DNA from: Marinobacter bryozoorum
Lineage (GTDB): Bacteria; Pseudomonadota; Gammaproteobacteria; Pseudomonadales; Oleiphilaceae
Assembly: GCF_023156245.1 (NCBI RefSeq)
Contig: NZ_JAKZAH010000007.1
Coordinates: 62,001 to 126,000 of the forward strand
Length of the DNA stretch: 64,000 nt
Reading direction: 5' to 3'
How positions within the stretch are numbered: position 1 is the first letter of the stretch; every line of letters starts with the position of its first letter. Made by a program: the position numbers and the translations under genes. This document shows, piece by piece, positions 1 through 64,000 of the stretch. The notes below the pieces were generated by a model. The model saw only the letters and a program-made list of their open reading frames with translations, was not told where the DNA came from and made no database searches.

Positions 1-225
1 TGCACGGAACAATTCGAGACCTACACCACCTCACGGATGGAGGCCGGTGGCCCGATCGAAGGCAGCATCTTCAAATGCAGCCTGAAGCCGGTGAGCGAAG
101 CACTGGCTGACGGCACCTACGGCAACGTCAGCTTCAGCGCCGGCGAGGTTGAACGCCTGCAAGCGATCTACCCGCAGGGCGTCTGTGACTACCAGGGTCC
201 AGACCAGGGCCGCCCGGCAGGCTGA
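1..225 (+). CDS. C-terminal end of a DUF6351 family protein (partial)
   Basis: An open frame enters from the left edge and stops at 225, giving 74 residues. The tail contains KCSLKPV, a segment ending in LQAIYPQGVCDY, and a glycine/proline-rich end. This resembles the C-terminus of DUF6351 proteins, a family of secreted proteins with an alpha/beta-hydrolase-like fold whose function is poorly defined. The rest of the gene lies outside the window, so no catalytic residue can be checked. A GC-rich hairpin follows the stop and may end the transcript. The family call rests on recollection of this tail pattern and is moderate. Confidence 0.5.
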   Translation, partial: CTEQFETYTTSRMEAGGPIEGSIFKCSLKPVSEALADGTYGNVSFSAGEVERLQAIYPQGVCDYQGPDQGRPAG

Positions 226-236
226 CCCCCTCCCTC

Positions 237-264
237 CTGACGGCGGTGGCAACACCGCCGTCAG
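237..264 (+). terminator. Hairpin downstream of the DUF6351 gene
   Basis: A perfect 12-bp stem, CTGACGGCGGTG with CACCGCCGTCAG, closes a GCAA tetraloop just after the stop at 225. There is no T-run behind it, only a C-rich stretch, so it is a terminator-like or mRNA-stabilising hairpin rather than a classical intrinsic terminator. Confidence 0.5.
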
Positions 265-563
265 CCCCTCCCCCGCCATATTCGTCGCCTTTTGCAACAG
301 GTCTTCCGCCCACCTCACAAGTTTTCATCCACCGTCACGAACCCACAACATTTTGTCCTGTCAAAGCAGCAAACCTAGACTAAGCTGAAAATGAAAGGGC
401 CCGGAACAGGGCCCGCCGGAAACCGGGGCGTGGATCCCGTCGTATATCCGGCCAACAGCGGTCATGACTTCCATCCAACCATAACCACAAACGCCCGCCC
501 GCGGCGTCCAACAACGGGGAATTTGCGTGTAGTCGAGGAATCATTAGCAAGCGAGGGTCACCC
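265..563. other. Gene-free stretch upstream of prkA
   Basis: No credible gene was found. The stretch holds a short hairpin (GGGCCC, loop GGAACA, GGGCCC near 397-414) and must contain the prkA promoter. I could not pick a convincing -35/-10 pair. PrkA operons are stress or stationary-phase controlled in enterobacteria and a similar control here would be inference. Confidence 0.4.
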
Positions 564-2486
564 ATGAGCATTCTGCAACACTTCAAAGACCGGTATGACC
601 AGACCCAGGAAGAAGAATACTCCCTGGAGGAATACCTGGAGATTTGCAAAAACGATCCAGCCGCCTACGCCACCGCAGCCGAGCGAATGCTGCTGGCAAT
701 CGGCGAACCAGAATTTATCGACACGTCCCGAGACCCGCGCCTGTCGCGCATCTTTTCCAACAAGGTTATCAAGCGATACCCGGAATTCTCCGAGTTCTAC
801 GGCATGGAAGAGGCGGTGGAAAACATCGTGTCCTTCTTCCGCCACGCCGCCCAGGGCCTGGAAGAGAAAAAACAGATTCTCTACCTGCTGGGCCCGGTGG
901 GGGGCGGCAAGTCCTCCCTGGCGGAGAAGCTCAAGTTCCTGATGCAGAAAGTGCCCTTCTACGCCATCAAGGGCTCGCCGGTGAACGAGTCGCCCCTGGG
1001 GCTGTTCGACCCCCTTGAAGACGGCCAGATCCTGGAAGAGGAATACGGCATTCCCCAGCGCTACCTCAAGCCCATCATGTCCCCCTGGGCCGTCAAACGC
1101 CTGCACGAATACGGTGGCGACATCAGCCAGTTCCGGGTGGTGAAGAAATACCCGTCGGTACTGGACCAGGTGGCCGTCTCCAAGACCGAGCCCGGTGACG
1201 ACAACAACCAGGACATCTCGGCCCTGGTGGGCAAGGTGAATATCCGCATGCTGGAGGACTTCTCCCAGGACGACCCGGACGCCTACAGCTTCAGCGGCGG
1301 CCTGTGCAAGGCCAACCAGGGTCTGATGGAATTCGTGGAGATGTTCAAGGCCCCCATCAAGGTGCTGCACCCGTTGCTGACTGCCACCCAGGAAGGCAAC
1401 TACAACACCACGGAAGGCATGGGTTCCGTGCCCTTTGATGGCATCATCCTGGCCCACTCCAACGAGTCCGAGTGGCAGACCTTCCGCAACAACAAGCACA
1501 ACGAGGCCTTCCTCGACCGGGTTTACATCGTCAAGGTGCCCTACTGTGTGCGGGTCACCGAGGAAATCGAAATCTACCGGAAGCTGCTGAAACACAGCTC
1601 ACTGTCCGGCGCCCCCTGTGCACCGGATACCCTGGATATGCTGGCCCAGTTCTCGGTGCTGTCCCGTATCAAGGAACCGGAAAACTCCAGCATCTACTCC
1701 AAGATGAAGGTGTACGACGGCCAGAACATCAAGGACACCGATCCCAAGGCCAAGTCCATCCAGGAGTACCGGGACTCTGCGGGCGTAAATGAAGGCATGG
1801 ACGGGCTGTCGACGCGCTTTGCGTTCAAGATCCTGTCCAAGGTGTTCAACTTCGACACCACCGAGGTGGCAGCCAACCCGGTGCACCTGCTCTACGTACT
1901 GGAAAAACAGATCGAGCAGGAACAGTTTCCGGCGGAAGTGCAGGAGCGTTATCTGCGGTTTATCAAGGAGTTCCTGGCACCCCACTACGTGCAGTTCATT
2001 GGCAAGGAGATCCAGACGGCCTACCTGGAAAGCTACAGCGAGTATGGCCAGAACCTGTTCGACCGCTACGTGACCTACGCCGACCTGTGGATCCAGGACC
2101 AGGAGTTCCGGGATCCCGAAACGGGCGAAATCCTGGACAGGTCTGCCATCAACGACGAACTGGAAAAAATCGAGAAGCCGGCGGGCATCAGCAACCCGAA
2201 GGACTTCCGCAACGAGGTGGTCAACTTCGTGCTGCGGGCCCGGGCCAACAACCAGGGGGAGAATCCCTCCTGGCTCAGCTACGAAAAGCTGCGCAGCGTG
2301 ATCGAGAAGAAGATGTTCTCCAACACCGAGGACCTGCTGCCGGTGATTTCCTTCAATCCGAAGGCCAGCCAGGAAGACCAGAAGAAGCACAAGCAGTTCG
2401 TGGAGCGGATGGTGGACCGTGGCTACACCGAGAAACAGGTCCGGCTGCTGGCGGAGTGGTACCTCAGAGTCAGAAAGTCGCATTAA
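564..2486 (+). CDS. prkA: PrkA family serine protein kinase (YeaG-like)
   Basis: A 640-residue protein of normal length for the PrkA/YeaG family. Residues 110-118 form a P-loop (GPVGGGKSS) in an AAA+-like N-terminal domain, and the remainder corresponds to the PrkA C-terminal kinase-related domain. Characterised homologues are cytoplasmic serine kinases, or ATP-dependent proteases in Bacillus, linked to stationary phase and nutrient stress. The gene heads a compact operon with yeaH (28-bp gap) and spoVR (4-bp overlap with yeaH), an order conserved in many proteobacteria. The start follows a GAGGG stretch. The family assignment is firm; the substrate is unknown. Confidence 0.95.
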   Translation: MSILQHFKDRYDQTQEEEYSLEEYLEICKNDPAAYATAAERMLLAIGEPEFIDTSRDPRLSRIFSNKVIKRYPEFSEFYGMEEAVENIVSFFRHAAQGLEEKKQILYLLGPVGGGKSSLAEKLKFLMQKVPFYAIKGSPVNESPLGLFDPLEDGQILEEEYGIPQRYLKPIMSPWAVKRLHEYGGDISQFRVVKKYPSVLDQVAVSKTEPGDDNNQDISALVGKVNIRMLEDFSQDDPDAYSFSGGLCKANQGLMEFVEMFKAPIKVLHPLLTATQEGNYNTTEGMGSVPFDGIILAHSNESEWQTFRNNKHNEAFLDRVYIVKVPYCVRVTEEIEIYRKLLKHSSLSGAPCAPDTLDMLAQFSVLSRIKEPENSSIYSKMKVYDGQNIKDTDPKAKSIQEYRDSAGVNEGMDGLSTRFAFKILSKVFNFDTTEVAANPVHLLYVLEKQIEQEQFPAEVQERYLRFIKEFLAPHYVQFIGKEIQTAYLESYSEYGQNLFDRYVTYADLWIQDQEFRDPETGEILDRSAINDELEKIEKPAGISNPKDFRNEVVNFVLRARANNQGENPSWLSYEKLRSVIEKKMFSNTEDLLPVISFNPKASQEDQKKHKQFVERMVDRGYTEKQVRLLAEWYLRVRKSH

Positions 2487-2514
2487 CCGTTTTCTGGCCT
2501 GAAGGAGTTGCACT

Positions 2515-3810
2515 ATGGGCATGACCCACATCGTTGATCGCCGTCTTAACGGCAAGAACAAGAGCGCAGTGAACCGGGAACGGTTCCTGCGCCGCTATCG
2601 CCAGCACATCAAGAAAGCCGTGGCCGATGCGGTGCAGAGGCGCTCCATCACAGATATCGAGCGCGGGGAAAGCGTCAGCATTCCCTCCCGGGATATCCAT
2701 GAACCGACGTTCCACCACGGCCAGGGCGGCAAGCGCGAAGTGGTCCACCCGGGCAACCAGGAGTTTGTTGCCGGGGATGAAATTCCCAAGCCGGAAGGTG
2801 GCGGCGGGGATGGTTCCGGCTCTGGCCAGGCCAGCCCGGATGGCGAGGGCATGGACGAATTTGCCTTCCAGATCACCCAGGACGAGTTCCTGGACTTCCT
2901 GTTCGATGACCTGGAACTGCCCAACCTGGCCCGCAAGAAACTCAAGGACACCGAGGCCTTCACGTATCATCGCTCCGGTTTCACCACCCAGGGCGTACCC
3001 GCCAAGCTGGATGTGGTGCGTTCCCTGCGGGGCGCCCACGCCCGGAGACTGGGCCTGGGGGGCGCTCGCCGCAAAAAAATCCGGGAACTGGAAGAGCAGC
3101 TCGCGGCTCTGAAGAGTGCCCCGGGTGACCTGGACCCGGCCTTCAGCCACGTGGACCAGATCGAGGCACTGGAAGCCGAAATCGCCAGGCTCAAGGCCAA
3201 TGTGCGCCGGATCCCCTTCATCGACGAAATCGATCTCCGCTACCGGCAGCACATCAGGAAGCCGAAACCTGCCACCAGTGCCGTCATGTTCTGCCTGATG
3301 GACGTCTCCGGGTCCATGACCCAGACCCACAAGGACATTGGCAAGCGCTTCTTTATCCTGCTGTACCTGTTCCTGAAGAAGAACTACAAGAAGATCGACG
3401 TGGTCTTCATCCGCCACCACACCAGCGCAAAGGAGGTGGACGAGGAAGAGTTCTTCTACAGCCGGGAGACCGGTGGCACCATCGTCTCCAGTGCTCTGAA
3501 ACTGATGCACAAGATCATCGAATCCCGCTATTCCCCGGATGAGTGGAACATCTACGCCGCCCAGGCATCAGACGGTGATAACTGGAACGATGATTCTCCC
3601 ATCTGCGGCAAGATCCTGGCCGAGCGAATTATCCCCCTGGTGCAGTACTACGCCTATGTGGAGATCACCCCCCAGGATCACCAGATGCTGTGGTACGAGT
3701 ACGAGAAGATCATGGAGCGTTTCCCGCAAAGCTTTGCCATGCAGCAGATCGCCGACCCGGGTGAAATCTACCCGGTGTTCCGCCAGCTGTTCGAGAGGAA
3801 AGCCGCATGA
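2515..3810 (+). CDS. yeaH: YeaH/YhbH family protein (DUF444)
   Basis: A 431-residue DUF444 protein. The N-terminus is charged and is followed by a glycine-rich linker (about residues 95-105). From about residue 258 there is a von Willebrand A-like segment with a MIDAS-type DVSGSM motif (Asp263). A short coiled-coil-like stretch ([10 protein letters not shown]) precedes it. The start has a GGAG ribosome site in AAGGAGTTGCACTATG. It lies between prkA and spoVR, and the three are normally co-expressed in stationary phase. The molecular function is not established; partnership with the PrkA kinase is inferred from conserved clustering. Confidence 0.93.
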
Positions 3811-5369
3811 CTGACATTATTGACCGCCCCAACCTGCCGGATTCAGCACCGGCCAGGCGGGAGCCCATTTCCACCGGCTCCGAATGGACGTTTGAGCTGA
3901 TCCAGCAGTACGACGACGAGATCGCCAAATGCGCCGAGGAATTCGGCCTGGAAACCTATCCCAACCAGATCGAGGTGATCAGCGCCGAGCAGATGATGGA
4001 CGCCTACAGCTCCGTGGGTATGCCCGTGGGCTACCACCACTGGTCCTTTGGCAAGCAGTTCCTGAACACATCCAAGGGCTACCAGCGGGGGCAGATGGGG
4101 CTGGCCTACGAAATCGTGATCAACTCCAACCCCTGCATTGCCTACCTGATGGAGGAGAACACCCTGCCCATGCAGGCCCTGGTCATCGCCCACGCCTGCT
4201 ACGGCCATAACTCGTTCTTCAAGGGCAACTACCTGTTCCGCACCTGGACGGATGCCAGCGCCATTATCGACTACCTGGTGTTCGCCCGTAACTATGTGGC
4301 CGAATGCGAGGAGCGCCACGGTGTGGAAGCCGTGGAAGAAATCCTGGATTCCTGCCATGCGCTGATGAATTACGGGGTGGACCGGTACAAACGCCCTGCT
4401 CCGATCTCTGCAGCCGAGGAGCGGCGCCGCCAGAAGGACCGGGAGGAATACCTGCAACGCCAGCTCAATGACCTGTGGCGTACTATCCCCAGGCCAGACG
4501 AAACAGACGAGGACAAAGCCCGGCGCAAGCAGCGCTATCCCTCCGAGCCCCAGGAAAACATCCTCTACTTCATCGAGAAGAACGCCCCATTACTGGAAAC
4601 CTGGCAACGGGAAATCATCCGCATCGTTCGCAAACTGGGGCAGTACTTCTATCCCCAACGCCAGACCCAGGCGATGAACGAGGGCTGGGCTTCCTTCTGG
4701 CACTACACCCTGCTGCACCGCATGTATGAGAAGGGCCTGGTGACCGATGGTTTCATGCTGGAGTTCCTGCAGAGCCACACCGCCGTGGTCTATCAGCCCC
4801 CGTTCAACAGCCCCTGGTACTCCGGCATCAACCCCTACACCCTGGGTTTCAATATCTTCTCGGATCTGCGCCGGATGTGTGAGAACCCGACGGATGAGGA
4901 CCGGGAGTGGTTCCCGGATATTGCCGGGGGTGACTGGCTCGAGACGGTTCACTTCGCCATGCGCAACTTCAAGGACGAGAGCTTTATCCAGCAGTTCCTG
5001 TCGCCGAAAGTCATGCGCGATATGAAATTCTTCGCCATCGAAAACGATGACCAGGAAGAGTTCTACCGGGTCACCGCCATTCACGATGACCCAGGCTACC
5101 GGCCTCTACGGGAGAAACTGGCCCGGCAGTACAACCTCAGCTACCGGGAGCCCAATATCCAGGTTTGGAATGTGGATGTACGCGGTGACCGGTCATTGAC
5201 CCTGCGGCATATCCCCGAGGACCGGGTGCCGCTTGGCGGCGAGGATGCCGAGGAAGTACTCCGGCATGTTCACCGGCTATGGGGCTTTGATGTGCACCTT
5301 GAGAGCGTGGACGAGGGCACGGTAGTGGACGAGTACCACTGCCCGCCCTGGGATGCGGACGATTATTGA
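3807..5369 (+). CDS. SpoVR family protein (YcgB-like)
   Basis: A 520-residue protein with the continuous SpoVR-like domain, including conserved patches such as [28 protein letters not shown] and [10 protein letters not shown]. SpoVR was first named for a role in Bacillus spore cortex formation; in Gram-negatives (YcgB) it is a cytoplasmic stress-associated protein of unknown activity. The ATG overlaps the yeaH stop (ATGA), implying translational coupling and a three-gene transcript. The full length fits the family. Confidence 0.93.
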
Positions 5370-5394
5370 CGCGGCTTCAACCGGTCAGCACCCC

Positions 5395-6735
5395 TCATTC
5401 TCCGGGAATGGAAACCGTCACCTGCAATCCACCGAGGGGCGAACGGCCCAGGGCCAGACTGCCCCCATACAGGGCCACAAGGTCCCCGACGATGGCCAGG
5501 CCGAGGCCCGAACCCGGGCGGGTTTCGTCGAGGCGCGCCCCTCGGGCCAGGGCCAGGTTGCATTGCTCTTCTGACATGCCCGGGCCATCATCCTCTACCT
5601 GTAACTGACACCCTGTGGTGCCGGCGTCTTCCACGCTCAGTCGTACCCGGCTTTCGGCCCAGTTAATCGCATTTTCCAGCAGGTTGCCGGCGAGTTCCTG
5701 CAGGTCCTGTCGCTCGACTCTTACCGGCCTGGCCACGCCCAGTACGGACTCGAACGCCAGTCCGCGGCGAGAGGCCAGGGTCCTGAGTGCCGCCAGGACC
5801 GGCTCCAGGGCCTCTTCCACGTTGATCGCGCCACCGAGACCCGCAGGCCCGGCGGCAGAAGCCCTGGCCAGGTGGTGGCGAACAGCTTCATTCAGGCGTC
5901 GCAGTTCGGCCTGGAATGCGCCTTGCTGGTCCCGGGGCAAGCGCTCGCTCAGTGTCTGCAACACGGAAACCGGGGTTTTCAGGGCATGGGCCAGGTTACC
6001 TGCCGTTGCCCGCCCCCGCTCGATCAGTCGCTGATCCCGCTCAAGAACCAGGTTAATTGCCTGTGCCAGCCGCGCGAGCTCTTCTGGCAGGTCCGTGTCC
6101 AGTAATTGTTGCTGGCCTGCCTCTACCCGCCCCAGGCTCTGTTCCAGCCGTCGCAGTGGCCTCAGGCCCCAGCGGACCTGCATCCATACCATTGCCAGCA
6201 GCAATACACCGAGAGTCGCCAGGGACCCGGCAAGCAGCGCTTCAAAACGATCGACCTCCTGGTTAACCCCGGACAGGTCAGCGGCCACCGACACCTGCAC
6301 GGTAGAGGGTGCGTTGGCCAGCCGTACCTGCCGGGAGACGACTCTTAGCGCCTGCCCCTGCGGTCCGGACGTTTCCTGAAAGGACAGCCCGCCCGCCTGC
6401 GGCACCGGCAGACGCAGGTCCCAAAGGGAGCGGGAGGTAGTAACCCGGTCACCCTGGTCCCTTACCTGCCAGTACCAGCCAGAATAGACCCGGGTAAAAC
6501 GGGCATCACCAAGCTCCCGCTCCATCGCCAGGCGATCCGATGCGGGAACATAGACAGTTCCGGCAATGACAATATCCAACAGGGATTCAAGCCGGTCATT
6601 GAAGGACGTATTCACCGCCTCGCGGAAGTTCCAGGCCAGAACGCCCCCCGCGATGGGCAGCACCAGGAGCATCAGAACCAATGCCGATACCACCATTCGG
6701 GTCGCAACCGGCCACTGCCTCACACTGCGAAGCAT
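5395..6735 (-). CDS. Sensor histidine kinase, PhoQ/QseC-like
   Basis: A 446-residue inner-membrane kinase. TM1 is at about residues 14-35, a periplasmic domain of about 130 residues follows, and TM2 is at about 167-187. HAMP comes next, then a HisKA H-box with LAHALKTP (His250), an N-box with ELAGNLLENA (350-355), and G-boxes DGPGM (383-387) and GSGLGLAI (408-415). The LAHALKTP form is typical of PhoQ-like kinases. It overlaps the response regulator stop by one base, so they are co-translated. The adjacent PepSY gene suggests a regulatory or inhibitory partner. The signal sensed is unknown; a cation or envelope cue is only a family-level guess. Confidence 0.92.
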   Translation of the reverse strand: MLRSVRQWPVATRMVVSALVLMLLVLPIAGGVLAWNFREAVNTSFNDRLESLLDIVIAGTVYVPASDRLAMERELGDARFTRVYSGWYWQVRDQGDRVTTSRSLWDLRLPVPQAGGLSFQETSGPQGQALRVVSRQVRLANAPSTVQVSVAADLSGVNQEVDRFEALLAGSLATLGVLLLAMVWMQVRWGLRPLRRLEQSLGRVEAGQQQLLDTDLPEELARLAQAINLVLERDQRLIERGRATAGNLAHALKTPVSVLQTLSERLPRDQQGAFQAELRRLNEAVRHHLARASAAGPAGLGGAINVEEALEPVLAALRTLASRRGLAFESVLGVARPVRVERQDLQELAGNLLENAINWAESRVRLSVEDAGTTGCQLQVEDDGPGMSEEQCNLALARGARLDETRPGSGLGLAIVGDLVALYGGSLALGRSPLGGLQVTVSIPGE

Positions 6736-7403
6736 CAGGCAGGTTCTCCCCCTGACATGCGGTAGCCTTGCCCCCGTATGGTTTCAATCGTCTTGCTACC
6801 AAGCTTGCGGCGCAGCCGGCTGACCTGGACATCGATAACATTGGAATCCGGCTCCTGATCGCCATCGTAGACATGCTCCGACAACTCCGTACGGCTGACC
6901 ACCCGTGGCGCGGCATGGATCAGGTGCGACAAAAGCCGGAACTCCTGGGCGGTCAGGGCCACTGGCATACCTGACCGGGTAACCTGGGCGGCATGGGTAT
7001 CCAGGGCTATGTCGCCAGCGCGGATAACCGGATGGGCATGGCCGTGGGCGCGGCGAACAAGGGCACGCAACCGGAACAGTATCTCGGCTGTTTCAAAGGG
7101 CTTGGTGACATAGTCGTCGGCACCTGCGGAAAATCCCGCAGCCTTGTCAGACCAGCGCTCCCGTGCTGTCAGGATAAGGACCGGCAAGTCGATGCCCTGC
7201 TCCCGCCAGCCGGAAAGCCACTGGCTTCCATTGCCATCCGGCAGCCCCAGATCCAGCACCACGGCATCATAGCGCTCGGTACTGACTTGAAAGTCCGCCG
7301 TACGGCCATCCGCTGCGACCTCAACCAACAGGCCCGCATCACGTAACGAGGCAGCAAGCCCTTCCGCCAATGCTTTGTCATCCTCCACCAGCAGTATTTT
7401 CAT
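6735..7403 (-). CDS. OmpR/PhoP family response regulator
   Basis: A 222-residue two-domain regulator. The receiver carries acidic residues Glu7-Asp8-Asp9, phospho-acceptor Asp51 (VVLDLGLPDG), Thr79 and Lys101 (TKPF). The C-terminal winged helix ends with the usual hairpin (IETIRGQGYRM). It sits between a PepSY gene (4-bp overlap) and its kinase (1-bp overlap). A direct repeat with 11-bp period in front of the operon is a candidate binding site for this regulator, since OmpR-family dimers bind such repeats. Confidence 0.94.
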   Translation of the reverse strand: MKILLVEDDKALAEGLAASLRDAGLLVEVAADGRTADFQVSTERYDAVVLDLGLPDGNGSQWLSGWREQGIDLPVLILTARERWSDKAAGFSAGADDYVTKPFETAEILFRLRALVRRAHGHAHPVIRAGDIALDTHAAQVTRSGMPVALTAQEFRLLSHLIHAAPRVVSRTELSEHVYDGDQEPDSNVIDVQVSRLRRKLGSKTIETIRGQGYRMSGGEPA

Positions 7404-7777
7404 CGGCGCTCCATGGCCCTGAGGTTACGTCCTTCGACTTCCAGTACTTCTCCGGTACGGGCGTCGATCTCGAACTCGGCCACCTGTCCGTCAGGACCCA
7501 ATAATTCGATTTCATAGAGGACGGCGCCGTCGTCATCCTCGATATCCACGTCGATCACGTCCCCAATCCAGTCCCTGGAAAGGCTCTCCAGGATCTCACC
7601 AAGGGGCTTGATCCTGCCAGCCTCAACCTCCCGATGGAGGCGTTGCCAGTCTTCATCGTCGTCTGCAATAGCGACAGGACTGGCAACAACAGCCAGCATG
7701 ATGGCAGCTAAAACAAGCCGTGCTGATGCCCGGATAAAGGAACGAATGATATAAAAACTGTAGCGGGTCATAACCAT
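7400..7777 (-). CDS. PepSY domain protein, first gene of the two-component operon
   Basis: A 125-residue exported or membrane-anchored protein. A hydrophobic helix at about residues 18-38 (LVLAAIMLAVVASPVAIA) looks like a signal peptide. The mature part has a PepSY-like half (GAVLYEIELLGPDGQVAEFEIDA). PepSY domains are often found as inhibitors or periplasmic modulators near sensor kinases. It overlaps the response regulator by 4 bp. Start choice is uncertain: ATG at 7777 or 7771, neither with a strong ribosome site. It is divergent from a second PepSY-like gene at 7922. Confidence 0.8.
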   Translation of the reverse strand: MVMTRYSFYIIRSFIRASARLVLAAIMLAVVASPVAIADDDEDWQRLHREVEAGRIKPLGEILESLSRDWIGDVIDVDIEDDDGAVLYEIELLGPDGQVAEFEIDARTGEVLEVEGRNLRAMERR

Positions 7778-7795
7778 GATTCTGACAAAGCCTGG

Positions 7796-7813
7796 ATGAA
7801 CGAAACATGAACG
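7796..7813. promoter_or_regulatory. Candidate OmpR-family operator (direct repeat)
   Basis: ATGAACG occurs twice, at 7796-7802 and 7807-7813, giving an 11-bp period. This is the spacing used by dimers of OmpR/PhoP-type regulators. It lies 19-36 bp upstream of the PepSY-regulator-kinase operon and could serve autoregulation. A single example; not proven. Confidence 0.4.
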
Positions 7814-7921
7814 GCACCCTCATGCTCCTGCAAGACCGCCTCCCTTAATCTGCACACAGGTTGGCGGGAATCACCCCGCCCCTCCGATGAAAACACCCTG
7901 TGTACGAACAAGGAGCTTACT

Positions 7922-8389
7922 ATGAAAAAGATGATAGCACTCACGCTGGCCGGCACCCTGGCAGCCTCTCCGCTGGCCTTTGCCAAGGGCTCCCTTGACG
8001 ACGCCGAGACCGTCCTGAACGCTGGCAGTGATTATGGCATTACCCAGTTCACCAACCTCGAATTCGATGATGACCGGGATGACCCGTTTGAAGTCGAAGG
8101 CTGGGTTGATAACGAGTGGTACGTTGAACTGGAGTTATCCACTGACGGCACCATCGAACGAGAGAAGCGTCGTAAACGCCAGGGCCAAGCCTCAGGACTC
8201 TCCGCCGATGATATCCGGAGCTACCTGGATGCCGCCAGCAGCGAAGGTATGCAATACATTGAAGAGCTGGAAGTGCGCTCCGGCGGTCGGATTGAAATCG
8301 AGGGCGAAGACAGCAATGGCCACGAACTGGAAGTGGAGTTCCGTAAGGGCAACCTCAGCCCGTTCAAGGTCGAGCGGGACGACGACTGA
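7922..8389 (+). CDS. Secreted PepSY-like protein
   Basis: A 155-residue protein with a clear signal peptide (KKMIALTLAGTLAASPLAFA, cleavage after about residue 21). The mature part is acidic with two PepSY-like repeats (EVEGWVDNEWYVELELSTDG and GGRIEIEGEDSNGHELEVEF). A good ribosome site (AAGGAG) precedes the ATG. It is divergent from the PepSY/two-component operon, and a candidate operator lies in the shared 144-bp region, so it is a likely target of that regulator. It is probably periplasmic; function unknown. Confidence 0.78.
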   Translation: MKKMIALTLAGTLAASPLAFAKGSLDDAETVLNAGSDYGITQFTNLEFDDDRDDPFEVEGWVDNEWYVELELSTDGTIEREKRRKRQGQASGLSADDIRSYLDAASSEGMQYIEELEVRSGGRIEIEGEDSNGHELEVEFRKGNLSPFKVERDDD

Positions 8390-8401
8390 CCCTGAAACCG
8401 A

Positions 8402-8427
8402 GAGCCGGCCTGGTATCAGGCTGGCTC
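8402..8427. terminator. Shared hairpin between convergent genes
   Basis: GAGCCGGCCTG pairs with CAGGCTGGCTC (one mismatch) around a GTAT loop. It lies between the PepSY-like gene (+) and the diguanylate cyclase (-) and overlaps the latter's stop codon. It probably acts in both directions. Confidence 0.55.
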
Positions 8428-9909
8428 ATCCACACAACTTACCCGGGTATTCGCCCCATCGCCTGAAATTGCCCAGGTGTTCTTGCCCTTTTCCTTGGCA
8501 ACGTACATGGCCATGTCGGCTGCCTTCATAAGGTCACGCTGGTGGCAACCGTGGTCAGGGTAAAGGCTGATGCCGATGCTGAAGGTAATGTTAAAGGCGT
8601 GGCTCTCCACCCTGATTGGTTCACTGGACGCTGCCAGCAGCTTTTCGGCCACCCTTACCGCATGGGCCCGCCGGTCGATGTTCTGCACCAGTACCACGAA
8701 CTCGTCACCACCAAGACGGGCCAGTACATCGTGATCACGCAACACGCCACGCAACCGACTGGCTACCTGTTCCAGCACCCGGTCACCGGTGTCGTGGCCC
8801 CAGGTATCGTTCACTTCCTTGAAGTGGTCCAGGTCGATAAACATAATGGCCGGCTTGTGGCCGGTGCGATCCACTGACGCAATAGCTTGTCCCAGCAGAT
8901 CCGCCAGCAGGTTGCGGTTGGGCAGGCCGGTGAGGCTGCAGTGGGTGGCCAGGTAGTGGGCTCGCTCTTCGGCCTGGCGGCGCTCTTCTTCCTTTTCAAA
9001 GGTTTGCAGGGCATAGGAAACATTGTCGGCCATCCGTACCAGCAGCCCAATGATTTCATCGTCAAAGGCGTTCCGTTCACGGGAGCACAGGTGCAAGGTA
9101 CCGATAGACCGGCCATCCCGCAGAATCGGAACCGCAGCCGCTGACTTCATGCGGGTTTTCGTTCGAACCATGCTGTGCCAGTAACGGGTGCGCTCATCCT
9201 TCAGGAAGTCATCGGTCACCTGAGGTTCGCAACTACGAAATGCCCTGCCGTTCAGGCCCTGCCCCTCGGGCTTGTCAGGGTCAGTGGATATGACCGTCTT
9301 GAACGTAACCTCTCGGCCAGCCCCAGCCATAGCCCTTGGTTTCAGCTGATCCGTGCCGGGTTCCGGCATAAGGACGACGGCCGTGGTCATACCACCGCTG
9401 TCGATAGCGGCATCACACACAGACTGGAAAAGCTGGTCAGGGGAGGAACTGCGGATAATTGCTTCGTTAGTGGCACTCAGAGCGGCATAGATCTTCTTCG
9501 CACGAACGGCAGCGCGCTCAGCGAGAACCCGTGTGGTCACTTCACGGGACACGATAACGACAACTTCCCTGCCCTGGACAACGGTATAGCGGAAATGCGG
9601 CTCCCACCATCCCCGCCGCGAACGATCCTTGCTGACCATCAGCCGGGGTTCATCCTGAAAGCCCACATTACCGGCCTCCCGGGCTTTCAGATAGGCGTCA
9701 GAGACAGCATCCCGACCCTGGAGTGTCAGTTTCGATGCCTCCATGTCGAGCAGCTCTTCACGACTGTACCCCGTCATTATGCAGGTGGTGTCGTTCACAT
9801 ACAGATAGCGATGACTGTAATAGTCACTGACCAGCACGCAATCCGGGGAGGAATCCAGGAATCCCCGCAAATTGCTCAGCAGAACATCACCAAAACTGCT
9901 TTCCGCCAT
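8416..9909 (-). CDS. PAS-GAF-GGDEF diguanylate cyclase
   Basis: A 497-residue protein. An N-terminal PAS domain (about 15-125, with VNDTTCIMTGYSREELL) is followed by a GAF domain (about 150-300) and a GGDEF domain (about 320-485). The catalytic GGDEF signature (about 400-404) is intact, and an RxxD inhibitory site (RDHD) lies five residues before it. It should therefore make cyclic di-GMP with product inhibition. No membrane segment is seen, so it is cytoplasmic. The start has a GGAGG ribosome site. It is monocistronic between two hairpins. The signal for the PAS/GAF part is unknown. Confidence 0.92.
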   Translation of the reverse strand: MAESSFGDVLLSNLRGFLDSSPDCVLVSDYYSHRYLYVNDTTCIMTGYSREELLDMEASKLTLQGRDAVSDAYLKAREAGNVGFQDEPRLMVSKDRSRRGWWEPHFRYTVVQGREVVVIVSREVTTRVLAERAAVRAKKIYAALSATNEAIIRSSSPDQLFQSVCDAAIDSGGMTTAVVLMPEPGTDQLKPRAMAGAGREVTFKTVISTDPDKPEGQGLNGRAFRSCEPQVTDDFLKDERTRYWHSMVRTKTRMKSAAAVPILRDGRSIGTLHLCSRERNAFDDEIIGLLVRMADNVSYALQTFEKEEERRQAEERAHYLATHCSLTGLPNRNLLADLLGQAIASVDRTGHKPAIMFIDLDHFKEVNDTWGHDTGDRVLEQVASRLRGVLRDHDVLARLGGDEFVVLVQNIDRRAHAVRVAEKLLAASSEPIRVESHAFNITFSIGISLYPDHGCHQRDLMKAADMAMYVAKEKGKNTWAISGDGANTRVSCVDEPA

Positions 9910-10075
9910 CTGCGCCTCCCTATCCAGGGCGTTTATATGGTGTTAGTCATTTACCTTCAGCAAAGGTTAGCCTGTTTGTAACCCGAGTAAAACGCTCAGG
10001 ATTCGTTTTGACACATTTTCACAGTTATCGCGACGGTTTATCGACTATTTGCTGCAAGCCTACCTGATACATTAC

Positions 10076-10105
10076 GAAGAACCCGCCGGTGATGGCGGGT
10101 TCTTC
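10076..10105 (-). terminator. Intrinsic terminator-like hairpin after the TrpB-like gene
   Basis: A 12-bp perfect stem, GAAGAACCCGCC with GGCGGGTTCTTC, and a 6-nt loop. It lies 3' of the TrpB-like gene on the minus strand. The stretch 9910-10075 holds only the cyclase promoter region and nothing else recognisable. Confidence 0.65.
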
Positions 10106-10126
10106 ATCACACAAACGACAGGCCTG

Positions 10127-11488
10127 TCAGACAGCCTGTACCGATGGCAGGCCTGACAACGCCATTCCCAGCTCGGCATCATCGTACTCGTAATCACCCA
10201 GCTCACCAGCAAAGTAAGAGGTATAAGCCGCCATATCAAAATGGCCATGGCCACACAGGTTGAACAGGATGACCTCGGAGGTACCCTCACGCTTGCAGCG
10301 CAGGGCCTCCTCGATCGCACCCTTCACCGCGTGGTTGGCTTCCGGTGCGGGCACAATGCCCTCGGCCCGGGCGAACATTACACCTGCCTCGAAGCACTCC
10401 CGCTGTGTATAGGCCGTTGCCTCAAACAGGCCCAGCTCCTTCGCGTGGGACACCATCGGTGCCATGCCGTGGTAGCGCAGCCCCCCGGCATGGAAGCCCG
10501 GCGGTGTGAACTGGGAACCCAGCGTGTGCATCTTGGTCAGCGGCGTCATATGGGCGGTATCGCCGTAATCGTAGGCGAACTTGCCACGGGTGAGTGTCGG
10601 GCAGGCCGAAGGCTCCACCGCAACGATACGGGGACTTTCTCCGCCACGCAGGGCATGCCCCATAAACGGGAAGGCGATACCGGCGAAGTTGGAGCCTCCG
10701 CCAGTGCAGCCCACGATCACGTCGGGCCAGGCATCGGCCATTTCCATCTGCTCCATGGCTTCCAGGCCGATAATGGACTGGTGCACCAACACATGGTTGA
10801 GCACCGAGCCCAGGGCATACTTGGTGTTCGGATCCTGCACCGCGAGCTCAACGGCCTCGGAGATCGCAATCCCCAGACTGCCGGTATGGTCCGGATTTTC
10901 CGCCAGCACCTTGCGACCAAATTCAGTCAGGTTCGATGGTGAAGCCACGCATTTGGCACCGTAGGTTTCCATCACCGCCCGGCGATAGGGCTTCTGGTCG
11001 TAGGATACCCGCACCTGGAACACGTTAACGTCCATATCAAACAGGGAGCCGGCAAACGACAGGGAGGTCCCCCACTGCCCCGCACCTGTCTCGGTGGTCA
11101 GGCGGTTAATGCCTTCCTGCTTGTTATAGAACGCCTGGGGGATCGCCGTATTGGGCTTGTGACTGCCGGCCGGACTGACACCTTCATACTTGTAGAAGAT
11201 CTTTGCCGTGGTACCCAGTGCTTTCTCGAGGCCATGGGCACGATACAGGGGCGCCGGACGCCACAGGCGGTAGACCTCACGCACCGGCTCCGGAATCTCG
11301 ATTTCACGCTCGGTGCTTACCTCCTGTTCGATCAGCGCCTTCGGAAACAGCGGCTCCAGGTCGGCAGGACCTACCGGCTCTTTGGTTACCGGGTGAAGCA
11401 CTGGCGCCATGGGCTCGGGAAAGTCCGCCTGGATGTTGTACCAGGTTTTCGGCATACGGGTTTCGTCGAGGAGGTACTTTGTTGTCAT
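10127..11488 (-). CDS. TrpB-like (TrpB2-type) PLP-dependent enzyme
   Basis: A 453-residue fold-type II PLP enzyme, longer than classical TrpB (about 400) and matching TrpB2-type proteins. Lys111 in [11 protein letters not shown] is the PLP Schiff-base residue. TETGAGQWG (from about 131) includes the catalytic glutamate. GCTGGGSN (260-267) binds the PLP phosphate. TrpB2 makes tryptophan from indole and serine, but often without TrpA and with uncertain physiological role. No trpA is nearby, so it may salvage indole or act on another substrate. The start is preceded by AAGGAA. Confidence 0.88.
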
Positions 11489-11726
11489 TGGTTCCGATTC
11501 CTTGCAACGATAATGGAGGAGTAGCTCACATTACCATATCGTCCGCCATCGGGAACCGCCCCAGCACGGCATTGTGCGCAATTACGCCTGAGCTTGCGGA
11601 GGCGGCGTATTACGGAATGTTCGAAAACCGCCAGATCTGCCCTGTTAATCTTGGCGGCAGTTTCCCAAGGGAAACCGGGAACATCCCGCAATAATCAACG
11701 ACGAACAAACCGTAAGGGTGTGTCTT

Positions 11727-12281
11727 ATGAAAAACGGACTTCGCGGGCTGGCAGCCGCTGTTGCCCTGCTCCCCGCCGCTTCAATGGCAGAGAACCTGAG
11801 CTACAACTACCTGGAAGGCGGCTTTGCTTTCTATCCGGACTTCGAATCCCAGGATTTCATCGGGCTGGACACCCGGGGCTCTGTAGCCCTTCACGAGAAC
11901 ATCTTCGCCTTTGGCGGATTCAAGTACCTGACCGATGATGTAGACCTCACGGCACTGCATGCCGGCGCCGGCTATCGCCACGGCCTGGACGCCCGCACCG
12001 ATATCTGGGGCGGCCTGACCATGGAATACCAGGAGTATGACTGGGACCGGGGTGGTGAAGTGGACGACACCGGCCTTGGCTTTCGCGCGGGCATTCGTCA
12101 TCAACTCAACAATGACCTGGAACTGGGTATCGGCGGCCGCGTTGTGAGTGGCGACCTGGACTACGTGGGTTTCACCGGTACAGCCCGCTACGCCATCGAG
12201 CCGGACTTCAAGTTGTTTGCTGAGCTGGATGTCTATGACGGTGAACCGGGCATCCTGGGCGGTGCAACCTTCGAGTTCTGA
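11727..12281 (+). CDS. YfaZ family outer-membrane protein
   Basis: A 184-residue protein from the ATG at 11727. An upstream in-frame GTG at 11718 is disfavoured because AAGGGT fits the ATG. The signal peptide ends near MAENLSYNY. The mature chain is rich in alternating aromatic/polar beta-strands and ends in phenylalanine (ATFEF), as expected for an outer-membrane barrel. YfaZ proteins are poorly characterised porin-like barrels. It is divergent from the TrpB-like gene across 238 bp. Confidence 0.75.
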   Translation: MKNGLRGLAAAVALLPAASMAENLSYNYLEGGFAFYPDFESQDFIGLDTRGSVALHENIFAFGGFKYLTDDVDLTALHAGAGYRHGLDARTDIWGGLTMEYQEYDWDRGGEVDDTGLGFRAGIRHQLNNDLELGIGGRVVSGDLDYVGFTGTARYAIEPDFKLFAELDVYDGEPGILGGATFEF

Positions 12282-12301
12282 GCACGGAACTGGATACCGC
12301 C

Positions 12302-12330
12302 TGACAGGTTCCTGTTACCGGGGCCTGTCA
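12302..12330 (+). terminator. Weak hairpin after the YfaZ gene
   Basis: TGACAGG and CCTGTCA form a 7-bp stem with a large loop between the convergent YfaZ and channel genes. No T-run; low confidence as a terminator. Confidence 0.3.
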
Positions 12331-12371
12331 CGCAGTTTCAAACCAATGTATTTAACAGTCTCCAAACTGAC

Positions 12372-13232
12372 TTATGCTTTCCACCCGTCCCTTTGCTCTA
12401 AACGCCGCAGCCTCTGCTCCAATGAACCTGAACCGAGCCGATGCAGGTCGAGGTACCGATCGACCACTAGCAAGAAGTTCTTGAGCTCTGACCGGGAGCC
12501 GGGAGGGGGCTGACTACTCCTTTGGGCGAGGTCCGCCAGGCGCGCAGCCTGGGCCAACTGAAACGGCAGTGAGAAATCCGCTTTACGGGTGTAGTAGAGA
12601 TCCAGCATGGGATAGGCCATACGCTGCTCAGCGCAGTGGGACAGGTCCCTGCGCACTGACTGCAAGGCGTCAGCCAGGAAGCTTTCGCCGGTATGCTCGT
12701 GTTGGGCAGCACGGTTAATAAGGCTAAGCTCGAAGGCCAGTTCCCGGCGCTCAACAGCACCCCCGACGAGAGGGACGGCATAGGTAATCCCCAGGGTCAC
12801 CAGAACCAGGCCGTTAAACGAAGCCAGGGCTGTCAGGAAACGGGGTACAGCGCCAGAAGGTAACAGGTCACCCACCCCGAGGGTCGACAGGGTAAACCCG
12901 GTGAAATAGGCCAGCTCGGACGTATCGGTAGCCGGTATCATGGTGGAGGAATTCACTACCGCCCCGGGGATGGCCGAAAAGATCAACAACCAGCCGCCCC
13001 ACAATCCAGCAAGCCAGGCAGTACCCATGAGGCCTATGGCGATGGGACCCGCTGCCATCAGCGCCCCCCGGCGGCCGGTTCCCCTGCTGAAGGTAGAAGC
13101 GCACCACCGCACCAGGTTGGTCAACACCCCGGTGACGGGTCCGGCCCCGCGGGTGGTCAACGTGGTCCAGCAGGCGTCCACCATAACGAGCAACACCAGT
13201 ACTGCACCGCCACACAACGTCAGCCAGTTCAT
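12372..13232 (-). CDS. Two-TM potassium-channel-like membrane protein
   Basis: A 286-residue protein with several N-terminal hydrophobic segments (about 3-20, 58-85, 105-125, 132-155) and a long cytoplasmic C-terminus. A pore-loop-like stretch, FTLSTLGVGDLLP, lies between the last two helices. It resembles the Ion_trans_2 filter TVGYGD, but with LGVGD in place of GYGD. The selectivity may therefore not be classical K+. The start follows a GGGGG ribosome site. It lies 9 bp from the next upstream gene on the same strand, so the two probably form an operon. Channel assignment is good, ion unknown. Confidence 0.75.
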   Translation of the reverse strand: MNWLTLCGGAVLVLLVMVDACWTTLTTRGAGPVTGVLTNLVRWCASTFSRGTGRRGALMAAGPIAIGLMGTAWLAGLWGGWLLIFSAIPGAVVNSSTMIPATDTSELAYFTGFTLSTLGVGDLLPSGAVPRFLTALASFNGLVLVTLGITYAVPLVGGAVERRELAFELSLINRAAQHEHTGESFLADALQSVRRDLSHCAEQRMAYPMLDLYYTRKADFSLPFQLAQAARLADLAQRSSQPPPGSRSELKNFLLVVDRYLDLHRLGSGSLEQRLRRLEQRDGWKA

Positions 13233-13241
13233 TCAGCCCCC

Positions 13242-13883
13242 TTACTGATATTCCCGCAGCCAGCGCTTGATGCGCCGCCGGTAACGCGGGGAAGTCCTTC
13301 GGGACGTATCAAGTGAAGTCGGCAGCAACTCTACCTCGCGGGTATCGTCGTCCGCACACACGCGGAATTTGCGCACAGCCCCGAACGCCTTGTCGTCTGA
13401 CCCATAGATACACACCACATTGATCTCCAGCCATTCGAGCTCAATGTCGGGGTCACAGGGATAACCATTGTCGGTCTCGATCCCCGCCCGCTCGGCAATA
13501 GTGGCAATCATGTCCCGGAAACTGACAAATTCCATGCACTCGCCGGAGTCCAGCGGCCCTTGCCGGGTACGCTCGTGCAAGGCGGGATTTTCATCACCGG
13601 AGCGCGGCGAGATGTCGGTCATAGGCGCGGTCAGTATCCCCTTCGAGGTTTTCAGGCGCACGATAACAAAGAATACAAACACCGCTTCCTGACTCATATT
13701 GCAGACCAGGCAGGGAGAGTCGATGTACTCATGCCCAACTCCCTTGTTGATCAGCATTCTCGGCCGTCTCTGCCGGCTGAAACCCAGATAGAGTAACTGG
13801 GCATAGAACAACCAGATGAACAGGGTGCCGATGCTGGTCAGCGAGTTCACCAGGGTGCTGTTCTGGTGTATCCACTCAAGCAT
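13242..13883 (-). CDS. Membrane-anchored protein of unknown function
   Basis: A 213-residue protein beginning MLEWIHQNSTLV. This ATG is chosen over an upstream one at 13910 because a GGAGG site lies 5-6 bases before it. One N-terminal transmembrane helix (about 13-31, SIGTLFIWLFYAQLLYLGF) is followed by a soluble, beta-rich domain with a basic tail (RRTSPRYRRRIKRWL). I do not recognise the family. It is co-oriented with the channel-like gene (9-bp gap), which suggests a joint role, possibly as an accessory subunit. Confidence 0.7.
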   Translation of the reverse strand: MLEWIHQNSTLVNSLTSIGTLFIWLFYAQLLYLGFSRQRRPRMLINKGVGHEYIDSPCLVCNMSQEAVFVFFVIVRLKTSKGILTAPMTDISPRSGDENPALHERTRQGPLDSGECMEFVSFRDMIATIAERAGIETDNGYPCDPDIELEWLEINVVCIYGSDDKAFGAVRKFRVCADDDTREVELLPTSLDTSRRTSPRYRRRIKRWLREYQ

Positions 13884-14243
13884 GGGTTCCTCCGTGATAA
13901 TCAACTTCACTTAGCCTGCAAATCGCTTAGGGAAAAGCCAAGCATATGGCTGTCGAAAAACCATAAATTTTGATTAAGGTTAGTTAAGGTGGTCGGTCCA
14001 GTAGCTCATTTAAAAAGGGCGATGGATGGCAACTTATGTAGCCTTAATAGTGATATTTTTGCACCCTTTAAACCTTCTTATTAACCCATGTTATGAGTCG
14101 TCCCGCAGACTGCCTCTTTCAGGCTGACCGCGCCGGATTCTCCTTTTCATTTCGTTAATACAGCCATTTGCCTCTTGCGCCGGGTTGGCCGACGCTGATT
14201 CAGATACCCGCACTCGCGCACGGCAACCATCAAGGAGCAGATC
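13884..14243. other. AT-rich gene-free stretch upstream of the catalase
   Basis: 360 bp, noticeably AT-rich between about 13950 and 14095. A short direct repeat, TTAAGGT, occurs near 13974 and 13984. The katE promoter should be here. No OxyR-type or FNR-type site was convincing. No gene was seen. Confidence 0.4.
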
Positions 14244-16331
14244 ATGGCTGAACGATTCACTTTCACTAACCAGGGCAAGGGTGGCGAAACCCACCAGCAA
14301 GCCGAACAGGGCACACCGGTGATGACCACCCCCCAGGGAGCCCCCATTGCCGACAACCAGAATTCCCTCAGGGGCGGCACCCGCGGCCCCACCCTCCTGG
14401 AGGACCATGTTCTCCGGGAAAAGCTCTTCAAATTCGATCACGAGCGCATCCCGGAGCGGGTTGTGCATGCCCGAGGCATGGGCGCCAAGGGCTATTTCGA
14501 GAACTACGAAGACCTGTCGGACATCACCTGTGCAGATATCTTCCAGCGGGCGGGAGAGCAGACCGAAGTATTTGTGCGCTTCTCGACCGTAGCCGGCAAC
14601 AAGGGTTCGGCAGACTTGCCGCGGGACGTGCGCGGTTTCGCCACCAAATTCTATACAAAGGAAGGCAACTGGGACCTGGTGGGTAACAACATCCCGGTGT
14701 TCTTCATTCAGGACGCCATGAAATTCCCGGACCTGGTCCACGCGGCAAAGCAGGAGCCGGACCGGGGCTTCCCCCAGGCCCAGACCGCCCACGATAACTT
14801 CTGGGATTTCGTGACCCTGACGCCCGAGAGCGTCCATATGCTGATGTGGGCCATGTCTGACCGGGCCATTCCCCGCTCCCTGCGCTTTATGGAAGGCTTC
14901 GGTGTTCACAGCTTCCGCTTCGTGAACAGCCAGGGGGAGTCGAAGTTCGTCAAGTTCCACTGGAAGCCCCTGCAGGGGCTCCAGTCCGTGGTCTGGAACG
15001 AGGCCCTGAAGATCAACGGCGCGGACCCGGACTTCCATCGACGTGACCTCTGGGAATCCATTCAGAATGGTGACTACCCGGAATGGGAGCTCGGCGTTCA
15101 GATCTTTGACGACGAGTTTGCCGACCAGTTCGAGTTCGACATTCTCGACGCTACCAAGATCATTCCCGAGGAACAGGTGCCGGTGCGTCCCATTGGCAAG
15201 ATGGTACTGAACCGCGTGGTGGACAACTTCTTCGCGGAAACCGAGCAGGTGGCCTTCTGCACCCAGAACATTGTTCGCGGCATTGACCACTCCAACGATC
15301 CGCTGCTGCAGGGGCGCAATTTCTCCTACCTGGACACCCAACTCAAGCGTCTGGGCAGCCCCAACTTCACCAACATTCCGGTTAACGCCCCGCGGTGCCC
15401 CGTCCATCACCTGCTCCAGGACGGGCATATGACCATGAAGAACCCCACCGGGCGGGTGAACTACGAGCCCAACAGCTGGGACCAGGAAGCCGCCGGCCCC
15501 AGGGAGTGCCCGGAAACCGGGTTCCAGTCACACCCGACACCGATGGAAGGGGTCAAGGAACGGGTCCGCTCGGAAACCTTTGCGGACCACTACAGCCAGG
15601 CCCGCCAGTTCTATATCAGCCAGACCGACATTGAGAAGCGCCACATCAAGAACGCCTTTGTGTTCGAACTGAGCAAAGTTGAGCGACTGGATATCAGGGA
15701 ACGGATGGTGTCCCACCTGCTGAATGTGGACAAGGACCTGGCCAGTGATGTAGCGGAAGGCCTGGGTCTGAAGGAAATGCCGGAAGCGGCAGAAGCGGCC
15801 ATGACACCCCGCACCGACCTGCCGGAGTCCCCGGCGCTCAGCATCATCCTGAACGGCCCGAAATCGTTCAAGGGCCGCAAGGTTGGCGTGCTGGTCAGCG
15901 AGGGCGTCGACGCCGCCCTGTTCAAAAAGCTCAAGGATACGGTCGAGGCGGAGGGCGCCCGGCTTGCCGTGGTGGCGCCGACCATCGGCGGTGTAAAGGA
16001 CAGCGATGGTAACCCGCTGGCAGCGGATGAGAAGGTGGACGGCGGTCCGTCAGTCATCTTCGACGCCGTTGCCCTGCTGCCCTCCGACGTCGGCGTAGAG
16101 AACCTGGCGAAGGATGCCACCGCCCGGGACTTTGTCGACGATGCGTTTGCCCACTGCAAGTTCATCGGCTACACCCCGGCGGCGCGCAAGCTGTTCGACA
16201 GCATCGGCATTACGGCGATGCTGGATGATGGCTGCATTCCCTTCAATGGCCCTGACGACACCGGCAGGTTTATCGAGGCCTGCCGCGATGTGCGCTACTG
16301 GCCCCGGGAGGAGAAAGTCGATCAGTTCTGA
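14244..16331 (+). CDS. katE: Large-subunit catalase HPII (KatE-type)
   Basis: A 695-residue monofunctional heme catalase of the large (clade 2) type, decomposing hydrogen peroxide. Essential residues are visible: distal His75 ([10 protein letters not shown]), Asn148 (LVGNNIP) and the proximal heme ligand Tyr362 in RNFSYLDTQ. The C-terminal 150 residues form the flavodoxin/GATase-like extra domain of HPII enzymes ([15 protein letters not shown]). No signal peptide, so cytoplasmic. The ATG follows AAGGAGCAGATC. It stands alone with its own terminator. Confidence 0.96.
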
Positions 16332-16338
16332 GCCCAAG

Positions 16339-16370
16339 GCCCCGTTCCGGTCAGGGACGGGGGCGTTTTT
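16339..16370 (+). terminator. Intrinsic terminator of katE
   Basis: A GC-rich stem (GCCCCGTTCC with GGGACGGGG, one G-T pair) and a GGTCA loop are followed by TTTTT, a classical rho-independent terminator just after the catalase stop. Confidence 0.8.
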
Positions 16371-16447
16371 CCCTTGTCGCAAGCGTAAGCGGTTCGCTAT
16401 AGTGATTTGAAACAACCACAACAACGTCTGCTGATGAGGATCCCCCT

Positions 16448-17044
16448 ATGAATGACATGACCGTAGGCGCACCTGACCGCGCCAGTTTCTCAGACATGAA
16501 AGAAGGCACCCAGGAGGACTGGGAAATTATTGGCGGCTGCTTCCGGGAATTTGCCAAGGGCCATCCGGACCGGATCCTGGAACACCTGAAACTGCTGGGT
16601 GGGGATTTCGGCGGCTTCAAGGTGGACCGCCTTACGCACTGCCTGCAAACGGCCACCCTGGCCCACCGGGATGGCAAGGATGAGGAGTATGTGGTGTGTG
16701 CCCTGCTCCACGACATCGGCGACACCCTGGGCACCTTCAACCACGCCGATATTGCTGCCGCAATCGTTGAGCCCTTTGTCTCCGAGGAAAATCACTGGAT
16801 GGTGAAACACCACGCCATCTTCCAGGGCTACTACTTCTTCCACCACCTGGGCATGGACCGCAACCTTAGGGAACAGTACCGGGACCACCCCTACTACGAG
16901 CGTACCCTGGAGTTCGTCAGCAAGTACGACTCCCCGGCATTCAATCCGGACGGTGAGATCCTGCCCCTGGAGTTCTTCGAACCCATGGTGCGTCGCGTGA
17001 TGGCCAAGCCCAAGCGCTCGCTGTACAAGGCCGTATCCGAGTAA
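16448..17044 (+). CDS. HD-domain protein, possible diiron oxygenase or phosphohydrolase
   Basis: A 198-residue HD-superfamily protein. Likely metal ligands are His in THCLQTA, the HD pair in ALLHDIGD, the HH pair in VKHHAIFQGYYFFHH, and a C-terminal Asp (SKYDSPAF). The fold matches HD proteins annotated as hydrolases, and the pattern also recalls PhnZ/MIOX-like mixed-valent diiron oxygenases. No phosphonate genes are nearby, so the substrate is open. It lies between katE and nsrR and has its own downstream hairpin. Function beyond metal-dependent HD enzyme is not supported. Confidence 0.7.
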   Translation: MNDMTVGAPDRASFSDMKEGTQEDWEIIGGCFREFAKGHPDRILEHLKLLGGDFGGFKVDRLTHCLQTATLAHRDGKDEEYVVCALLHDIGDTLGTFNHADIAAAIVEPFVSEENHWMVKHHAIFQGYYFFHHLGMDRNLREQYRDHPYYERTLEFVSKYDSPAFNPDGEILPLEFFEPMVRRVMAKPKRSLYKAVSE

Positions 17045-17060
17045 ACGGCAGCGGAACAGA

Positions 17061-17092
17061 AAAGGCCCGGTCAGGAAACTGGCCGGGCCTTT
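17061..17092. terminator. Bidirectional terminator between the HD gene and nsrR
   Basis: AAAGGCCCGG and CCGGGCCTTT form a 10-bp perfect stem, with inner CAG/CTG pairing. It lies between convergent genes and has A/T runs on both sides. Confidence 0.75.
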
Positions 17093-17110
17093 CAGGTTCA
17101 GGATTCGTTG

Positions 17111-17548
17111 TCAGGCGATCTGAAGCAATCGCAACAGCTGAGGCCGATGGCGGTCCGGCAGCACATCCTCCAACGTGTACTCATCCAGTGCCTCCAGGAA
17201 TGCCCTCAGGGCGTGGGCGAAGGCGCCCTTGAGCCCGCAAACCGGCGAAATGACGCATTGCCCATCCGATGAGAAGCACTCCACCAGGTCCAGGTCCTGT
17301 TCGGTTTCCCTGACCAGAACGCCAATATTGATGGTGCTGGGCTCACGATGCAGCCTCATGCCACCACTCTTGCCCCGAACGGTTTCGATGTAGCCTTTCT
17401 TGTTCAGTTGATGCACCACCTTCATCAGGTGATTCTTGGAAATCTGATAGCTGTCTGCGATCTCCTGGATCGTGGATAACCGGTCCCGCCGCATGGACAG
17501 GTAAATAAGCACTCGCAACGAGTAATCGGTGTAACGGGTAATGTGCAT
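17111..17548 (-). CDS. nsrR: Rrf2 family NO-sensing repressor NsrR
   Basis: A 145-residue protein starting MHITRYTDYSLRVLIYL. An upstream ATG at 17584 is rejected because AGGAG lies ahead of 17548. An Rrf2 winged helix (TIQEIADSYQISKNHLMKVVHQL) is followed by three cysteines spaced C-x6-C-x5-C (near 93-106), the ligands expected for the iron-sulfur cluster of NsrR. NsrR represses NO-detoxification genes until NO attacks its cluster. It is third in a minus-strand unit after the small membrane protein and DUF454 genes. NsrR-like boxes precede that unit. Confidence 0.88.
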   Translation of the reverse strand: MHITRYTDYSLRVLIYLSMRRDRLSTIQEIADSYQISKNHLMKVVHQLNKKGYIETVRGKSGGMRLHREPSTINIGVLVRETEQDLDLVECFSSDGQCVISPVCGLKGAFAHALRAFLEALDEYTLEDVLPDRHRPQLLRLLQIA

Positions 17549-17596
17549 CTGGGACTCCTGAACCCTCGTTTTTTCAGGGGACACCCCCCTGATACC

Positions 17597-17953
17597 TCAT
17601 GCTGTTGGCCGGGAAAACAGAAAGATAACCAGGCCGAAAAAAAAGACGCCAGTGACAACCAGTACGGCCGGTGGTACCTGCCACCACCACATAACCGCCC
17701 AGCTGGACGCCATCACGGCGGCCGCCAGCCACTTCGCCAACAGTGGCACCGCCTGCCGCTCCTGCCAGTCCCGGATCAGCGGACCAAACCGGTGATGGCC
17801 GTGTAACCAGCGCTCGAATGCCGGTGACCCCCGGCTCGCGGACCAGGCCGCCAACAGCACAAAGGGCGTTGTGGGGAGCAGCGGCAGGACAATCCCCGCG
17901 ACACCCAGGCTCAAACTGATATACGCAAGCAACCGGTAACCGGTTTTGCCCAT
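17597..17953 (-). CDS. DUF454 (YbaN) family inner-membrane protein
   Basis: A 118-residue protein starting MGKTGYRLLAYISLSLG, supported by a GGAG site upstream of 17953. The conserved opening GIVLPLLPTTPFVLLAAW and the RGSPAFERWLHGH stretch identify DUF454. Hydrophobic helices are at about 8-38 and 75-110. Function unknown, often seen near respiratory or NO-related genes. It lies 48 bp before nsrR on the same strand, in a probable NO-responsive unit. Confidence 0.85.
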   Translation of the reverse strand: MGKTGYRLLAYISLSLGVAGIVLPLLPTTPFVLLAAWSASRGSPAFERWLHGHHRFGPLIRDWQERQAVPLLAKWLAAAVMASSWAVMWWWQVPPAVLVVTGVFFFGLVIFLFSRPTA

Positions 17954-18139
17954 ATTGGTTATCTCCGTGCCGTGCACCACCGGGGACCTGGCCGCCACCA
18001 GGGCGCGTATGTCACCGGTCGCCATTGTTGGCCCCCGTGACACAGACAGGCTCGCCGCAGCAAGGTTCACCGATGATGCCTGCACCAGCCAGCACTTGCC
18101 TGCGACATTCAGTCGCAAAGGCAATCAGTTTACCGCAAT

Positions 18140-18373
18140 TCAATGGACAGGTCTGCCAAGGCTACGCAGGGAAACCAGCCGGGTAACGTACGAAAGCTTA
18201 AGTGTGGTCGCAAAGATCAGTGTCGCAATATGGGCACCAATCTGTACCGGCATTGGCAGGCTGCTGGCCATCGGATAAGCCAGCACCACGGTAACCAGTA
18301 CCGCCAGCACGCTGGCCAGTAAAGCGCCATTGGCGAATTTCAGCAAACGCTCCATTACCTGATTGTCTGACAT
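18140..18373 (-). CDS. Small two-helix membrane protein under probable NsrR control
   Basis: A 77-residue protein with two hydrophobic helices (about 14-34 and 43-62) and a basic end. I do not recognise it. The start follows an AGGGGGG ribosome site. A promoter with TTGAAT and TTAAAT hexamers 17 bp apart lies in front, overlapped or flanked by two NsrR-like inverted repeats. It leads the unit with DUF454 and nsrR, although 186 bp separate it from the DUF454 gene. Inferred role: membrane component of an NO or denitrification response. Confidence 0.7.
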   Translation of the reverse strand: MSDNQVMERLLKFANGALLASVLAVLVTVVLAYPMASSLPMPVQIGAHIATLIFATTLKLSYVTRLVSLRSLGRPVH

Positions 18374-18387
18374 GAGACCCCCCTATA

Positions 18388-18410
18388 AACATTCATTTTT
18401 AATAAATGTA
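18388..18410. promoter_or_regulatory. NsrR-like box 1
   Basis: ACATTCATT, three T, then AATAAATGT form an inverted repeat with 8 of 9 positions paired. The 11-1-11 layout resembles the NsrR consensus (ATGCATTT-type half-sites). It lies just downstream of the -10 hexamer for the 77-residue membrane protein. Confidence 0.6.
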
Positions 18411-18438
18411 TTTAAGCAGCCCTTCGTTTAAGATTCAA
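18410..18438 (-). promoter_or_regulatory. Promoter of the small membrane protein gene
   Basis: On the minus strand, TTGAAT (18438-18433) and TTAAAT (18415-18410) are separated by exactly 17 bp, a good sigma-70 fit. NsrR-like box 2 covers the -35 and box 1 abuts the -10, typical of repression. Confidence 0.55.
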
Positions 18439-18452
18439 ATGAAATGAATGTT
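18430..18452. promoter_or_regulatory. NsrR-like box 2
   Basis: AAGATTCAAAT and AAATGAATGTT flank one G, with 8 of 11 positions paired. The AAGAT start matches the outer part of the NsrR consensus. It overlaps the -35 element of the minus-strand promoter. Confidence 0.55.
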
Positions 18453-18513
18453 AATGCGGATCCCCTCTCAGCTTCGTCCGCTGACTGGCCAGCTCCTGCC
18501 TTGAACAAGGGAA

Positions 18514-18529
18514 TACTCCCGCCGGGGTA
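18514..18529 (+). promoter_or_regulatory. NarL-type 7-2-7 site upstream of moaA
   Basis: TACTCCC, GC, CGGGGTA fits the NarL/NarP inverted heptamer arrangement. A CATACT -10-like hexamer at 18554-18559 would place the site near -44, suitable for activation of moaA by nitrate. Confidence 0.55.
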
Positions 18530-18599
18530 TCGGATTGTGCCAAAAGGTTTGCCATACTGGCGGGTAAGACTCCACTGAGCAAAGGACGGGAAATCTGAC

Positions 18600-19592
18600 A
18601 TGCCCGAATCCAGACTGACTGACCGCTTTGGCCGCACCGTTAATTATGTGCGCCTGTCCGTCACTGACCGGTGTGATTTCCGCTGTGTGTACTGCATGGC
18701 AGAGGACATGACCTTCCTGCCCCGCCAGCAGGTGCTGACCCTGGAAGAAATCGCCCGGGTCGCACGTACCTTCACCGAACTGGGCACAGAAAAGATCCGC
18801 CTTACCGGTGGTGAACCGCTGGTACGCAAGGACATTCTGGAACTGGTGAAAGAGATCGGCAGCTTTGGTCTGCGGGACTTCGCCATGACCACCAACGGCA
18901 GCCAGTTGCCCACCATGGCCGATGACCTGCGCCGGGCGGGTATGCACCGCCTTAATATCAGCCTGGACTCCCTGGACGCCGACAAGTTCCGGCGCATCAC
19001 CCGCACCGGCAACCTGTCACAGGTACTTGACGGCATCGATGCAGCCCGGGAAGCGGGCTTCCGGGGCATCAAGCTCAATACCGTAGTGCTCAAGGGCCGC
19101 AATGACGAGGAAGTGCCGGAGCTGGTGGACTTTGCCCGTCACAAGGGTGTCGACATTACCTTTATCGAGGAAATGCCCCTGGGGCAGATCACCGAGCACG
19201 ACCGGGGCGAGGCCTTCTGCAGCAGCGATGAAGTCCGGGACATGATCCGCCAGCACCATGACCTGGTGCCAGCCACGGAAGACTCCGGCGGCCCGGCCCG
19301 CTATTACCGCATGCCGGGCAGCAAGACCCGGGTTGGCTTTATCTCCCCCCACTCCCACAACTTCTGCTCAACCTGCAACCGGGTTCGCGTTACCGTGGAG
19401 GGCCGTCTGTTGCTGTGCCTGGGCAACGAGCACTCGGTTGACCTGCGTCGCGTACTGCGGGGCAATCCGGTCAGCGACGACAAGCTCCAGCAGACCATCA
19501 TCGACGCCATGGACCTGAAGCCAGAGAGGCATCACTTCGACCTCAACGGAGATGTCCAGATCCTGCGCTTCATGAACATGACCGGCGGCTGA
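18600..19592 (+). CDS. moaA: GTP 3',8-cyclase MoaA (molybdenum cofactor)
   Basis: A 330-residue radical-SAM enzyme converting GTP to 3',8-cyclo-GTP, the first step of molybdopterin synthesis. The N-terminal cluster motif [13 protein letters not shown] and the C-terminal cluster motif [19 protein letters not shown] are complete. The chain ends in the Gly-Gly pair needed for activity. Molybdopterin is required by NarG about 20 kb away. A NarL-type site upstream supports nitrate induction. Convergent with sulP, four bases apart. Confidence 0.96.
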
Positions 19593-19596
19593 ACGA

Positions 19597-21366
19597 TCAG
19601 ACTGCCTGGTGTCCCGCGGGACCCTGGTTTTCCCACCGCAATGCCACGGCCCTGGCATCATCCAGGGTGCGCGCATAGGTCAGTACACCAGCCTGCTTAC
19701 GCACACCGGCCCGACGCAACTTGACGATAATCCGTGCCGGCAAGCCAGCAAGAATCAGGCTAACCCCCTCCCGCTGCATTTCCTCCATCAGTGAGCGCAT
19801 GGCCACAAGGGCCGTGCCGTCCATACTGGGCACATCGTGCATATCCAGGATCACCGTGCGAACGTGGGGGTCCACCACATGCAGGGAACGCAGGGCCGTC
19901 TCCGCGACCCCGAAGAACAGGGGCCCGTTGATGTCGTAGACCACCACCGATGCCGGCAATCCGTTCAGCGAGGGATGGTGATCCTCCCCGGCGGGCTCCG
20001 TATGGGTGAGCAGGGCCATCCGCCGGATGAACAGGGCCGCCGCCAGACCGACGCCTACGGCCACCGCCAGCACCATGTCAAACAGCACGGTCAGGCCGAA
20101 GCAGGTCACCAGGATAACCACATCGCCTGCGGGTGCCGACCGCAGGGTATGGACGAAATGCCTCGCCTCACTCATATTCCAGGCGACGATGAACAGCAAT
20201 GCGGCCAGTGCCGCCATGGGCACCAGGCCAAGCACCCCCGCCAGCACGACCACCGATAGCAGCACCACGACGGCGTGCACCAGTGCGGCCACCGGTGACC
20301 GCGCCCCACTGCGAATGCTCGTCGCGGTGCGGGCCAGCGCAGCGGTAGCGGTGATACCACCGAACAGGGGCGCAGCAATATTACCCAGCCCCTGGCCAAT
20401 CAGTTCGGCATCCGGGTCATGGCGGGTGCGGGTCAGCCCGTCCGCCACCACGGCGCACAGCAGGGATTCGATGGCCCCCAGCATGGCAATGGCGAATGCC
20501 GGGCCCATCAGCGCGCGAAACAGGTCGAAGTCCAGTACAAGGGGCTGCCCGTCCGGCCCCGGCAACTGCCAGGGCGCCATGAACGTGGGCAACACCGGGG
20601 GAATGCCCTGCCCGGACTCACCACCGGCCTCCCAGGTAAAGCGGGAGGCAATGGTCTCCACCGCCTGTGCGCCGTCGCTTCCGAACATGGCGTTAACACC
20701 CCATGCGGCCAACCCGCCGGCAACAAGGCCCACGAGCGGCGCCGGCACCGGTATACCCAGTCTGGGCCAGAGCAGCATAAGGGCCAGGGTGAACACACCG
20801 ATACCGAACTCAAACGGTTCCAGTGTTGGAAAGGATGACAGGATAATCCCGATGTTCTCGGTGAAATGCTCCCCCATGGGGCCGGTGGTCAGACCAAGGA
20901 AATCCGGCACCTGTAGCATGGCGATCACCACGGCAATGCCGGCCGTAAAGCCAAGCACGACCGGATAAGGCACAAACTGGATCAACCGCCCCATACGGGC
21001 CAGCCCGAGAGCTACCAGCAGCAACCCCGCCATCATGGTGGCAATCAGCAAACCGCCCAGACCGAATTGCTGGACAATGGGAAAGAGAATAACCACAAAG
21101 GCAGCGGTAGGACCGGACACGTTGAACCGGGCACCCCCAGTCAGTGCAATGATGGCCCCGGCAACAATGGCGGTATACAGCCCATGCTGGGGCGGCACCC
21201 CGGTGGCAATGGCCAGTGCCATGGACAGGGGAACGGCTACCGTCCCCACCGTCATCCCGGCCATCACGTCCTGTCGCAGCTCCGCAGCCCCGTAGCCCTC
21301 CCGCAATGCCCCACGAAGCCCGGTGGCAATACCGGGAAGACTGACCGGAAATCTCTGACGCGCCAT
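19597..21366 (-). CDS. SulP family anion transporter with STAS domain
   Basis: A 589-residue inner-membrane permease beginning MARQRFPVSLPG. The ATG at 21366 is preferred to one at 21438 because of GAGAGGA before it. Ten or more hydrophobic helices include the SulP signature region (VAVPLSMALAIATGVPPQHGLYTAI). The C-terminus is a STAS domain (VVVYDINGPLFFGVAET, then VILDMHDVPSMDGTAL). SulP proteins carry sulfate, bicarbonate or carboxylates; the substrate cannot be told here. It is divergent from a ribbon-helix-helix regulator, and two palindromes sharing the word ATGTTAAT sit in its promoter region. Confidence 0.9.
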   Translation of the reverse strand: MARQRFPVSLPGIATGLRGALREGYGAAELRQDVMAGMTVGTVAVPLSMALAIATGVPPQHGLYTAIVAGAIIALTGGARFNVSGPTAAFVVILFPIVQQFGLGGLLIATMMAGLLLVALGLARMGRLIQFVPYPVVLGFTAGIAVVIAMLQVPDFLGLTTGPMGEHFTENIGIILSSFPTLEPFEFGIGVFTLALMLLWPRLGIPVPAPLVGLVAGGLAAWGVNAMFGSDGAQAVETIASRFTWEAGGESGQGIPPVLPTFMAPWQLPGPDGQPLVLDFDLFRALMGPAFAIAMLGAIESLLCAVVADGLTRTRHDPDAELIGQGLGNIAAPLFGGITATAALARTATSIRSGARSPVAALVHAVVVLLSVVVLAGVLGLVPMAALAALLFIVAWNMSEARHFVHTLRSAPAGDVVILVTCFGLTVLFDMVLAVAVGVGLAAALFIRRMALLTHTEPAGEDHHPSLNGLPASVVVYDINGPLFFGVAETALRSLHVVDPHVRTVILDMHDVPSMDGTALVAMRSLMEEMQREGVSLILAGLPARIIVKLRRAGVRKQAGVLTYARTLDDARAVALRWENQGPAGHQAV

Positions 21367-21441
21367 GACAGCAATCCTCTCCAGGAGAAACGGGAACCCG
21401 GCGTTAAAGATAGCCGATACCCGGTAATTCGAAAGCAAACT

Positions 21442-21460
21442 ATGTTAATGACATTAACAT
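21442..21460. promoter_or_regulatory. Palindromic operator 1 (sulP / ribbon-helix-helix region)
   Basis: A perfect 9-1-9 palindrome: ATGTTAATG, A, CATTAACAT. It lies 76 bp upstream of the sulP start and about 100 bp upstream of the ribbon-helix-helix gene. A second palindrome uses the same word, which suggests a shared binding protein. Confidence 0.6.
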
Positions 21461-21522
21461 GCGGTTATTATGGCATGCAAATGATTCAGGCGACTTCCAC
21501 ATTGCCGGAATCGGCCAAAAAA

Positions 21523-21541
21523 ATTAACATCAAATGTTAAT
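21523..21541. promoter_or_regulatory. Palindromic operator 2 (sulP / ribbon-helix-helix region)
   Basis: A perfect 8-3-8 palindrome: ATTAACAT, CAA, ATGTTAAT. It lies just upstream of the ribosome site of the ribbon-helix-helix gene, in the place expected for autorepression. The half-sites are those of operator 1 in the opposite order. Confidence 0.6.
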
Positions 21542-21562
21542 GCAACAGACAGGAGACGAGTG

Positions 21563-21742
21563 GTGGAAAAGAAGACGGCGCGGCTGACCCTGCTGATCGA
21601 TCCGAACAAGAAGAAGGCGTTCGAGCAACTCTGCGCCTCACAGGACCTGACCCCGTCACAGGTGGTACGGCAGATGATCCGGGAGTACTTGCGGGAGCAC
21701 GGCGTGAGCTATGAAACGGAAGGCAGGAATCCGGAATCCTGA
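21563..21742 (+). CDS. Small ribbon-helix-helix (CopG-like) DNA-binding protein
   Basis: A 59-residue protein. Tandem GTG codons lie at 21560 and 21563, and AGGAG at 21551 fits the second better. The strand TARLTLLIDPNKKKAFEQL followed by two helices (DLTPSQVVRQMIREYLREHG) is the ribbon-helix-helix pattern of CopG/Arc/MetJ repressors. No toxin gene adjoins it, so it is more likely a stand-alone repressor than an antitoxin. It probably controls itself and the divergent sulP gene through the two palindromes. Confidence 0.75.
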   Translation: MEKKTARLTLLIDPNKKKAFEQLCASQDLTPSQVVRQMIREYLREHGVSYETEGRNPES

Positions 21743-21835
21743 GAACCCAGGCGAAAGGCGCGTCTGGGCGGGATTCAGGAGTTAACTCCAATTGGCAAAC
21801 CTGCAATTTAGTGAGGCGGCCAGCAATCAAGTCCG

Positions 21836-21946
21836 GGCTCAGTGTCCCTGGGGGCTTTCAGAGCAGGGGCATGGATGCCCCGGAAGCGTTGGGGTGGCAG
21901 GACACCCCTCCAACGCGGCGGCGAAAGCCCCCAGGGGCGATGAGCC
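21836..21946 (+). repeat. Cloverleaf repeat copy A (A(N)GGA-loop superfamily)
   Basis: Outer stem: GGCTCA (21836-21841) with TGAGCC (21941-21946), and a perfect 14-bp arm 21846-21859 with 21923-21936 (CCCTGGGGGCTTTC). Inner hairpin 1: GGGGC, loop ATGGAT, GCCCC (21866-21881). Inner hairpin 2: GCGTTGG and GGTG arms around loop GCAGGA (21886-21916). It lies between the convergent ribbon-helix-helix gene and nosL. Copy B at 53 kb shares the core but has different stems. Confidence 0.85.
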
Positions 21947-22004
21947 TCCACTCAAACCCCGCAGGCCTGTAGAATACTGAACTAACAAACCTGCAGCGCA
22001 CCCG

Positions 22005-22550
22005 CTACATGGAATGAGAACCACCCATCCCGGAAGACATCCCACCCCCGGAACTCAGATGCTCCATCGTCACATCAGCAAAGGCCACAACCTCACCGCC
22101 GAATTCCGAGGCAAACGCCTCAGCCGCTGACTCCTCAGCAAACGACGCCAGGGTAGGCCCCATGGCACCAGTACGCTCCGACCCGACCACATAGAACGCC
22201 TCGCGGGCATCAATCAGTGCCGCATCATCCGGCTTGTCCCACTCGGTCTCGGCCATATCGTGCACGTACAGCACATGGTCACGGTTCACGTTCTCCGGCT
22301 GTAATACCCAGGAGAACATATCCTTGGTGGAGCAGAACTTGCGAACCTGCTGCTCTTTGCCGGAAATCGACTCACCCTTGGGCCCCGGGAAGCGGGTGAT
22401 CACCATGCCACAAACGTGGCACTCATCGCCGGACTCGAAATGAACCGGCTCAGGCTTTGCCTGGGCCGTTTCCTCCGACCCGGAACAAGCGGCCAGGGCG
22501 ACCGCGAAGGCCATGATTAAACCGGTGCGCACTACAAACGAAAGATTCAT
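22005..22550 (-). CDS. nosL: NosL copper-binding lipoprotein
   Basis: A 181-residue lipoprotein. The lipobox ALAAC puts the lipidated cysteine at position 22. The mature part has the copper motif CHVCGMVI and the NosL pattern ending in a Met/Gly/His-rich tail (GGGMSSGMGGSHSM). NosL delivers Cu(I) for the CuZ centre of nitrous oxide reductase with NosDFY. It lies 15 bp after nosY, last in the nos operon. The start has GGAG seven bases upstream. Confidence 0.94.
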   Translation of the reverse strand: MNLSFVVRTGLIMAFAVALAACSGSEETAQAKPEPVHFESGDECHVCGMVITRFPGPKGESISGKEQQVRKFCSTKDMFSWVLQPENVNRDHVLYVHDMAETEWDKPDDAALIDAREAFYVVGSERTGAMGPTLASFAEESAAEAFASEFGGEVVAFADVTMEHLSSGGGMSSGMGGSHSM

Positions 22551-22565
22551 CAACAGACTCCAGGT

Positions 22566-23396
22566 TCAGATACGACGATTACGGAACAGTGCCCAGGCAC
22601 CGGCCAGGGGAATAACAAACCAGACCGCCAGGGCAACCCACAGCCCGCCTGGCCCCATGGGCAGGTCCGAGCCCAGGCTGAGCACACCGGTCAACTGAGC
22701 ACCACCCTCGAAGGCCACGATATTGAGCAGACGGTAAATATCCGTGGGATTGAGCAACAGCAACCAGGGCAGAAGATCCGGGTTCAGCTTGCCTTCACTG
22801 GCCACCAGTACGCCCAGCAATACCAGGTCAAAGATCAGTACAAAGAAAAACCAGATCGCCAACGCCAGGCCTGCTGCCAGCGGCTTCTCACTCACCCGCA
22901 CGCTCACCAGGTACGCCAGCGCGATAAAGCCCCAGCCCAGCAGGACGGTAGACAGGATGAACCGGAACATGGCCGCCGCCAGCACGCCGACAGCCACGTC
23001 CTCCACCAGCAGGGCAATGGCAACTCCTGCGACACCGAAGCCGATCAGTGTCGCCAGCGCCAGGGTAAGTCCATGACCGAGGAACTTGCCAAACAGAAGC
23101 TGGCCGCGGCTCAGGGGATAGGTCATCAGCAGCAACAGCGTGCCGCCCTCCTCTTCCCCCACGATCGCATCGTAGGCCAGCAAGAGCGCGATCAGGGGAA
23201 TCAGGAAGATCCCCAGGCTCGCCAGGCTGGCAATGGTCGCCGGTGTGGAGGCGTAGCCCACACTGCCCGAGGCGGCGGCACCAAACCAGGCAATGCCCAG
23301 GGCGAGAGTGGCAAAGACCATGGAAATGGCCACCATCCAGCGGTTGCGCAGACTGTCCGCCAGCTCTTTACGGGCGATGGTCCAGATGCTGTTCAT
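22566..23396 (-). CDS. nosY: NosY ABC transporter permease
   Basis: A 276-residue inner-membrane permease with about six hydrophobic helices and an N-terminal amphipathic start (MNSIWTIARKELADSLRNRW), the ABC-2 permease form. It partners NosF and NosD in the complex that matures the copper centre of NosZ. Its ATG overlaps the nosF stop (ATGA). Length and order are normal for the family. Confidence 0.94.
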   Translation of the reverse strand: MNSIWTIARKELADSLRNRWMVAISMVFATLALGIAWFGAAASGSVGYASTPATIASLASLGIFLIPLIALLLAYDAIVGEEEGGTLLLLMTYPLSRGQLLFGKFLGHGLTLALATLIGFGVAGVAIALLVEDVAVGVLAAAMFRFILSTVLLGWGFIALAYLVSVRVSEKPLAAGLALAIWFFFVLIFDLVLLGVLVASEGKLNPDLLPWLLLLNPTDIYRLLNIVAFEGGAQLTGVLSLGSDLPMGPGGLWVALAVWFVIPLAGAWALFRNRRI

Positions 23397-24322
23397 TGCA
23401 CGCCTCCGCGATGGGCCAGGCCACCGGAACCGATAAAGTGCACGTAGATATCCTCCAGGGTGGGTTCCGAAATATCCAGGTCGCGAACCTCGCCGGTGGC
23501 CAGGAGCTTGTGGATCATGGCCATCTTGTGGTCGTGGGCCACCTCTATGTGCAGGCTCCCGTTTTCCATACCGCTCACCGCAGCGCCAAGGCCGGCATCC
23601 TCAGCCACGCCCGCGAGCGGACTATCGGCGTTGGCCGGGGCGACGGTAAGCGATACCGGCATATTCGCCTGTCGGCGAAGGGATGGCAGGTTACCGGCCG
23701 CTTTCAGGGTACCCTGGGTAAGAATCGCCGCGCGGTCGATATAGGGCTCAACCCCCGGCAACACGTGGGAACACAGGACAATACCCGTGCCTTCATCCCT
23801 CAGGTCACGCAGCAGGCGATAGAGATCAGCCGTCGCCACCGGGTCCAGCCCCACCGTGGGCTCATCCAGCATCAGCAGTTTTGGCGTTCCCAGTAAAGCC
23901 TGGGCCAGGCCAAGACGCTGGCGCATCCCCTTGGAGTAGGTCTTGGTGCGGGAATCCATGGCATCGCCCAGGCCCACCTGCTCCAGCAGCACGGGCACCT
24001 GCTTCAGGGAAGCACCCTTGAGGCGGGCAAAATGGCTGAGAATCTCGCGACCGGTCAGCTGCGGGTAGAACATCACGTTCTCCGGCAGGTAACCGATATG
24101 CTGGCTCACTTCTGGGTCACCGGCGTTTCCACCGAGAACAGACACCTTACCCTGCTGGGGGTGCATCAACCCCAGGATCAGTTTGATGGAAGTGGTCTTG
24201 CCGGCACCGTTATGGCCGAACAAGCCGAGGATTTCACCCGGCTCCAGGGCCAGGTCGATCCCGGTCAGCACCGGGCTCTTGCTATAGCGATAGCTCACGT
24301 TTTCAAGACGAAAGCAGCTCAT
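23393..24322 (-). CDS. nosF: NosF ABC transporter ATPase
   Basis: A 309-residue ATPase. Walker A is GHNGAGKTT (about 35-43), the signature is YSKGMRQRLGLAQALL, Walker B is LLMLDEPTVGLDP, and a switch histidine follows in LCSHVLPGVE. It powers NosY for NosZ maturation. It overlaps both neighbours by four bases, so nosD-nosF-nosY are translationally coupled. Confidence 0.95.
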   Translation of the reverse strand: MSCFRLENVSYRYSKSPVLTGIDLALEPGEILGLFGHNGAGKTTSIKLILGLMHPQQGKVSVLGGNAGDPEVSQHIGYLPENVMFYPQLTGREILSHFARLKGASLKQVPVLLEQVGLGDAMDSRTKTYSKGMRQRLGLAQALLGTPKLLMLDEPTVGLDPVATADLYRLLRDLRDEGTGIVLCSHVLPGVEPYIDRAAILTQGTLKAAGNLPSLRRQANMPVSLTVAPANADSPLAGVAEDAGLGAAVSGMENGSLHIEVAHDHKMAMIHKLLATGEVRDLDISEPTLEDIYVHFIGSGGLAHRGGVQ

Positions 24323-25587
24323 GGAATCTCCGAACGCAAGGTTTCAGGGGGACGCATCAGGGGGTGGGAATCGGTCACACCGGCCGCCTTCACCACCGGG
24401 AAAGCCTCCTGCACCCAGCGGATCGTATCCACCGCCGGACTGTGCATCAGGATGCGGGCTTCCGGATAGGTCCAAAGCAACCGGTCCACATTGTCATTGG
24501 GCTCGTAAGGCACGTCCCCCAGACCATTCTGGTCCCGGTCCCAGCCCAGATAATCACTCCAGTAATTACCACGACCATCCTTCGACCACTCCTGGGTGCG
24601 GGTCGCCACATACTTCACCTGGCGCTGATTATTCAGGAAGGCATTGGAAAACACCTCGTTCTCCTCGGAACCGGCGGTCAGGTGAATGCCCAGGTTGCTG
24701 TTGGCAAACAGGTTATTCTCGAAGGTGTTGTACAGGGAGTTGTAGATGAACACCGCCTTCCCCTCACCACCGGAAATCGCCACACCGCCGGTCTGCCCAC
24801 TGGACACCCCTGTCACCACATTGCCCCGCAGGGTGGAATTGGTGATGTAGTTCATCAGAATGCCGTAGTTCTCGTCATTCTCGGACCGGTTATCGATGAC
24901 CGTCAGCCGCTTGCTCTGCATCAGCGCATAGCCGGTCCGGGTGCCGGAAGTACGGTTGCCCTCCAACAGGTTGTCCATGGAGTACATGTAGTGGATGCCA
25001 TAGCGCAGGTCCGCCATGGTGTTATTGCGAATGGTGTTCCTGTTGGCCGTCTCGATATAGATCGCATCCCGGGTCTGACGAATGTCGTTACCCTCGATCA
25101 GTGCCCCGGTGGTATTGAACAGGTGAATCCCGTTACCCCGGTCCTGGGACCGTATACTGGTATCACCACGGATCACATTATTCCGTACCGTCACATCCGG
25201 CGTCGCGTCCAGCCAGACCCCAAACGCCGGCCCTTGCAGGCGATTGTCCTCAACCACGGAGCCCTTCGCCTCCCGGGCCACGAAAATCCCCGCATCCAGC
25301 TCATTCAGGTCTTCGCCCCAGTTGCGAATCTCACAACCACGGAGCGTCACCCCGGGCGCGGTAATATCAACGGCATTGCCGGAACCTCCCCCGTCAATCA
25401 CCGTCTCCGGCGCACAGACAATCGTCACACCGGCCACGTTAATGTCCAGCGGCGAAATCTGTTCAGGTGGTAGTTCAAACGATGCACCAGGCTCCAGCGC
25501 ATCCAGGTCTTCTTGCAGGTCCGCATTCGCGGTCAACGCAAACAGAGCGACTGACAGGGCCACTCCATAACGCGATAGATGAGGCAT
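24319..25587 (-). CDS. nosD: NosD periplasmic copper-maturation protein
   Basis: A 422-residue protein from MPHLSRYGVALSVALFALTA, a signal peptide ending near TANADLQ. Upstream in-frame codons would run through repeat copy C and are rejected. The mature chain is a right-handed parallel beta-helix with many NosD/CASH repeats (VEDNRLQGPAFGVWLDAT, IEGNDIRQTRDAIYI). NosD interacts with NosL and NosFY to assemble CuZ. It is separated from nosZ by 255 bp, unusually long for this operon, because a structured repeat sits between. Confidence 0.93.
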   Translation of the reverse strand: MPHLSRYGVALSVALFALTANADLQEDLDALEPGASFELPPEQISPLDINVAGVTIVCAPETVIDGGGSGNAVDITAPGVTLRGCEIRNWGEDLNELDAGIFVAREAKGSVVEDNRLQGPAFGVWLDATPDVTVRNNVIRGDTSIRSQDRGNGIHLFNTTGALIEGNDIRQTRDAIYIETANRNTIRNNTMADLRYGIHYMYSMDNLLEGNRTSGTRTGYALMQSKRLTVIDNRSENDENYGILMNYITNSTLRGNVVTGVSSGQTGGVAISGGEGKAVFIYNSLYNTFENNLFANSNLGIHLTAGSEENEVFSNAFLNNQRQVKYVATRTQEWSKDGRGNYWSDYLGWDRDQNGLGDVPYEPNDNVDRLLWTYPEARILMHSPAVDTIRWVQEAFPVVKAAGVTDSHPLMRPPETLRSEIP

Positions 25588-25639
25588 TAAAACGTTTCTC
25601 AGGAAGTTCAGTTTCAAGGCGGCTTGCACCGCTGCATGA

Positions 25640-25757
25640 GCAATCCAGTCGGAGACCACTTTCCAGAACTGTGCGAAGCCAGGGATGGCGGAGCCCAAGC
25701 GACACAGGGATGTGCCTTTAGGAGCGTGTTCTGGAAAGTGGTCTTCGACTGGGTTGC
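25640..25757 (+). repeat. Cloverleaf repeat copy C (inside the nos operon)
   Basis: A 15-bp perfect outer stem (25654-25668 with 25729-25743, GACCACTTTCCAGAA) is extended by CCAGTCG/CGACTGG and GCAA/TTGC. Two small inner hairpins read on the plus strand: GCC, loop AGGGAT, GGC (25678-25689) and CAC, loop AGGGAT, GTG (25703-25714). It lies between nosZ and nosD, with its core antisense to the operon. Copy D at 31.9 kb shares the core in inverted orientation. Confidence 0.85.
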
Positions 25758-25808
25758 CGCACCGCTACTCTACGGCAAACTACTCTTTTTAGCTCAAAAG
25801 TCCGAAGA

Positions 25809-25834
25809 CTGGGGCCCCACTCAAGGGGCCCCAG
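25809..25834 (-). terminator. Strong hairpin just after nosZ
   Basis: CTGGGGCCCC and GGGGCCCCAG form a perfect 10-bp stem with a 6-nt loop, 9 bp after the nosZ stop. On the minus strand a T-containing stretch follows. It may attenuate transcription into nosDFYL or protect the nosZ mRNA end. Confidence 0.6.
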
Positions 25835-25842
25835 GAGAGCTA

Positions 25843-27738
25843 TCAGGCCTTCTCAACCAGCATCCGGCCACCCATCTCCATATGGAGCGCATGGCAGAAC
25901 CAGTTACAGTAGTACCAGTACACACCCGGCTTACCGGCGGTAAAGGTCACTGAAGCGGTCTGCTGGGGACTGATCTCCATGCTCACACCATGGTTCACCA
26001 TACAGAAGCCGTGGGTCACGTCCTCAATGGTATCCAGGTTGGTCACGTAAACCGTCACCTCATCCCCTTCCTTGACCTTGAACTCTGTCATACCGTACTG
26101 CGGCGCAACAGAAGTCATATAAACCCGGACCTTGTTGCCATCACGAATCACCTCGTTGGCACCCTCCAGGGTAATACCATCCTTCTCCGCCTGCTCACGG
26201 GCACTGGCAAAGTATGGATCATCACGATCATAGATCTTCTTGGTCTTGATCTGATCACGACGTACCAGGATACAGTCGTGGGGCTCGGCATAGGTCGGGC
26301 CGTCGTGGACAAGCTTCATCTCCTCACCGGAAATATCGATCAGCTGATCGTTTTCCGGATGCAGCGGGCCTACCGGCAGGAAGCGGTCCTTGGAGAACTT
26401 GGACAGAACCACCAGCCACTTGCCGTCCGCATCACGGGACTCGGTCAGGGAGGCGTGGTTGTGGCCCGGCTGATAGTGCACGTCCAGCTTCTGGCGGATG
26501 TAATTCACATCCTCACCGTTGTAGGCCTTGATGGCATCCGCAATGTTCCACTTGCACACCTGGCTGTCGATAAACAGCGTGGTGTAGGCGTTGCCACGAC
26601 CGTCAAAGGTGGTGTGCAGCGGCCCAAGGCCCAGCTCCGGCTCGGCAACCACGGTGTCACGCAGCTCGATCTTGTTGTCGAACAGGTCATCCAGCTTGTC
26701 GATCTGGATCACGGAGGCTGTCGGAGACAACTTGCCGTTGGCAATGAAGTACTTGCCATCCGGCGAGGTATTCAAACCATGGGGGTTCTTGGGAATCGGG
26801 ATGTAACGGGTTACCTCGGACTCACCGCGGCCGTCCACTACCGGCACCTTGGAGTCGCCTAGGGTCTTGTAGTTGCCAGCTTCGATGGCGGCTTCGATAC
26901 GCTCAACGTTGAATACCACAACCCAGTCGCGGTCATTACGCATGGTGCCGGCCAGGTCGAGGGCCTTCTCGGAGTTGTAGCAGGTAGAAGCCGCGTACTT
27001 GCCGGTATAGTCAGCATCGGTGTTGTCCAGGTTACCGTCGACAATCACCTGCCAGGCCACTTCCATGGTGTCCGCATCGATGGCGTTGAACATGGTATAG
27101 CTCTTCTCGAGACTGTACTCACTGCCATCGTTCGGGTGCGGGATTACAAATTCTGCGTTGCAGAAGACGTACTTGGTGCGGGGCACTTTCTGCAGCCGCA
27201 AACCGTGGATCGCCTGTACGTTCGGGATGTGGGTAATCTTGTCCGTCTTCATGATATCCAGACGGATACGGGCTACCCGAGTGTTGGCCTTGTCGTTGAT
27301 GAACAGGTACTTGCCGTCGTAACGACCGTCTTCCATGGAAATGTGGGGGTGGTGGCAGTCGCCGTTCAGGTACTGCTGGTCACCACCAAGAATTTCCTTA
27401 CTCTCGTTGGTAATACCCCAACCTGTGGCAGAGTCCACGTTGAATACCGGGATCCGCATCAGCTCACGCATGGAGGGCACGCCCAGTACGCGCACCTCGC
27501 CCTGGTGACCACCACTCCAGAAGCCGTAGTACTCGTCCAGCTCACCGGGGCCCACGTGGATCTTGTTCTTGGCTTCCTCAACAGCAGCAGCCCAGGACTC
27601 ACGGGTCATGACAGCACCGCCAAGACCCGTGGCGCCAGCCACGCCAGCCAGGGCAGCCGCACCCATAAAGCGGCGACGGCTCAGACCGCCTTCGGCCTGC
27701 TCCGGGGTTGCCTTTTCCAGCTCTTCGCGTTTTTTCAT
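25843..27738 (-). CDS. nosZ: Nitrous oxide reductase NosZ
   Basis: A 631-residue periplasmic enzyme reducing N2O to N2. The ATG at 27738 is chosen over an upstream TTG, with GGAG about 10 bases ahead. A Tat signal ([17 protein letters not shown]) marks it as a clade I, Tat-exported NosZ. The seven-bladed propeller with CuZ histidines (for example DCHHPHIS and GHNHAS) leads to a cupredoxin domain with the CuA motif [12 protein letters not shown] at the end. It follows nosR by 47 bp. Confidence 0.97.
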
Positions 27739-27785
27739 AGTATCCAACTCCGTTCTTCGTAATGGCGGTTATGTTTTTACTTTCT

Positions 27786-29948
27786 TTATGTCACCTGGGT
27801 AACCGGAATCTGTTCCGGCCGGCCCGGTGAATTCTGTCCACGGCGCTTACCGCGGCGCTTGACGATCAGTGGCGGGCACTTGTTATCGTCGAAGTAGGTC
27901 ATCTGGCAATCCAGGCAGTAATGGCACTCCTGGTAGTTGATGGTGCCGTCCGGATGAATGGCCTGGACCTCACATTCCTTCTCGCACAGGCGGCAGGGGT
28001 GGCCACATTCCTTACGCCGCTTGAGCCAGTCGAATACCCGGACCTTGGTCGGCAGGGCCAGTGCTGCACCCAGCGGGCACATGTAGCGGCAGAACACCTT
28101 GCGGGTGAAGATGTTCACCACGATCAGCAATACCGCATAGGTCACGAAGGGCCAGCTGCGATCAAACTTCAGGGTGATGGCGGTCTTGAAGGGCTCAACT
28201 TCCGCCAGTTGCTCTGCGGTGGCCATGGAATCCAGGGACACACCAAACAGCACCAGCAGGATGATGTACTTGATTGCCCACAGGCGTTCGTGGATCGGGA
28301 AAGGCACGGTGTACTGGGGTACCTTCAGCTTGCGGGCAATTTCGTTCACCAGCTCCTGCAGGGCGCCGAACGGGCACAGCCAGCCGCAGTACACCGCCCT
28401 GCCCCACAACAGGACGATGCCGGCTACCACGGCCCAGAGCACAAACATTACCGGGTCAATCAGGAAGGTTTCCCAGGTAAAGCCGCTGAACAGGCTGTGC
28501 ACAAAGGTCAGCACGTTGACCACGGACAGCTGACCCAGGGCGTACCAGCCAATGAACACCAGGGTATAGGTCAGGAACGCGTGGCGAATCCAGCGGGTCA
28601 CCTTCGGCTTCTTCACCAGCCAGTCCTGGAAGAACAGGATGAACAGCAGGAAGATCAGCCCCAGACCCAGTACGGCCACCTGGAACTTCTTCTGGTACCA
28701 CACCTGGACCCACAGGGGCTGCTCTTCCAGCCACTGCTCCTGGGTCAGCTCCACTTCCGGACGGGTATAGTACTGATCCGGCAGCTGATAGCTCAGCGGG
28801 AAGACCTGGAATTCGCTATCCAGGGGCCCGGTCTGGCGTTTGACGGTCAGCTCCAGTGCCCACTCGGTGCCCGGATCGAACTTGTACTGCTGGCGCACGA
28901 TAAAGATGGCCATTTCGGTAAATCCAGGCATCCCCCCGGCGTAGACATCGCTGAGCCGGTAGAAGTCCAGGTCACGGAAGTTGAAGGTATCACCAAACTG
29001 GCGGATCTGGACCCGGTCAAAAATACCGCCGCGCACATAGCCGGACCCCTTGAAGGAGTATTCACCGTTGGCCATGACCGCAATGGCGTGTTCACCTTCC
29101 TGCAGTTCGTCCATCAGCCAGTCATACTGGCTCTGCCCCAGCAAGTTGCGGCCGATTGTCGGTGCATTCAGGTAGCCGGTGTAAAGGTCGATAAAGGGCT
29201 CGTCCCGCTCGTCCGCAGGAGCCGTGTCGATGCCTTCGGCCTCAGTGCCCTTGAAGGAATCATCAACCTGGCCACGGGTCAGCAGCAGGCGACGGATGGA
29301 ACCGTCACCGGTGAGCTCTTCCCAGCTTTTCGGCTCGAAGCTCTCCGTTTTGATATTGGCTTCCGGCGGACGGGCATCGCCTGCCCCTTCCACCAGGCCC
29401 AGCTCAACACCAACCCGGTGGGCGCTCTTCATGATGACTTCGTTGATTACCATGACGGTTACAGTGGCGCCGGAGAGGCCGTCCACTGATACCCGGGTTT
29501 CGGAGGACTGGCCACCCACGCTTACCCGCTGATCCGCCGCGAGGCCGGTGTACTGGTCGGTAAACTCATGCATCTTGCGCTCGGGAATGCCGATCAGCAG
29601 GATGGGCTCGTCGTGGTGAATCACCTTGGTGGCGCGGATCTCGCCTTCGGTGTCCAGTACCACGGTGGCGTCCAGGGGTTTGCCGGAATAGGCCGGGGTC
29701 TGCAGGAAATCCAGGGTCTGGTAGGTGTAACCGAGGAGTTCGTCACCGGCATACACTTCCTTGATGGCCCGGTTACCCTCCAGCGAACGAACCTCTTCCG
29801 CCTCCGGGAAGGCGGTGGTGATTACGTCCCGGGCCTTGATGGGCTCGTAGGAATCCAGGGGGGCGGCGACGGCACCAGTGGCCATCAGCGTCAGTGAAAG
29901 AACGGTTGTGAACAGCCACCGTACAACAGTCAATCGGCGATCGGACAC
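27786..29948 (-). CDS. nosR: NosR membrane flavoprotein / iron-sulfur electron donor
   Basis: A 720-residue protein if started at the GTG at 29948, which has TGGAGG four bases before it. The longer ATG start at 30008 lies upstream of the predicted transcription start and is disfavoured. The N-terminal signal (RWLFTTVLSLTLMATGAVA) precedes a periplasmic FMN-binding domain with VDGLSGATVT. Several TM helices carry two CX3CP motifs (CGWLCPFG, CRYMCPLG), and the C-terminal 4Fe-4S region has CGHPCRLCEKECEV and CHYCLDC. It feeds electrons to NosZ and is needed for its expression and activity. Confidence 0.95.
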   Translation of the reverse strand: MSDRRLTVVRWLFTTVLSLTLMATGAVAAPLDSYEPIKARDVITTAFPEAEEVRSLEGNRAIKEVYAGDELLGYTYQTLDFLQTPAYSGKPLDATVVLDTEGEIRATKVIHHDEPILLIGIPERKMHEFTDQYTGLAADQRVSVGGQSSETRVSVDGLSGATVTVMVINEVIMKSAHRVGVELGLVEGAGDARPPEANIKTESFEPKSWEELTGDGSIRRLLLTRGQVDDSFKGTEAEGIDTAPADERDEPFIDLYTGYLNAPTIGRNLLGQSQYDWLMDELQEGEHAIAVMANGEYSFKGSGYVRGGIFDRVQIRQFGDTFNFRDLDFYRLSDVYAGGMPGFTEMAIFIVRQQYKFDPGTEWALELTVKRQTGPLDSEFQVFPLSYQLPDQYYTRPEVELTQEQWLEEQPLWVQVWYQKKFQVAVLGLGLIFLLFILFFQDWLVKKPKVTRWIRHAFLTYTLVFIGWYALGQLSVVNVLTFVHSLFSGFTWETFLIDPVMFVLWAVVAGIVLLWGRAVYCGWLCPFGALQELVNEIARKLKVPQYTVPFPIHERLWAIKYIILLVLFGVSLDSMATAEQLAEVEPFKTAITLKFDRSWPFVTYAVLLIVVNIFTRKVFCRYMCPLGAALALPTKVRVFDWLKRRKECGHPCRLCEKECEVQAIHPDGTINYQECHYCLDCQMTYFDDNKCPPLIVKRRGKRRGQNSPGRPEQIPVTQVT

Positions 29949-29994
29949 TTTACCTCCAATGGAAGGGGCTTTCTGGAACAGGTTGCTGGCGACC

Positions 29995-30036
29995 ATGTTA
30001 TACGTCACCGTTTTTTACGGACTTGATATTCTTCAA
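29995..30036 (-). promoter_or_regulatory. FNR/DNR-dependent promoter of nosR
   Basis: TTGATATTCTTCAA (30023-30036) matches the FNR/DNR box TTGAT-N4-ATCAA with one change. On the minus strand, TAACAT (30000-29995) lies 32 bp away centre-to-centre, the exact class II geometry. The predicted start near 29988 leads a 40-base leader to the GTG. Confidence 0.75.
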
Positions 30037-30103
30037 TGCGATGGCACCACAGAGACATTTAGTCGACGACTGACGCTTTTTCAAATCAGGAATTTGCGAT
30101 CCA

Positions 30104-30505
30104 TCAATTGAGCGCAATCCCCTCACCATCCTGGTCCAGCGGCAGGTAGCCGCCGATATTTCCCATACGGATGGACTCCACCATCATGGTCAGGGGCTGC
30201 TGGGCCTCGTCGGATGACGGCGCTATACCACCGCGGCCGGACATTGCCGCGACAAAGACCACATCCCACGGCTGACCGGTTTCCCTGGACTCTTCGACCA
30301 GCGAAGAAAAAGCCGCGGCCTCGTCCGGAGACTTGTCCACGCAGACCACGGGAGTCAGTGCCCCACCCTCACCACGTTCAAAGGCCGCTTTTTCTTCGGC
30401 GCTGGCGTCGTCGGGCAGTTCAGCACGGCAGAAGACAAACAGCAGTCGCTGGGGTTCTGGCTGCTCCTGAACCGCCTGCATCAGGTCGGCGTAGCTGGCA
30501 ATCAT
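30104..30505 (-). CDS. Conserved small protein of unknown function
   Basis: A 133-residue acidic soluble protein with no signal peptide or TM helix. Segments such as RLLFVFCRAELPDD and PWDVVFVAAMSGRGG look like a compact alpha/beta fold. I recall homologues with misleading ribonucleotide reductase subunit labels, but no such domain is visible. It is 57 bp after the DGC-domain gene and 155 bp before nosR, on the same strand as dnr. Function unknown; the context suggests anaerobic expression. Confidence 0.7.
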   Translation of the reverse strand: MIASYADLMQAVQEQPEPQRLLFVFCRAELPDDASAEEKAAFERGEGGALTPVVCVDKSPDEAAAFSSLVEESRETGQPWDVVFVAAMSGRGGIAPSSDEAQQPLTMMVESIRMGNIGGYLPLDQDGEGIALN

Positions 30506-30562
30506 GGAAGTTTCCTTGAGGTGAAATAAGGGAGAAAACGGGCCGCCGGAGGGCGGCCAGGA

Positions 30563-30937
30563 TCAGGGAGAAACTGGCCCACCCTGACTGGCCAGTACGG
30601 CCTGGCAGACTTCGTCTACCGATTCGTTGTCGTAACTCTTGCCATAGCGCTTCTTGAAGCCGTAGTCGTACAGGCGGACATGCTCGTCCGGCGTGACGCC
30701 GACGTTCTCGAGGCAATGCTTTGCGCAATGCAGCGGACAACCGTCGATAACGGTGATGTGGCGACCAGACTGCGCTGTTTTCACCAGCGCCGGCACCTTG
30801 CCTCCAACGCCAGAGATGCAGGACATCTCGTACTCACCAGCATGGTCCAGCTTTACCGCAACGTTGTTGGCCAGCTGGGCCACGTCCGAGCAGCCGGAAC
30901 AGGAGTAGATGAGTGGTCTCTGCTTGCGGGCGGTCAT
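30563..30937 (-). CDS. DGC-domain putative zinc-binding protein
   Basis: A 124-residue protein matching the DGC family. It has CSGCSDVAQLANN near the start, CISGVGGKVPAL in the middle and the family signature IDGCPLHCAKHCLE. The many conserved cysteines suggest metal or Fe-S binding; activity is unknown. It lies 28 bp after dnr and shares its strand. A GGGGG ribosome site precedes the ATG. DGC genes recur beside denitrification and anaerobic regulators. Confidence 0.85.
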   Translation of the reverse strand: MTARKQRPLIYSCSGCSDVAQLANNVAVKLDHAGEYEMSCISGVGGKVPALVKTAQSGRHITVIDGCPLHCAKHCLENVGVTPDEHVRLYDYGFKKRYGKSYDNESVDEVCQAVLASQGGPVSP

Positions 30938-30965
30938 TGTGCCCCCTTTTAATTCCAGTAAGTGA

Positions 30966-31718
30966 TTACTGACCGATCTGGGTCAGGCGCATGGGATCCG
31001 AGATAAACAGTTTGCTGCGGTTGACCCGCACCAGGCCGTTGCTCTTCAGGTCCGCCAGAATGCGCGAGAAGGTTTCCGGCTGCATGGCCAGGCGGGAGGC
31101 CACCAGGCACTTGGGCAGCGGCAGTTCCACTTCACCGCCCTGCTGACGGGCACTCTCGGGCAGCAGGTCAATCAGGTAGCGGATGAGCCGGTCCCGGGCA
31201 CTCTGCACGGTCATGATTTCCAGTTCGTGGAAACGGCTGACGGCGCGCTTGGCGTAGTGCTGGAGGGCCGCCCGCGCATACCTTGGCTCACGGTCAATCA
31301 GGTCCTGGTAGACACCAACGGGAATCATCAGCACTTCGCTGTTCTTCAGAGCCTCGGCATAGCAGGCATACCGGGGAGGATCAGCGTAGATCATGACTTC
31401 GGCGAAGCAGTCGCCAGGCTGGAGGCTGTCGAGGGTACGATCAACCCCGGAGGCATCCAGTCGGTACAGGCGCAGGCGGCCAGAGATCACGAAGAAGAAG
31501 TGATGGGCAGGCATGTCCTGACGGTACAGCAGCTGGTGGTGTCCAAGCCTGACGCGGCGGGACTGCTGGAGCACGTGGTCCAGGTCTTTTTTGTCCAGGC
31601 TTGCGAACAGGGGATGGTCCTGGAGGGCAGCCAGGCCGCTCTCTTCCTCGAAGGGTTTGTTGGCGGCGAGCAGTACGGGCTTTTCGTAGCGCTTGTCGGT
31701 GGTTTGTGCGAGTGCCAT
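30966..31718 (-). CDS. dnr: Crp/Fnr family regulator, DNR type
   Basis: A 250-residue regulator. A cyclic-nucleotide-like domain (about 35-150, RQDMPAHHFFFVISGRLRLY) is followed by a winged helix with ETFSRIL in the recognition helix. Its Glu and Ser-Arg match the residues by which FNR reads TTGAT. FNR-type N-terminal cysteines are absent, so oxygen sensing by an Fe-S cluster is unlikely; DNR proteins sense NO through heme. It lies between the nar and nos operons and is the likely activator acting at the FNR-type boxes in this window. Confidence 0.87.
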   Translation of the reverse strand: MALAQTTDKRYEKPVLLAANKPFEEESGLAALQDHPLFASLDKKDLDHVLQQSRRVRLGHHQLLYRQDMPAHHFFFVISGRLRLYRLDASGVDRTLDSLQPGDCFAEVMIYADPPRYACYAEALKNSEVLMIPVGVYQDLIDREPRYARAALQHYAKRAVSRFHELEIMTVQSARDRLIRYLIDLLPESARQQGGEVELPLPKCLVASRLAMQPETFSRILADLKSNGLVRVNRSKLFISDPMRLTQIGQ

Positions 31719-31788
31719 GGCTGACTCCCTCTATATATGCATTCCAGATGATGATTTACATAGTAGACGGAGGCCGGGGAAATTACCG

Positions 31789-31804
31789 TCCCCCTATGGG
31801 GGTA
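31789..31804. promoter_or_regulatory. NarL-type 7-2-7 site upstream of dnr
   Basis: TCCCCCT, AT, GGGGGTA is an inverted heptamer pair; one arm fits the NarL consensus well and the other lacks the expected TA end. It is 71 bp upstream of dnr and would link nitrate sensing to the regulator. Confidence 0.45.
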
Positions 31805-31827
31805 TTCCGGCAGTTCTTGAGGAGTAA

Positions 31828-31841
31828 TTGATTTACCTCAA
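31828..31841. promoter_or_regulatory. FNR/DNR-type box upstream of dnr
   Basis: TTGATTTACCTCAA matches the FNR/DNR consensus at 9 of 10 informative positions. No good -10 hexamer is found at the usual 32-bp distance, so it may act from an upstream position. Confidence 0.5.
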
Positions 31842-31913
31842 CGGGTCGGGGTCTAACTTGTTTGGCTGCGGAACTCCGTTACCAGACTGCAGGGTCTGGC
31901 GTAGGGCCGAGAA

Positions 31914-32011
31914 CCGGTGACACTTTTCCAGACACGCTCCTAAAGGCACATCCATGTGTCGCTTGGGCTCCGCCATCCCTGGCTCCGCACAGTCTGGAAA
32001 AGTGTCCCCGG
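31914..32011 (-). repeat. Cloverleaf repeat copy D (between dnr and the nar operon)
   Basis: A 15-bp perfect outer stem (31919-31933 with 31992-32006, GACACTTTTCCAGAC) is extended by CCGG/CCGG. Read on the minus strand, inner hairpins show loops AGGGAT (31975-31980) and ATGGAT (31950-31955). The core matches copy C closely, but the outer stem differs and remains complementary. It lies 3' of ppiC in sense orientation, 167 bp before its stop. Apart from this and the dnr promoter sites, the 31719-32178 gap holds nothing recognised. Confidence 0.85.
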
Positions 32012-32178
32012 CCCTCGTCCTGCCAACCTGGTTGCAAACGCATCCAGGAGAAGACCGGAACAGAGCGTACCCATTTTGGCTGGGTCAGGAACTGCTTCAG
32101 CTCCGCACGGTCCTGGAAAGGAACCCCGGCCACAGGCCTTATTCGCTTGGCAGTTACCGCTTAAGGCACCGACCTTGG

Positions 32179-32985
32179 TTACTGCATCAAAGGCGAATCC
32201 GGTAGCTCCAGGTCGACACCCTCCACACCGGTTTCAGCCGCAAGTACCTGCAGGTACTGACGGAACGCCCGGCGGGTGACGCTTTCGCTCAGGTACTGGC
32301 GAATCTGGGGTTTGACGTGTTCGTAAGGCAGCTGTTCGCCGTCGATACGCTGGTCGACCCGGACGATGTGCCAGCCGTAGCGGCTTTCGATGAGTTCCGG
32401 ATGAAGCCCTTCCTGCAGGCTGAGCACCGGGCGCTCGAATTCCTCGACGGTCTGGCCCTTGCTGATCTGGCCCAGGCTGCCGCCCTGGTGGCGAGACTCG
32501 CAGGCGGAGTACTGCTTTGCCAGCGGAGCGAACTGGGCGCGACCATCGAGCAGGGAGGACAGCAGCTGGCGGCCGGCCTCTTCCTGGCGGATGCGCTCTT
32601 CCACATCATCCGGCGCCGCGGCCAGCAGGATGTGGCTGACGGCCATCAGGGTCGGGCTGCGGAACCGGGCCGGGTTGGCGGCGTAGAAGCGTTCGCAGTC
32701 TTCTTCGGACGGGTCGGGAACGTTCAGTTCCATTTCCAGCACCCGGGCAATCCGGTCTTCTTCGTCAATGGATTCCGGAAGCTGCAGGGTTTCTGCCTGT
32801 TGCAGCAACAGCTGGCGAATCACCAGGCTGCGGGCGGCTTCGTGCCAGGCTTCAGCCAGTTCTTCCGCCGGGTGGTGCTGCATTTCCCGGGCGATGTCGT
32901 CTTCGTGGATGAGGGTCTCACCCACGTAGACCGGCGGGAACTGGTTTCTGGGCTTGTCGGCTTCGCCGGTGGGGATCAGTTGCAT
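32179..32985 (-). CDS. PpiC-type peptidyl-prolyl isomerase of the nar operon
   Basis: A 268-residue protein starting MQLIPTGEADK, with GGAG ten bases upstream. The C-terminal half has the parvulin domain (SHILLA, GGSLGQISKGQTVEEFE, ESRYGWHIVRVD); the N-terminal part is helical and NifM/SurA-like. No signal peptide, so cytoplasmic. A parvulin gene follows narGHJI in Pseudomonas, and here too it is the last nar gene; it probably helps fold the nitrate reductase. A 231-bp gap with an inverted-repeat element separates it from narI. Confidence 0.85.
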   Translation of the reverse strand: MQLIPTGEADKPRNQFPPVYVGETLIHEDDIAREMQHHPAEELAEAWHEAARSLVIRQLLLQQAETLQLPESIDEEDRIARVLEMELNVPDPSEEDCERFYAANPARFRSPTLMAVSHILLAAAPDDVEERIRQEEAGRQLLSSLLDGRAQFAPLAKQYSACESRHQGGSLGQISKGQTVEEFERPVLSLQEGLHPELIESRYGWHIVRVDQRIDGEQLPYEHVKPQIRQYLSESVTRRAFRQYLQVLAAETGVEGVDLELPDSPLMQ

Positions 32986-33011
32986 GGTGATGGTCTCCAA
33001 AAACGTTATTT

Positions 33012-33187
33012 GCCACGGAATCCACGGAAGAACACGGAAAAAAGAACTCTTTTTCTACGGACTCTTAAGGACGAACTCAGAAAGCAGCAAGATGCTTCAT
33101 CTTCTCATCCGTGATTACAGTGCCATCCCTGGCTGATTTCTCGTTGCTCTTTTGTACTTTTCCGTGTTCTTCCGTGGATTCCGTGGC
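33012..33187. repeat. 176-bp element with perfect 30-bp terminal inverted repeats
   Basis: The ends, 33012-33041 and 33158-33187, are exact reverse complements over 30 bp (outer part GCCACGGAATCCACGGAAG). Each arm itself contains the word CCACGGAA or CACGGAAA repeatedly. The 116-bp interior encodes nothing credible. It fills the narI-ppiC gap. It could be a MITE-like mobile remnant or a very stable mRNA hairpin inside the nar transcript. It is unrelated in sequence to the cloverleaf repeats. Confidence 0.85.
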
Positions 33188-33216
33188 CGAACAGTCTTTT
33201 ATCCTGGTGTCCGCTT

Positions 33217-33897
33217 TCAGGCGCGCTTACGCACCACCTGGTACTTCCGTCCGAAATACTCCACCGGCACGCTCAGCATGTGTACCAGCCGGGTGAACGG
33301 GAAGAGTACAAAGATGGTCAGCCCCAGGAACAGGTGAGTCTTGTAGATCCAGTGCACGTCGGCGATGTAGTTCGCCACCTCGGAGCCCTGGAGGGTGAAG
33401 ATGCCCTGTGCCCAGGCGGAGAACTTGAGCATGGTGCCGCCATCCAGGTGCCCCAGGGTGGGCAGAATGGTGAGCAGGCCGAGGGCCAGCTGGACCACCA
33501 GGATAACGATGATCATGTTGTCGGCGAAGGTGCTGCTGGCCTTGATCCGCGGATCAGTCAGACGACGCCAGGCCAGCATGCCACCACCAATGAGTGCCAT
33601 GACACCGGCAATGCCACCCACCACAATCGCCATGACCTGCTTGGTACCCGGAGTCATGAAGGGTTCATAGAGTGCGTGAGGCGTCAGCAGCCCCACCAGG
33701 TGACCGAAGAAGATCACCAGCACGCCTACATGGAACAGTACCGAGGCAAGCACCATGTTTTTCTTGCGCAGCATCTGACTGGAATGGGCCTTCCAGGTGA
33801 ACTGGCCGTGGTCATAGCGTGCCCAGGTGCCGACGAACAGCACGAGAAGGGCAATGTAGGGATAGATTCCGAACAGGAGTGTGTTGATATAGGACAT
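33217..33897 (-). CDS. narI: Respiratory nitrate reductase gamma subunit NarI
   Basis: A 226-residue cytochrome b subunit with five TM helices. Start MSYINTLLFG at 33897 is chosen over the ATG at 33903, because GGAGG lies eight bases before the former. Heme-ligand histidines are visible in VLFHVGVLVIFFGHLVGL and in YKTHLFLGL with TRLVHMLS. It oxidises quinol and passes electrons to NarH. It lies 20 bp after narJ. Confidence 0.95.
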   Translation of the reverse strand: MSYINTLLFGIYPYIALLVLFVGTWARYDHGQFTWKAHSSQMLRKKNMVLASVLFHVGVLVIFFGHLVGLLTPHALYEPFMTPGTKQVMAIVVGGIAGVMALIGGGMLAWRRLTDPRIKASSTFADNMIIVILVVQLALGLLTILPTLGHLDGGTMLKFSAWAQGIFTLQGSEVANYIADVHWIYKTHLFLGLTIFVLFPFTRLVHMLSVPVEYFGRKYQVVRKRA

Positions 33898-33917
33898 TGT
33901 CATTTCCTCCGGCGCCC

Positions 33918-34658
33918 TCAGGCGCGCCCTGCCTGACGGGGAGTCACGTCCGTCATCAGTTGATCACTCAGGTGGATGGTCTGGGTCTGCTCCAGCTCGC
34001 GGCGGCGCTGGCCTACGACGCCACCGGTGCTGCAGGAGCTGCCCTGGTCATCCACGAATTTCACCATTTCCTCTTCCCAGACCTTGTCGAGGGCTTCCGG
34101 GGTGTCATCCCGCTCCTCGGAGGCAACGATCTGGGCCAGTTCCTGGCGGTTCACCTGCCGGCCCGACAGGGCCAGCAATGAGTCCATCACAAGGTGGTAG
34201 CGGCTCTCACGCTGGAACAGGCGCTCACCCAGCAGGCCGAGGATATGGTGGATATCTTCCAGCCAGTTACGGATCTCGTCCCAGGGGCGGGTGGCGAGGT
34301 ATTCCAGGAACAGCGGCAGGTAGTCCGGCAGTTCCCGGGCGTCGATTTCCAGCCCGTTGCGACGGTACTCTTCCATCAGGTCAACCATTGCCTGGCCCCG
34401 GTCCCGGGATTCGCCGTGGACATGCTCGAACAGCAGCAGGGAGGTGGCCCGGCCCCGGTCGAAGGTGCCCACGTAGGCTTCCTGTACGTCCAGCAGGTCG
34501 CCGTCGCAGACGTGGTCGACCACCTGCAGCAGCTGTTCCTTGTTCTGCCGCGGCAGCCGGCTGTCCTCGAGGACAGCGGCAACCATGGCATCCTGTGCGT
34601 CCCGAAGCTCGGCGGTGGGGTATTCCAGCAGCCGTGCCATGACTTTCAGTGATTGCAT
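33918..34658 (-). CDS. narJ: Nitrate reductase assembly chaperone NarJ
   Basis: A 246-residue cytoplasmic chaperone of the TorD/DmsD/NarJ group. It starts MQSLKVMARLLEYPTAEL and carries the family segment PDYLPLFLEYLA. It inserts the molybdenum cofactor into NarG and is not part of the final enzyme. Ten bp separate it from narH. Confidence 0.94.
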   Translation of the reverse strand: MQSLKVMARLLEYPTAELRDAQDAMVAAVLEDSRLPRQNKEQLLQVVDHVCDGDLLDVQEAYVGTFDRGRATSLLLFEHVHGESRDRGQAMVDLMEEYRRNGLEIDARELPDYLPLFLEYLATRPWDEIRNWLEDIHHILGLLGERLFQRESRYHLVMDSLLALSGRQVNRQELAQIVASEERDDTPEALDKVWEEEMVKFVDDQGSSCSTGGVVGQRRRELEQTQTIHLSDQLMTDVTPRQAGRA

Positions 34659-34668
34659 GATGTGCTCC

Positions 34669-36246
34669 TTATTCCTGCAGCTGCTTCGGGTCCACCTGCT
34701 TCACGGTGGAGAGTTTCTGGACCATGCTGGTGGTCTGCTTCTTGCCGCCAAACAGGCTGAAGTCGCTGTCACCGCCGTTGCAGCCGTCGCCGAAGCTGAA
34801 GCCGCAACCGCCACGCTCGCCGTGGGCATCGGCGTCCGGGAAGGCTTCCTTTGCCAGCTCACGGTGGCTGGTCGGGATGACGAAGCGATCCTCGTAGTTG
34901 GCGATGGCCAGGTAGCGGTACATCTCATCCGCCTGGGCCTTGGTCAGGCCACACTCTTCCAGGGCTCGCAGGTCTTCCTTGCCTTCCACGGTCTCGGCGC
35001 GCTTGTACAGGCGCATGGCCATGATCCGCTTGAGGGCCAGCACGATGGGCTTCTCGTCACCAGCGGTCAGCAGGTTAGCCAGGTACTTGACCGGAATCCG
35101 CAGGCTTTCGATCTTCGGCAGTACACCGTCGAACTCCACCTTTCCGGACTCTGCAGCGGACTGGATCGGGCTCAGGGGCGGCACGTACCAGACCATGGGC
35201 AGGGTGCGGTATTCCGGGTGCAGCGGCAGGGCCAGCTTCCAGTCCACCGCCATCTTGTACACCGGGCTCTGCTGGGCGGCTTCGATGACGTTCATCGGAA
35301 TACCGTCCTTCTTCGCCTGCTCGATCACTTCCGGGTCAAACGGATCCAGGAAGATTTCCAACTGCTTCTCATACAGCTCATGCTCGCCCGGGGTGCTGGC
35401 CACTTCTTCGATGCGGTCTGCGTCGTACAGCAGCACGCCCAGGTAGCGAATCCGGCCAACGCAGGTCTCGGAGCACACGGTGGGCATCCCGGCTTCGATC
35501 CGCGGGTAGCAGAAGATGCACTTCTCGGACTTGCCGGTCTTCCAGTTGAAGTAGATCTTCTTGTACGGGCAGCCGGACACACACATCCGCCAGCCACGGC
35601 ACTTGTCCTGGTCGATCAGGACGATGCCGTCTTCCTCACGCTTGTAGATGGCACCGCTGGGGCAGCTGGCAACGCAGGCCGGGTTCAGGCAGTGCTCGCA
35701 CAGGCGCGGCAGGTACATCATGAAGGTGTTCTCGAACTGGCCGTAGATGTCCGCCTGCACCTGGTCGAAGTTTTTATCCTTGCGACGCTTGGCAAACTCG
35801 GTGCCGAGGATTTCCTCCCAGTTCGGGCCCCACTCGATTTTCTTCATGCGCTCGCCGGAGATCAGCGAACGGGGCCGGGCCACCGGCTGGTGCTTGCTGT
35901 CGCCTGCGGTATGCAGGTGCTGGTAGTCAAAGTCGAACGGCTCGTAGTAGTCGTCGATCTGCGGCAGGTCCGGGTTGGCGAAGATGTTCGCCAGTACCCG
36001 GAAACGGCCACCGATCTTCGGACGGATCTTGCCGGAGCTGTCACGCATCCAGCCGCCCTTCCACTTGTCCTGGTTCTCCCACTCTTTCGGGTAGCCGATA
36101 CCGGGCTTGGTCTCGACGTTGTTGAACCAGGCGTACTCCATGCCTTCACGGCTGGTCCATACGTTTTTGCAGGTGACTGAACAGGTGTGGCAACCGATGC
36201 ACTTGTCCAGGTTCAGCACCATGCCGACTTGGGAACGGATCTTCAT
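34669..36246 (-). CDS. narH: Respiratory nitrate reductase beta subunit NarH
   Basis: A 525-residue iron-sulfur subunit. Four cysteine groups are seen: CIGCHTCSVTCKNVW near the start, CEHCLNPACVASCPSGAI, CRGWRMCVSGCPYKK and CIFCYPRIEAG with CSETCVGR. The Trp in CRGWRMC is the usual replacement that makes one cluster 3Fe-4S. A Gly/Cys-rich insert lies near the C-terminus. It overlaps narG by four bases. Confidence 0.96.
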   Translation of the reverse strand: MKIRSQVGMVLNLDKCIGCHTCSVTCKNVWTSREGMEYAWFNNVETKPGIGYPKEWENQDKWKGGWMRDSSGKIRPKIGGRFRVLANIFANPDLPQIDDYYEPFDFDYQHLHTAGDSKHQPVARPRSLISGERMKKIEWGPNWEEILGTEFAKRRKDKNFDQVQADIYGQFENTFMMYLPRLCEHCLNPACVASCPSGAIYKREEDGIVLIDQDKCRGWRMCVSGCPYKKIYFNWKTGKSEKCIFCYPRIEAGMPTVCSETCVGRIRYLGVLLYDADRIEEVASTPGEHELYEKQLEIFLDPFDPEVIEQAKKDGIPMNVIEAAQQSPVYKMAVDWKLALPLHPEYRTLPMVWYVPPLSPIQSAAESGKVEFDGVLPKIESLRIPVKYLANLLTAGDEKPIVLALKRIMAMRLYKRAETVEGKEDLRALEECGLTKAQADEMYRYLAIANYEDRFVIPTSHRELAKEAFPDADAHGERGGCGFSFGDGCNGGDSDFSLFGGKKQTTSMVQKLSTVKQVDPKQLQE

Positions 36247-39200
36247 TTTACAGCCTCCTGAACAGTGTCATTGCCTTCACCGTCGAGCCAGTCGACGTTG
36301 TGCATCTTGCGCACCACCACGAACTCGTCGCGGTTGGAGCCTACGGTGCCGTAGTAGTTGAAACCGTAGGAGTACTGGGCGTAGCCGCCGATCATGTGGG
36401 TCGGCTTCGGACAGACCCGGGTGACCGAGTTGTGGATACCGCCGCGGGTTCCGGTGATCTCGGAGCCGGGAATGTTCACGATCCGCTCCTGGGCGTGGTA
36501 CATCATCACCATGCCGGGCATGACCCGCTGACTGACGACGGCCCGCGCTGCAATGGCGCCGTTGGCGTTGAACAGCTCAATCCAGTCGTTGTCCTCAATA
36601 CTCAGCTCTTTTGCGTCGTCTTCACTCAGCCACACAATCGGGCCACCGCGGGAGAGGGTCAGCATCAGCAGGTTGTCGCTGTAGGTGCTGTGGATACCCC
36701 ACTTCTGGTGCGGCGTGATCCAGTTCAGTGCTTTCTCCGGGTTACCGTTGCTCCGCTGATTGATCATGCTGCCCACCGCCTTGGTGTTGATGGGCGGGCG
36801 ATACACCAGCAGGCTCTCACCGAAGGCGCGCATCCACTCGTGATCCTGGTAGAACTGCTGACGGCCGGTCAGGGTCCGCCAGGGGATCAGCTCGTGCACG
36901 TTGGTGTAACCGGCGTTGTAGGACACGTGCTCGTCTTCCAGGCCAGACCAGGTCGGGCTGGAGATGATCTTGCGCGGCTGCGCCACGATGTCCCGGAAGC
37001 GGATTTTTTCCTCTTCCTTGTTGGTAGCCAGGTGCGTGTGGTCGAGGCCAGTGAACTCCGACAGCGCCGCCCAGGCCTTCACCGCCACCTGGCCGTTGGT
37101 TTCCGGCGCCAGGGTCAGAATGACTTCTGCCGCATCGATCGCGCTGTCGATCTTCGGACGCCCGGCATTGGCACCTTCCAGGTGGGTGTAGTTCAGGTCC
37201 TTCAGGAAGTTGACTTCCTTCTCGGTGTTCCAGTTGATGCCCTTGCCGCCATTACCCAGCGTGTCCATCAACGGGCCCAGGGAGGTGAAGCGCGCATAGG
37301 TGTTCGGGTAGTCCCGCTCCACGGTAATGAAATTGGGCGCGGTCTTGCCCGGAATCAGCTCGCACTCGCCCTTTTTCCAGTCCTTCACATCGAACGGCTG
37401 GCCCAGCTCGGCCGGCGCATCGTGCAGCAGCGGCAGGGTGACCACATCTTTCTCGACACCCAGGTGACCCTCGGCGGCCTTTGAGAAGGACTTCGCGATG
37501 CCCTTGTAGATCTCCCAGTCACTGCGCGCTTCCCAGGCCGGATCGGTGGCCGCAGTCAGCGGGTGGATGAACGGGTGCATGTCGGACGTATTCAGGTCGT
37601 TCTTCTCGTACCAGGTGGCCGTTGGCAGAACGATGTCGGAATACAGGCAGGTGGTGGACATGCGGAAGTCCAGGGTCACCAGCAGGTCGAGCTTGCCTTC
37701 CGGCGCCTCGTCGTGCCATTTGACCTCTTCCGGCTTGGCACCGCCTTCCACACCCAGGTCCTTGCCCTGAAGGCCACTCTTGGTACCCAGCAGGTACTTG
37801 AGCATGTACTCATGGCCCTTGCCCGAGGAGCCCAGCAGGTTGGAGCGCCAGATGAACAGGTTGCGCGGATGGTTCTGGGGCGCTTCCGGATCCTCACTGG
37901 CGAAGGCCAGGGAGCCGTCTTTCATGGATTTGGCCACGTAATCCGAGACTTCCATACCGGCTTTCTCGGCTTCCGCGGCGATACCCAGGGGGTTACGGTT
38001 CAGCTGGGGCGCAGACGGCAACCAGCCCATGCGCTCGGCGCGGACGTTGTAATCGATCAGGCTGCCGCCGAACTTGGACTTGTCCGCCAGCGGCGACAGG
38101 ATTTCGTCCACACCCAGTTTCTCGTAGCGCCACTGGCCGGAGTGGGCGTAGAAGAAGGAGGTAGAGTTCATGTGGCGCGGCGGACGCTGCCAGTCCAGGC
38201 CAAAGGCCAGCGGCTGCCAGCCGGTCTGCGGACGCAGTTTCTCCTGGCCAACGTAGTGGGCCCAGCCACCACCGCTCTGGCCGATACAGCCACACATGAT
38301 CAGCATGTTGATCAGGCCGCGGTAGTTCATGTCCATGTGGTACCAGTGGTTCATACCGGCACCGACGATGACCATGGACCGGCCCTTGGTCTTGTCGGCG
38401 TTGTCGGCAAACTCACGGGCAATGCGGATCACTTTCTCGGCGGGAACGCCGGTGATCTTTTCCTGCCACGCAGGGGTGTAGGGCTTCACTTCGTCATAGG
38501 AAGTGGCGCCGTCGTCATCACCCAGGCCACGGCTGATGCCGTAGTTGGCCACCATCAGGTCGTAGACGGTGACCACGCGACCTTCGGTGCCATCCGCCAG
38601 CTGGACCTTGCGGGTACCGAGCTTGTGCTTGAGGATGTCGCTGATTTCAACGTGCTGGAAGTGGTCGTGCTCGATACCACCGAAGTACGGGAAGGCCACG
38701 TCGACGACTTCGTCGTGCTTCTCAACCATGGACAGCTGCAGGTTGACGTCCTTGGTGTTGGCGATCTGCTTCAGGTTCCACTTGCCCTTCTCGCCCCAGC
38801 GATAGCCGATGGAGCCGTTGGGAGCGGTCAGCTCGCCGGAAGCCTCGTCAATGGCAATGGTTTTCCACTCGGGGTTGTTCTCTTCACCCAGTCCATCCAC
38901 CAGGTCACTGGCGCGCAGGAAGCGGCCCGGCACGTAGCTGCCGTCGTCCTTCTGCTCCAGCATGACCAGGTACGGCATGTCGGTGTAGCGGCGCACGTAG
39001 TCGGTGAAATACTCGCTGGGCTTGTCGACGTGGAATTCCTTGAGAATCACGTGACCCATGGCCATACCCAGGGCAGCGTCGGTGCCCTGCTTCGGGTTCA
39101 GCCACTCGTCAGACAACTTGGAAACTTCCGCGTAGTCCGGAGTGATGGCAACGGTCTTGGTGCCCTTGTAGCGTACTTCGGTGAAGAAGTGAGCATCCGG

Positions 39201-39986
39201 GGTACGGGTCTGGGGCACGTTGGAGCCCCAGGCGATGATGTAGCCGGAGTTGTACCAGTCGGCAGATTCCGGCACGTCGGTCTGCTCACCCCAGGTCTGG
39301 GGAGAGGCCGGCGGCAGGTCGCAGTACCAGTCGTAGAAGCTCATGCACACGCCGCCGATCATGGACAGGTAGCGGCTGCCGGCAGCGTAGGACACCATGG
39401 ACATCGCCGGAATCGGGGAGAAGCCGAAAATCCGGTCCGGGCCGTGTTTCTTCGCGGTGTAAACGTTGGACGCACCGATCAGTTCGTTGACCTCGTCCCA
39501 GCTGGAACGCACGAAGCCGCCCATGCCACGACGGGGCTTGTATTCGGCGGTTTTCTTCGGGTCTTCCACGATGGAGGCCCAGGCTTCCACCGGATCGTTG
39601 TGCTGGGCCTTTGCCGCGCGCCACAGCTTCATCAGGTGCTTGCGCATCAGCGGGTATTTCAGGCGGTTGGCGCTGTACATGTACCAGGAGTAGCTGGCAC
39701 CACGGGGGCACCCGCGGGGCTCATGGTTAGGCAGGTCCGGACGGGTACGGGGGTAGTCGGTCTGCTGGGTCTCCCAGGTAACCAGGCCGTTCTTGACGTA
39801 GATCTTCCAGCTGCAGGAGCCGGTGCAGTTCACCCCGTGGGTGGAGCGCACGATCTTGTCGTGCTGCCAGCGCTGGCGGTAGCTGTTTTCCCAGTCGCGG
39901 TTCACTTCATGGGTTTCGCCGTGGCCGTTGGCAAACGACTCGCGGTTCTTCCTGAAGTAGTTCAGTTTGTCGATCAAATGACTCAT
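36243..39986 (-). CDS. narG: Respiratory nitrate reductase alpha subunit NarG
   Basis: A 1247-residue molybdoenzyme that reduces nitrate to nitrite on the cytoplasmic side. Start MSHLIDKLNYF at 39986 is preferred over 40004 because GGAGAGAG precedes it. The N-terminal cluster ligands are HGVNCTGSCSW followed by GCPRGASY, the NarG His-Cys3 type. An Asp ligand for molybdenum is expected near YNSGYIIAWGSN. Length is normal. It follows narK by 140 bp; a NarL-type site lies in that gap. Confidence 0.97.
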   Translation of the reverse strand: MSHLIDKLNYFRKNRESFANGHGETHEVNRDWENSYRQRWQHDKIVRSTHGVNCTGSCSWKIYVKNGLVTWETQQTDYPRTRPDLPNHEPRGCPRGASYSWYMYSANRLKYPLMRKHLMKLWRAAKAQHNDPVEAWASIVEDPKKTAEYKPRRGMGGFVRSSWDEVNELIGASNVYTAKKHGPDRIFGFSPIPAMSMVSYAAGSRYLSMIGGVCMSFYDWYCDLPPASPQTWGEQTDVPESADWYNSGYIIAWGSNVPQTRTPDAHFFTEVRYKGTKTVAITPDYAEVSKLSDEWLNPKQGTDAALGMAMGHVILKEFHVDKPSEYFTDYVRRYTDMPYLVMLEQKDDGSYVPGRFLRASDLVDGLGEENNPEWKTIAIDEASGELTAPNGSIGYRWGEKGKWNLKQIANTKDVNLQLSMVEKHDEVVDVAFPYFGGIEHDHFQHVEISDILKHKLGTRKVQLADGTEGRVVTVYDLMVANYGISRGLGDDDGATSYDEVKPYTPAWQEKITGVPAEKVIRIAREFADNADKTKGRSMVIVGAGMNHWYHMDMNYRGLINMLIMCGCIGQSGGGWAHYVGQEKLRPQTGWQPLAFGLDWQRPPRHMNSTSFFYAHSGQWRYEKLGVDEILSPLADKSKFGGSLIDYNVRAERMGWLPSAPQLNRNPLGIAAEAEKAGMEVSDYVAKSMKDGSLAFASEDPEAPQNHPRNLFIWRSNLLGSSGKGHEYMLKYLLGTKSGLQGKDLGVEGGAKPEEVKWHDEAPEGKLDLLVTLDFRMSTTCLYSDIVLPTATWYEKNDLNTSDMHPFIHPLTAATDPAWEARSDWEIYKGIAKSFSKAAEGHLGVEKDVVTLPLLHDAPAELGQPFDVKDWKKGECELIPGKTAPNFITVERDYPNTYARFTSLGPLMDTLGNGGKGINWNTEKEVNFLKDLNYTHLEGANAGRPKIDSAIDAAEVILTLAPETNGQVAVKAWAALSEFTGLDHTHLATNKEEEKIRFRDIVAQPRKIISSPTWSGLEDEHVSYNAGYTNVHELIPWRTLTGRQQFYQDHEWMRAFGESLLVYRPPINTKAVGSMINQRSNGNPEKALNWITPHQKWGIHSTYSDNLLMLTLSRGGPIVWLSEDDAKELSIEDNDWIELFNANGAIAARAVVSQRVMPGMVMMYHAQERIVNIPGSEITGTRGGIHNSVTRVCPKPTHMIGGYAQYSYGFNYYGTVGSNRDEFVVVRKMHNVDWLDGEGNDTVQEAVK

Positions 39987-40104
39987 GGTCTCTCTCTCCA
40001 TCAACCCGTTGGCCGGATCGCTGTTCCGATGTAATCCGAGTTGAGACCATTGTGTGGGAGAGAGACCCTGAAATCTGCGTGGTTACTACCTCATAACCCC
40101 TCTC

Positions 40105-40120
40105 TACCCCCCACGGGGTA
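40105..40120. promoter_or_regulatory. NarL-type 7-2-7 site between narK and narG
   Basis: TACCCCC, CA, CGGGGTA is a near-perfect NarL inverted heptamer pair, extended to an 8-bp TCTACCCC/GGGGTAGA hairpin. It could support an internal narG promoter; the hairpin could also act as an end signal for narK. Confidence 0.55.
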
Positions 40121-40126
40121 GACAGG

Positions 40127-41398
40127 CTATATCCCTGGATGGAGAAGGGCCTGGCGCTCCTGGCGACGGGCGTCGCGGGACATCAACACCAGCGTGGTGA
40201 CGAGTAACAGGAAGAGAATCATAAAGACCGCGCTGCGCACGCCTACCCACTGGTTGACAGCGGCGAACACCACCGGCAGGACAAACGCAACGGTGCAGGC
40301 GCTGACCAGCAGCAGTCCGGCCACAAAGGCCGTGGCCTCACGGTTTTCTTTCACCATCGTCCGCTGTAGCGCAGCCATGGTGCAGCCCAGTGCCACACCC
40401 AGCACAACAATGAGCGCGCCTTCCAGCGGCAGCGGCATCAGGAATTCCAGCTGGATAACCTGATCGATCCCCCGGACCAGAAGGGTCATCGGCGGATAGG
40501 AAAGCACAAACAGGGCCAGTAGGCAGGCAATCAGCGAGCGACTGGCGACACGAGTGGAACCGAATCGATCTCCCAGCCAGCCCCCGAGAACCTGGGCCGC
40601 AGCACCCGGGATAATAAACCACTGGGCAAGGCCCGCTCCGGTCTGAACCGGCAGTTCATACTGGGAGGCAAGGTAGTCCGGCAGCCAGAGTGCGAGACCA
40701 AAAAAACTGCCGGCCACTACGCCGAACCAGACCGCCACCTGCCAGACCCGGATTCGTCCGAGGCGGGCCAGCAGAGCCCTCGTTGATGTTTCCGCCACGC
40801 CACCGGACCCCATATCTTCCGGCTCCGTCAGTAATACAACCAGCACCAACACCAGTGAGAGCAGGATCAGGTAGGCAACGGGCACAACAGCCCAGGTGAA
40901 CGCATCCAGAATCAACGGCACAAGGTAGTAACTGATACCCACACCAGTAATCCCTGCCCCGAACAGCCCCAATACCAGCCCCGTTCGATGGGCGGGAGCA
41001 TACCGGGTGACAAACTGCAGCCCGGCGCTGTAATAACCACCCGCCAGGCCAAGTCCGGCACCGGCCACCAGAAACTCTGCAAGCGAATCCGCCACGGTCA
41101 GCAGCAACATGCATGCCGCCAGGCCGGTGATACAGGTCACCATAACCCGGCGTGAGCCAAATTTCTGGGCCGCCAGTCCGGCGGGTATGGCCAGTATCGC
41201 CCCCGTAGCCATCGGCAGTGCCAGCAGAAAACCGAAGGTGACACTGTTCAACGCCAGACTATGACGGATGTAGACCCCGGCTACCGAGAACAACGCCCAG
41301 CAGCCGGCCGCCAGCATGAATCCGGCCACAGCCAGTGGCAGGATTACCGCAAGCGACGCGAGCTGTTCTTCGTCATCCTGGTAAATCGGGGATTCCAT
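40127..41398 (-). CDS. narK: Nitrate/nitrite transporter NarK (MFS)
   Basis: A 423-residue major facilitator with 12 predicted TM helices. Family features are AGLAAQKFGSRRVMV between helices 2 and 3 and the nitrate-signature-like stretch GLGLAGGYYSAG. NarK1-type proteins import nitrate with protons; NarK2-type exchange nitrate for nitrite. Only one narK is present here, unlike Pseudomonas. It heads the nar operon and is divergent from narX. Confidence 0.9.
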   Translation of the reverse strand: MESPIYQDDEEQLASLAVILPLAVAGFMLAAGCWALFSVAGVYIRHSLALNSVTFGFLLALPMATGAILAIPAGLAAQKFGSRRVMVTCITGLAACMLLLTVADSLAEFLVAGAGLGLAGGYYSAGLQFVTRYAPAHRTGLVLGLFGAGITGVGISYYLVPLILDAFTWAVVPVAYLILLSLVLVLVVLLTEPEDMGSGGVAETSTRALLARLGRIRVWQVAVWFGVVAGSFFGLALWLPDYLASQYELPVQTGAGLAQWFIIPGAAAQVLGGWLGDRFGSTRVASRSLIACLLALFVLSYPPMTLLVRGIDQVIQLEFLMPLPLEGALIVVLGVALGCTMAALQRTMVKENREATAFVAGLLLVSACTVAFVLPVVFAAVNQWVGVRSAVFMILFLLLVTTLVLMSRDARRQERQALLHPGI

Positions 41399-41473
41399 GA
41401 GGCAGGCTCTACAGAAACAGGAACGCTTTCAGTCTCTTCTTTGCTAGGTAAAGGGTCAAAGACTATGATGGGA

Positions 41474-41512
41474 TACTGCCTATCGGGGTAATTGACTATC
41501 CTCAAAGAGGTA
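41474..41512. promoter_or_regulatory. narK-narX regulatory region: NarL heptamers and FNR/DNR box
   Basis: TACTGCC (41474-41480) faces CGGGGTA (41484-41490) with a 3-bp gap. TTGACTATCCTCAA (41492-41505) fits the FNR/DNR box at 9 of 10 informative positions. AGAGGTA (41506-41512) is a full NarL heptamer match. The cluster lies between divergent narK and narX and would integrate nitrate and low-oxygen or NO signals. Confidence 0.6.
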
Positions 41513-41572
41513 GGCCAATGGATAATCGCGGCTCAAAGGCTTTATCCCGCCGTGCTCCAGAGATGAGTTTTC

Positions 41573-43426
41573 ATGAGATCGAGAAGTCCCCTGGTCAATC
41601 GCATCGCCATTGTGGTTGCCGCTATAGTGCTAACCGCGATTGTGGGAATGGCCACTACCCTGATGGTGTCCCGCAGCATTGAAGGTAATGCCACTGCGAT
41701 CAACCAGGCAGGTGCATTGCGCATGGGAGCTTTCCACCTGCTGACGATCGCAGCAGACCGTAACGGGGACCGTACCGTCCCCTTACAAGAAGCGGTTGAA
41801 CGGTACAGCACGAAACTGTCCCAGGCCTCCCTGACCAGAACCATTCCGGCGAACGCCGACCACCCGCTTAACCTCCAGCACCGGACTGTTCGCAATACCT
41901 GGGAGACCATCCTGCGGCCAGCACTCGAATCTCACCCCGAGGGTGAGGCGGTAAGTGCGAGCCTGCTGGATGCCACAGAAAGCTACGTTGCCCAGGTGGA
42001 CACCCTGGTCTCCATGCTGGAAAGCCGCACCGAGGCTCGCATCGACCTGCTGCACGTTATCCAGATCCTGAGCCTGGTGTTCTCCGTCCTGATCGCCGTT
42101 GTTCTGTTCCTGGACCTCAAGAACCGGGTACTTCGCCCCTTACGCAAGCTGGTTGGCATAGCGACGGCTGTAGGCGACAAGGATTTCACCCTCAAGGCCA
42201 ACCTGAAAGGTGCAGACGAACTTTCCCGACTGGGACAGGCCTTTGACCAGATGACCAGCGAGCTGGCTGTGAGCTACTTCGAGTTGGAGAGCGAGGCCCG
42301 ATCCAAAACCCGGGAACTGGAAAAAAGCCACCAGGCTCTGGAAATCCTCCACAGTGCCAGCCGCACCCTGTTTGCCACCCACGACCTGTGCAGTGGCGCC
42401 ATCCCCATGCTGCAGGAGCTTGAGGCCTTGCTGGGCATCGGCCCCATAAGACTCTATCTGCACGACAAGCACGCCAGTGAGCCGGTGGAGGCGATCACGA
42501 CAGCGACACCGGAGCGACCTTTCTACTGCCGTGACAATCACTGCAACGCCTGCCTGGTAAAACCGGAGGTGTACGACGAACTGCCGATGGAAGACAACGA
42601 TGGCCGCCGGCTGATGCTGCCAATTCGCACCCCCGGTTTGCTGCTGGGCACCCTGGAAGTCTGGTACCCGGCTGACAAGGGCCTGTCCGAGACCGCCCGG
42701 CGACTATTGGAAACCCTCAGCGACCAGCTGGCCACCGCCATCTTCCTGGAGAAACAGATCACCGAGGAACAGCAGCTGACCCTGGCAGAAGAACGAGCCG
42801 TAATTGCCCGGGAACTCCATGATTCACTCGCCCAGTCCCTGTCCTACCTGAAAATGCAGGTGGCACGCCTGCGCCGGCTGGATATTACCGGTGAGCACCA
42901 GCAAACCCATGATGCCATCCTGGAAGAGCTGAGTACCGGCCTGAACAGCGCGTACCGCCAGCTGCGGGAACTGCTGACCACGTTCCGCCTGAAGCTGGAC
43001 ACACCGGATCTGCTGACAGCCCTGCGCCAGACCGTGGGCGAGTTCAGCGAGCGCCTGGGGCAGGAGGTACACCTTAAATACGACCTGCCACCAAACACCC
43101 TGTCGCCGAACGAGGAGATCCATACCCTGCAGATCGTCCGGGAAGGGCTTGCCAATGCCGTCAAACACGCGGAAGCCACGGAGGTCACCGTAGAAGTGCT
43201 CTTTGAATCCCCCCGTGTTCAGGTCAGAATACTGGACAACGGCAAGGGGTTGCCCGGTGGCGACCAGCCGCAGCAACATTATGGCCTGATCATTATCCAG
43301 GACCGCGCCCGTACCCTGGGCGGGCAGGTTACCGTGAAGAACCGCAATGACCAGGGAGTGGAAGTGGCACTGAACTTCATCCCGAAAAGCCGTCATATGA
43401 TCCTGACCCAGGCCAGCGCCGGCTAG
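41573..43426 (+). CDS. narX: Nitrate/nitrite sensor kinase NarX
   Basis: A 617-residue kinase. TM1 (about 9-31) leads into the periplasmic P-box (AINQAGALRMGAFHLL), the nitrate-binding helix. TM2 is at about 163-183, followed by HAMP, a cysteine-containing GAF-like linker (CRDNHCNACLV) and a HisKA_3 domain with RELHDSLAQSLSYLKMQ (phospho-acceptor His416). The ATPase ends with DNGKGLPGGD and YGLIIIQDRA. It pairs with narL 48 bp downstream. Confidence 0.95.
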   Translation: MRSRSPLVNRIAIVVAAIVLTAIVGMATTLMVSRSIEGNATAINQAGALRMGAFHLLTIAADRNGDRTVPLQEAVERYSTKLSQASLTRTIPANADHPLNLQHRTVRNTWETILRPALESHPEGEAVSASLLDATESYVAQVDTLVSMLESRTEARIDLLHVIQILSLVFSVLIAVVLFLDLKNRVLRPLRKLVGIATAVGDKDFTLKANLKGADELSRLGQAFDQMTSELAVSYFELESEARSKTRELEKSHQALEILHSASRTLFATHDLCSGAIPMLQELEALLGIGPIRLYLHDKHASEPVEAITTATPERPFYCRDNHCNACLVKPEVYDELPMEDNDGRRLMLPIRTPGLLLGTLEVWYPADKGLSETARRLLETLSDQLATAIFLEKQITEEQQLTLAEERAVIARELHDSLAQSLSYLKMQVARLRRLDITGEHQQTHDAILEELSTGLNSAYRQLRELLTTFRLKLDTPDLLTALRQTVGEFSERLGQEVHLKYDLPPNTLSPNEEIHTLQIVREGLANAVKHAEATEVTVEVLFESPRVQVRILDNGKGLPGGDQPQQHYGLIIIQDRARTLGGQVTVKNRNDQGVEVALNFIPKSRHMILTQASAG

Positions 43427-43474
43427 CACCGGTAACGCCCATAAACACAATTATCTGACCAAACGAGAGGAACC

Positions 43475-44133
43475 ATGTCCGAGACACCTGCCAGCATCCT
43501 GCTGATTGATGACCACCCGCTGTTGCGCCAGGGCATCAAGCAACTGATTGAAATGGAAGATGACATGCAGGTGGCCGGACAGGCCAGCAACGGCCCTGAA
43601 GGTATCCGCAAAGCTGCTGAACTCGAGCCTGACCTGATCCTGCTGGACCTGAACATGCCGGAGATGAACGGCATTGAGGTGCTGAAGCAAATGCGGGAAC
43701 AGGGGGTAGCCTCACGTATCGTGATCTTTACCGTTTCCGACCATGAAGACGATGTGGTGGCAGCCCTGAGGGCTGGCGCGGATGGCTACCTGCTGAAGGA
43801 TATGGAGCCGGAGGACATGATCGCCGAGCTGAAGCAGGCAGCCGTGGGCAAAATGGTGATCAGTGACCGCCTGACCACGCTGCTCGCCCAGGCCCTTCGT
43901 TCCCAGAAGCCACAGCAGTCAGCGCGACCTGACTTTGACAGCCTGACCCCCGTGAGAAGGATATCCTGCGGCTGATTGCCGAGGGGCTGTCCAACAAGAT
44001 GATTGGCCGCAAGCTGGATATCAGCGATGGCACGGTCAAGGTGCATGTGAAGCACCTGCTAAAGAAACTGAACCTCCGGTCCCGTGTTGAGGTGGCGGTT
44101 TGGGCCGTTGAGGAAGGTTTGCATAAGGGTTGA
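43475..44133 (+). pseudogene. narL: narL response regulator with a one-base frameshift
   Basis: The reading frame begins as a normal NarL receiver (IDDHPLLRQGIKQLIE, phospho-acceptor in LILLDLNMPEMNG, KDMEPEDM). It leaves frame at the C-run 43947-43951: five C are present where six would restore [20 protein letters not shown]. Without correction it stops at 43975 after 166 residues, losing the helix-turn-helix. The second part, to the stop at 44133, is an intact LuxR-type domain ([20 protein letters not shown]). Either a sequencing error in a homopolymer, or a true or phase-variable mutation. NarX and NarL-type sites are intact, which favours error or recent change. Confidence 0.9.
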
Positions 44134-44247
44134 TTGTCCGGAGTGACAGGCTTTCAGGCAGCCTGCTTGTTGGGTGCCAGAGCTCCTGGTCTGAACTCAT
44201 ATCTTCACTTTAGGAGCCTTTCCAGCCTGAGGATGTGGTGCCGGGCA

Positions 44248-44357
44248 TGGGGCACCGGCCCGGTTTTTTTGCCGCCGCAATTCACGGTCCTTCCCTGGAC
44301 CGGCCTTGCTCCGGGCCATCCATGGCCCTGCTCTAAAAAAACCGGTCCGGCACCCCA
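44248..44357 (-). repeat. Cloverleaf repeat copy E
   Basis: Outer arms 44248-44270 and 44335-44357 pair at 20 of 23 positions (ending in CCGGTTTTTTT). Read on the minus strand, inner hairpins are GGGCC, loop ATGGAT, GGCCC (44313-44328 region) and GGTCC, loop AGGGAA, GGACC (44286-44301 region). The core GAGCA, hairpin, GGAGC also occurs in copies A and B, joining the families. It lies 3' of narL. Confidence 0.85.
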
Positions 44358-44440
44358 TACCTCTAACAGCCCCAATATCGCTGACAACCCCCCAGGCCAC
44401 GTAGTTTTATCTTTCGGTCAGCAGACAGTCTGACGGGGAT

Positions 44441-44540
44441 GGGGTAAGGGCGCTTTTTGGAGCTGCGACACGGACGTCGCTTTAGCAAGGCCGGCCCAGG
44501 GAGGGCCGTGAATTGCGGCGTAAAAAAGCGCCCTTGCCCC
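44441..44540 (+). repeat. Cloverleaf repeat copy F
   Basis: Outer arms 44441-44458 and 44523-44540 (GGGGTAAGGGCGCTTTTT) pair at 17 Watson-Crick positions and one G-T. Inner hairpins on the plus strand: GCGAC, loop ACGGAC, GTCGC (44465-44480) and GGCCC, loop AGGGA, GGGCC (44493-44507). Inverted relative to copy E, 83 bp away. Between the narL stop and ubiT (526 bp) nothing else but these two repeats and the ubiT promoter is seen. Confidence 0.88.
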
Positions 44541-44588
44541 AGCCCCAGACTCCCAACCCACAGGCCTAAATAGCAACAACCTGAGAGC

Positions 44589-44630
44589 TTGCCGGATATC
44601 AACCAAAATACACAGCAAACGCAGTAACCT
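44589..44630 (+). promoter_or_regulatory. FNR/DNR-dependent promoter of ubiT
   Basis: TTGCCGGATATCAA (44589-44602) fits the FNR/DNR box at 8 of 10 informative positions. TAACCT at 44625-44630 lies 32 bp away centre-to-centre. The predicted start near 44637 gives a short leader with GGAG before ubiT. Confidence 0.6.
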
Positions 44631-44659
44631 AGGCCCAACCAAATGGCCTGGAGAACCCA

Positions 44660-45172
44660 ATGCTGCCTGCGCTGCCGAAACTGACCGTCCCCGAATCCCT
44701 GCTCCTGCAGTGCCAGCATGCCCTGCAAGAATACGCCCCATCACCGGCGCCGATGATCCGCGACGCCGAACGCCGTGTGCCCTTTCTGTTCAAACAGCTG
44801 ATCACCGAAGCCACCCTCAACCGGATGTTTGCCCAAGCCATCCACGAGGGCGAATTTGACGACTTCGAAGGACGAACCCTCAGGCTGGAAATCAACGGCG
44901 GACAGCCGGGCGTAACCCTGGGCTTCTGGCAGGGCCGACTGAGAATTGTTGAGGGCGAGGGAGAAGCCACCATCCGTGGCGGCTGGTCCGCGTTCTACAA
45001 GCTGGCCAACCGCAAGCTGGACCCGGACCAGCTGTTCTTTCAGCGCAAGTTGATCATTGAAGGCAACACCGAGCTCGGACTCGGCATCAAGAACCTGCTG
45101 GACAGCCTGGAATGGCGACTTATTCGAGCACCTGCCAAGAACGGGCTCAGGAAACCGGTTTTTCCTCTTTGA
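44660..45172 (+). CDS. ubiT: UbiT, SCP2-domain factor for anaerobic ubiquinone synthesis
   Basis: A 170-residue protein with an SCP2 lipid-binding domain (FKQLITEATLNRMF, GVTLGFWQGRLRIVEGEGEATIRGGWSAFYKLANRKLDPDQ read in parts, KLIIEGNTELGLGIKNLLDSL). UbiT binds isoprenoid quinone intermediates for O2-independent hydroxylation. ubiV and ubiU lie 1.0-2.9 kb downstream on the opposite strand, completing the UbiTUV set. GGAGAACCCA precedes the ATG. It overlaps the end of the DUF2892 gene by 26 bp, tail to tail. Confidence 0.9.
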   Translation: MLPALPKLTVPESLLLQCQHALQEYAPSPAPMIRDAERRVPFLFKQLITEATLNRMFAQAIHEGEFDDFEGRTLRLEINGGQPGVTLGFWQGRLRIVEGEGEATIRGGWSAFYKLANRKLDPDQLFFQRKLIIEGNTELGLGIKNLLDSLEWRLIRAPAKNGLRKPVFPL

Positions 45173-45350
45173 ACCCCAACTTCCTCAGAATGGCCATGGC
45201 CGGGCACCATTTGGTGAATGCGGACTGGATAAGGTTGAAGGCAATGAACCCGGTAAAAAGAAGCCAGTACGGGCTCACGTAGTGAGCCAGCACAATGGAT
45301 ATCAGGGTAAACACACCCGCCATCAGGCGAAGACCTTCATTGACTGTCAT
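45147..45350 (-). CDS. DUF2892 small membrane protein
   Basis: A 67-residue protein starting MTVNEGLRLMAG, with GAGGAG seven bases upstream; an ATG at 45371 is less likely. It has two TM helices (about 8-28 and 32-50) and the typical RLMAGVFTLISIVLAHYVSPYW and KWCPAM pieces of DUF2892 (YgaP-like TM unit). The cysteine in KWCP is conserved in the family. Often found near sulfur or nitrogen-respiration genes; function unknown. Confidence 0.85.
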   Translation of the reverse strand: MTVNEGLRLMAGVFTLISIVLAHYVSPYWLLFTGFIAFNLIQSAFTKWCPAMAILRKLGFKEEKPVS

Positions 45351-45406
45351 AGCGAGGCTCCTCAAGGACATATGAATATACTTTTAACTTATTGCCCGGA
45401 CTACGC

Positions 45407-45422
45407 AATGACCTGCGTCATT
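45407..45422. promoter_or_regulatory. Possible FNR/DNR-like palindrome upstream of the DUF2892 gene
   Basis: AATGAC, CTGC, GTCATT is a perfect 6-4-6 palindrome resembling an FNR box with the outer T changed. No good -10 at the usual distance. The rest of the 45351-45733 gap holds no gene I can support. Confidence 0.35.
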
Positions 45423-45733
45423 TTGTCCAGCCCCTGGAATGGAACGATTGCAAAGCCTGAGCTTCCCAGCGGCATCCGGGTGGCCCGGACACAGTACTTC
45501 CACGGACGTGAGGGTGAATCTGTTTGCGCTTTTCCTGACCCCGGGTTAGATTCATCTCAAATCCCTTTGATTCCAGAATTGCCTTGCGACCTGAAACTGC
45601 CCTGACTCATTCCCGGATTGTCATCCCTGACAAGCCCGGCCTCCCTACAGCGTTACTTTCCTGACGCTGGGCTCACGCACGCGCCCGGTCCAGCCAGCAA
45701 ACAAAATTCACGATTACCTTACCGGAGACAAGC

Positions 45734-46120
45734 ATGTCCGATTTACCCGCTATTACCGTTGCAGAAGAAGATTACAACCGGCTTTCCGCACTGCTTGAAA
45801 AGACGGACGACCCCACCGGCGTTGCCGAAGGCCTGGAAGACGAACTCAGCCGCGCAGACCTGAAGCCACTGTCAGAGATTCCAGAGTCTGTGGTGGTGAT
45901 GAATTCCGTGGTGGTTTTCGAAGACCAGGACAATGGCAAGGAGCGGCGCCTGCAGCTGGTTTACCCCCACCAAGTGGATGGCAGTGCCGACAAGATTTCC
46001 ATCCTGGCCCCGGCCGGCGCCGCCATGATCGGCCTGGGCATCGGTGACAGCATCGAGTGGCCGGTGAAAGGCCGCAAACCCCTGCACCTGAAGGTAGTCA
46101 GCGTTACCCGGCAGGCGTAA
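45734..46120 (+). CDS. rnk: Rnk, nucleoside diphosphate kinase regulator
   Basis: A 128-residue protein with an N-terminal coiled segment (ITVAEEDYNRLSALLE) and a GreA/GreB C-terminal-like domain (RLQLVYPHQVDGSADKISILAPAGAAMIGL in parts, GDSIEWPV). This is the Rnk form, which binds RNA polymerase and affects nucleotide and alginate levels in Pseudomonas. ACCGGAGACAAGC precedes the start. It lies between two anaerobic quinone genes without sharing their strand with ubiV. Confidence 0.88.
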   Translation: MSDLPAITVAEEDYNRLSALLEKTDDPTGVAEGLEDELSRADLKPLSEIPESVVVMNSVVVFEDQDNGKERRLQLVYPHQVDGSADKISILAPAGAAMIGLGIGDSIEWPVKGRKPLHLKVVSVTRQA

Positions 46121-46206
46121 CCGACAACCCGTAATACCAGTACGGCGGGCACTCAGCGCATATCGAAGAATTCCCGATGCAAGCGCCTGCCGGGCCCTGC
46201 CAGGTG

Positions 46207-47100
46207 TCAGGACATCACCAGATCCATCCCCGGTTTGCCATACCAATACCCGTTGCAGGGTGGTGCCTCTACCAGCTGCAGCGGGTCCGCGGCCGGTGCT
46301 TCACCCCGGCGTACCTGGTCAAAGCGTCTGACCACCTCGTCCATGCCCTGGTGTTCCGGGCTCAGGCGCACGGTGCTCACACCCATGCGCTGCATATCCG
46401 GTAGCTCCCGCATCAGGTCATAGCGGGAACCGGATAGCGTGGAGATGCCATTGATGCGGAACAGCTCCTGGCTTTCCCGGGTGCGTAGCTCCATGCCATC
46501 CGGATGCTCCAGGCAACGGAACTCGCAGTTGTCCTTGGGCAGGTTGTAATGGCGGGCGGTGAAGCAGCGGGACGACCAGGCCAGCGGCAGGAAGCCCCAG
46601 GAGAACACTTCGGCAGGCAGGTCCAGCCCTTCAGCCTTCAGCTCGCTGATTAACTGCTCCAGAGTTTCCTTGCCCAGTTCCACCGGCAGGTTCCAGCCCT
46701 GCAGTCCCTGTCTGGCGAGGATCTTCAGGGTGGCCACGTTGTAGATGTTCATGGACGGGCCGGTGATAAACGGAATCTTGTTGCGGACAGCCACCTGCAG
46801 GGCGCTCTGGTCGTTCGCTTCCACCAGGAATTCATCCTGTTCACAGAACCGACGCAGGCGGCGCAAGTCGGCCTCCGATTCAATCAGGGTGAGCGTGGAA
46901 AGCACTACGTTCTTGCCGCAGGCTTTCAGGTCCCGGGCCAGGTCCAGCCAGTCATCAGGCTTCAGCTCCCGGCGACGGGAGCACACCACTTCGCCCAGGT
47001 AGATGGTATCGACCGGCCATTCCGCAGCCTTGGCGTAGAAATCAAAAACACTTTGTTTGGACCAGAACCACAGGATGGGGCCCAGAGATAATTTCATCAT
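46207..47100 (-). CDS. ubiV: UbiV, U32 family subunit for anaerobic ubiquinone synthesis
   Basis: A 297-residue peptidase-U32-like protein without protease function in this clade. Four cysteines expected to bind a 4Fe-4S cluster are seen: one in [11 protein letters not shown], then [19 protein letters not shown]. With UbiU it forms the oxygen-independent hydroxylase using prephenate as oxygen donor (known for E. coli). It lies 12 bp after ubiU in one operon. Confidence 0.92.
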
Positions 47101-47112
47101 GATCTCAGCACC

Positions 47113-48108
47113 TTATTTCCACTTGCGATGGTACGCGCCGAGGGTGGTAAGCCCACCTTCGGACAACCCGGCGAGGGTTGACTGCCAGGCCGGGTCGACC
47201 GTGAATTGCGGCCCTGTTTCCAGCCTGTCCAGGGCCTGGCGCCAGGTGCGGGCCACATCGGCGATATAGGCGGGACTGCGCTGCCGGCCTTCAATCTTCA
47301 CCGCGCTGATACCCAGGGCCTTGAGCTCTGGCAGCAGGTCCAGGGTATTCAGGCTCACCGGTTCCTCGATGGCGTGGTACACATCACCCTCCACCTCGAA
47401 CCGGCCCTTGCACAGCGTCGGATAGCCGGCAGGCTCCCCCCGGGCGTAACGATCGATCAGCACCTCATTGAGGCGGGATTCCAGCCCGCCATCGGCGGTC
47501 TCTTCCCAGCGCACCGCCTTGGCCGGCGAACAGGCCCCCTTGCTATTGGGGGATTCGTCGGTGAGATAGGAGGACAGGTAACAGCGGCCCTCGGCCATGA
47601 TGCACAGGCTGCCGAAGGCAAACACCTCCAGCTCAACCGGGCTGTGTTCCGCCACGCCCTTCACCTGGTCCAGCGACAGGACCCTGGGTAGCACGGCACG
47701 ACGGATACCGAAGTTGTCCTTATAGAACCGCAACGCTTCGTAGCTGGTGGCCGAGCCCTGAACCGACAGGTGGCGGGGCAGGTCGGGATAGCGGTTGGCG
47801 GCGTAGTCCAGCAACCCCATGTCGGCCAGGATCACCGCATCCACCCCCAGGCTGGCAGCCCGGTCCACCGCAGCGGTCCACTGCTGCCAGCCCTGGGGCT
47901 GGGGGTAGGTATTGATGGCGCAGAACACCCGGGCCCCCTTGCCATGGGCATAGGCAACGCCCTCAGCGGCCCGCTTGTCGTTGAAGTTGAGGCCGGCAAA
48001 CTGGCGGGCGTTGGTGCTGTCCCGGAACCCCAGATAGACAGCGTCTGCACCGTTGTCGACGGCGGTTTTCAGGGCGGGCAGGCTGCCGGCAGGGCAGACA
48101 AGTTCCAT
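47113..48108 (-). CDS. ubiU: UbiU, U32 family subunit for anaerobic ubiquinone synthesis
   Basis: A 331-residue protein starting MELVCPAGSLPALK; an upstream ATG at 48267 would add unrelated sequence and lies before the predicted promoter. Cysteine ligands are visible in GSLCIMAEGRCYLSSY, SKGACSPAKA and TLCKGRFEVEG. It forms the UbiUV hydroxylase with UbiV. A DNR-type box precedes it, linking quinone synthesis to denitrification. Confidence 0.93.
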   Translation of the reverse strand: MELVCPAGSLPALKTAVDNGADAVYLGFRDSTNARQFAGLNFNDKRAAEGVAYAHGKGARVFCAINTYPQPQGWQQWTAAVDRAASLGVDAVILADMGLLDYAANRYPDLPRHLSVQGSATSYEALRFYKDNFGIRRAVLPRVLSLDQVKGVAEHSPVELEVFAFGSLCIMAEGRCYLSSYLTDESPNSKGACSPAKAVRWEETADGGLESRLNEVLIDRYARGEPAGYPTLCKGRFEVEGDVYHAIEEPVSLNTLDLLPELKALGISAVKIEGRQRSPAYIADVARTWRQALDRLETGPQFTVDPAWQSTLAGLSEGGLTTLGAYHRKWK

Positions 48109-48140
48109 GGCATTCTCCGGTGGCTGAAAGACTCCCGGAG

Positions 48141-48182
48141 ACGCTACCGTTAAAGGGCCCAGGGTGCCTTGACCGTTGTCAG
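48141..48182 (-). promoter_or_regulatory. FNR/DNR-dependent promoter of ubiU
   Basis: TTGACCGTTGTCAG (48169-48182) matches the FNR/DNR box at 9 of 10 positions. TAGCGT on the minus strand (48146-48141) lies 32 bp away centre-to-centre. The predicted leader is about 26 bases. Confidence 0.6.
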
Positions 48183-48227
48183 CGCAAGTGCAACCGGGCC
48201 GCCGGATACCCACTTGGCAGTATCCTA

Positions 48228-48313
48228 CGGGGTACCACCTACTCTCGATTAAACGCTTTAAAGTCAATTAATTAACATAGAGTTACAGGTAATTTCATTC
48301 AGTAACTACCCCT
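48228..48313. promoter_or_regulatory. NarL-type heptamers in the ubiU-chemoreceptor gap
   Basis: CGGGGTA (48228-48234) and TACCCCT (48307-48313) each fit the NarL heptamer, but they are not paired as 7-2-7. Weak evidence that nitrate acts on the chemoreceptor or ubiUV. Confidence 0.35.
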
Positions 48314-48393
48314 GCTCATACCCAATGATGCCAATATCGGTAACCGGCCCTTTGGGCCACAATGGCAGGACGACTTAATGAAGGGGCAGTCCC

Positions 48394-50415
48394 ATGAACT
48401 TCATCAACAATCTTTCCATGCGCGGCAAACTGATCACACTGGTTTTGCCGGCGCTTCTCGTCATCATTTTCTTCGCCGTTGGCAGCATCACCGACAATGC
48501 CGCCGAGTACCGGAATATGAGCCACCTACAGGACATGGTGAAGCTGGCGGAAATCGGCGACCCACTGGTGGAAACCCTGCAGAAAGAACGTGGCCGCTCC
48601 GCAGTGGCGCTGGCTGCCGAACCACGCTCCGATGCCGAGCAGCAAGCACGGCGAGCACTGGAGAACCAGCGCCAGCAGACTAACGCCGTCCTGGGGGACT
48701 ATCGTTCGGAAGTTCAGGCATTGCTGGCCGACACCAGCTTTGATGGAGCGGTTACGGAGAGCATTGATCGCCTTGAATCGGAACTGAGCCGCCTCAAGAC
48801 TCTCCGACAGGATATCGACCGCCGCAACGTGACTGGTGGTGAGGCCGGCAACCGCTACACAGCACTGATTACCGAAATCATCGACCGGGTTCCGCTGCTT
48901 GTCCGCCGGGCCACCGATGCAGAACTTTCCCGTGAGATCAACGCCTACTATGCCCTGGCACAAACCTCCGAGATGGCAGGTAGGGCGCGGGCTGCAGGTG
49001 CGGCACTGATCCGCTCAGGTGATTTCGATCTTCCCGCTGTTGGCAGGGTAACTGCTTTGAGCGGACAGCAGGACGCCTGGTACCGCAATGCCGTTGATAT
49101 GCTAGCCGCCGACGCCCCCCTGCGTCGTTCGCTGGGCGCCTTCGTGGTCGGCCCGGAAGTACAGGCACTCCAGGCCCAACGGGAAACCCTACTTAGCAGT
49201 GCTTCCGGCATGTATGCCCTGGACGCGAACGAGTGGTTCGAGGTATCCACCCGGGCCATCGACGCGCTGAACGCTATCCGCCAGGAAATGCTGACCCAGG
49301 TCGAGGCCATTGCCACAACGACAGTCGCCGGGGCGAGAAATGACCTGATCAGCGCCTCGGTGATCGCGGGTGCTGCCGTAGTGCTCGTGATCGTCCTGAT
49401 GACCATCATCATCCATGCCATACACCGTCAGGTGAGTGAACTGCTCACCGGTGTGCAATACGCCATGGATGAGAAAGACCTGACCCGGGAAATACCCGTG
49501 TCCAGCAAGGACGAGACCGGCACCATCGCCAGGGCGATCAATGAACTGTTCAAGCGGTTCGCCGAGGCGCTGGCCCAGATCGACAAGGCCAGCGTGCAAC
49601 TGGCCACCGCCACTGAGGAGACCAGTTCCACCGCCAACCAGAACACCTCCCAGGTGAAAGATCAGCAGCAACAGATCGAACAGGTCGCCGCCGCTACCGA
49701 GGAGATGTCTGCCACCTCCGAGGAAATCTCCCGCAACACCCAGCAGGTGGCGGATGCTTCCAGCAGCGCCATGGAAAAGAGCCGCACCGGTGAGCAGGTC
49801 CTGCACTCCAGTGTTCGCCAGATCCGCGACCTGGCCGGCTCGGTGCAGGAGGTGAACCAGGTGATCGAGGAGCTGGAAAATCGCAGCAGCACCATCAGCG
49901 ATGTGGTGGATGTGATCCGCAAGGTGGCCGACCAGACCAACCTGCTGGCACTCAACGCCGCCATCGAGGCCGCCCGGGCCGGCGAGCATGGCCGCGGCTT
50001 TGCCGTGGTCGCCGATGAGGTTCGTACCCTGGCGCAACAGACCCACGAGTCCACCACCAAGATCGAGGATATCATCAACGGCTTCAGGGAAATTACCGAC
50101 AGCGCCAGTCGCTCCATCATTGCCAGCCACAAACTGGCGGATCAGACCAGCTCCCAGGCGGAGCAGATGGAACAGACCTTTGCCGAGATCCTGATGGACG
50201 TGAACAGCATCTCTGACATGGCGACCCAGATTGCCACCGCGTCGGAGCAGCAGGTGTCGGTCACCCGTGAACTGGCCGGTAATATGGAAAGCGTCAGCGA
50301 GTCCGCCATCCTGACCCTCACCGGGTCACAGGAAATTACCCAGGTGACCACCGAGCAGGCCCGCCTGGCCCGGGCACTTCAGGACCTGGCCAACGAGTTC
50401 AAGGTCGCCTCCTGA
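48394..50415 (+). CDS. Methyl-accepting chemotaxis protein with NIT domain
   Basis: A 673-residue chemoreceptor. TM1 (about 12-32) and TM2 (about 322-346) flank a periplasmic NIT (nitrate/nitrite-sensing) type domain beginning near [18 protein letters not shown] follows, then the signalling domain with the hairpin tip ([20 protein letters not shown]). It probably steers the cell towards or away from nitrate or nitrite, in line with its neighbours. It is monocistronic with a strong terminator. Confidence 0.9.
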
Positions 50416-50422
50416 GGCGTAA

Positions 50423-50439
50423 CGGGGCAACCTGCCCCG
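50423..50439 (+). terminator. Short hairpin after the chemoreceptor
   Basis: CGGGGCA, loop ACC, TGCCCCG, directly after the stop. It stands ahead of the main terminator. Confidence 0.4.
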
Positions 50440-50443
50440 GATA

Positions 50444-50478
50444 GCAAAAAGCCCGGTCGCGATGACCGGGCTTTTTGC
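50444..50478. terminator. Strong bidirectional intrinsic terminator
   Basis: A perfect 15-bp stem, GCAAAAAGCCCGGTC with GACCGGGCTTTTTGC, around a 5-nt loop. A- and T-runs on the two sides allow it to end both the chemoreceptor and the SSS small-subunit transcripts. Confidence 0.88.
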
Positions 50479-50499
50479 GTTTCGGGAAGTCCCGCCGGG

Positions 50500-50634
50500 T
50501 TACAGCAGGTCCTCGTCCGAGTTTTTCGCCTTGCGCACATCCCGGGCAACCGCCCAGCAGATGACGCCAAGCACACCCAGGGTCAGGGCGGGCCAGACCA
50601 GGATGTAGGCTCCGTAGACAAGTTCGTTATTCAT
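50500..50634 (-). CDS. 44-residue putative transporter small subunit
   Basis: A very short gene encoding 44 residues: one TM helix (ELVYGAYILVWPALTLGVLG then VICWAVARD) and a charged tail (RKAKNSDEDLL). Its ATG overlaps the stop of the SSS symporter gene (ATGA), so it is translationally coupled. Such mini-proteins accompany this clade of sodium:solute symporters and are called transporter small subunits. The exact role is unknown. Confidence 0.8.
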   Translation of the reverse strand: MNNELVYGAYILVWPALTLGVLGVICWAVARDVRKAKNSDEDLL

Positions 50635-52301
50635 TTGGCGGCCTCCGGTACCAGGTGGGTATCGTCCTCAACGTCGTCATAGTCCCCGACGCGCTGACGG
50701 ATCAGGTTGAAGTCGAAGCGCTCCTTGCTGAACAGGGTCATGGCCGTACACACCACCGCGCTGGCGCCATAGGCAGTCAGTGATGCTACCAGCACCATAT
50801 AGTCCCGCAGGAAGCCAGTGGCGAAGAACAGCATGGCCGCCAGGGTAACCACACCGGCCACAAGCCCTGCCGCACGACCAAAGAAGCCGAACACCATCAG
50901 GCCGATCACCACAGCCCCGCCGACCGAGGCCAGTACCTCGAAGAACAGTACCGTCAGGCCGGTCATTTCCAGCAGCTCAAAGCGCGCAATGCAGAACAGC
51001 GCCATGGCTGCCACCACGGACCAGGTAAACGCCGCATTGGTGACCCGATCCCAGTAGCAGCTGACGATGACCGGAAACACAATGGCGCCCCACAATGCGC
51101 CGACGAACACCAGCATGACCAGGATATCCAGCGAGAAGCTGGCGAAGATCAGCCCGGCCACCGTGGCCACAATCATGGTGATACGGCCCACCAGCATCAT
51201 GACGCGGGGGCTGGGGTTATCACCGGCGATGTTTTTGCCATACACGTCCGCCATCATGATGGTGGAGAGGGCCGACAGGTCCGAGTCCGCCGTGGAGGAC
51301 AGGGAGCCGATCACGAGGACAAAGAACAGGGCGACAAACACCGGTGACAGGTAGGTGGAAACCATCTGCGGGATCAGGTTGTTCATTTTCCCGTCAATGG
51401 GTTCCATACCGACTGACAGCGCCATCAGGCCGATCATGCCCAGGCCGATCACAATGGCGCCATAGCCGATGGTAGCTGTCACGAAGGTGGACTTGATGTG
51501 TTTCTCGCGTACCGCGAACAGCCGCTGGGAAATGGTCTGGTTACCAATGGCATAGGCCAACACGGCCACAAAGAACGGAGCACCCTGGTGCAGGATGGCT
51601 TCGACGGAGAACAGGTTGGCCTGCTCGTCGGTCAGCCGGCTGAGTCCCTCCACCATGACCGAGGGGCCACCTGCGGAGAACAGCACCGCCGGGATAATGA
51701 TAATGGCAATGGCCATCAGGGCCACCAGCTGGGCAAAGTCGGTAAATACGGAAGCCCGGAAGCCCGAGGTGAGCGTGTAGGCCAGCACCCCTACCCCGGC
51801 CACGATCACACCGGTTTCGAAGGACAGCGGTGACAAAACGGATACCAGGGCGCCCGCCGCCGTGAAGTTGACCATGAGGCTGATCACACTACCGAGAATG
51901 TTGGAGACGGCCAAAATCATCTGGCTGGATGCGCCATGACGGGCATGGATCAGTTCACCCAGTGTATGGCCATTCGGCGCCAGTTTGCGGAAACGGCGAC
52001 CGAAGGGATAGATGAACAGGATCATCAGCGCTCCCCAGAGCCCGTAATGGATAGGGCCGGAAACGCCATAGGTGTAGCCGGATGTGGCCGCAGCGTAGAA
52101 AGACGCAGCCCAGATCCAGGTGGCGGTCATACTGGCCGCCCCCATACCGAAGCCAACATGGTGACCGGCCACCATAAAGCCGGAGGTGTCCTCTTTGTCC
52201 TTGCGGATCAGCAGGGTAAGGAGGTAAGTGCCGCCATAGAAGGCCGCAAGCAATAGCAACACAGTGAGTGTTGAAAACTGGGTAAAGCCGTTCTCGTTCA
52301 A
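50631..52301 (-). CDS. Sodium:solute symporter family protein
   Basis: A 556-residue inner-membrane symporter with about 13 hydrophobic helices. SSS features include RKDKEDTSGFMVAGHHVGFGMGA near the start and the ADSDLSALSTIMMADVYGKN region. Substrate cannot be assigned: SSS members move acetate, proline, urea, amino acids or other solutes. It shares an operon with the 44-residue small subunit. Ribosome site and promoter were not distinct. Confidence 0.88.
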   Translation of the reverse strand: MNENGFTQFSTLTVLLLLAAFYGGTYLLTLLIRKDKEDTSGFMVAGHHVGFGMGAASMTATWIWAASFYAAATSGYTYGVSGPIHYGLWGALMILFIYPFGRRFRKLAPNGHTLGELIHARHGASSQMILAVSNILGSVISLMVNFTAAGALVSVLSPLSFETGVIVAGVGVLAYTLTSGFRASVFTDFAQLVALMAIAIIIIPAVLFSAGGPSVMVEGLSRLTDEQANLFSVEAILHQGAPFFVAVLAYAIGNQTISQRLFAVREKHIKSTFVTATIGYGAIVIGLGMIGLMALSVGMEPIDGKMNNLIPQMVSTYLSPVFVALFFVLVIGSLSSTADSDLSALSTIMMADVYGKNIAGDNPSPRVMMLVGRITMIVATVAGLIFASFSLDILVMLVFVGALWGAIVFPVIVSCYWDRVTNAAFTWSVVAAMALFCIARFELLEMTGLTVLFFEVLASVGGAVVIGLMVFGFFGRAAGLVAGVVTLAAMLFFATGFLRDYMVLVASLTAYGASAVVCTAMTLFSKERFDFNLIRQRVGDYDDVEDDTHLVPEAAK

Positions 52302-52811
52302 ATCAGAGCCTCTTTTTCTGAAACACAGGTATCCCGCCGGGGCCGGGCCAATTATTGGCGGCCGCCAGGATCAGGGGTCTGGAGTTTCCCGCTTGGGTTT
52401 GTTGCCAGGCTGGCAACGGCAGGGTGGGCTGTTTCAGCCCGGTTTCAGTGAGGCTAAGGGAAACTCAGGTGTGGCAGAAGCTCACACAGTTCTTTAGACG
52501 TCATGATATTTGCACTCCTCAAAATCGAATACTGAACTGGCCGGCGCATCATTGTGCCGTGCAGTGTTCAAGCTTTTGGATGCGAAAATCTGACAAATCG
52601 CCGGTTTTCGGTTAGAAATCCGGGGTCAGAATGAGGGAGCGCAAGACCATACGAGAAAACCGGCACCGAGTCCAGTCTTTAGTGGGCGTAATATTAGTGT
52701 TCAATTTTGACCAGTCCTAGCATAGTGGTTATTGGCCGGTTGAAGTCTGAGGGCGGTTATGGAGAGCCGACTTTTACAGTTTGCGGTATAAGGTCTGGTG
52801 GCTGGCGCTGA

Positions 52812-52905
52812 GGCAAGGGCGCTTTTTACGCCGCAATTCACGGCCCATCCATGGGCCGGCCTTGCTAAAGCGACGTCCTGTCGCAGCTCCAAAAGCGCCC
52901 TTGCC
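52812..52905 (-). repeat. Cloverleaf repeat copy G
   Basis: Perfect 15-bp outer stem 52812-52826 with 52891-52905 (GGCAAGGGCGCTTTT). Read on the minus strand: GGCCC, loop ATGGAT, GGGCC (52842-52857) and GCGAC, loop AGGAC, GTCGC (52870-52884). The core matches copy F in inverted orientation; hairpin loops and outer arm differ slightly. Confidence 0.88.
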
Positions 52906-53040
52906 CCATCGCCGTCAGACTGCCTGCTGGCCGCCGGCAAGGAATAATGGAAATAAGGGTATTCGGTACCTTCGCCCGGTTAACCAGAATCGGAGCTGAC
53001 AGGAGCCGTTGAGATATCCGAAAAGTCACGAGTGTGAGGA

Positions 53041-53133
53041 TGGGGGAGGTCTTTCAGAGCAGCGACATGGATGTCGCGGAAGCGTTGGGGTGGCAGGACG
53101 CCCCTCCAACGCGGCGGCGAAAGACCTCCCCCA
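53041..53133 (+). repeat. Cloverleaf repeat copy B
   Basis: Perfect 15-bp outer stem 53041-53055 with 53119-53133 (TGGGGGAGGTCTTTC). Hairpin 1: GCGAC, loop ATGGAT, GTCGC (53062-53077). Hairpin 2: GCGTTGG and CCAACGC arms around GGCAGGAC (53082-53112). Core positions equal copy A, while both the outer stem and hairpin-1 stem have changed on both sides. Confidence 0.88.
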
Positions 53134-53203
53134 GCCTTACACCGCCTCCGCAACTCACAGGCTACGGACGAAAACTCCGAATGTGCAGCCCCTCTTCGGA
53201 CAC

Positions 53204-54616
53204 TCAGATAATCCGCGAGAACCGCTGAGAAGCCCCTTCCTTCCGATACAGATCGAAAATCTGGCAAATCGCGCGGATCAGCAGCCGGCCGGCGGGCTGG
53301 ACCTGGAGCAGGCGGCCATCATCCCCAATCAACTCGTCCTGGAACATCGGCTTCAACCGGCGCAGCTCGTCCGCAAAGTAGCCGTCAAAATCCTCGCCCC
53401 AGGCGGCCTGGAACTGTTCACGGTCCAGGCGGAACTGGCAAATCAACTGGCCGATTACCCAGCGGCGGATCTGGTCGTCCCGGGTCAGGCCAACGCCACG
53501 AATGGTGGCCAACTGACCCGCGTCGATGGCCTGCTCCCAGGCCGGCAGGTCATGGTTGTTCTGGAAGTAGGCATCATCGGTCTGGCCAATCGCTGACACA
53601 CCGAGGGACACCAGGTCGCAGTCCGCATGGGTGGTGTAGCCCTGGAAGTTCCGGTGCAGCCGCCCTTCCCGCTGGGCCACGGCCAGGGAGTCGTCCGGCT
53701 TGGCGAAGTGGTCCATGCCGATGTATTCGTAACCGGCCTCCAGCAGGCGGTTGATGGTGTTGTGGAGAATGGTCAGCTTCTGCTGCGGGCTGGGCAGCGT
53801 ATCCCCCTGGATACGGGTCTGGGGATAGAACCGGTCCGGCAGATGGGCATAGCTGAATACCGAGAGACGGTCCGGCGACATCTCGATTACCGACTCCAGG
53901 GTTTCGGCGAAGCTTTCCGGGGTCTGGTACGGCAGCCCGTATATCAGGTCCAGGTTGATGGACCGGAAGCCGATGCGGCGGGCCTCGTTAAGCACGCCCT
54001 CGGTCATCTCCCGGGGCTGAATGCGGTTGACCGCTTTTTGCACCACCGGATTCACATCCTGAACGCCCAGACTGATGCGGTTGAAACCCAGCTTCCACAG
54101 GGTAGGCAGGGTGTCTTCGTCCACTTCCCGGGGGTCGATCTCCACGCTGTAGTCGCGATCGTCGCCGGACTGCAGGTTGAACAGCTCGCCGTAGCCCGCC
54201 ATCAGGTGCTCCATGACATCCTTCGGCAGGAAGGTCGGGGTGCCACCGCCCCAGTGTAGTTGCTGGACCGGGCGGTCAGCACCGAACAGCTGTGACTGCA
54301 TGGCCGCCTCTTTCAACACCCGCTCCACATAGGGCATGGCCTTGTCACGCTTCTTGGTGATGACCTTGTTGCAGGCGCAGTAGTAACAGAGGTGCGCACA
54401 GAACGGCAGGTGGGTGTACAGCGACACCGGGCCACCCGCCGCCTTGCTGCGACCGGCTGCCTTCACCATATCGTCCACCCGGAAGTCCGGCGTGAACTCC
54501 ACCGCGGTCGGGTAGGACGTGTACCGGGGGCCACTCAGGTCGTAGCGGCGGATAAGGGCTTCATCCCAGATAAATTCGGGCAGTGTGGGTTCGGCAGTGG
54601 CCGGGGAAGCGGGCAT
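53204..54616 (-). CDS. hemN: Oxygen-independent coproporphyrinogen III oxidase HemN
   Basis: A 470-residue radical-SAM enzyme. It has the extended cluster motif CAHLCYYCACN (about 75-85) and the HemN patches HWGGGTPTFL and GYTTHADCDLVSLG. It converts coproporphyrinogen III to protoporphyrinogen IX without oxygen, needed for heme during denitrification. A DNR-type box with a TATACT -10 lies in front. The start has no strong ribosome site. Confidence 0.95.
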   Translation of the reverse strand: MPASPATAEPTLPEFIWDEALIRRYDLSGPRYTSYPTAVEFTPDFRVDDMVKAAGRSKAAGGPVSLYTHLPFCAHLCYYCACNKVITKKRDKAMPYVERVLKEAAMQSQLFGADRPVQQLHWGGGTPTFLPKDVMEHLMAGYGELFNLQSGDDRDYSVEIDPREVDEDTLPTLWKLGFNRISLGVQDVNPVVQKAVNRIQPREMTEGVLNEARRIGFRSINLDLIYGLPYQTPESFAETLESVIEMSPDRLSVFSYAHLPDRFYPQTRIQGDTLPSPQQKLTILHNTINRLLEAGYEYIGMDHFAKPDDSLAVAQREGRLHRNFQGYTTHADCDLVSLGVSAIGQTDDAYFQNNHDLPAWEQAIDAGQLATIRGVGLTRDDQIRRWVIGQLICQFRLDREQFQAAWGEDFDGYFADELRRLKPMFQDELIGDDGRLLQVQPAGRLLIRAICQIFDLYRKEGASQRFSRII

Positions 54617-54653
54617 GGCAATACTCGATCTGACGGGTGCATGGTGGTCGGCC

Positions 54654-54695
54654 AGTATAGGGTGGCCCGATTAAGGACATCTTGACCGACATCAG
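54654..54695 (-). promoter_or_regulatory. FNR/DNR-dependent promoter of hemN
   Basis: TTGACCGACATCAG (54682-54695) fits the FNR/DNR box at 9 of 10 positions. On the minus strand TATACT (54659-54654) is 32 bp away centre-to-centre, an excellent class II arrangement. Confidence 0.72.
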
Positions 54696-54771
54696 GTTCA
54701 TTATAAGGGGATGGGGGCTGAACCACCCTTGAGCTGATGGCGTACTTCGGGTATCCCTTAAGGAATAGACC

Positions 54772-56304
54772 ATGGCAAACCTGATCCTGATTCTTGGCGA
54801 CCAGCTCAGTCACCACCTCTCGGCCCTGGACGGGGCCGATCCTGCTCTCGACCGTATTGTCATGGCGGAAGTGCACGATGAGGCCAGTTATACCAACCAC
54901 CACAAGAAGAAGCTGGTGCTGGTATTCAGCGCCATGCGCCACTTCGCCCGGGAACTGCAAGCGGAGGGCTGGCAGGTTGTCTACCACGAGTATGCCCCTG
55001 ACTCACCCCACAAGGACCTGCTATCGGTTGTACAGGAGCAGGTGTCGTCTCTCAGCCCGGATAAACTCGTGACCACCGAATGCGGTGAATGGCGACTGGA
55101 TAACCAGATCCGCCATTGGCATGAAAAACTGGGCGTTCCTGTGGAAATTCGCCCGGACAACCGGTTTATTGCGAGCAAGGAGGAGTTCGCCCACTGGGCC
55201 GATGGACGCAAGCAGCTACGCATGGAATTCTTCTACCGGGAGATGCGCCGCAAGACCGGCCTGCTGATGACAGCTGAAGGCGAACCGGAAGGCGGCCACT
55301 GGAACTACGACGCCGACAACCGTCGCAAGTGGAAGGGCCAGCCGCCGGCCCCGGCACCGTTCCGGGTGGAGCCCGACGACATCACCCAGCAAGTGACAGC
55401 ACTGGTGGACCAACACTTCAGTGACCACTTTGGCACCACCGACGACTTTCACTTTGCCGTTACCGCCGAACAGGCTCGCCAGGCCCTGGATTACTTTATC
55501 GACTTCGCCCTGCCCTGCTTCGGAGATTACCAGGATGCCATGGCAGACCAGGAGGACTGGCTGTTCCACGCCATCCTGTCACCCTACCTGAACTGTGGTC
55601 TGCTGGACCCCATGGAGGTGTGTGAAGCCGCCGAACGGGCCTGGTATGCGGGGCAGGCGCCCCTCAATGCCGTGGAGGGCTTTATCCGCCAGATTATCGG
55701 CTGGAGGGAGTTCGTGCGGGGGATCTACTGGCTGAAAATGCCGGCGTATGCCGAAGAGAACCGCCTTGGCAACGACCGCCCCCTGCCCTGGTTCTATTGG
55801 AGTGGCGAAACCGGCATGCACTGCCTGCACCGCACCATCGACAGTACCCGGCGCAACGGCTATGCCCACCACATTCAGCGGCTCATGGTCACCGGCAACT
55901 TTGCCCTGCTGGCCGGCATCAAACCGGAGGAGATCTGCGACTGGTACCTGGCGGTCTATGCCGACGCCTACGACTGGGTCGAGCTACCGAACACCCTGGG
56001 CATGGTGATGCACGCGGACGGCGGCTACCTGGGTTCCAAGCCCTACGCCGCCAGCGGCAAGTATATTAACCGCATGTCCGATTACTGCAGTCAGTGCCGG
56101 TACAACGTCAACCACACCACGGAAGACGACGCCTGCCCGTTCAACGCCCTTTACTGGCACTTCCTGGACCGCCATAAAGACGATTTCAGCCGCAATCCAC
56201 GCATGGTCATGATGTACCGCAACTGGCAGCGGCAAGATCCGGACCACCGCCAGGCCACCCTGGAGCGGGCCAACTGGTTGCTGGACCACCTGGACGAGCT
56301 TTGA
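54772..56304 (+). CDS. FeS-BCP type photolyase/cryptochrome (PhrB-like)
   Basis: A 510-residue member of the iron-sulfur bacterial cryptochrome/photolyase group. It starts LILILGDQLSHHLSAL, with an N-terminal antenna domain and a C-terminal FAD domain (WYAGQAPLNAVEGFIRQ, IDSTRRNGYAHH). Four cysteines for a 4Fe-4S cluster: one in GMHCLHRT, then YCSQCRYN and DDACPFN. Characterised PhrB of Agrobacterium repairs (6-4) photoproducts. AAGGAA precedes the ATG. Confidence 0.92.
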   Translation: MANLILILGDQLSHHLSALDGADPALDRIVMAEVHDEASYTNHHKKKLVLVFSAMRHFARELQAEGWQVVYHEYAPDSPHKDLLSVVQEQVSSLSPDKLVTTECGEWRLDNQIRHWHEKLGVPVEIRPDNRFIASKEEFAHWADGRKQLRMEFFYREMRRKTGLLMTAEGEPEGGHWNYDADNRRKWKGQPPAPAPFRVEPDDITQQVTALVDQHFSDHFGTTDDFHFAVTAEQARQALDYFIDFALPCFGDYQDAMADQEDWLFHAILSPYLNCGLLDPMEVCEAAERAWYAGQAPLNAVEGFIRQIIGWREFVRGIYWLKMPAYAEENRLGNDRPLPWFYWSGETGMHCLHRTIDSTRRNGYAHHIQRLMVTGNFALLAGIKPEEICDWYLAVYADAYDWVELPNTLGMVMHADGGYLGSKPYAASGKYINRMSDYCSQCRYNVNHTTEDDACPFNALYWHFLDRHKDDFSRNPRMVMMYRNWQRQDPDHRQATLERANWLLDHLDEL

Positions 56305-56317
56305 GGTCTCCCCCCTC

Positions 56318-58006
56318 TCAGGGAGGCCCCTCCTCGCAGGCCAGTACCAGTGCCCAGAATTCCGAGAAATCATTGACCACCACATCCGGCTTGTCCGGGT
56401 GCTTGTGGGTGCCCGGAAAGATCTTGTTGAGCCAGGGCAGGTCCCACTGGGCGCCATTGAAAAACACCGAGGTAAGACCCGCCCGCTTGGCGGCAATCAC
56501 GTCCGTGGTGCTGTCACCCACGTACCAGACGCTGGGGTCCGGCGGGTAGTCCAGTTTCTGGACCGCCAGCAGCAACTGGTCCGGGTGAGGCTTGCGCAGG
56601 GGGGTGTCGTCACCACACACATCCACGTCGAACAGCTCCGTCCAGCCGGTGCCCTCCACCGCCGCCAGTTCGTGCTCGAAGAACTCCCGGTCCCGGTTGG
56701 TGATGACGCCCACCTGGATACCCAGGCGTCGAAGCCCCTCCAGCACATCCCGCACCCGGGGCTCGAAGGCCTTAACCGTGCCGTAGTGTTCCCGGTAATG
56801 GCGGTTGAACGCCTTGTGGGCTATCTGCTTGGCCTCCTGGTCTTCGCCAAACAGCACCTCGAAGATATCCGTGCGTGAGATTTTGCGGTCCGCCCGCACT
56901 TTCGGGTGTAGACGGGCAAACTCCCGCACATAGGCCACGAGCCGCGCATCGTCCGGTGTCTTGCTGTCTTCCGGCGCCAGCATCCGGTCCATCAGGCCCA
57001 GTTCACTGAACTCCGGCAGCATATCGTCCACCGCGTGGTACATGGCGTCCAGGGTGTCCACCAGGGTGGCGTGCCAGTCGAACAGGACGACCGCGGGCCG
57101 GATCAGCTTGACCACCGCCGGGTGCCAGTCCGGTTCGATGCGGGGCTGCGGACGCTCAGGGGGCGGGAACGGGCGTGGCCGCGCCTCCGCCGGGGTGACA
57201 GAAAAGGCCTCCGGGTGACTACGTTCCAGCAGGGCCAGCAGGTCCATCAGGTCCTCGAAGCTGTCCAGGATGGCCGCCGGCGCATCCCGGTGGCTGAACC
57301 AGCTGTCGATACGCCCCGGATCCCAGGCGGCGCCGTTATAAAACACACCGGAGACGCCCGCCTTGTTGGCCGTGAGCATGTCCACATAGCTGTCGCCCAC
57401 GTACCAGGCCCGCTCGTCCGCTGGCAGGTCCAGTTTTTCAAGTGCCTTGAGAATCACCTGCGGATCCGGCTTGTATTCCGTTACGTCATCGGCGCAGACG
57501 GTGGCATCGAACAGGTTCGCCCAACGGCCTTCATCCACCATGCGCAGCTCCTTGTCCAGGAACTCCCGGTTGCGGTTGGTGGACACCGCCAGCCGGATAC
57601 CCATGGCCTTGAGTGCAGAAAGGTATTCATAGGCGCCGGGCTGGAATGGTTTCACCTGGCCAAAATACTTGCGATAGCAATCGTTATAGGCCTTGTGGGC
57701 AATGAGCTTGGCTTCCCGGTCATCCCCGAAAATGGCGTTGAAAATATCCGTGCGGCTGACACGACGCTCCACCAGGATGCGCGGATGCAGGCGACGGAAG
57801 ATGCGGATATAGCGCACCAGCCGGGCATCATCCGGCGTACGGCACTGGTCCTCCGGCAGTAGCCGCTCTACCAGGCCCAGGTCTTCCAGCTGGGGCAGCA
57901 TGTCCTCCATGGCGCTGAACATGGCGTCGTGGGTATCCACCAGGGTGCCATGCCAGTCAAACACCATAACGGAAGGCGGTGGCAGGCAGTCGCTGAATCG
58001 CGCCAT
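56318..58006 (-). CDS. Tandem-duplicated HAD-like hydrolase with altered catalytic motif
   Basis: A 562-residue cytoplasmic protein made of two homologous HAD domains (about 10-260 and 295-555). The halves share matching blocks such as [28 protein letters not shown] and [14 protein letters not shown]. Motif I reads [10 protein letters not shown] in the first and [10 protein letters not shown] in the second, so the usual second Asp of DxD is His in both. Motif II is STNRN/ITNRD, motif III the Lys in YKPDP/RKPHP, motif [18 protein letters not shown]. Nucleophile Asp remains. Substrate unknown. GGAGA lies upstream of the ATG. Confidence 0.85.
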
Positions 58007-58098
58007 CGGGGAATCTCCTTGCAGGATTCTTCACAGACCCGTTTCCGGGAACCGAACGTAAGGGTTTGTTGTCTCTCAGTAAAACCCAAACTGCCACA

Positions 58099-58254
58099 AT
58101 GCACAAAAAAAGCCGGTTACCCGCCAAGACCTGTCCCGTTTGCCGGCGCCCTTTCAACTGGCGCCGCAAATGGGCCCGCGACTGGCCACAGGTGCGGTAC
58201 TGCAGCGAACGCTGTCGACGTAACCGGCAAAACCCCGGAGCCCCCGCCCAATGA
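58099..58254 (+). CDS. DUF2256 small zinc-finger-like protein
   Basis: A 51-residue protein starting [19 protein letters not shown]; an ATG at 58066 is less likely. Four cysteines (CPVC and YCSERC) form a treble-clef-like metal site, with a basic tryptophan-rich middle ([10 protein letters not shown]). DUF2256 genes are usually next to photolyase/cryptochrome genes. It overlaps the next photolyase ATG by four bases, so the two are coupled. Confidence 0.88.
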
Positions 58255-59777
58255 CAACGGTTGTCTGGTTCAAGCGTGACCTGCGCACCCACGACCATGC
58301 CCCACTGATAGAAGCCTCCAGGCGCGGCCGGCCCGTGATCCCCCTGTATGTGGTGGAACCCGGGTACTGGCAACTGCCGGACACCAGCGAACGTCACTGG
58401 GGGTTTATCCGCGAATCCCTGGAGGATCTGGATCGCCAGCTTCGCAAGGTGGGTAGCCGCTTGCTGGTCATCCACGGCGACGCCCTCGATGTGCTGGGCA
58501 CCCTGCATGCCCACTATGGCATCGGGCGCATCTTCTGCCACCAGGAGACCGGCGGGCAGTGGACGTTTGACCGGGATCGGGCGGTGCTGGGCTGGTGTCG
58601 CAGCCACGGCACCGAATACCGGGAATGGCAGCAATCCGGCGTCGTGCGCCCGCTGCCGGACCGGGATGAGTGGGACAGCCGATGGCAGTCCCTGATGACC
58701 GCTCCGGTGCTCGCGCCGCCGGAGCACCTGCCCATGCCGGCAGACCAGTTCCGCGACTGGCCGGATATCGCCACCCTGTCGATGCCGGATATCTCCCACG
58801 GCATGCCCAGCCCGGACCGCCAGGCCGGCGGTAGCGGCCATGGCGAGAAATTGCTGGCGTCGTTCCTCGACCGGCGGGTTGCCGGTTACCAATACAAGAT
58901 CTCCAGCCCCAACACGGCCCCCAGGGCCTGCTCCCGCCTGAGCCCTCACCTGGCTTACGGCACGGTCAGCCTGCGGCATGTGTATCAGCAGGCACGGGCG
59001 ACGGGGAATCACCAAAGCAGCCTGCCCCGCAAGCAGCGCAGCCTGGCCAGCTTCCGTTCCCGCCTGCACTGGCACTGCCACTTTATCCAGAAACTGGAAG
59101 ACGAGCCGGAGCTTGAGTTCCGCGCCCTGCACCGGGATATGGAGCAGCTCAAGACTGGCCCGGACGATTCGGAACGCCTGCAGCGCTGGCAGCAGGGCCA
59201 GACCGGCTGGCCGCTGGTGGATGCCTGTATGCGGGCGCTGCACCATACCGGCTGGATCAATTTCCGCATGCGGGCCATGCTCATGGCCATTGCCAGCTAC
59301 CAGCTCTGGCTGCACTGGCGCGAGCCGGCCCTGCACCTGGCACGATTGTTTACCGACTTTGAACCGGGCATTCACTACCCCCAGGCCCAGATGCAGTCCG
59401 GCCTCACCGGCATCAACGCCCTGCGCATCTACAACCCGGTGCTCCAGAGCCGCAAACTGGACCCGGAAGGTACCTTTATCCGCCGCTGGCTGCCGGAACT
59501 GGAAGGGGTACCGAATGAATTCATCCATGCGCCCTGGCAGATGACCTTCAGCCAGAAGCAACGCTTCGGTGGCGACCAGTACGCCGACCCGGTCTGTGAC
59601 CACGAGCAGGCCGCCCGGGAGGCACGCCAGGCCATGAGGGACTTTATCGCCAGGCAGGTCCGGAAGGAAGAAACCCGTCGGGTTCTAGACCGCCACGGGA
59701 GTCGCAAGGGCCCCGTTCAGGGACGACCTCGCACGGCGAAACCTGACAACGAAGAATGGCAACTCAGTTTGTTCTAG
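58251..59777 (+). CDS. Cryptochrome/DNA photolyase family protein
   Basis: A 508-residue flavoprotein. An antenna domain ([16 protein letters not shown]) is followed by the FAD domain with [52 protein letters not shown] in parts, and [12 protein letters not shown]. The C-terminus is basic and ends EEWQLSLF. It lacks the four-cysteine FeS signature of the other photolyase at 54.8 kb. It could repair CPD lesions or act as a light sensor. It is translationally coupled to the DUF2256 gene. Confidence 0.9.
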
Positions 59778-59955
59778 CAGCCTGCCGGACTTAATCGATC
59801 ATCACGGTTAAAGGGGGAGGCAGCGCAGCAAGTCTGCGTTAAATCGGTGAGGCTGACTCCTCTGAGTGGCCAGAGGTTCCGGTATGGAAAGTATATTGCT
59901 ATTCTCGGCTTTCGACCGACCATCCAACAATCTCAACAAAAGGTCACGCCACCCC

Positions 59956-60837
59956 ATGCTACCGACTATGCCCTATCAGAAGCAGACCGCCACAATCCAC
60001 GGTAAACAGATTGCCTACGTTGATGAGGGCAAAGGCGACCCCATCGTCCTGCTGCATGGAAACCCGACATCGTCCTTCCTCTGGCGCAATGTAATTCCCG
60101 AACTGACCGGGTCCGGAAGAGTGATCGCACCAGACCTGATCGGGCAGGGCGACTCCGAAAAACTCCCGGCCAGCGATGGGCCGGAGCGCTATGGATTTAT
60201 GGCGGCCTATCACTACCTCGACGGGCTGCTACAGGCCCTGGACCTGGGAGACCGGATCACCCTGGTGATCCATGACTGGGGCAGCGCTCTCGGCTTTCAC
60301 TGGGCCCATCAGCATCCTGAAAGAATCCGGGGTATCGCTTACATGGAAGCCATCGTCATGCCGGTGAACTGGCAGGACTGGCCGGAGAATGCCCGAGGTA
60401 TTTTCCAGGGTTTTCGCTCTGACAAGGGCGAAAGCCTGATTATCGATCGCAATATGTTTATCGAAGCGGTACTTCCCGGGTCCATTATGCGGACACTGAC
60501 CGAAGAGGAAATGAACGAGTATCGACGCCCCTTCCAGGAGCCGGAGGACCGCCGCGTAACCCTCAACTGGCCGAGGGAAATTCCCATCGAGGGCGAGCCG
60601 GCTTCTATGGTTCGCCTGGTGAACGAATACGGTGAATGGCTTGCCTCACCGGAATCTCCTCCCAAGCTGTTTATTAATGCTAATCCGGGATCGATTCTGG
60701 TCGGCCGGCAGCGGACATTCTGCCAGAGCTGGCCTCACCAGGCTGAAATCACCGTAAAGGGTACGCACTTCATCCAGGAAGACTCGCCGGTTGAAATCGG
60801 CACCGCTGTCGCCGAATGGCTCCGGTACTTGAAGTGA
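59956..60837 (+). CDS. dmxA: Haloalkane dehalogenase (DmxA-like)
   Basis: A 293-residue alpha/beta-hydrolase of subfamily HLD-II. Catalytic residues by pattern: nucleophile Asp107 in HDWGSALG, acid Glu131 (AYMEAIV), base His271 (GTHFIQED); halide-stabilising Asn36 (HGNPTSS) and Trp108. It cleaves carbon-halogen bonds to alcohol plus halide. The overall sequence recalls DmxA from Marinobacter; the symbol is by that resemblance. Start at 59956 is the first codon fitting the family; upstream ATG at 59866 adds an unrelated extension. Confidence 0.88.
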   Translation: MLPTMPYQKQTATIHGKQIAYVDEGKGDPIVLLHGNPTSSFLWRNVIPELTGSGRVIAPDLIGQGDSEKLPASDGPERYGFMAAYHYLDGLLQALDLGDRITLVIHDWGSALGFHWAHQHPERIRGIAYMEAIVMPVNWQDWPENARGIFQGFRSDKGESLIIDRNMFIEAVLPGSIMRTLTEEEMNEYRRPFQEPEDRRVTLNWPREIPIEGEPASMVRLVNEYGEWLASPESPPKLFINANPGSILVGRQRTFCQSWPHQAEITVKGTHFIQEDSPVEIGTAVAEWLRYLK

Positions 60838-60841
60838 CGCC

Positions 60842-61678
60842 ATGAACTGGAATCTGCTGCTGCCCTACGATTTCTCGCCACTGACCATACTGGCCTACCT
60901 GCTGGTGGCCAGCGGCTATATCGTCGCACTGAAGGCCCTGCCCGGCGATGAAAAACCGGGACCTGTGCGCATCTTCGCGTTCTTCCTCGGTCTGTTGCTG
61001 TGTTATGCGGTGATGCAGACCTGGTTCGACTACTACTCCCAGTACATGTTCTTTATCCACCGGGGCCAGCACCTGATCCTTCATCACCTCGGCCCGATGC
61101 TGATCGCACTCTCCAATCCCTTGCCCATACTGCGATACTGGCACCGGCAGCTGGCGCCGGCCATGGGTATCTGGGCGCTCCCGGTCCGTTGGGGTTACAA
61201 CATCGTGCAGCAACCCTTCATTGCTGCCTTCCTGTTTGCGGGCCTGGTGTACTTCTGGCTATGGCCTCCGGTGCACTTCAATGCCATGCTCAGCCGTGAC
61301 CTCTACTGGGTCATGAACTGGAGCATGCTGCTTGACGGCCTGCTGTTCTGGTGGCTGATTTTCGATTCACGCTCACCCCACGACACCCCGTCCCTTGGTT
61401 ACGGCAAGCGAATCCTGCTGCTGGTATTGGTGGCGGTGCCTCAAATGGTGCTGGGGGCCTGGATCGTCTTCAACCGGGGTATGGTGTACGACGTGTATGA
61501 AGTGTGTGGCCGTGCCTGGCCCATGTCACCGGCAGACGACCAGTTGATTGGCGGCATTCTGACATGGATCCCGCCCGCCATGATGAGTGTGGTTGGTATC
61601 CTGATCCTGATTGGCCGTGCCATGAAAGACGACCGTCCAAGACCCCGGCACCGTTTAGCAGAGGAATTAACACCATGA
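60842..61678 (+). CDS. CtaG (caa3-type) cytochrome oxidase assembly protein
   Basis: A 278-residue membrane protein with seven hydrophobic helices. Family features are FFIHRGQHLILHHLGPMLIALS in parts, with HH/H residues likely to bind copper, and MNWSMLLDGLLFWW. CtaG_caa3 proteins assist copper delivery to heme-copper oxidases. It starts 4 bp after the dehalogenase stop, and overlaps the SCO gene by four bases, so the three are one transcript. Confidence 0.88.
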   Translation: MNWNLLLPYDFSPLTILAYLLVASGYIVALKALPGDEKPGPVRIFAFFLGLLLCYAVMQTWFDYYSQYMFFIHRGQHLILHHLGPMLIALSNPLPILRYWHRQLAPAMGIWALPVRWGYNIVQQPFIAAFLFAGLVYFWLWPPVHFNAMLSRDLYWVMNWSMLLDGLLFWWLIFDSRSPHDTPSLGYGKRILLLVLVAVPQMVLGAWIVFNRGMVYDVYEVCGRAWPMSPADDQLIGGILTWIPPAMMSVVGILILIGRAMKDDRPRPRHRLAEELTP

Positions 61679-62283
61679 CATTCAGAATCCCGTTTGCCCG
61701 GTCCCTCGTGATTTCGGGCCTGGTGTTACTTCTGACTGGTTGTCTGGGCGAAGAACAGGCGTGGAACGCCAAGACGATTGACGGGATGTTACCTGACCTG
61801 GAGTTCACCCTGACACGAAGTGACGGCGAAACGGTCACCGCAGAGGAGTATAAGGGGCAGGTGCGCCTGATGTTCTTTGGATTTACCAATTGCCCGGACG
61901 TCTGCCCGGCCACCATGGCCAAGCTGACCCAGGCGATCAAGGCCATGCCTGAAGAGTTGCAGGAAGAGGTCACCCCCCTGTTCGTCAGCGTCGATCCAAA
62001 CCGGGATACGCCTGAGCGGCTGGGCGAATATGTAAACTTTTTCTATGACCGCACCGTGGGCCTCACAGCCGATGAACCCACCTTGCGCAAGCTGGCCAAG
62101 CGTTACCGCACCACCTTTGGTTACGATGAGCCTGACGAGCGGGGCAACTACAACGTCTCCCACAGTGCCGCCATCTATGTATTTGACGGCAACGGCAACG
62201 CACGGCTGCTTCTGCGCCCGGACCTGCCCACCGACCAGATTACCCAGGACCTGGTGCAACTGGCCGGCCAGGCCCGCTCCTGA
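61675..62283 (+). CDS. SCO family copper chaperone lipoprotein
   Basis: A 202-residue lipoprotein: lipobox LLTGC with Cys23, thioredoxin-like fold, CuA-site metallation motif CPDVC (Cys73 and Cys77) and a distal His in VSHSAAIYV. SCO proteins deliver copper or reduce cysteines of cytochrome oxidase subunit II. GAGGAA precedes the ATG, which overlaps the ctaG stop. Paired with CtaG as a copper-assembly unit; no oxidase subunit is in the window. Confidence 0.92.
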   Translation: MTFRIPFARSLVISGLVLLLTGCLGEEQAWNAKTIDGMLPDLEFTLTRSDGETVTAEEYKGQVRLMFFGFTNCPDVCPATMAKLTQAIKAMPEELQEEVTPLFVSVDPNRDTPERLGEYVNFFYDRTVGLTADEPTLRKLAKRYRTTFGYDEPDERGNYNVSHSAAIYVFDGNGNARLLLRPDLPTDQITQDLVQLAGQARS

Positions 62284-62443
62284 GCAGGGGGACAGCTCGC
62301 TTTTCCTGGCCCTGTCTCACGCGTAATGTCCTCCAGGGCTCCGGAGGTTCACAATATTCCTTCAGGGTGAGGCAACCTGTCGGTTTGGATGCCCCTTCGA
62401 ACAAACCCAGGGAAGTCCGAAGTGTAAGGGAGGTGTACCCGAA

Positions 62444-63445
62444 ATGAGCCGCTCCATACGCTCCAGCCTGTTTCTGATGGTGACACCCTTTGCGGTGACC
62501 TTCACCCTCCTGGCCTGGGTAGTAGACAGCAAGTTCGGGCCATGGCTGGACCGCCCCCTGCTCCCTGACTGTGCAGAGAGGGGCGTATCTCCATGGATTT
62601 GCAGCCTGCAGGATGGGCTTCTGGGCTGGCTCGCTTTGGGGGGCGGCATTCTGGTACTGCTTTCGGTGACAGCCCTGCTTTCCCTGAGACTGTTCCGCAG
62701 TCACCTGCAAAACCTGCAAAAGGATGTGATGGACTTCCAGAAAGGACATCGCAGTCACCTCCCGGATGCTCCACAGGAGATTCACCCGCTGGTGCAGCAG
62801 CTGAACCGTATCCTGCAATCAACGGTGAAAGATCCGGCCAGGACCACGTCTACCCACGATGACAGAACAGAGGCACAGCCCGACCCCCCTGTCTCTTCCG
62901 GCGAACACCGGGCTGGCCCGGAAGCTGTATCCCGTTCCCGACCCGAGGCTCCAACCAGGCCCACTCGCCGCAGGAACGAGTCCTTCCCGGCGCGAAAATG
63001 CCGCAAGCTGATCGCCATCCTGCGCCATCGCTATCCTGATGTGAACTTCGAGCTGATTACCGATGTGACCGAAGACGTGCCGTGGTCCATCCGGGAAGCG
63101 GACCTGACCGAAGTTTTCGGCGAATTGCTCGACAACGCGGGCAAGTGGGCAACCTCCCAGGTGCACACCTTCCTGGCCATCAAGGGCAACATGCTGGTGT
63201 TTGGCGTGGCCGATGATGGCCCCGGAGTAGACCCTGAACTGACACCACACCTGGGCGAGGAAGACTTCCGGGCGAAACCGGACCAGGCCCCTGGTCGAGG
63301 CCTGCCAGCAGTACGCCGGGTGATTGACAGCCACGGCGGGTCACTGGCCTTTGACCGCAGCCGCCTCGGCGGCCTCGAGGCTATTGCGGCCCTGCCCGGT
63401 GCACCAGTCCCACGCCATGCGAGGGCGCCAGGGCTCCACCACTGA
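62444..63445 (+). CDS. Histidine-kinase-like protein lacking the phospho-acceptor domain
   Basis: A 333-residue membrane protein. TM1 (about 8-27) and TM2 (about 60-82) enclose a short periplasmic loop with two cysteines. A HAMP-like end (EIHPLVQQLNRIL) is followed by a disordered Pro/Arg/Thr-rich linker (about 128-185) where an H-box dimerisation domain would be. A HATPase_c domain is present: N-box VFGELLDNAGKWA, G-box DDGPGVD, GRGLPAV. It resembles PhoQ-type kinases with the HisKA helix removed. It may be an ATP-binding modulator, or non-functional. No regulator gene adjoins it. Confidence 0.8.
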   Translation: MSRSIRSSLFLMVTPFAVTFTLLAWVVDSKFGPWLDRPLLPDCAERGVSPWICSLQDGLLGWLALGGGILVLLSVTALLSLRLFRSHLQNLQKDVMDFQKGHRSHLPDAPQEIHPLVQQLNRILQSTVKDPARTTSTHDDRTEAQPDPPVSSGEHRAGPEAVSRSRPEAPTRPTRRRNESFPARKCRKLIAILRHRYPDVNFELITDVTEDVPWSIREADLTEVFGELLDNAGKWATSQVHTFLAIKGNMLVFGVADDGPGVDPELTPHLGEEDFRAKPDQAPGRGLPAVRRVIDSHGGSLAFDRSRLGGLEAIAALPGAPVPRHARAPGLHH

Positions 63446-63954
63446 CGGCCCCACGGAAATACCGTCGCGCTTGCAAAATAGCCCTTTGCGGGCCCGACGC
63501 GGTGTGATAGATATAGCGTCCACCAGAACCGGGCTGTCAGCACCCCCTGTGCCCGCCCCGATGTCCACTGCGTCAGGTATTCCCCGTGCCCACAGCGAAA
63601 ACCGTCCCGACCATTCTGCGTCAACTGATTGCGCTCCTTATGCTGTCGGGCATGGTGCTGTGGGGCGTACCAGACAGGCTAACTATCGATACCGGCAGCA
63701 CCGATGAGTGCCTGATTGCAACCAACCTGCCTGCCGACGGTATTTCCGGCGATGTCATGGGACCTACCCCGCCCCCCCACAAGCCCCCCGGAAATCCGGA
63801 TCACCGAAGCGACGACCAATAGCGGAGCAACTCGACCGACCTCCCGTCCCTCCGACTACCCCGGACTCCCAAGGGCGCCACCTCCCGGCTTCGCCCTCAG
63901 CGTCTGATTACGTTTCGCATCAACATTGATCGGGGTAATCCCCGGAGTTAACGA
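63446..63954. other. 509-bp stretch with one doubtful short reading frame
   Basis: A GTG-initiated frame at 63586-63822 would encode 78 residues with a hydrophobic N-terminus (LRQLIALLMLSGMVLWGV) and a proline-rich end. It has no good ribosome site and no recognised relatives. I see no other feature here beyond the promoter of the next gene. Confidence 0.35.
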
Positions 63955-64000
63955 ATGAAAAAAAACCTGTTGTTTCCGGCAGCTGCCTTGTTGTCGGTAT
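63955..64000 (+). CDS. Start of a secreted protein (partial)
   Basis: ATG at 63955 with CGGAG eight bases before. The first codons give MKKNLLFPAAALLSV, the beginning of a signal peptide. The rest is outside the window, so the product cannot be named. Confidence 0.6.
   Translation, partial: MKKNLLFPAAALLSV

Follow-up and report, generated by a model that had tools for sequence, protein, structure and literature searches.

TwoAYGGAY-type two-hairpin repeats dispersed in Marinobacter bryozoorum look like scattered CsrA docking sites

The window analysed here is a stretch of 64,000 nucleotides of the Marinobacter bryozoorum genome (assembly GCF_023156245.1, contig NZ_JAKZAH010000007.1, positions 62,001 to 126,000), and it holds seven repeats, A to G, each found where the original prediction had placed it and each able to fold into a long outer stem (7/7; Table 1). 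Two of them lie at a nos cluster of NosL-, NosD- and NosZ-type genes (window 22005-27738), where A follows nosL and C lies between nosZ and nosD. Gene contexts are given according to gene calls made with a codon-usage script.

Table 1 Repeat copies in the window and their surroundings. The strand is the one on which the copy reads GGA; gene strands are in brackets.
Feature	Position	Strand	Arms, motifs and RF01731 score	Context
Copy A	21836..21946	+	24-nt arms 21836-21859 / 21923-21946 flanking a two-hairpin core; A(N)GGA 21871-21875, 21899-21902	NosL-type gene 22005-22553 (-); A ~60 nt beyond its stop codon
Copy C	25640..25757	+	C/D subfamily; 30-nt arms; A(N)GGA 25681-25685, 25706-25710; 29.2 bits	Between nosZ-type gene 25843-27738 (-) and nosD-type gene 24319-25563 (-, own gene call); antisense to each
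Copy D	31914..32011	-	C/D subfamily; A(N)GGA 31980-31976, 31955-31951	Between PpiC-type gene 32179-33000 (-) and Crp/Fnr-type regulator 30966-31718 (-); same strand as both
Copy E	44248..44357	-	A(N)GGA 44323-44319, 44296-44292; 41.8 bits	Left partner in divergent pair E/F
E-F spacer	44358..44440	.		Pair between response-regulator gene 43475-43975 (+) and SCP2-type gene 44660-45172 (+)
Copy F	44441..44540	+	A(N)GGA 44470-44474, 44498-44502	Right partner in divergent pair E/F
Copy G	52812..52905	-	A(N)GGA 52879-52876, 52852-52848; 31.0 bits	Left partner in divergent pair G/B
G-B spacer	52906..53040	.	Box GAGATATC, 1 mismatch to GCGNTATC, 35 nt ahead of the model start of B	
Copy B	53041..53133	+	A(N)GGA 53067-53071, 53095-53098; 38.9 bits	Right partner in divergent pair G/B; HemN-type gene 53204-54616 (-), B ~70 nt beyond its stop

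The arms of the outer stem are 23-33 nt long and 82-93% complementary in all seven copies. The window had 11 placements, partly overlapping, of perfect 14-base arms spaced 50-75 nt apart, and none was seen in any of 30 first-order Markov simulations. Read on the strand given in Table 1, every copy has A(N)GGA at both hairpin positions (7/7). Single-sequence folds of A, B, E, F and G leave the two GGA unpaired in hairpin loops, within a layout of long stem, 3x3 internal loop, GC helix of 2 bp and a pair of hairpins. The minimum-energy folds of C and D each leave only the first GGA unpaired in a hairpin loop, because an alternative pairing there replaces hairpin 2. The cloverleaf proposed originally thus keeps its long outer stem with two hairpins but loses its three leaves in A, B, E, F and G, while the stem changes quoted with it (GGGGC/GCCCC in A, GCGAC/GTCGC in B, and CCCTGGGGGC against TGGGGGAGGT in the outer stem) can all be read in the sequence. 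The core of C and D (TGTGCGGAGCC...GGAGCGTG in most relatives) differs from that of the other five copies, and neither C nor D is among the matches listed in their own genome by R1, a model derived from those five. At the sequence level, the repeats fall into two subfamilies, one of A, B, E, F and G (A-type below) and one of C and D. The window also contains, at 33012-33187, a perfect 30-nt inverted repeat, GCCACGGAATCCACGGAAGAACACGGAAAA, with arms 116 nt apart that enclose on the minus strand GCCAGGGATGGC, the hairpin 1 of C/D copies; it is possibly another CsrA-like element.

Contrary to the initial view that no described family has this layout, it is that of TwoAYGGAY (Rfam RF01731). A search of the window against Rfam at the gathering threshold returned no match, and at a relaxed threshold E, B and C matched TwoAYGGAY, each on its GGA strand. 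The RF01731 scores of E, B, G and C (Table 1) all lie below the 43-bit cut-off, and A, D and F had no match at E<=0.05 among the 135 of 234 candidates scored. Across the own genome, 24 matches were obtained at E<=0.05, two of them over the cut-off (53.3 and 45.5 bits) and both within the R1 set; C/D-type copies in relatives also exceed it, for example G005:C30:177482, G035:C7:328896 and G024:C11:1649343. Two features of the family recur here, namely a pair of hairpins each with an A(Y/N)GGA(Y) terminal loop (both hairpins in 83/85 R1 copies) and an external stem around them. The proposed single superfamily stands at the level of RF01731 and divides in two at that of the sequence. The available part of the first account classes TwoAYGGAY as probably an RNA and probably not cis-regulatory, its first table giving human gut, gamma-Proteobacteria and Clostridiales as sources (PMC2864571). 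In 2014, binding by CsrA was proposed and the external stem was described as poorly conserved (available part of PMC4333381); the literature located under the name TwoAYGGAY, in its available parts, contained no experiment on this CsrA hypothesis.

Copies are numerous, and the numbers given here are lower bounds because 9 to 150 candidates were scored per genome. R1 found 35 places in the own genome (G000) at E<=1, the weakest at 1.8e-6, and at E<=0.01 it had matches in 24 of 61 genus genomes, with 35 in G000, 23 in G078, 13 in G071, 6 in G030, 5 in G015 and one or two in each of nineteen others. With copy C as the query, blastn gave matches in 36 of 37 genomes, with nine matches in the own genome and at least 24 in 22 of the 37, most genomes having been scored for no more than 24 candidates. 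Related genomes thus hold further copies, as the original prediction implied, whether searched with R1 or with C.

Pairing in the stems was quantified on an alignment fitted to structure (A3; 85 copies from 7 genomes), which comprises 83 of the 107 R1 matches in the genus and 2 copies from the same stretches, the 24 matches left out having E of 4e-4 or worse. Over 25 pairs and 2118 stem cells, 98.2% were paired, compared to 75.2% after shuffling and 40.7-53.0% with partners slid by 1-3 columns, and both sides had changed in 21 of the 25 pairs. The covariation score was 0.597, against 0.153 for shuffled stems and at most 0.124 for slid ones, a control that retains relatedness; covariation thus exceeds its background, bearing out the claim that structure is what is kept. 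Because A3 was fitted to structure, we made a separate count on 90 C/D copies obtained with no covariance model. They are a subset of the matches to C, drawn from its 25 loci, another 60 stretches and the window, anchored on the core alone and selected by the core pattern and by pairing at 9 or more of the 12 inner positions. Both counts take in orthologous and paralogous copies. The C/D outer stem is 28 bp long, with Watson-Crick pairs in 75 to 90 of the 90 copies at each position, followed by 45 and then 22 of 90 at the next positions. All four Watson-Crick pair types are used at positions 12-28, and the variable arms are distinct in 88/90 copies: the sequence of this stem is largely free, and its pairing and length are fixed. 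These patterns show a fold under selection, with both loops kept.

We then asked on which strand the fold is kept. A G.T pair in a stem becomes A.C on the opposite strand, and a DNA palindrome predicts equal counts of the two. In A3, outer stems gave a G.T to A.C ratio of 76:10 and core helices one of 28:6, with 29:0 and 13:0 in the own genome (42:0 in total) and a weaker bias in G078 (23:9 and 6:4). The 90 C/D copies gave 60:5, and their slid controls 167:142, 140:135 and 125:119; at positions 33-40, outside the C/D stem, the ratio reversed to 38:118, so that flank composition is not the cause of the excess. When arms were folded alone, the GGA strand was the stabler in 51/85 A3 copies and the other strand in 5, the remainder lying within 0.3 kcal/mol, and the corresponding counts for C/D were 54/90 and 4; for copy D by itself, the fold of the opposite strand is slightly the better (-45.6 vs -48.2). 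The 19 copies lacking a co-oriented upstream gene gave 25:4 (14 to 0 when counted by copy). Pair members gave 10:1 where such a gene was lacking (10 copies) and 36:3 where it was present (34 copies), and among single copies the ratio was 15:3 for those antisense to codirectional genes (9 copies), 12:5 for codirectional sense ones (11 copies; 5 to 2 by copy), 26:4 for convergent ones (18 copies) and 0:0 for the one divergent case, with two unassigned copies at 5:0. Given this predominance of G.T across contexts, it is the fold of the GGA strand that has been preserved, whether as RNA or as single-stranded DNA, also where no co-oriented gene lies upstream. A DNA palindrome on both strands, or homogenisation of the arms by template switching, would yield equal G.T and A.C and was rejected on the ratios of 76:10 and 60:5. 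Because folded DNA, too, tolerates G.T better than A.C, the test is blind to the difference between single-stranded DNA and RNA; as a simple general means of telling DNA palindromes from elements that fold on one strand, it should apply to palindromic stems elsewhere.

Neighbouring matches less than 500 nt apart are arranged back to back (divergently) in 20 of 22 pairs, with 76-250 nt between matches. TwoAYGGAY-rich genomes of other families show the same arrangement, with 22 of 30 matches in G167 divergently paired and pairs, one of them convergent, in G349 and G239. The G167 pairs (L188-L205) sit within longer palindromic arrays with common outer ends (...GGTGACTTTTTGTTACGACAAAAAGT...), some of which carry extra CsrA-like hairpins, GAACAGGATGTTC and TTGCAGGGATGCAA. 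Relative to genes, A-type clusters avoid divergent intergenic regions (1/61 vs a background of 15/33, p = 1.4e-7) and favour convergent ones (30/61 vs 3/33), two of the 63 clusters having been left out for want of both neighbours. C/D loci show no such avoidance, 8/23 lying between divergent genes (of 25 loci, L241, which had no row, and L261, which had no gene call, were left out; 6/18 stretches of G349 and G239 were without a call). Codirectional singles comprise 11 sense and 9 antisense copies and show no orientation bias; a rule that copies lie antisense to the nearest gene, based on a hand tally of about 22 to 4, was abandoned, the excess on the 61 clusters being due to pairs.

A simple scan of 43900-44720 (E/F) and 52200-53260 (G/B) found no sigma-70-like promoter, no sigma-70 signal above shuffles was present upstream of either subfamily (A-type slightly below them, p 0.006), and terminator-like sites in the two pair regions were no more frequent than in shuffles. 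The box GCGNTATC, with at most one mismatch, occurs at -38 to -32 from the model start in 26/84 A-type copies (11/34 in the own genome; carriers include L050, L017, L021, L028, L084, L116 and L117) and in 0-4 copies in each of eleven other intervals of equal width. We rejected it as a promoter, as no -35 partner was seen and a motif search of C/D copies did not recover it. C/D copies have a conserved box of their own, TNCTCCNAAG, about 2 nt past the stem, and A-type copies also then show a C-rich/AAA stretch.

Orthologous sites, located via flanking genes in several genomes, allowed individual copies to be followed between species. At one site, the stems read GGGCATTTTC in G000, GGGAGTTTTC in G078 and GGGTATTTTC in G030, paired throughout save for one T.G in G030. 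Copy B is found at the same place in G030, with GAGGTC/GACCTC changed to CAGGTC/GACCTG, hairpin 2 rebuilt and one C.A mismatch. At such single orthologous sites, stems have been re-paired after mutation. Insertion into terminator loops, which would have supplied the stems, was ruled out because orthologues re-pair step-wise at one site and because the stem GAGGTCTTTC is common to B and two copies on contig C48. Among the regions of relatives inspected by eye (n=20 shown), G is absent in G030 and both G and B are absent in G033; loss of a single pair member does occur. Others of these regions have, at that spot, an intrinsic-terminator-like hairpin, another palindrome or neither (by eye). Four relatives' regions without B and G (L057, L064, L067 and L070) carry variants of another palindrome, GGGGTCAGAAGAAAGC...TTCTGACCCC, just beyond the stop of the HemN-type gene (by eye). 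In L020, L085 and L100, orthologous or partner copies are alike in stem and hairpin 1 and differ in the whole block of hairpin 2, which suggests gene conversion between copies.

The conservation noted originally for the A(N)GGA loops is confirmed by the larger set, in which both hairpins carry the motif in 83/85 R1 copies, 26-30 nt apart from GGA to GGA, although its identity as the CsrA/RsmA recognition motif in hairpin loops had gone unnamed. The loops read C-A-N-GGA-Y-G with a closing C-G pair in 82/85 copies at hairpin 1 and 69/85 at hairpin 2. In the available parts of the sources, the SELEX consensus of CsrA is RUACARGGAUGU with GGA in a hairpin loop (PMC4347634), and one CsrA dimer bridges sites 10-63 nt apart (PMC4066749); the loops fit this consensus, and their spacing falls within the bridging range. 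CsrA is present in 18/18 TwoAYGGAY-positive genomes, which is consistent with binding and not decisive, because 235/274 class genomes examined have CsrA anyway.

With many scattered copies keeping the fold and two GGA loops while the outer stem varies, the repeats look like spread-out CsrA docking sites. On this sequence evidence, we think it probable that they are dispersed TwoAYGGAY RNA modules, each holding one CsrA dimer. Each would be a self-folding RNA of about 115 nt in which the long outer stem holds two hairpins, whose C-A-N-G-G-A-Y-G loops copy the CsrA/RsmA site such that one dimer could bridge both. The GGA strand would be transcribed and bound by CsrA, and many copies together may titrate CsrA like a CsrB in pieces, or tie CsrA to neighbouring transcripts. 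Counting against this reading are the sigma-70 result, the absence of orientation bias among codirectional singles, the weaker strand bias in G078 and in codirectional sense singles, the slightly better fold of D on its opposite strand and the loss of hairpin 2 from the minimum-energy folds of C and D. A more tentative proposal, to which we give less than an even chance, is that tens of chromosomal two-site modules, with stem length and pairing fixed, stem sequence largely free and many of one subfamily set in back-to-back pairs, act as a distributed sponge that replaces one CsrB-type RNA; CsrA capacity would then depend on how many copies there are and on which regions are transcribed. If CsrA docking is right, tens of hidden binding modules would join the CsrA network in Marinobacter and in several further groups of gamma-proteobacteria, and with the functional strand, the kept loops and copy-rich genomes now named, the 2014 CsrA hypothesis becomes testable.

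The main rival is a strand-specific mobile hairpin of single-stranded DNA. On this account, the repeats are a non-autonomous element of the REPIN or attC type: a recombinase would recognise the GGA strand in the form of folded single-stranded DNA, the divergent pair being the unit and the likeness to CsrA sites arising by chance. Dispersed intergenic copies, strong variation in copy number between genomes and presence or absence at orthologous sites would all suit such an element, the divergent pairs (20/22, and 22/30 matches in G167) recall REPINs, the sigma-70 signal does not rise above shuffles, and the strand test does not separate single-stranded DNA from RNA. Chance, however, is a poor explanation for the presence of CsrA-type motifs in the two hairpins of 83/85 copies, and dead copies would not be expected to keep and re-pair their stems at single sites after species split. 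The G-B region had no match in plasmid or phage collections, and G078, with 23 copies, had no match at E<=0.001 to Y1_Tnp, the sole recombinase searched. Mobilisation by a RAYT, as in REPINs, was discarded on the same genome, since 9/10 genomes have some Y1_Tnp match but the copy-rich G078 has none. We regard a mobile element as unlikely.

We give still less weight to a 3'-end element resembling REP/BIME, in which the long stem would shield upstream mRNA from exonucleases or aid termination. The A-type preference for convergent over divergent regions fits it, as does the intrinsic-terminator-like hairpin that several of the 20 relatives' regions have at the same place after the HemN-type gene (by eye); such an element, however, would not need GGA loops, and the GGA-strand fold is kept even when antisense to adjoining genes. 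By eye, no U run was seen after the stem and a canonical terminator already precedes some of the copies (L029; L092, the orthologue of L019); the C/D copies between divergent genes (8/23 loci) also count against it. Most improbable, in our estimation, is a structured RNA serving some other partner (RNase III processing, a different RNA-binding protein or an unknown one): the C/D stem ends sharply at 28 bp, something that a CsrA site by itself would not call for, but in both hairpins the loop with its closing pair agrees with the CsrA site.

Among known systems, CsrB/CsrC and RsmX/Y/Z share with these repeats the repeated CsrA-type GGA hairpin loops. They are single small RNA genes with many sites and a terminator, whereas here there are two sites per element and many elements. 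A canonical sponge of this kind was rejected as an identity for the repeats, RF00018 and RF00166 giving nothing over the cut-off in the relatives searched: the CsrB model had no match in 19 genus genomes examined, and the RsmZ model exceeded its cut-off in 0/29 relatives, with weak matches (E<=0.1) in 23/29 and likewise in 6/14 control genomes. REP/BIME and REPIN elements are dispersed, intergenic and hairpin-forming, often in inverted pairs, as are the present repeats, which differ in having two conserved loops within a hypervariable paired stem and in reaching high copy number in one genome without a Y1_Tnp match. The reverse strand of Bacillaceae-1 RNA (RF01690) has also been proposed as a two-site CsrA-binding RNA (available part of PMC4333381); it occurs in different taxa. 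The closest likeness is to TwoAYGGAY itself, a known and little-studied family with the same two A-Y/N-GGA-loop hairpins inside an external stem. Compared to the available parts of its published accounts, dispersal in tens of copies, divergent pairing, stem-pairing statistics, a stem of fixed length (28 bp in C/D) and largely free sequence, and a strand bias revealed by G.T and A.C counts are new here.
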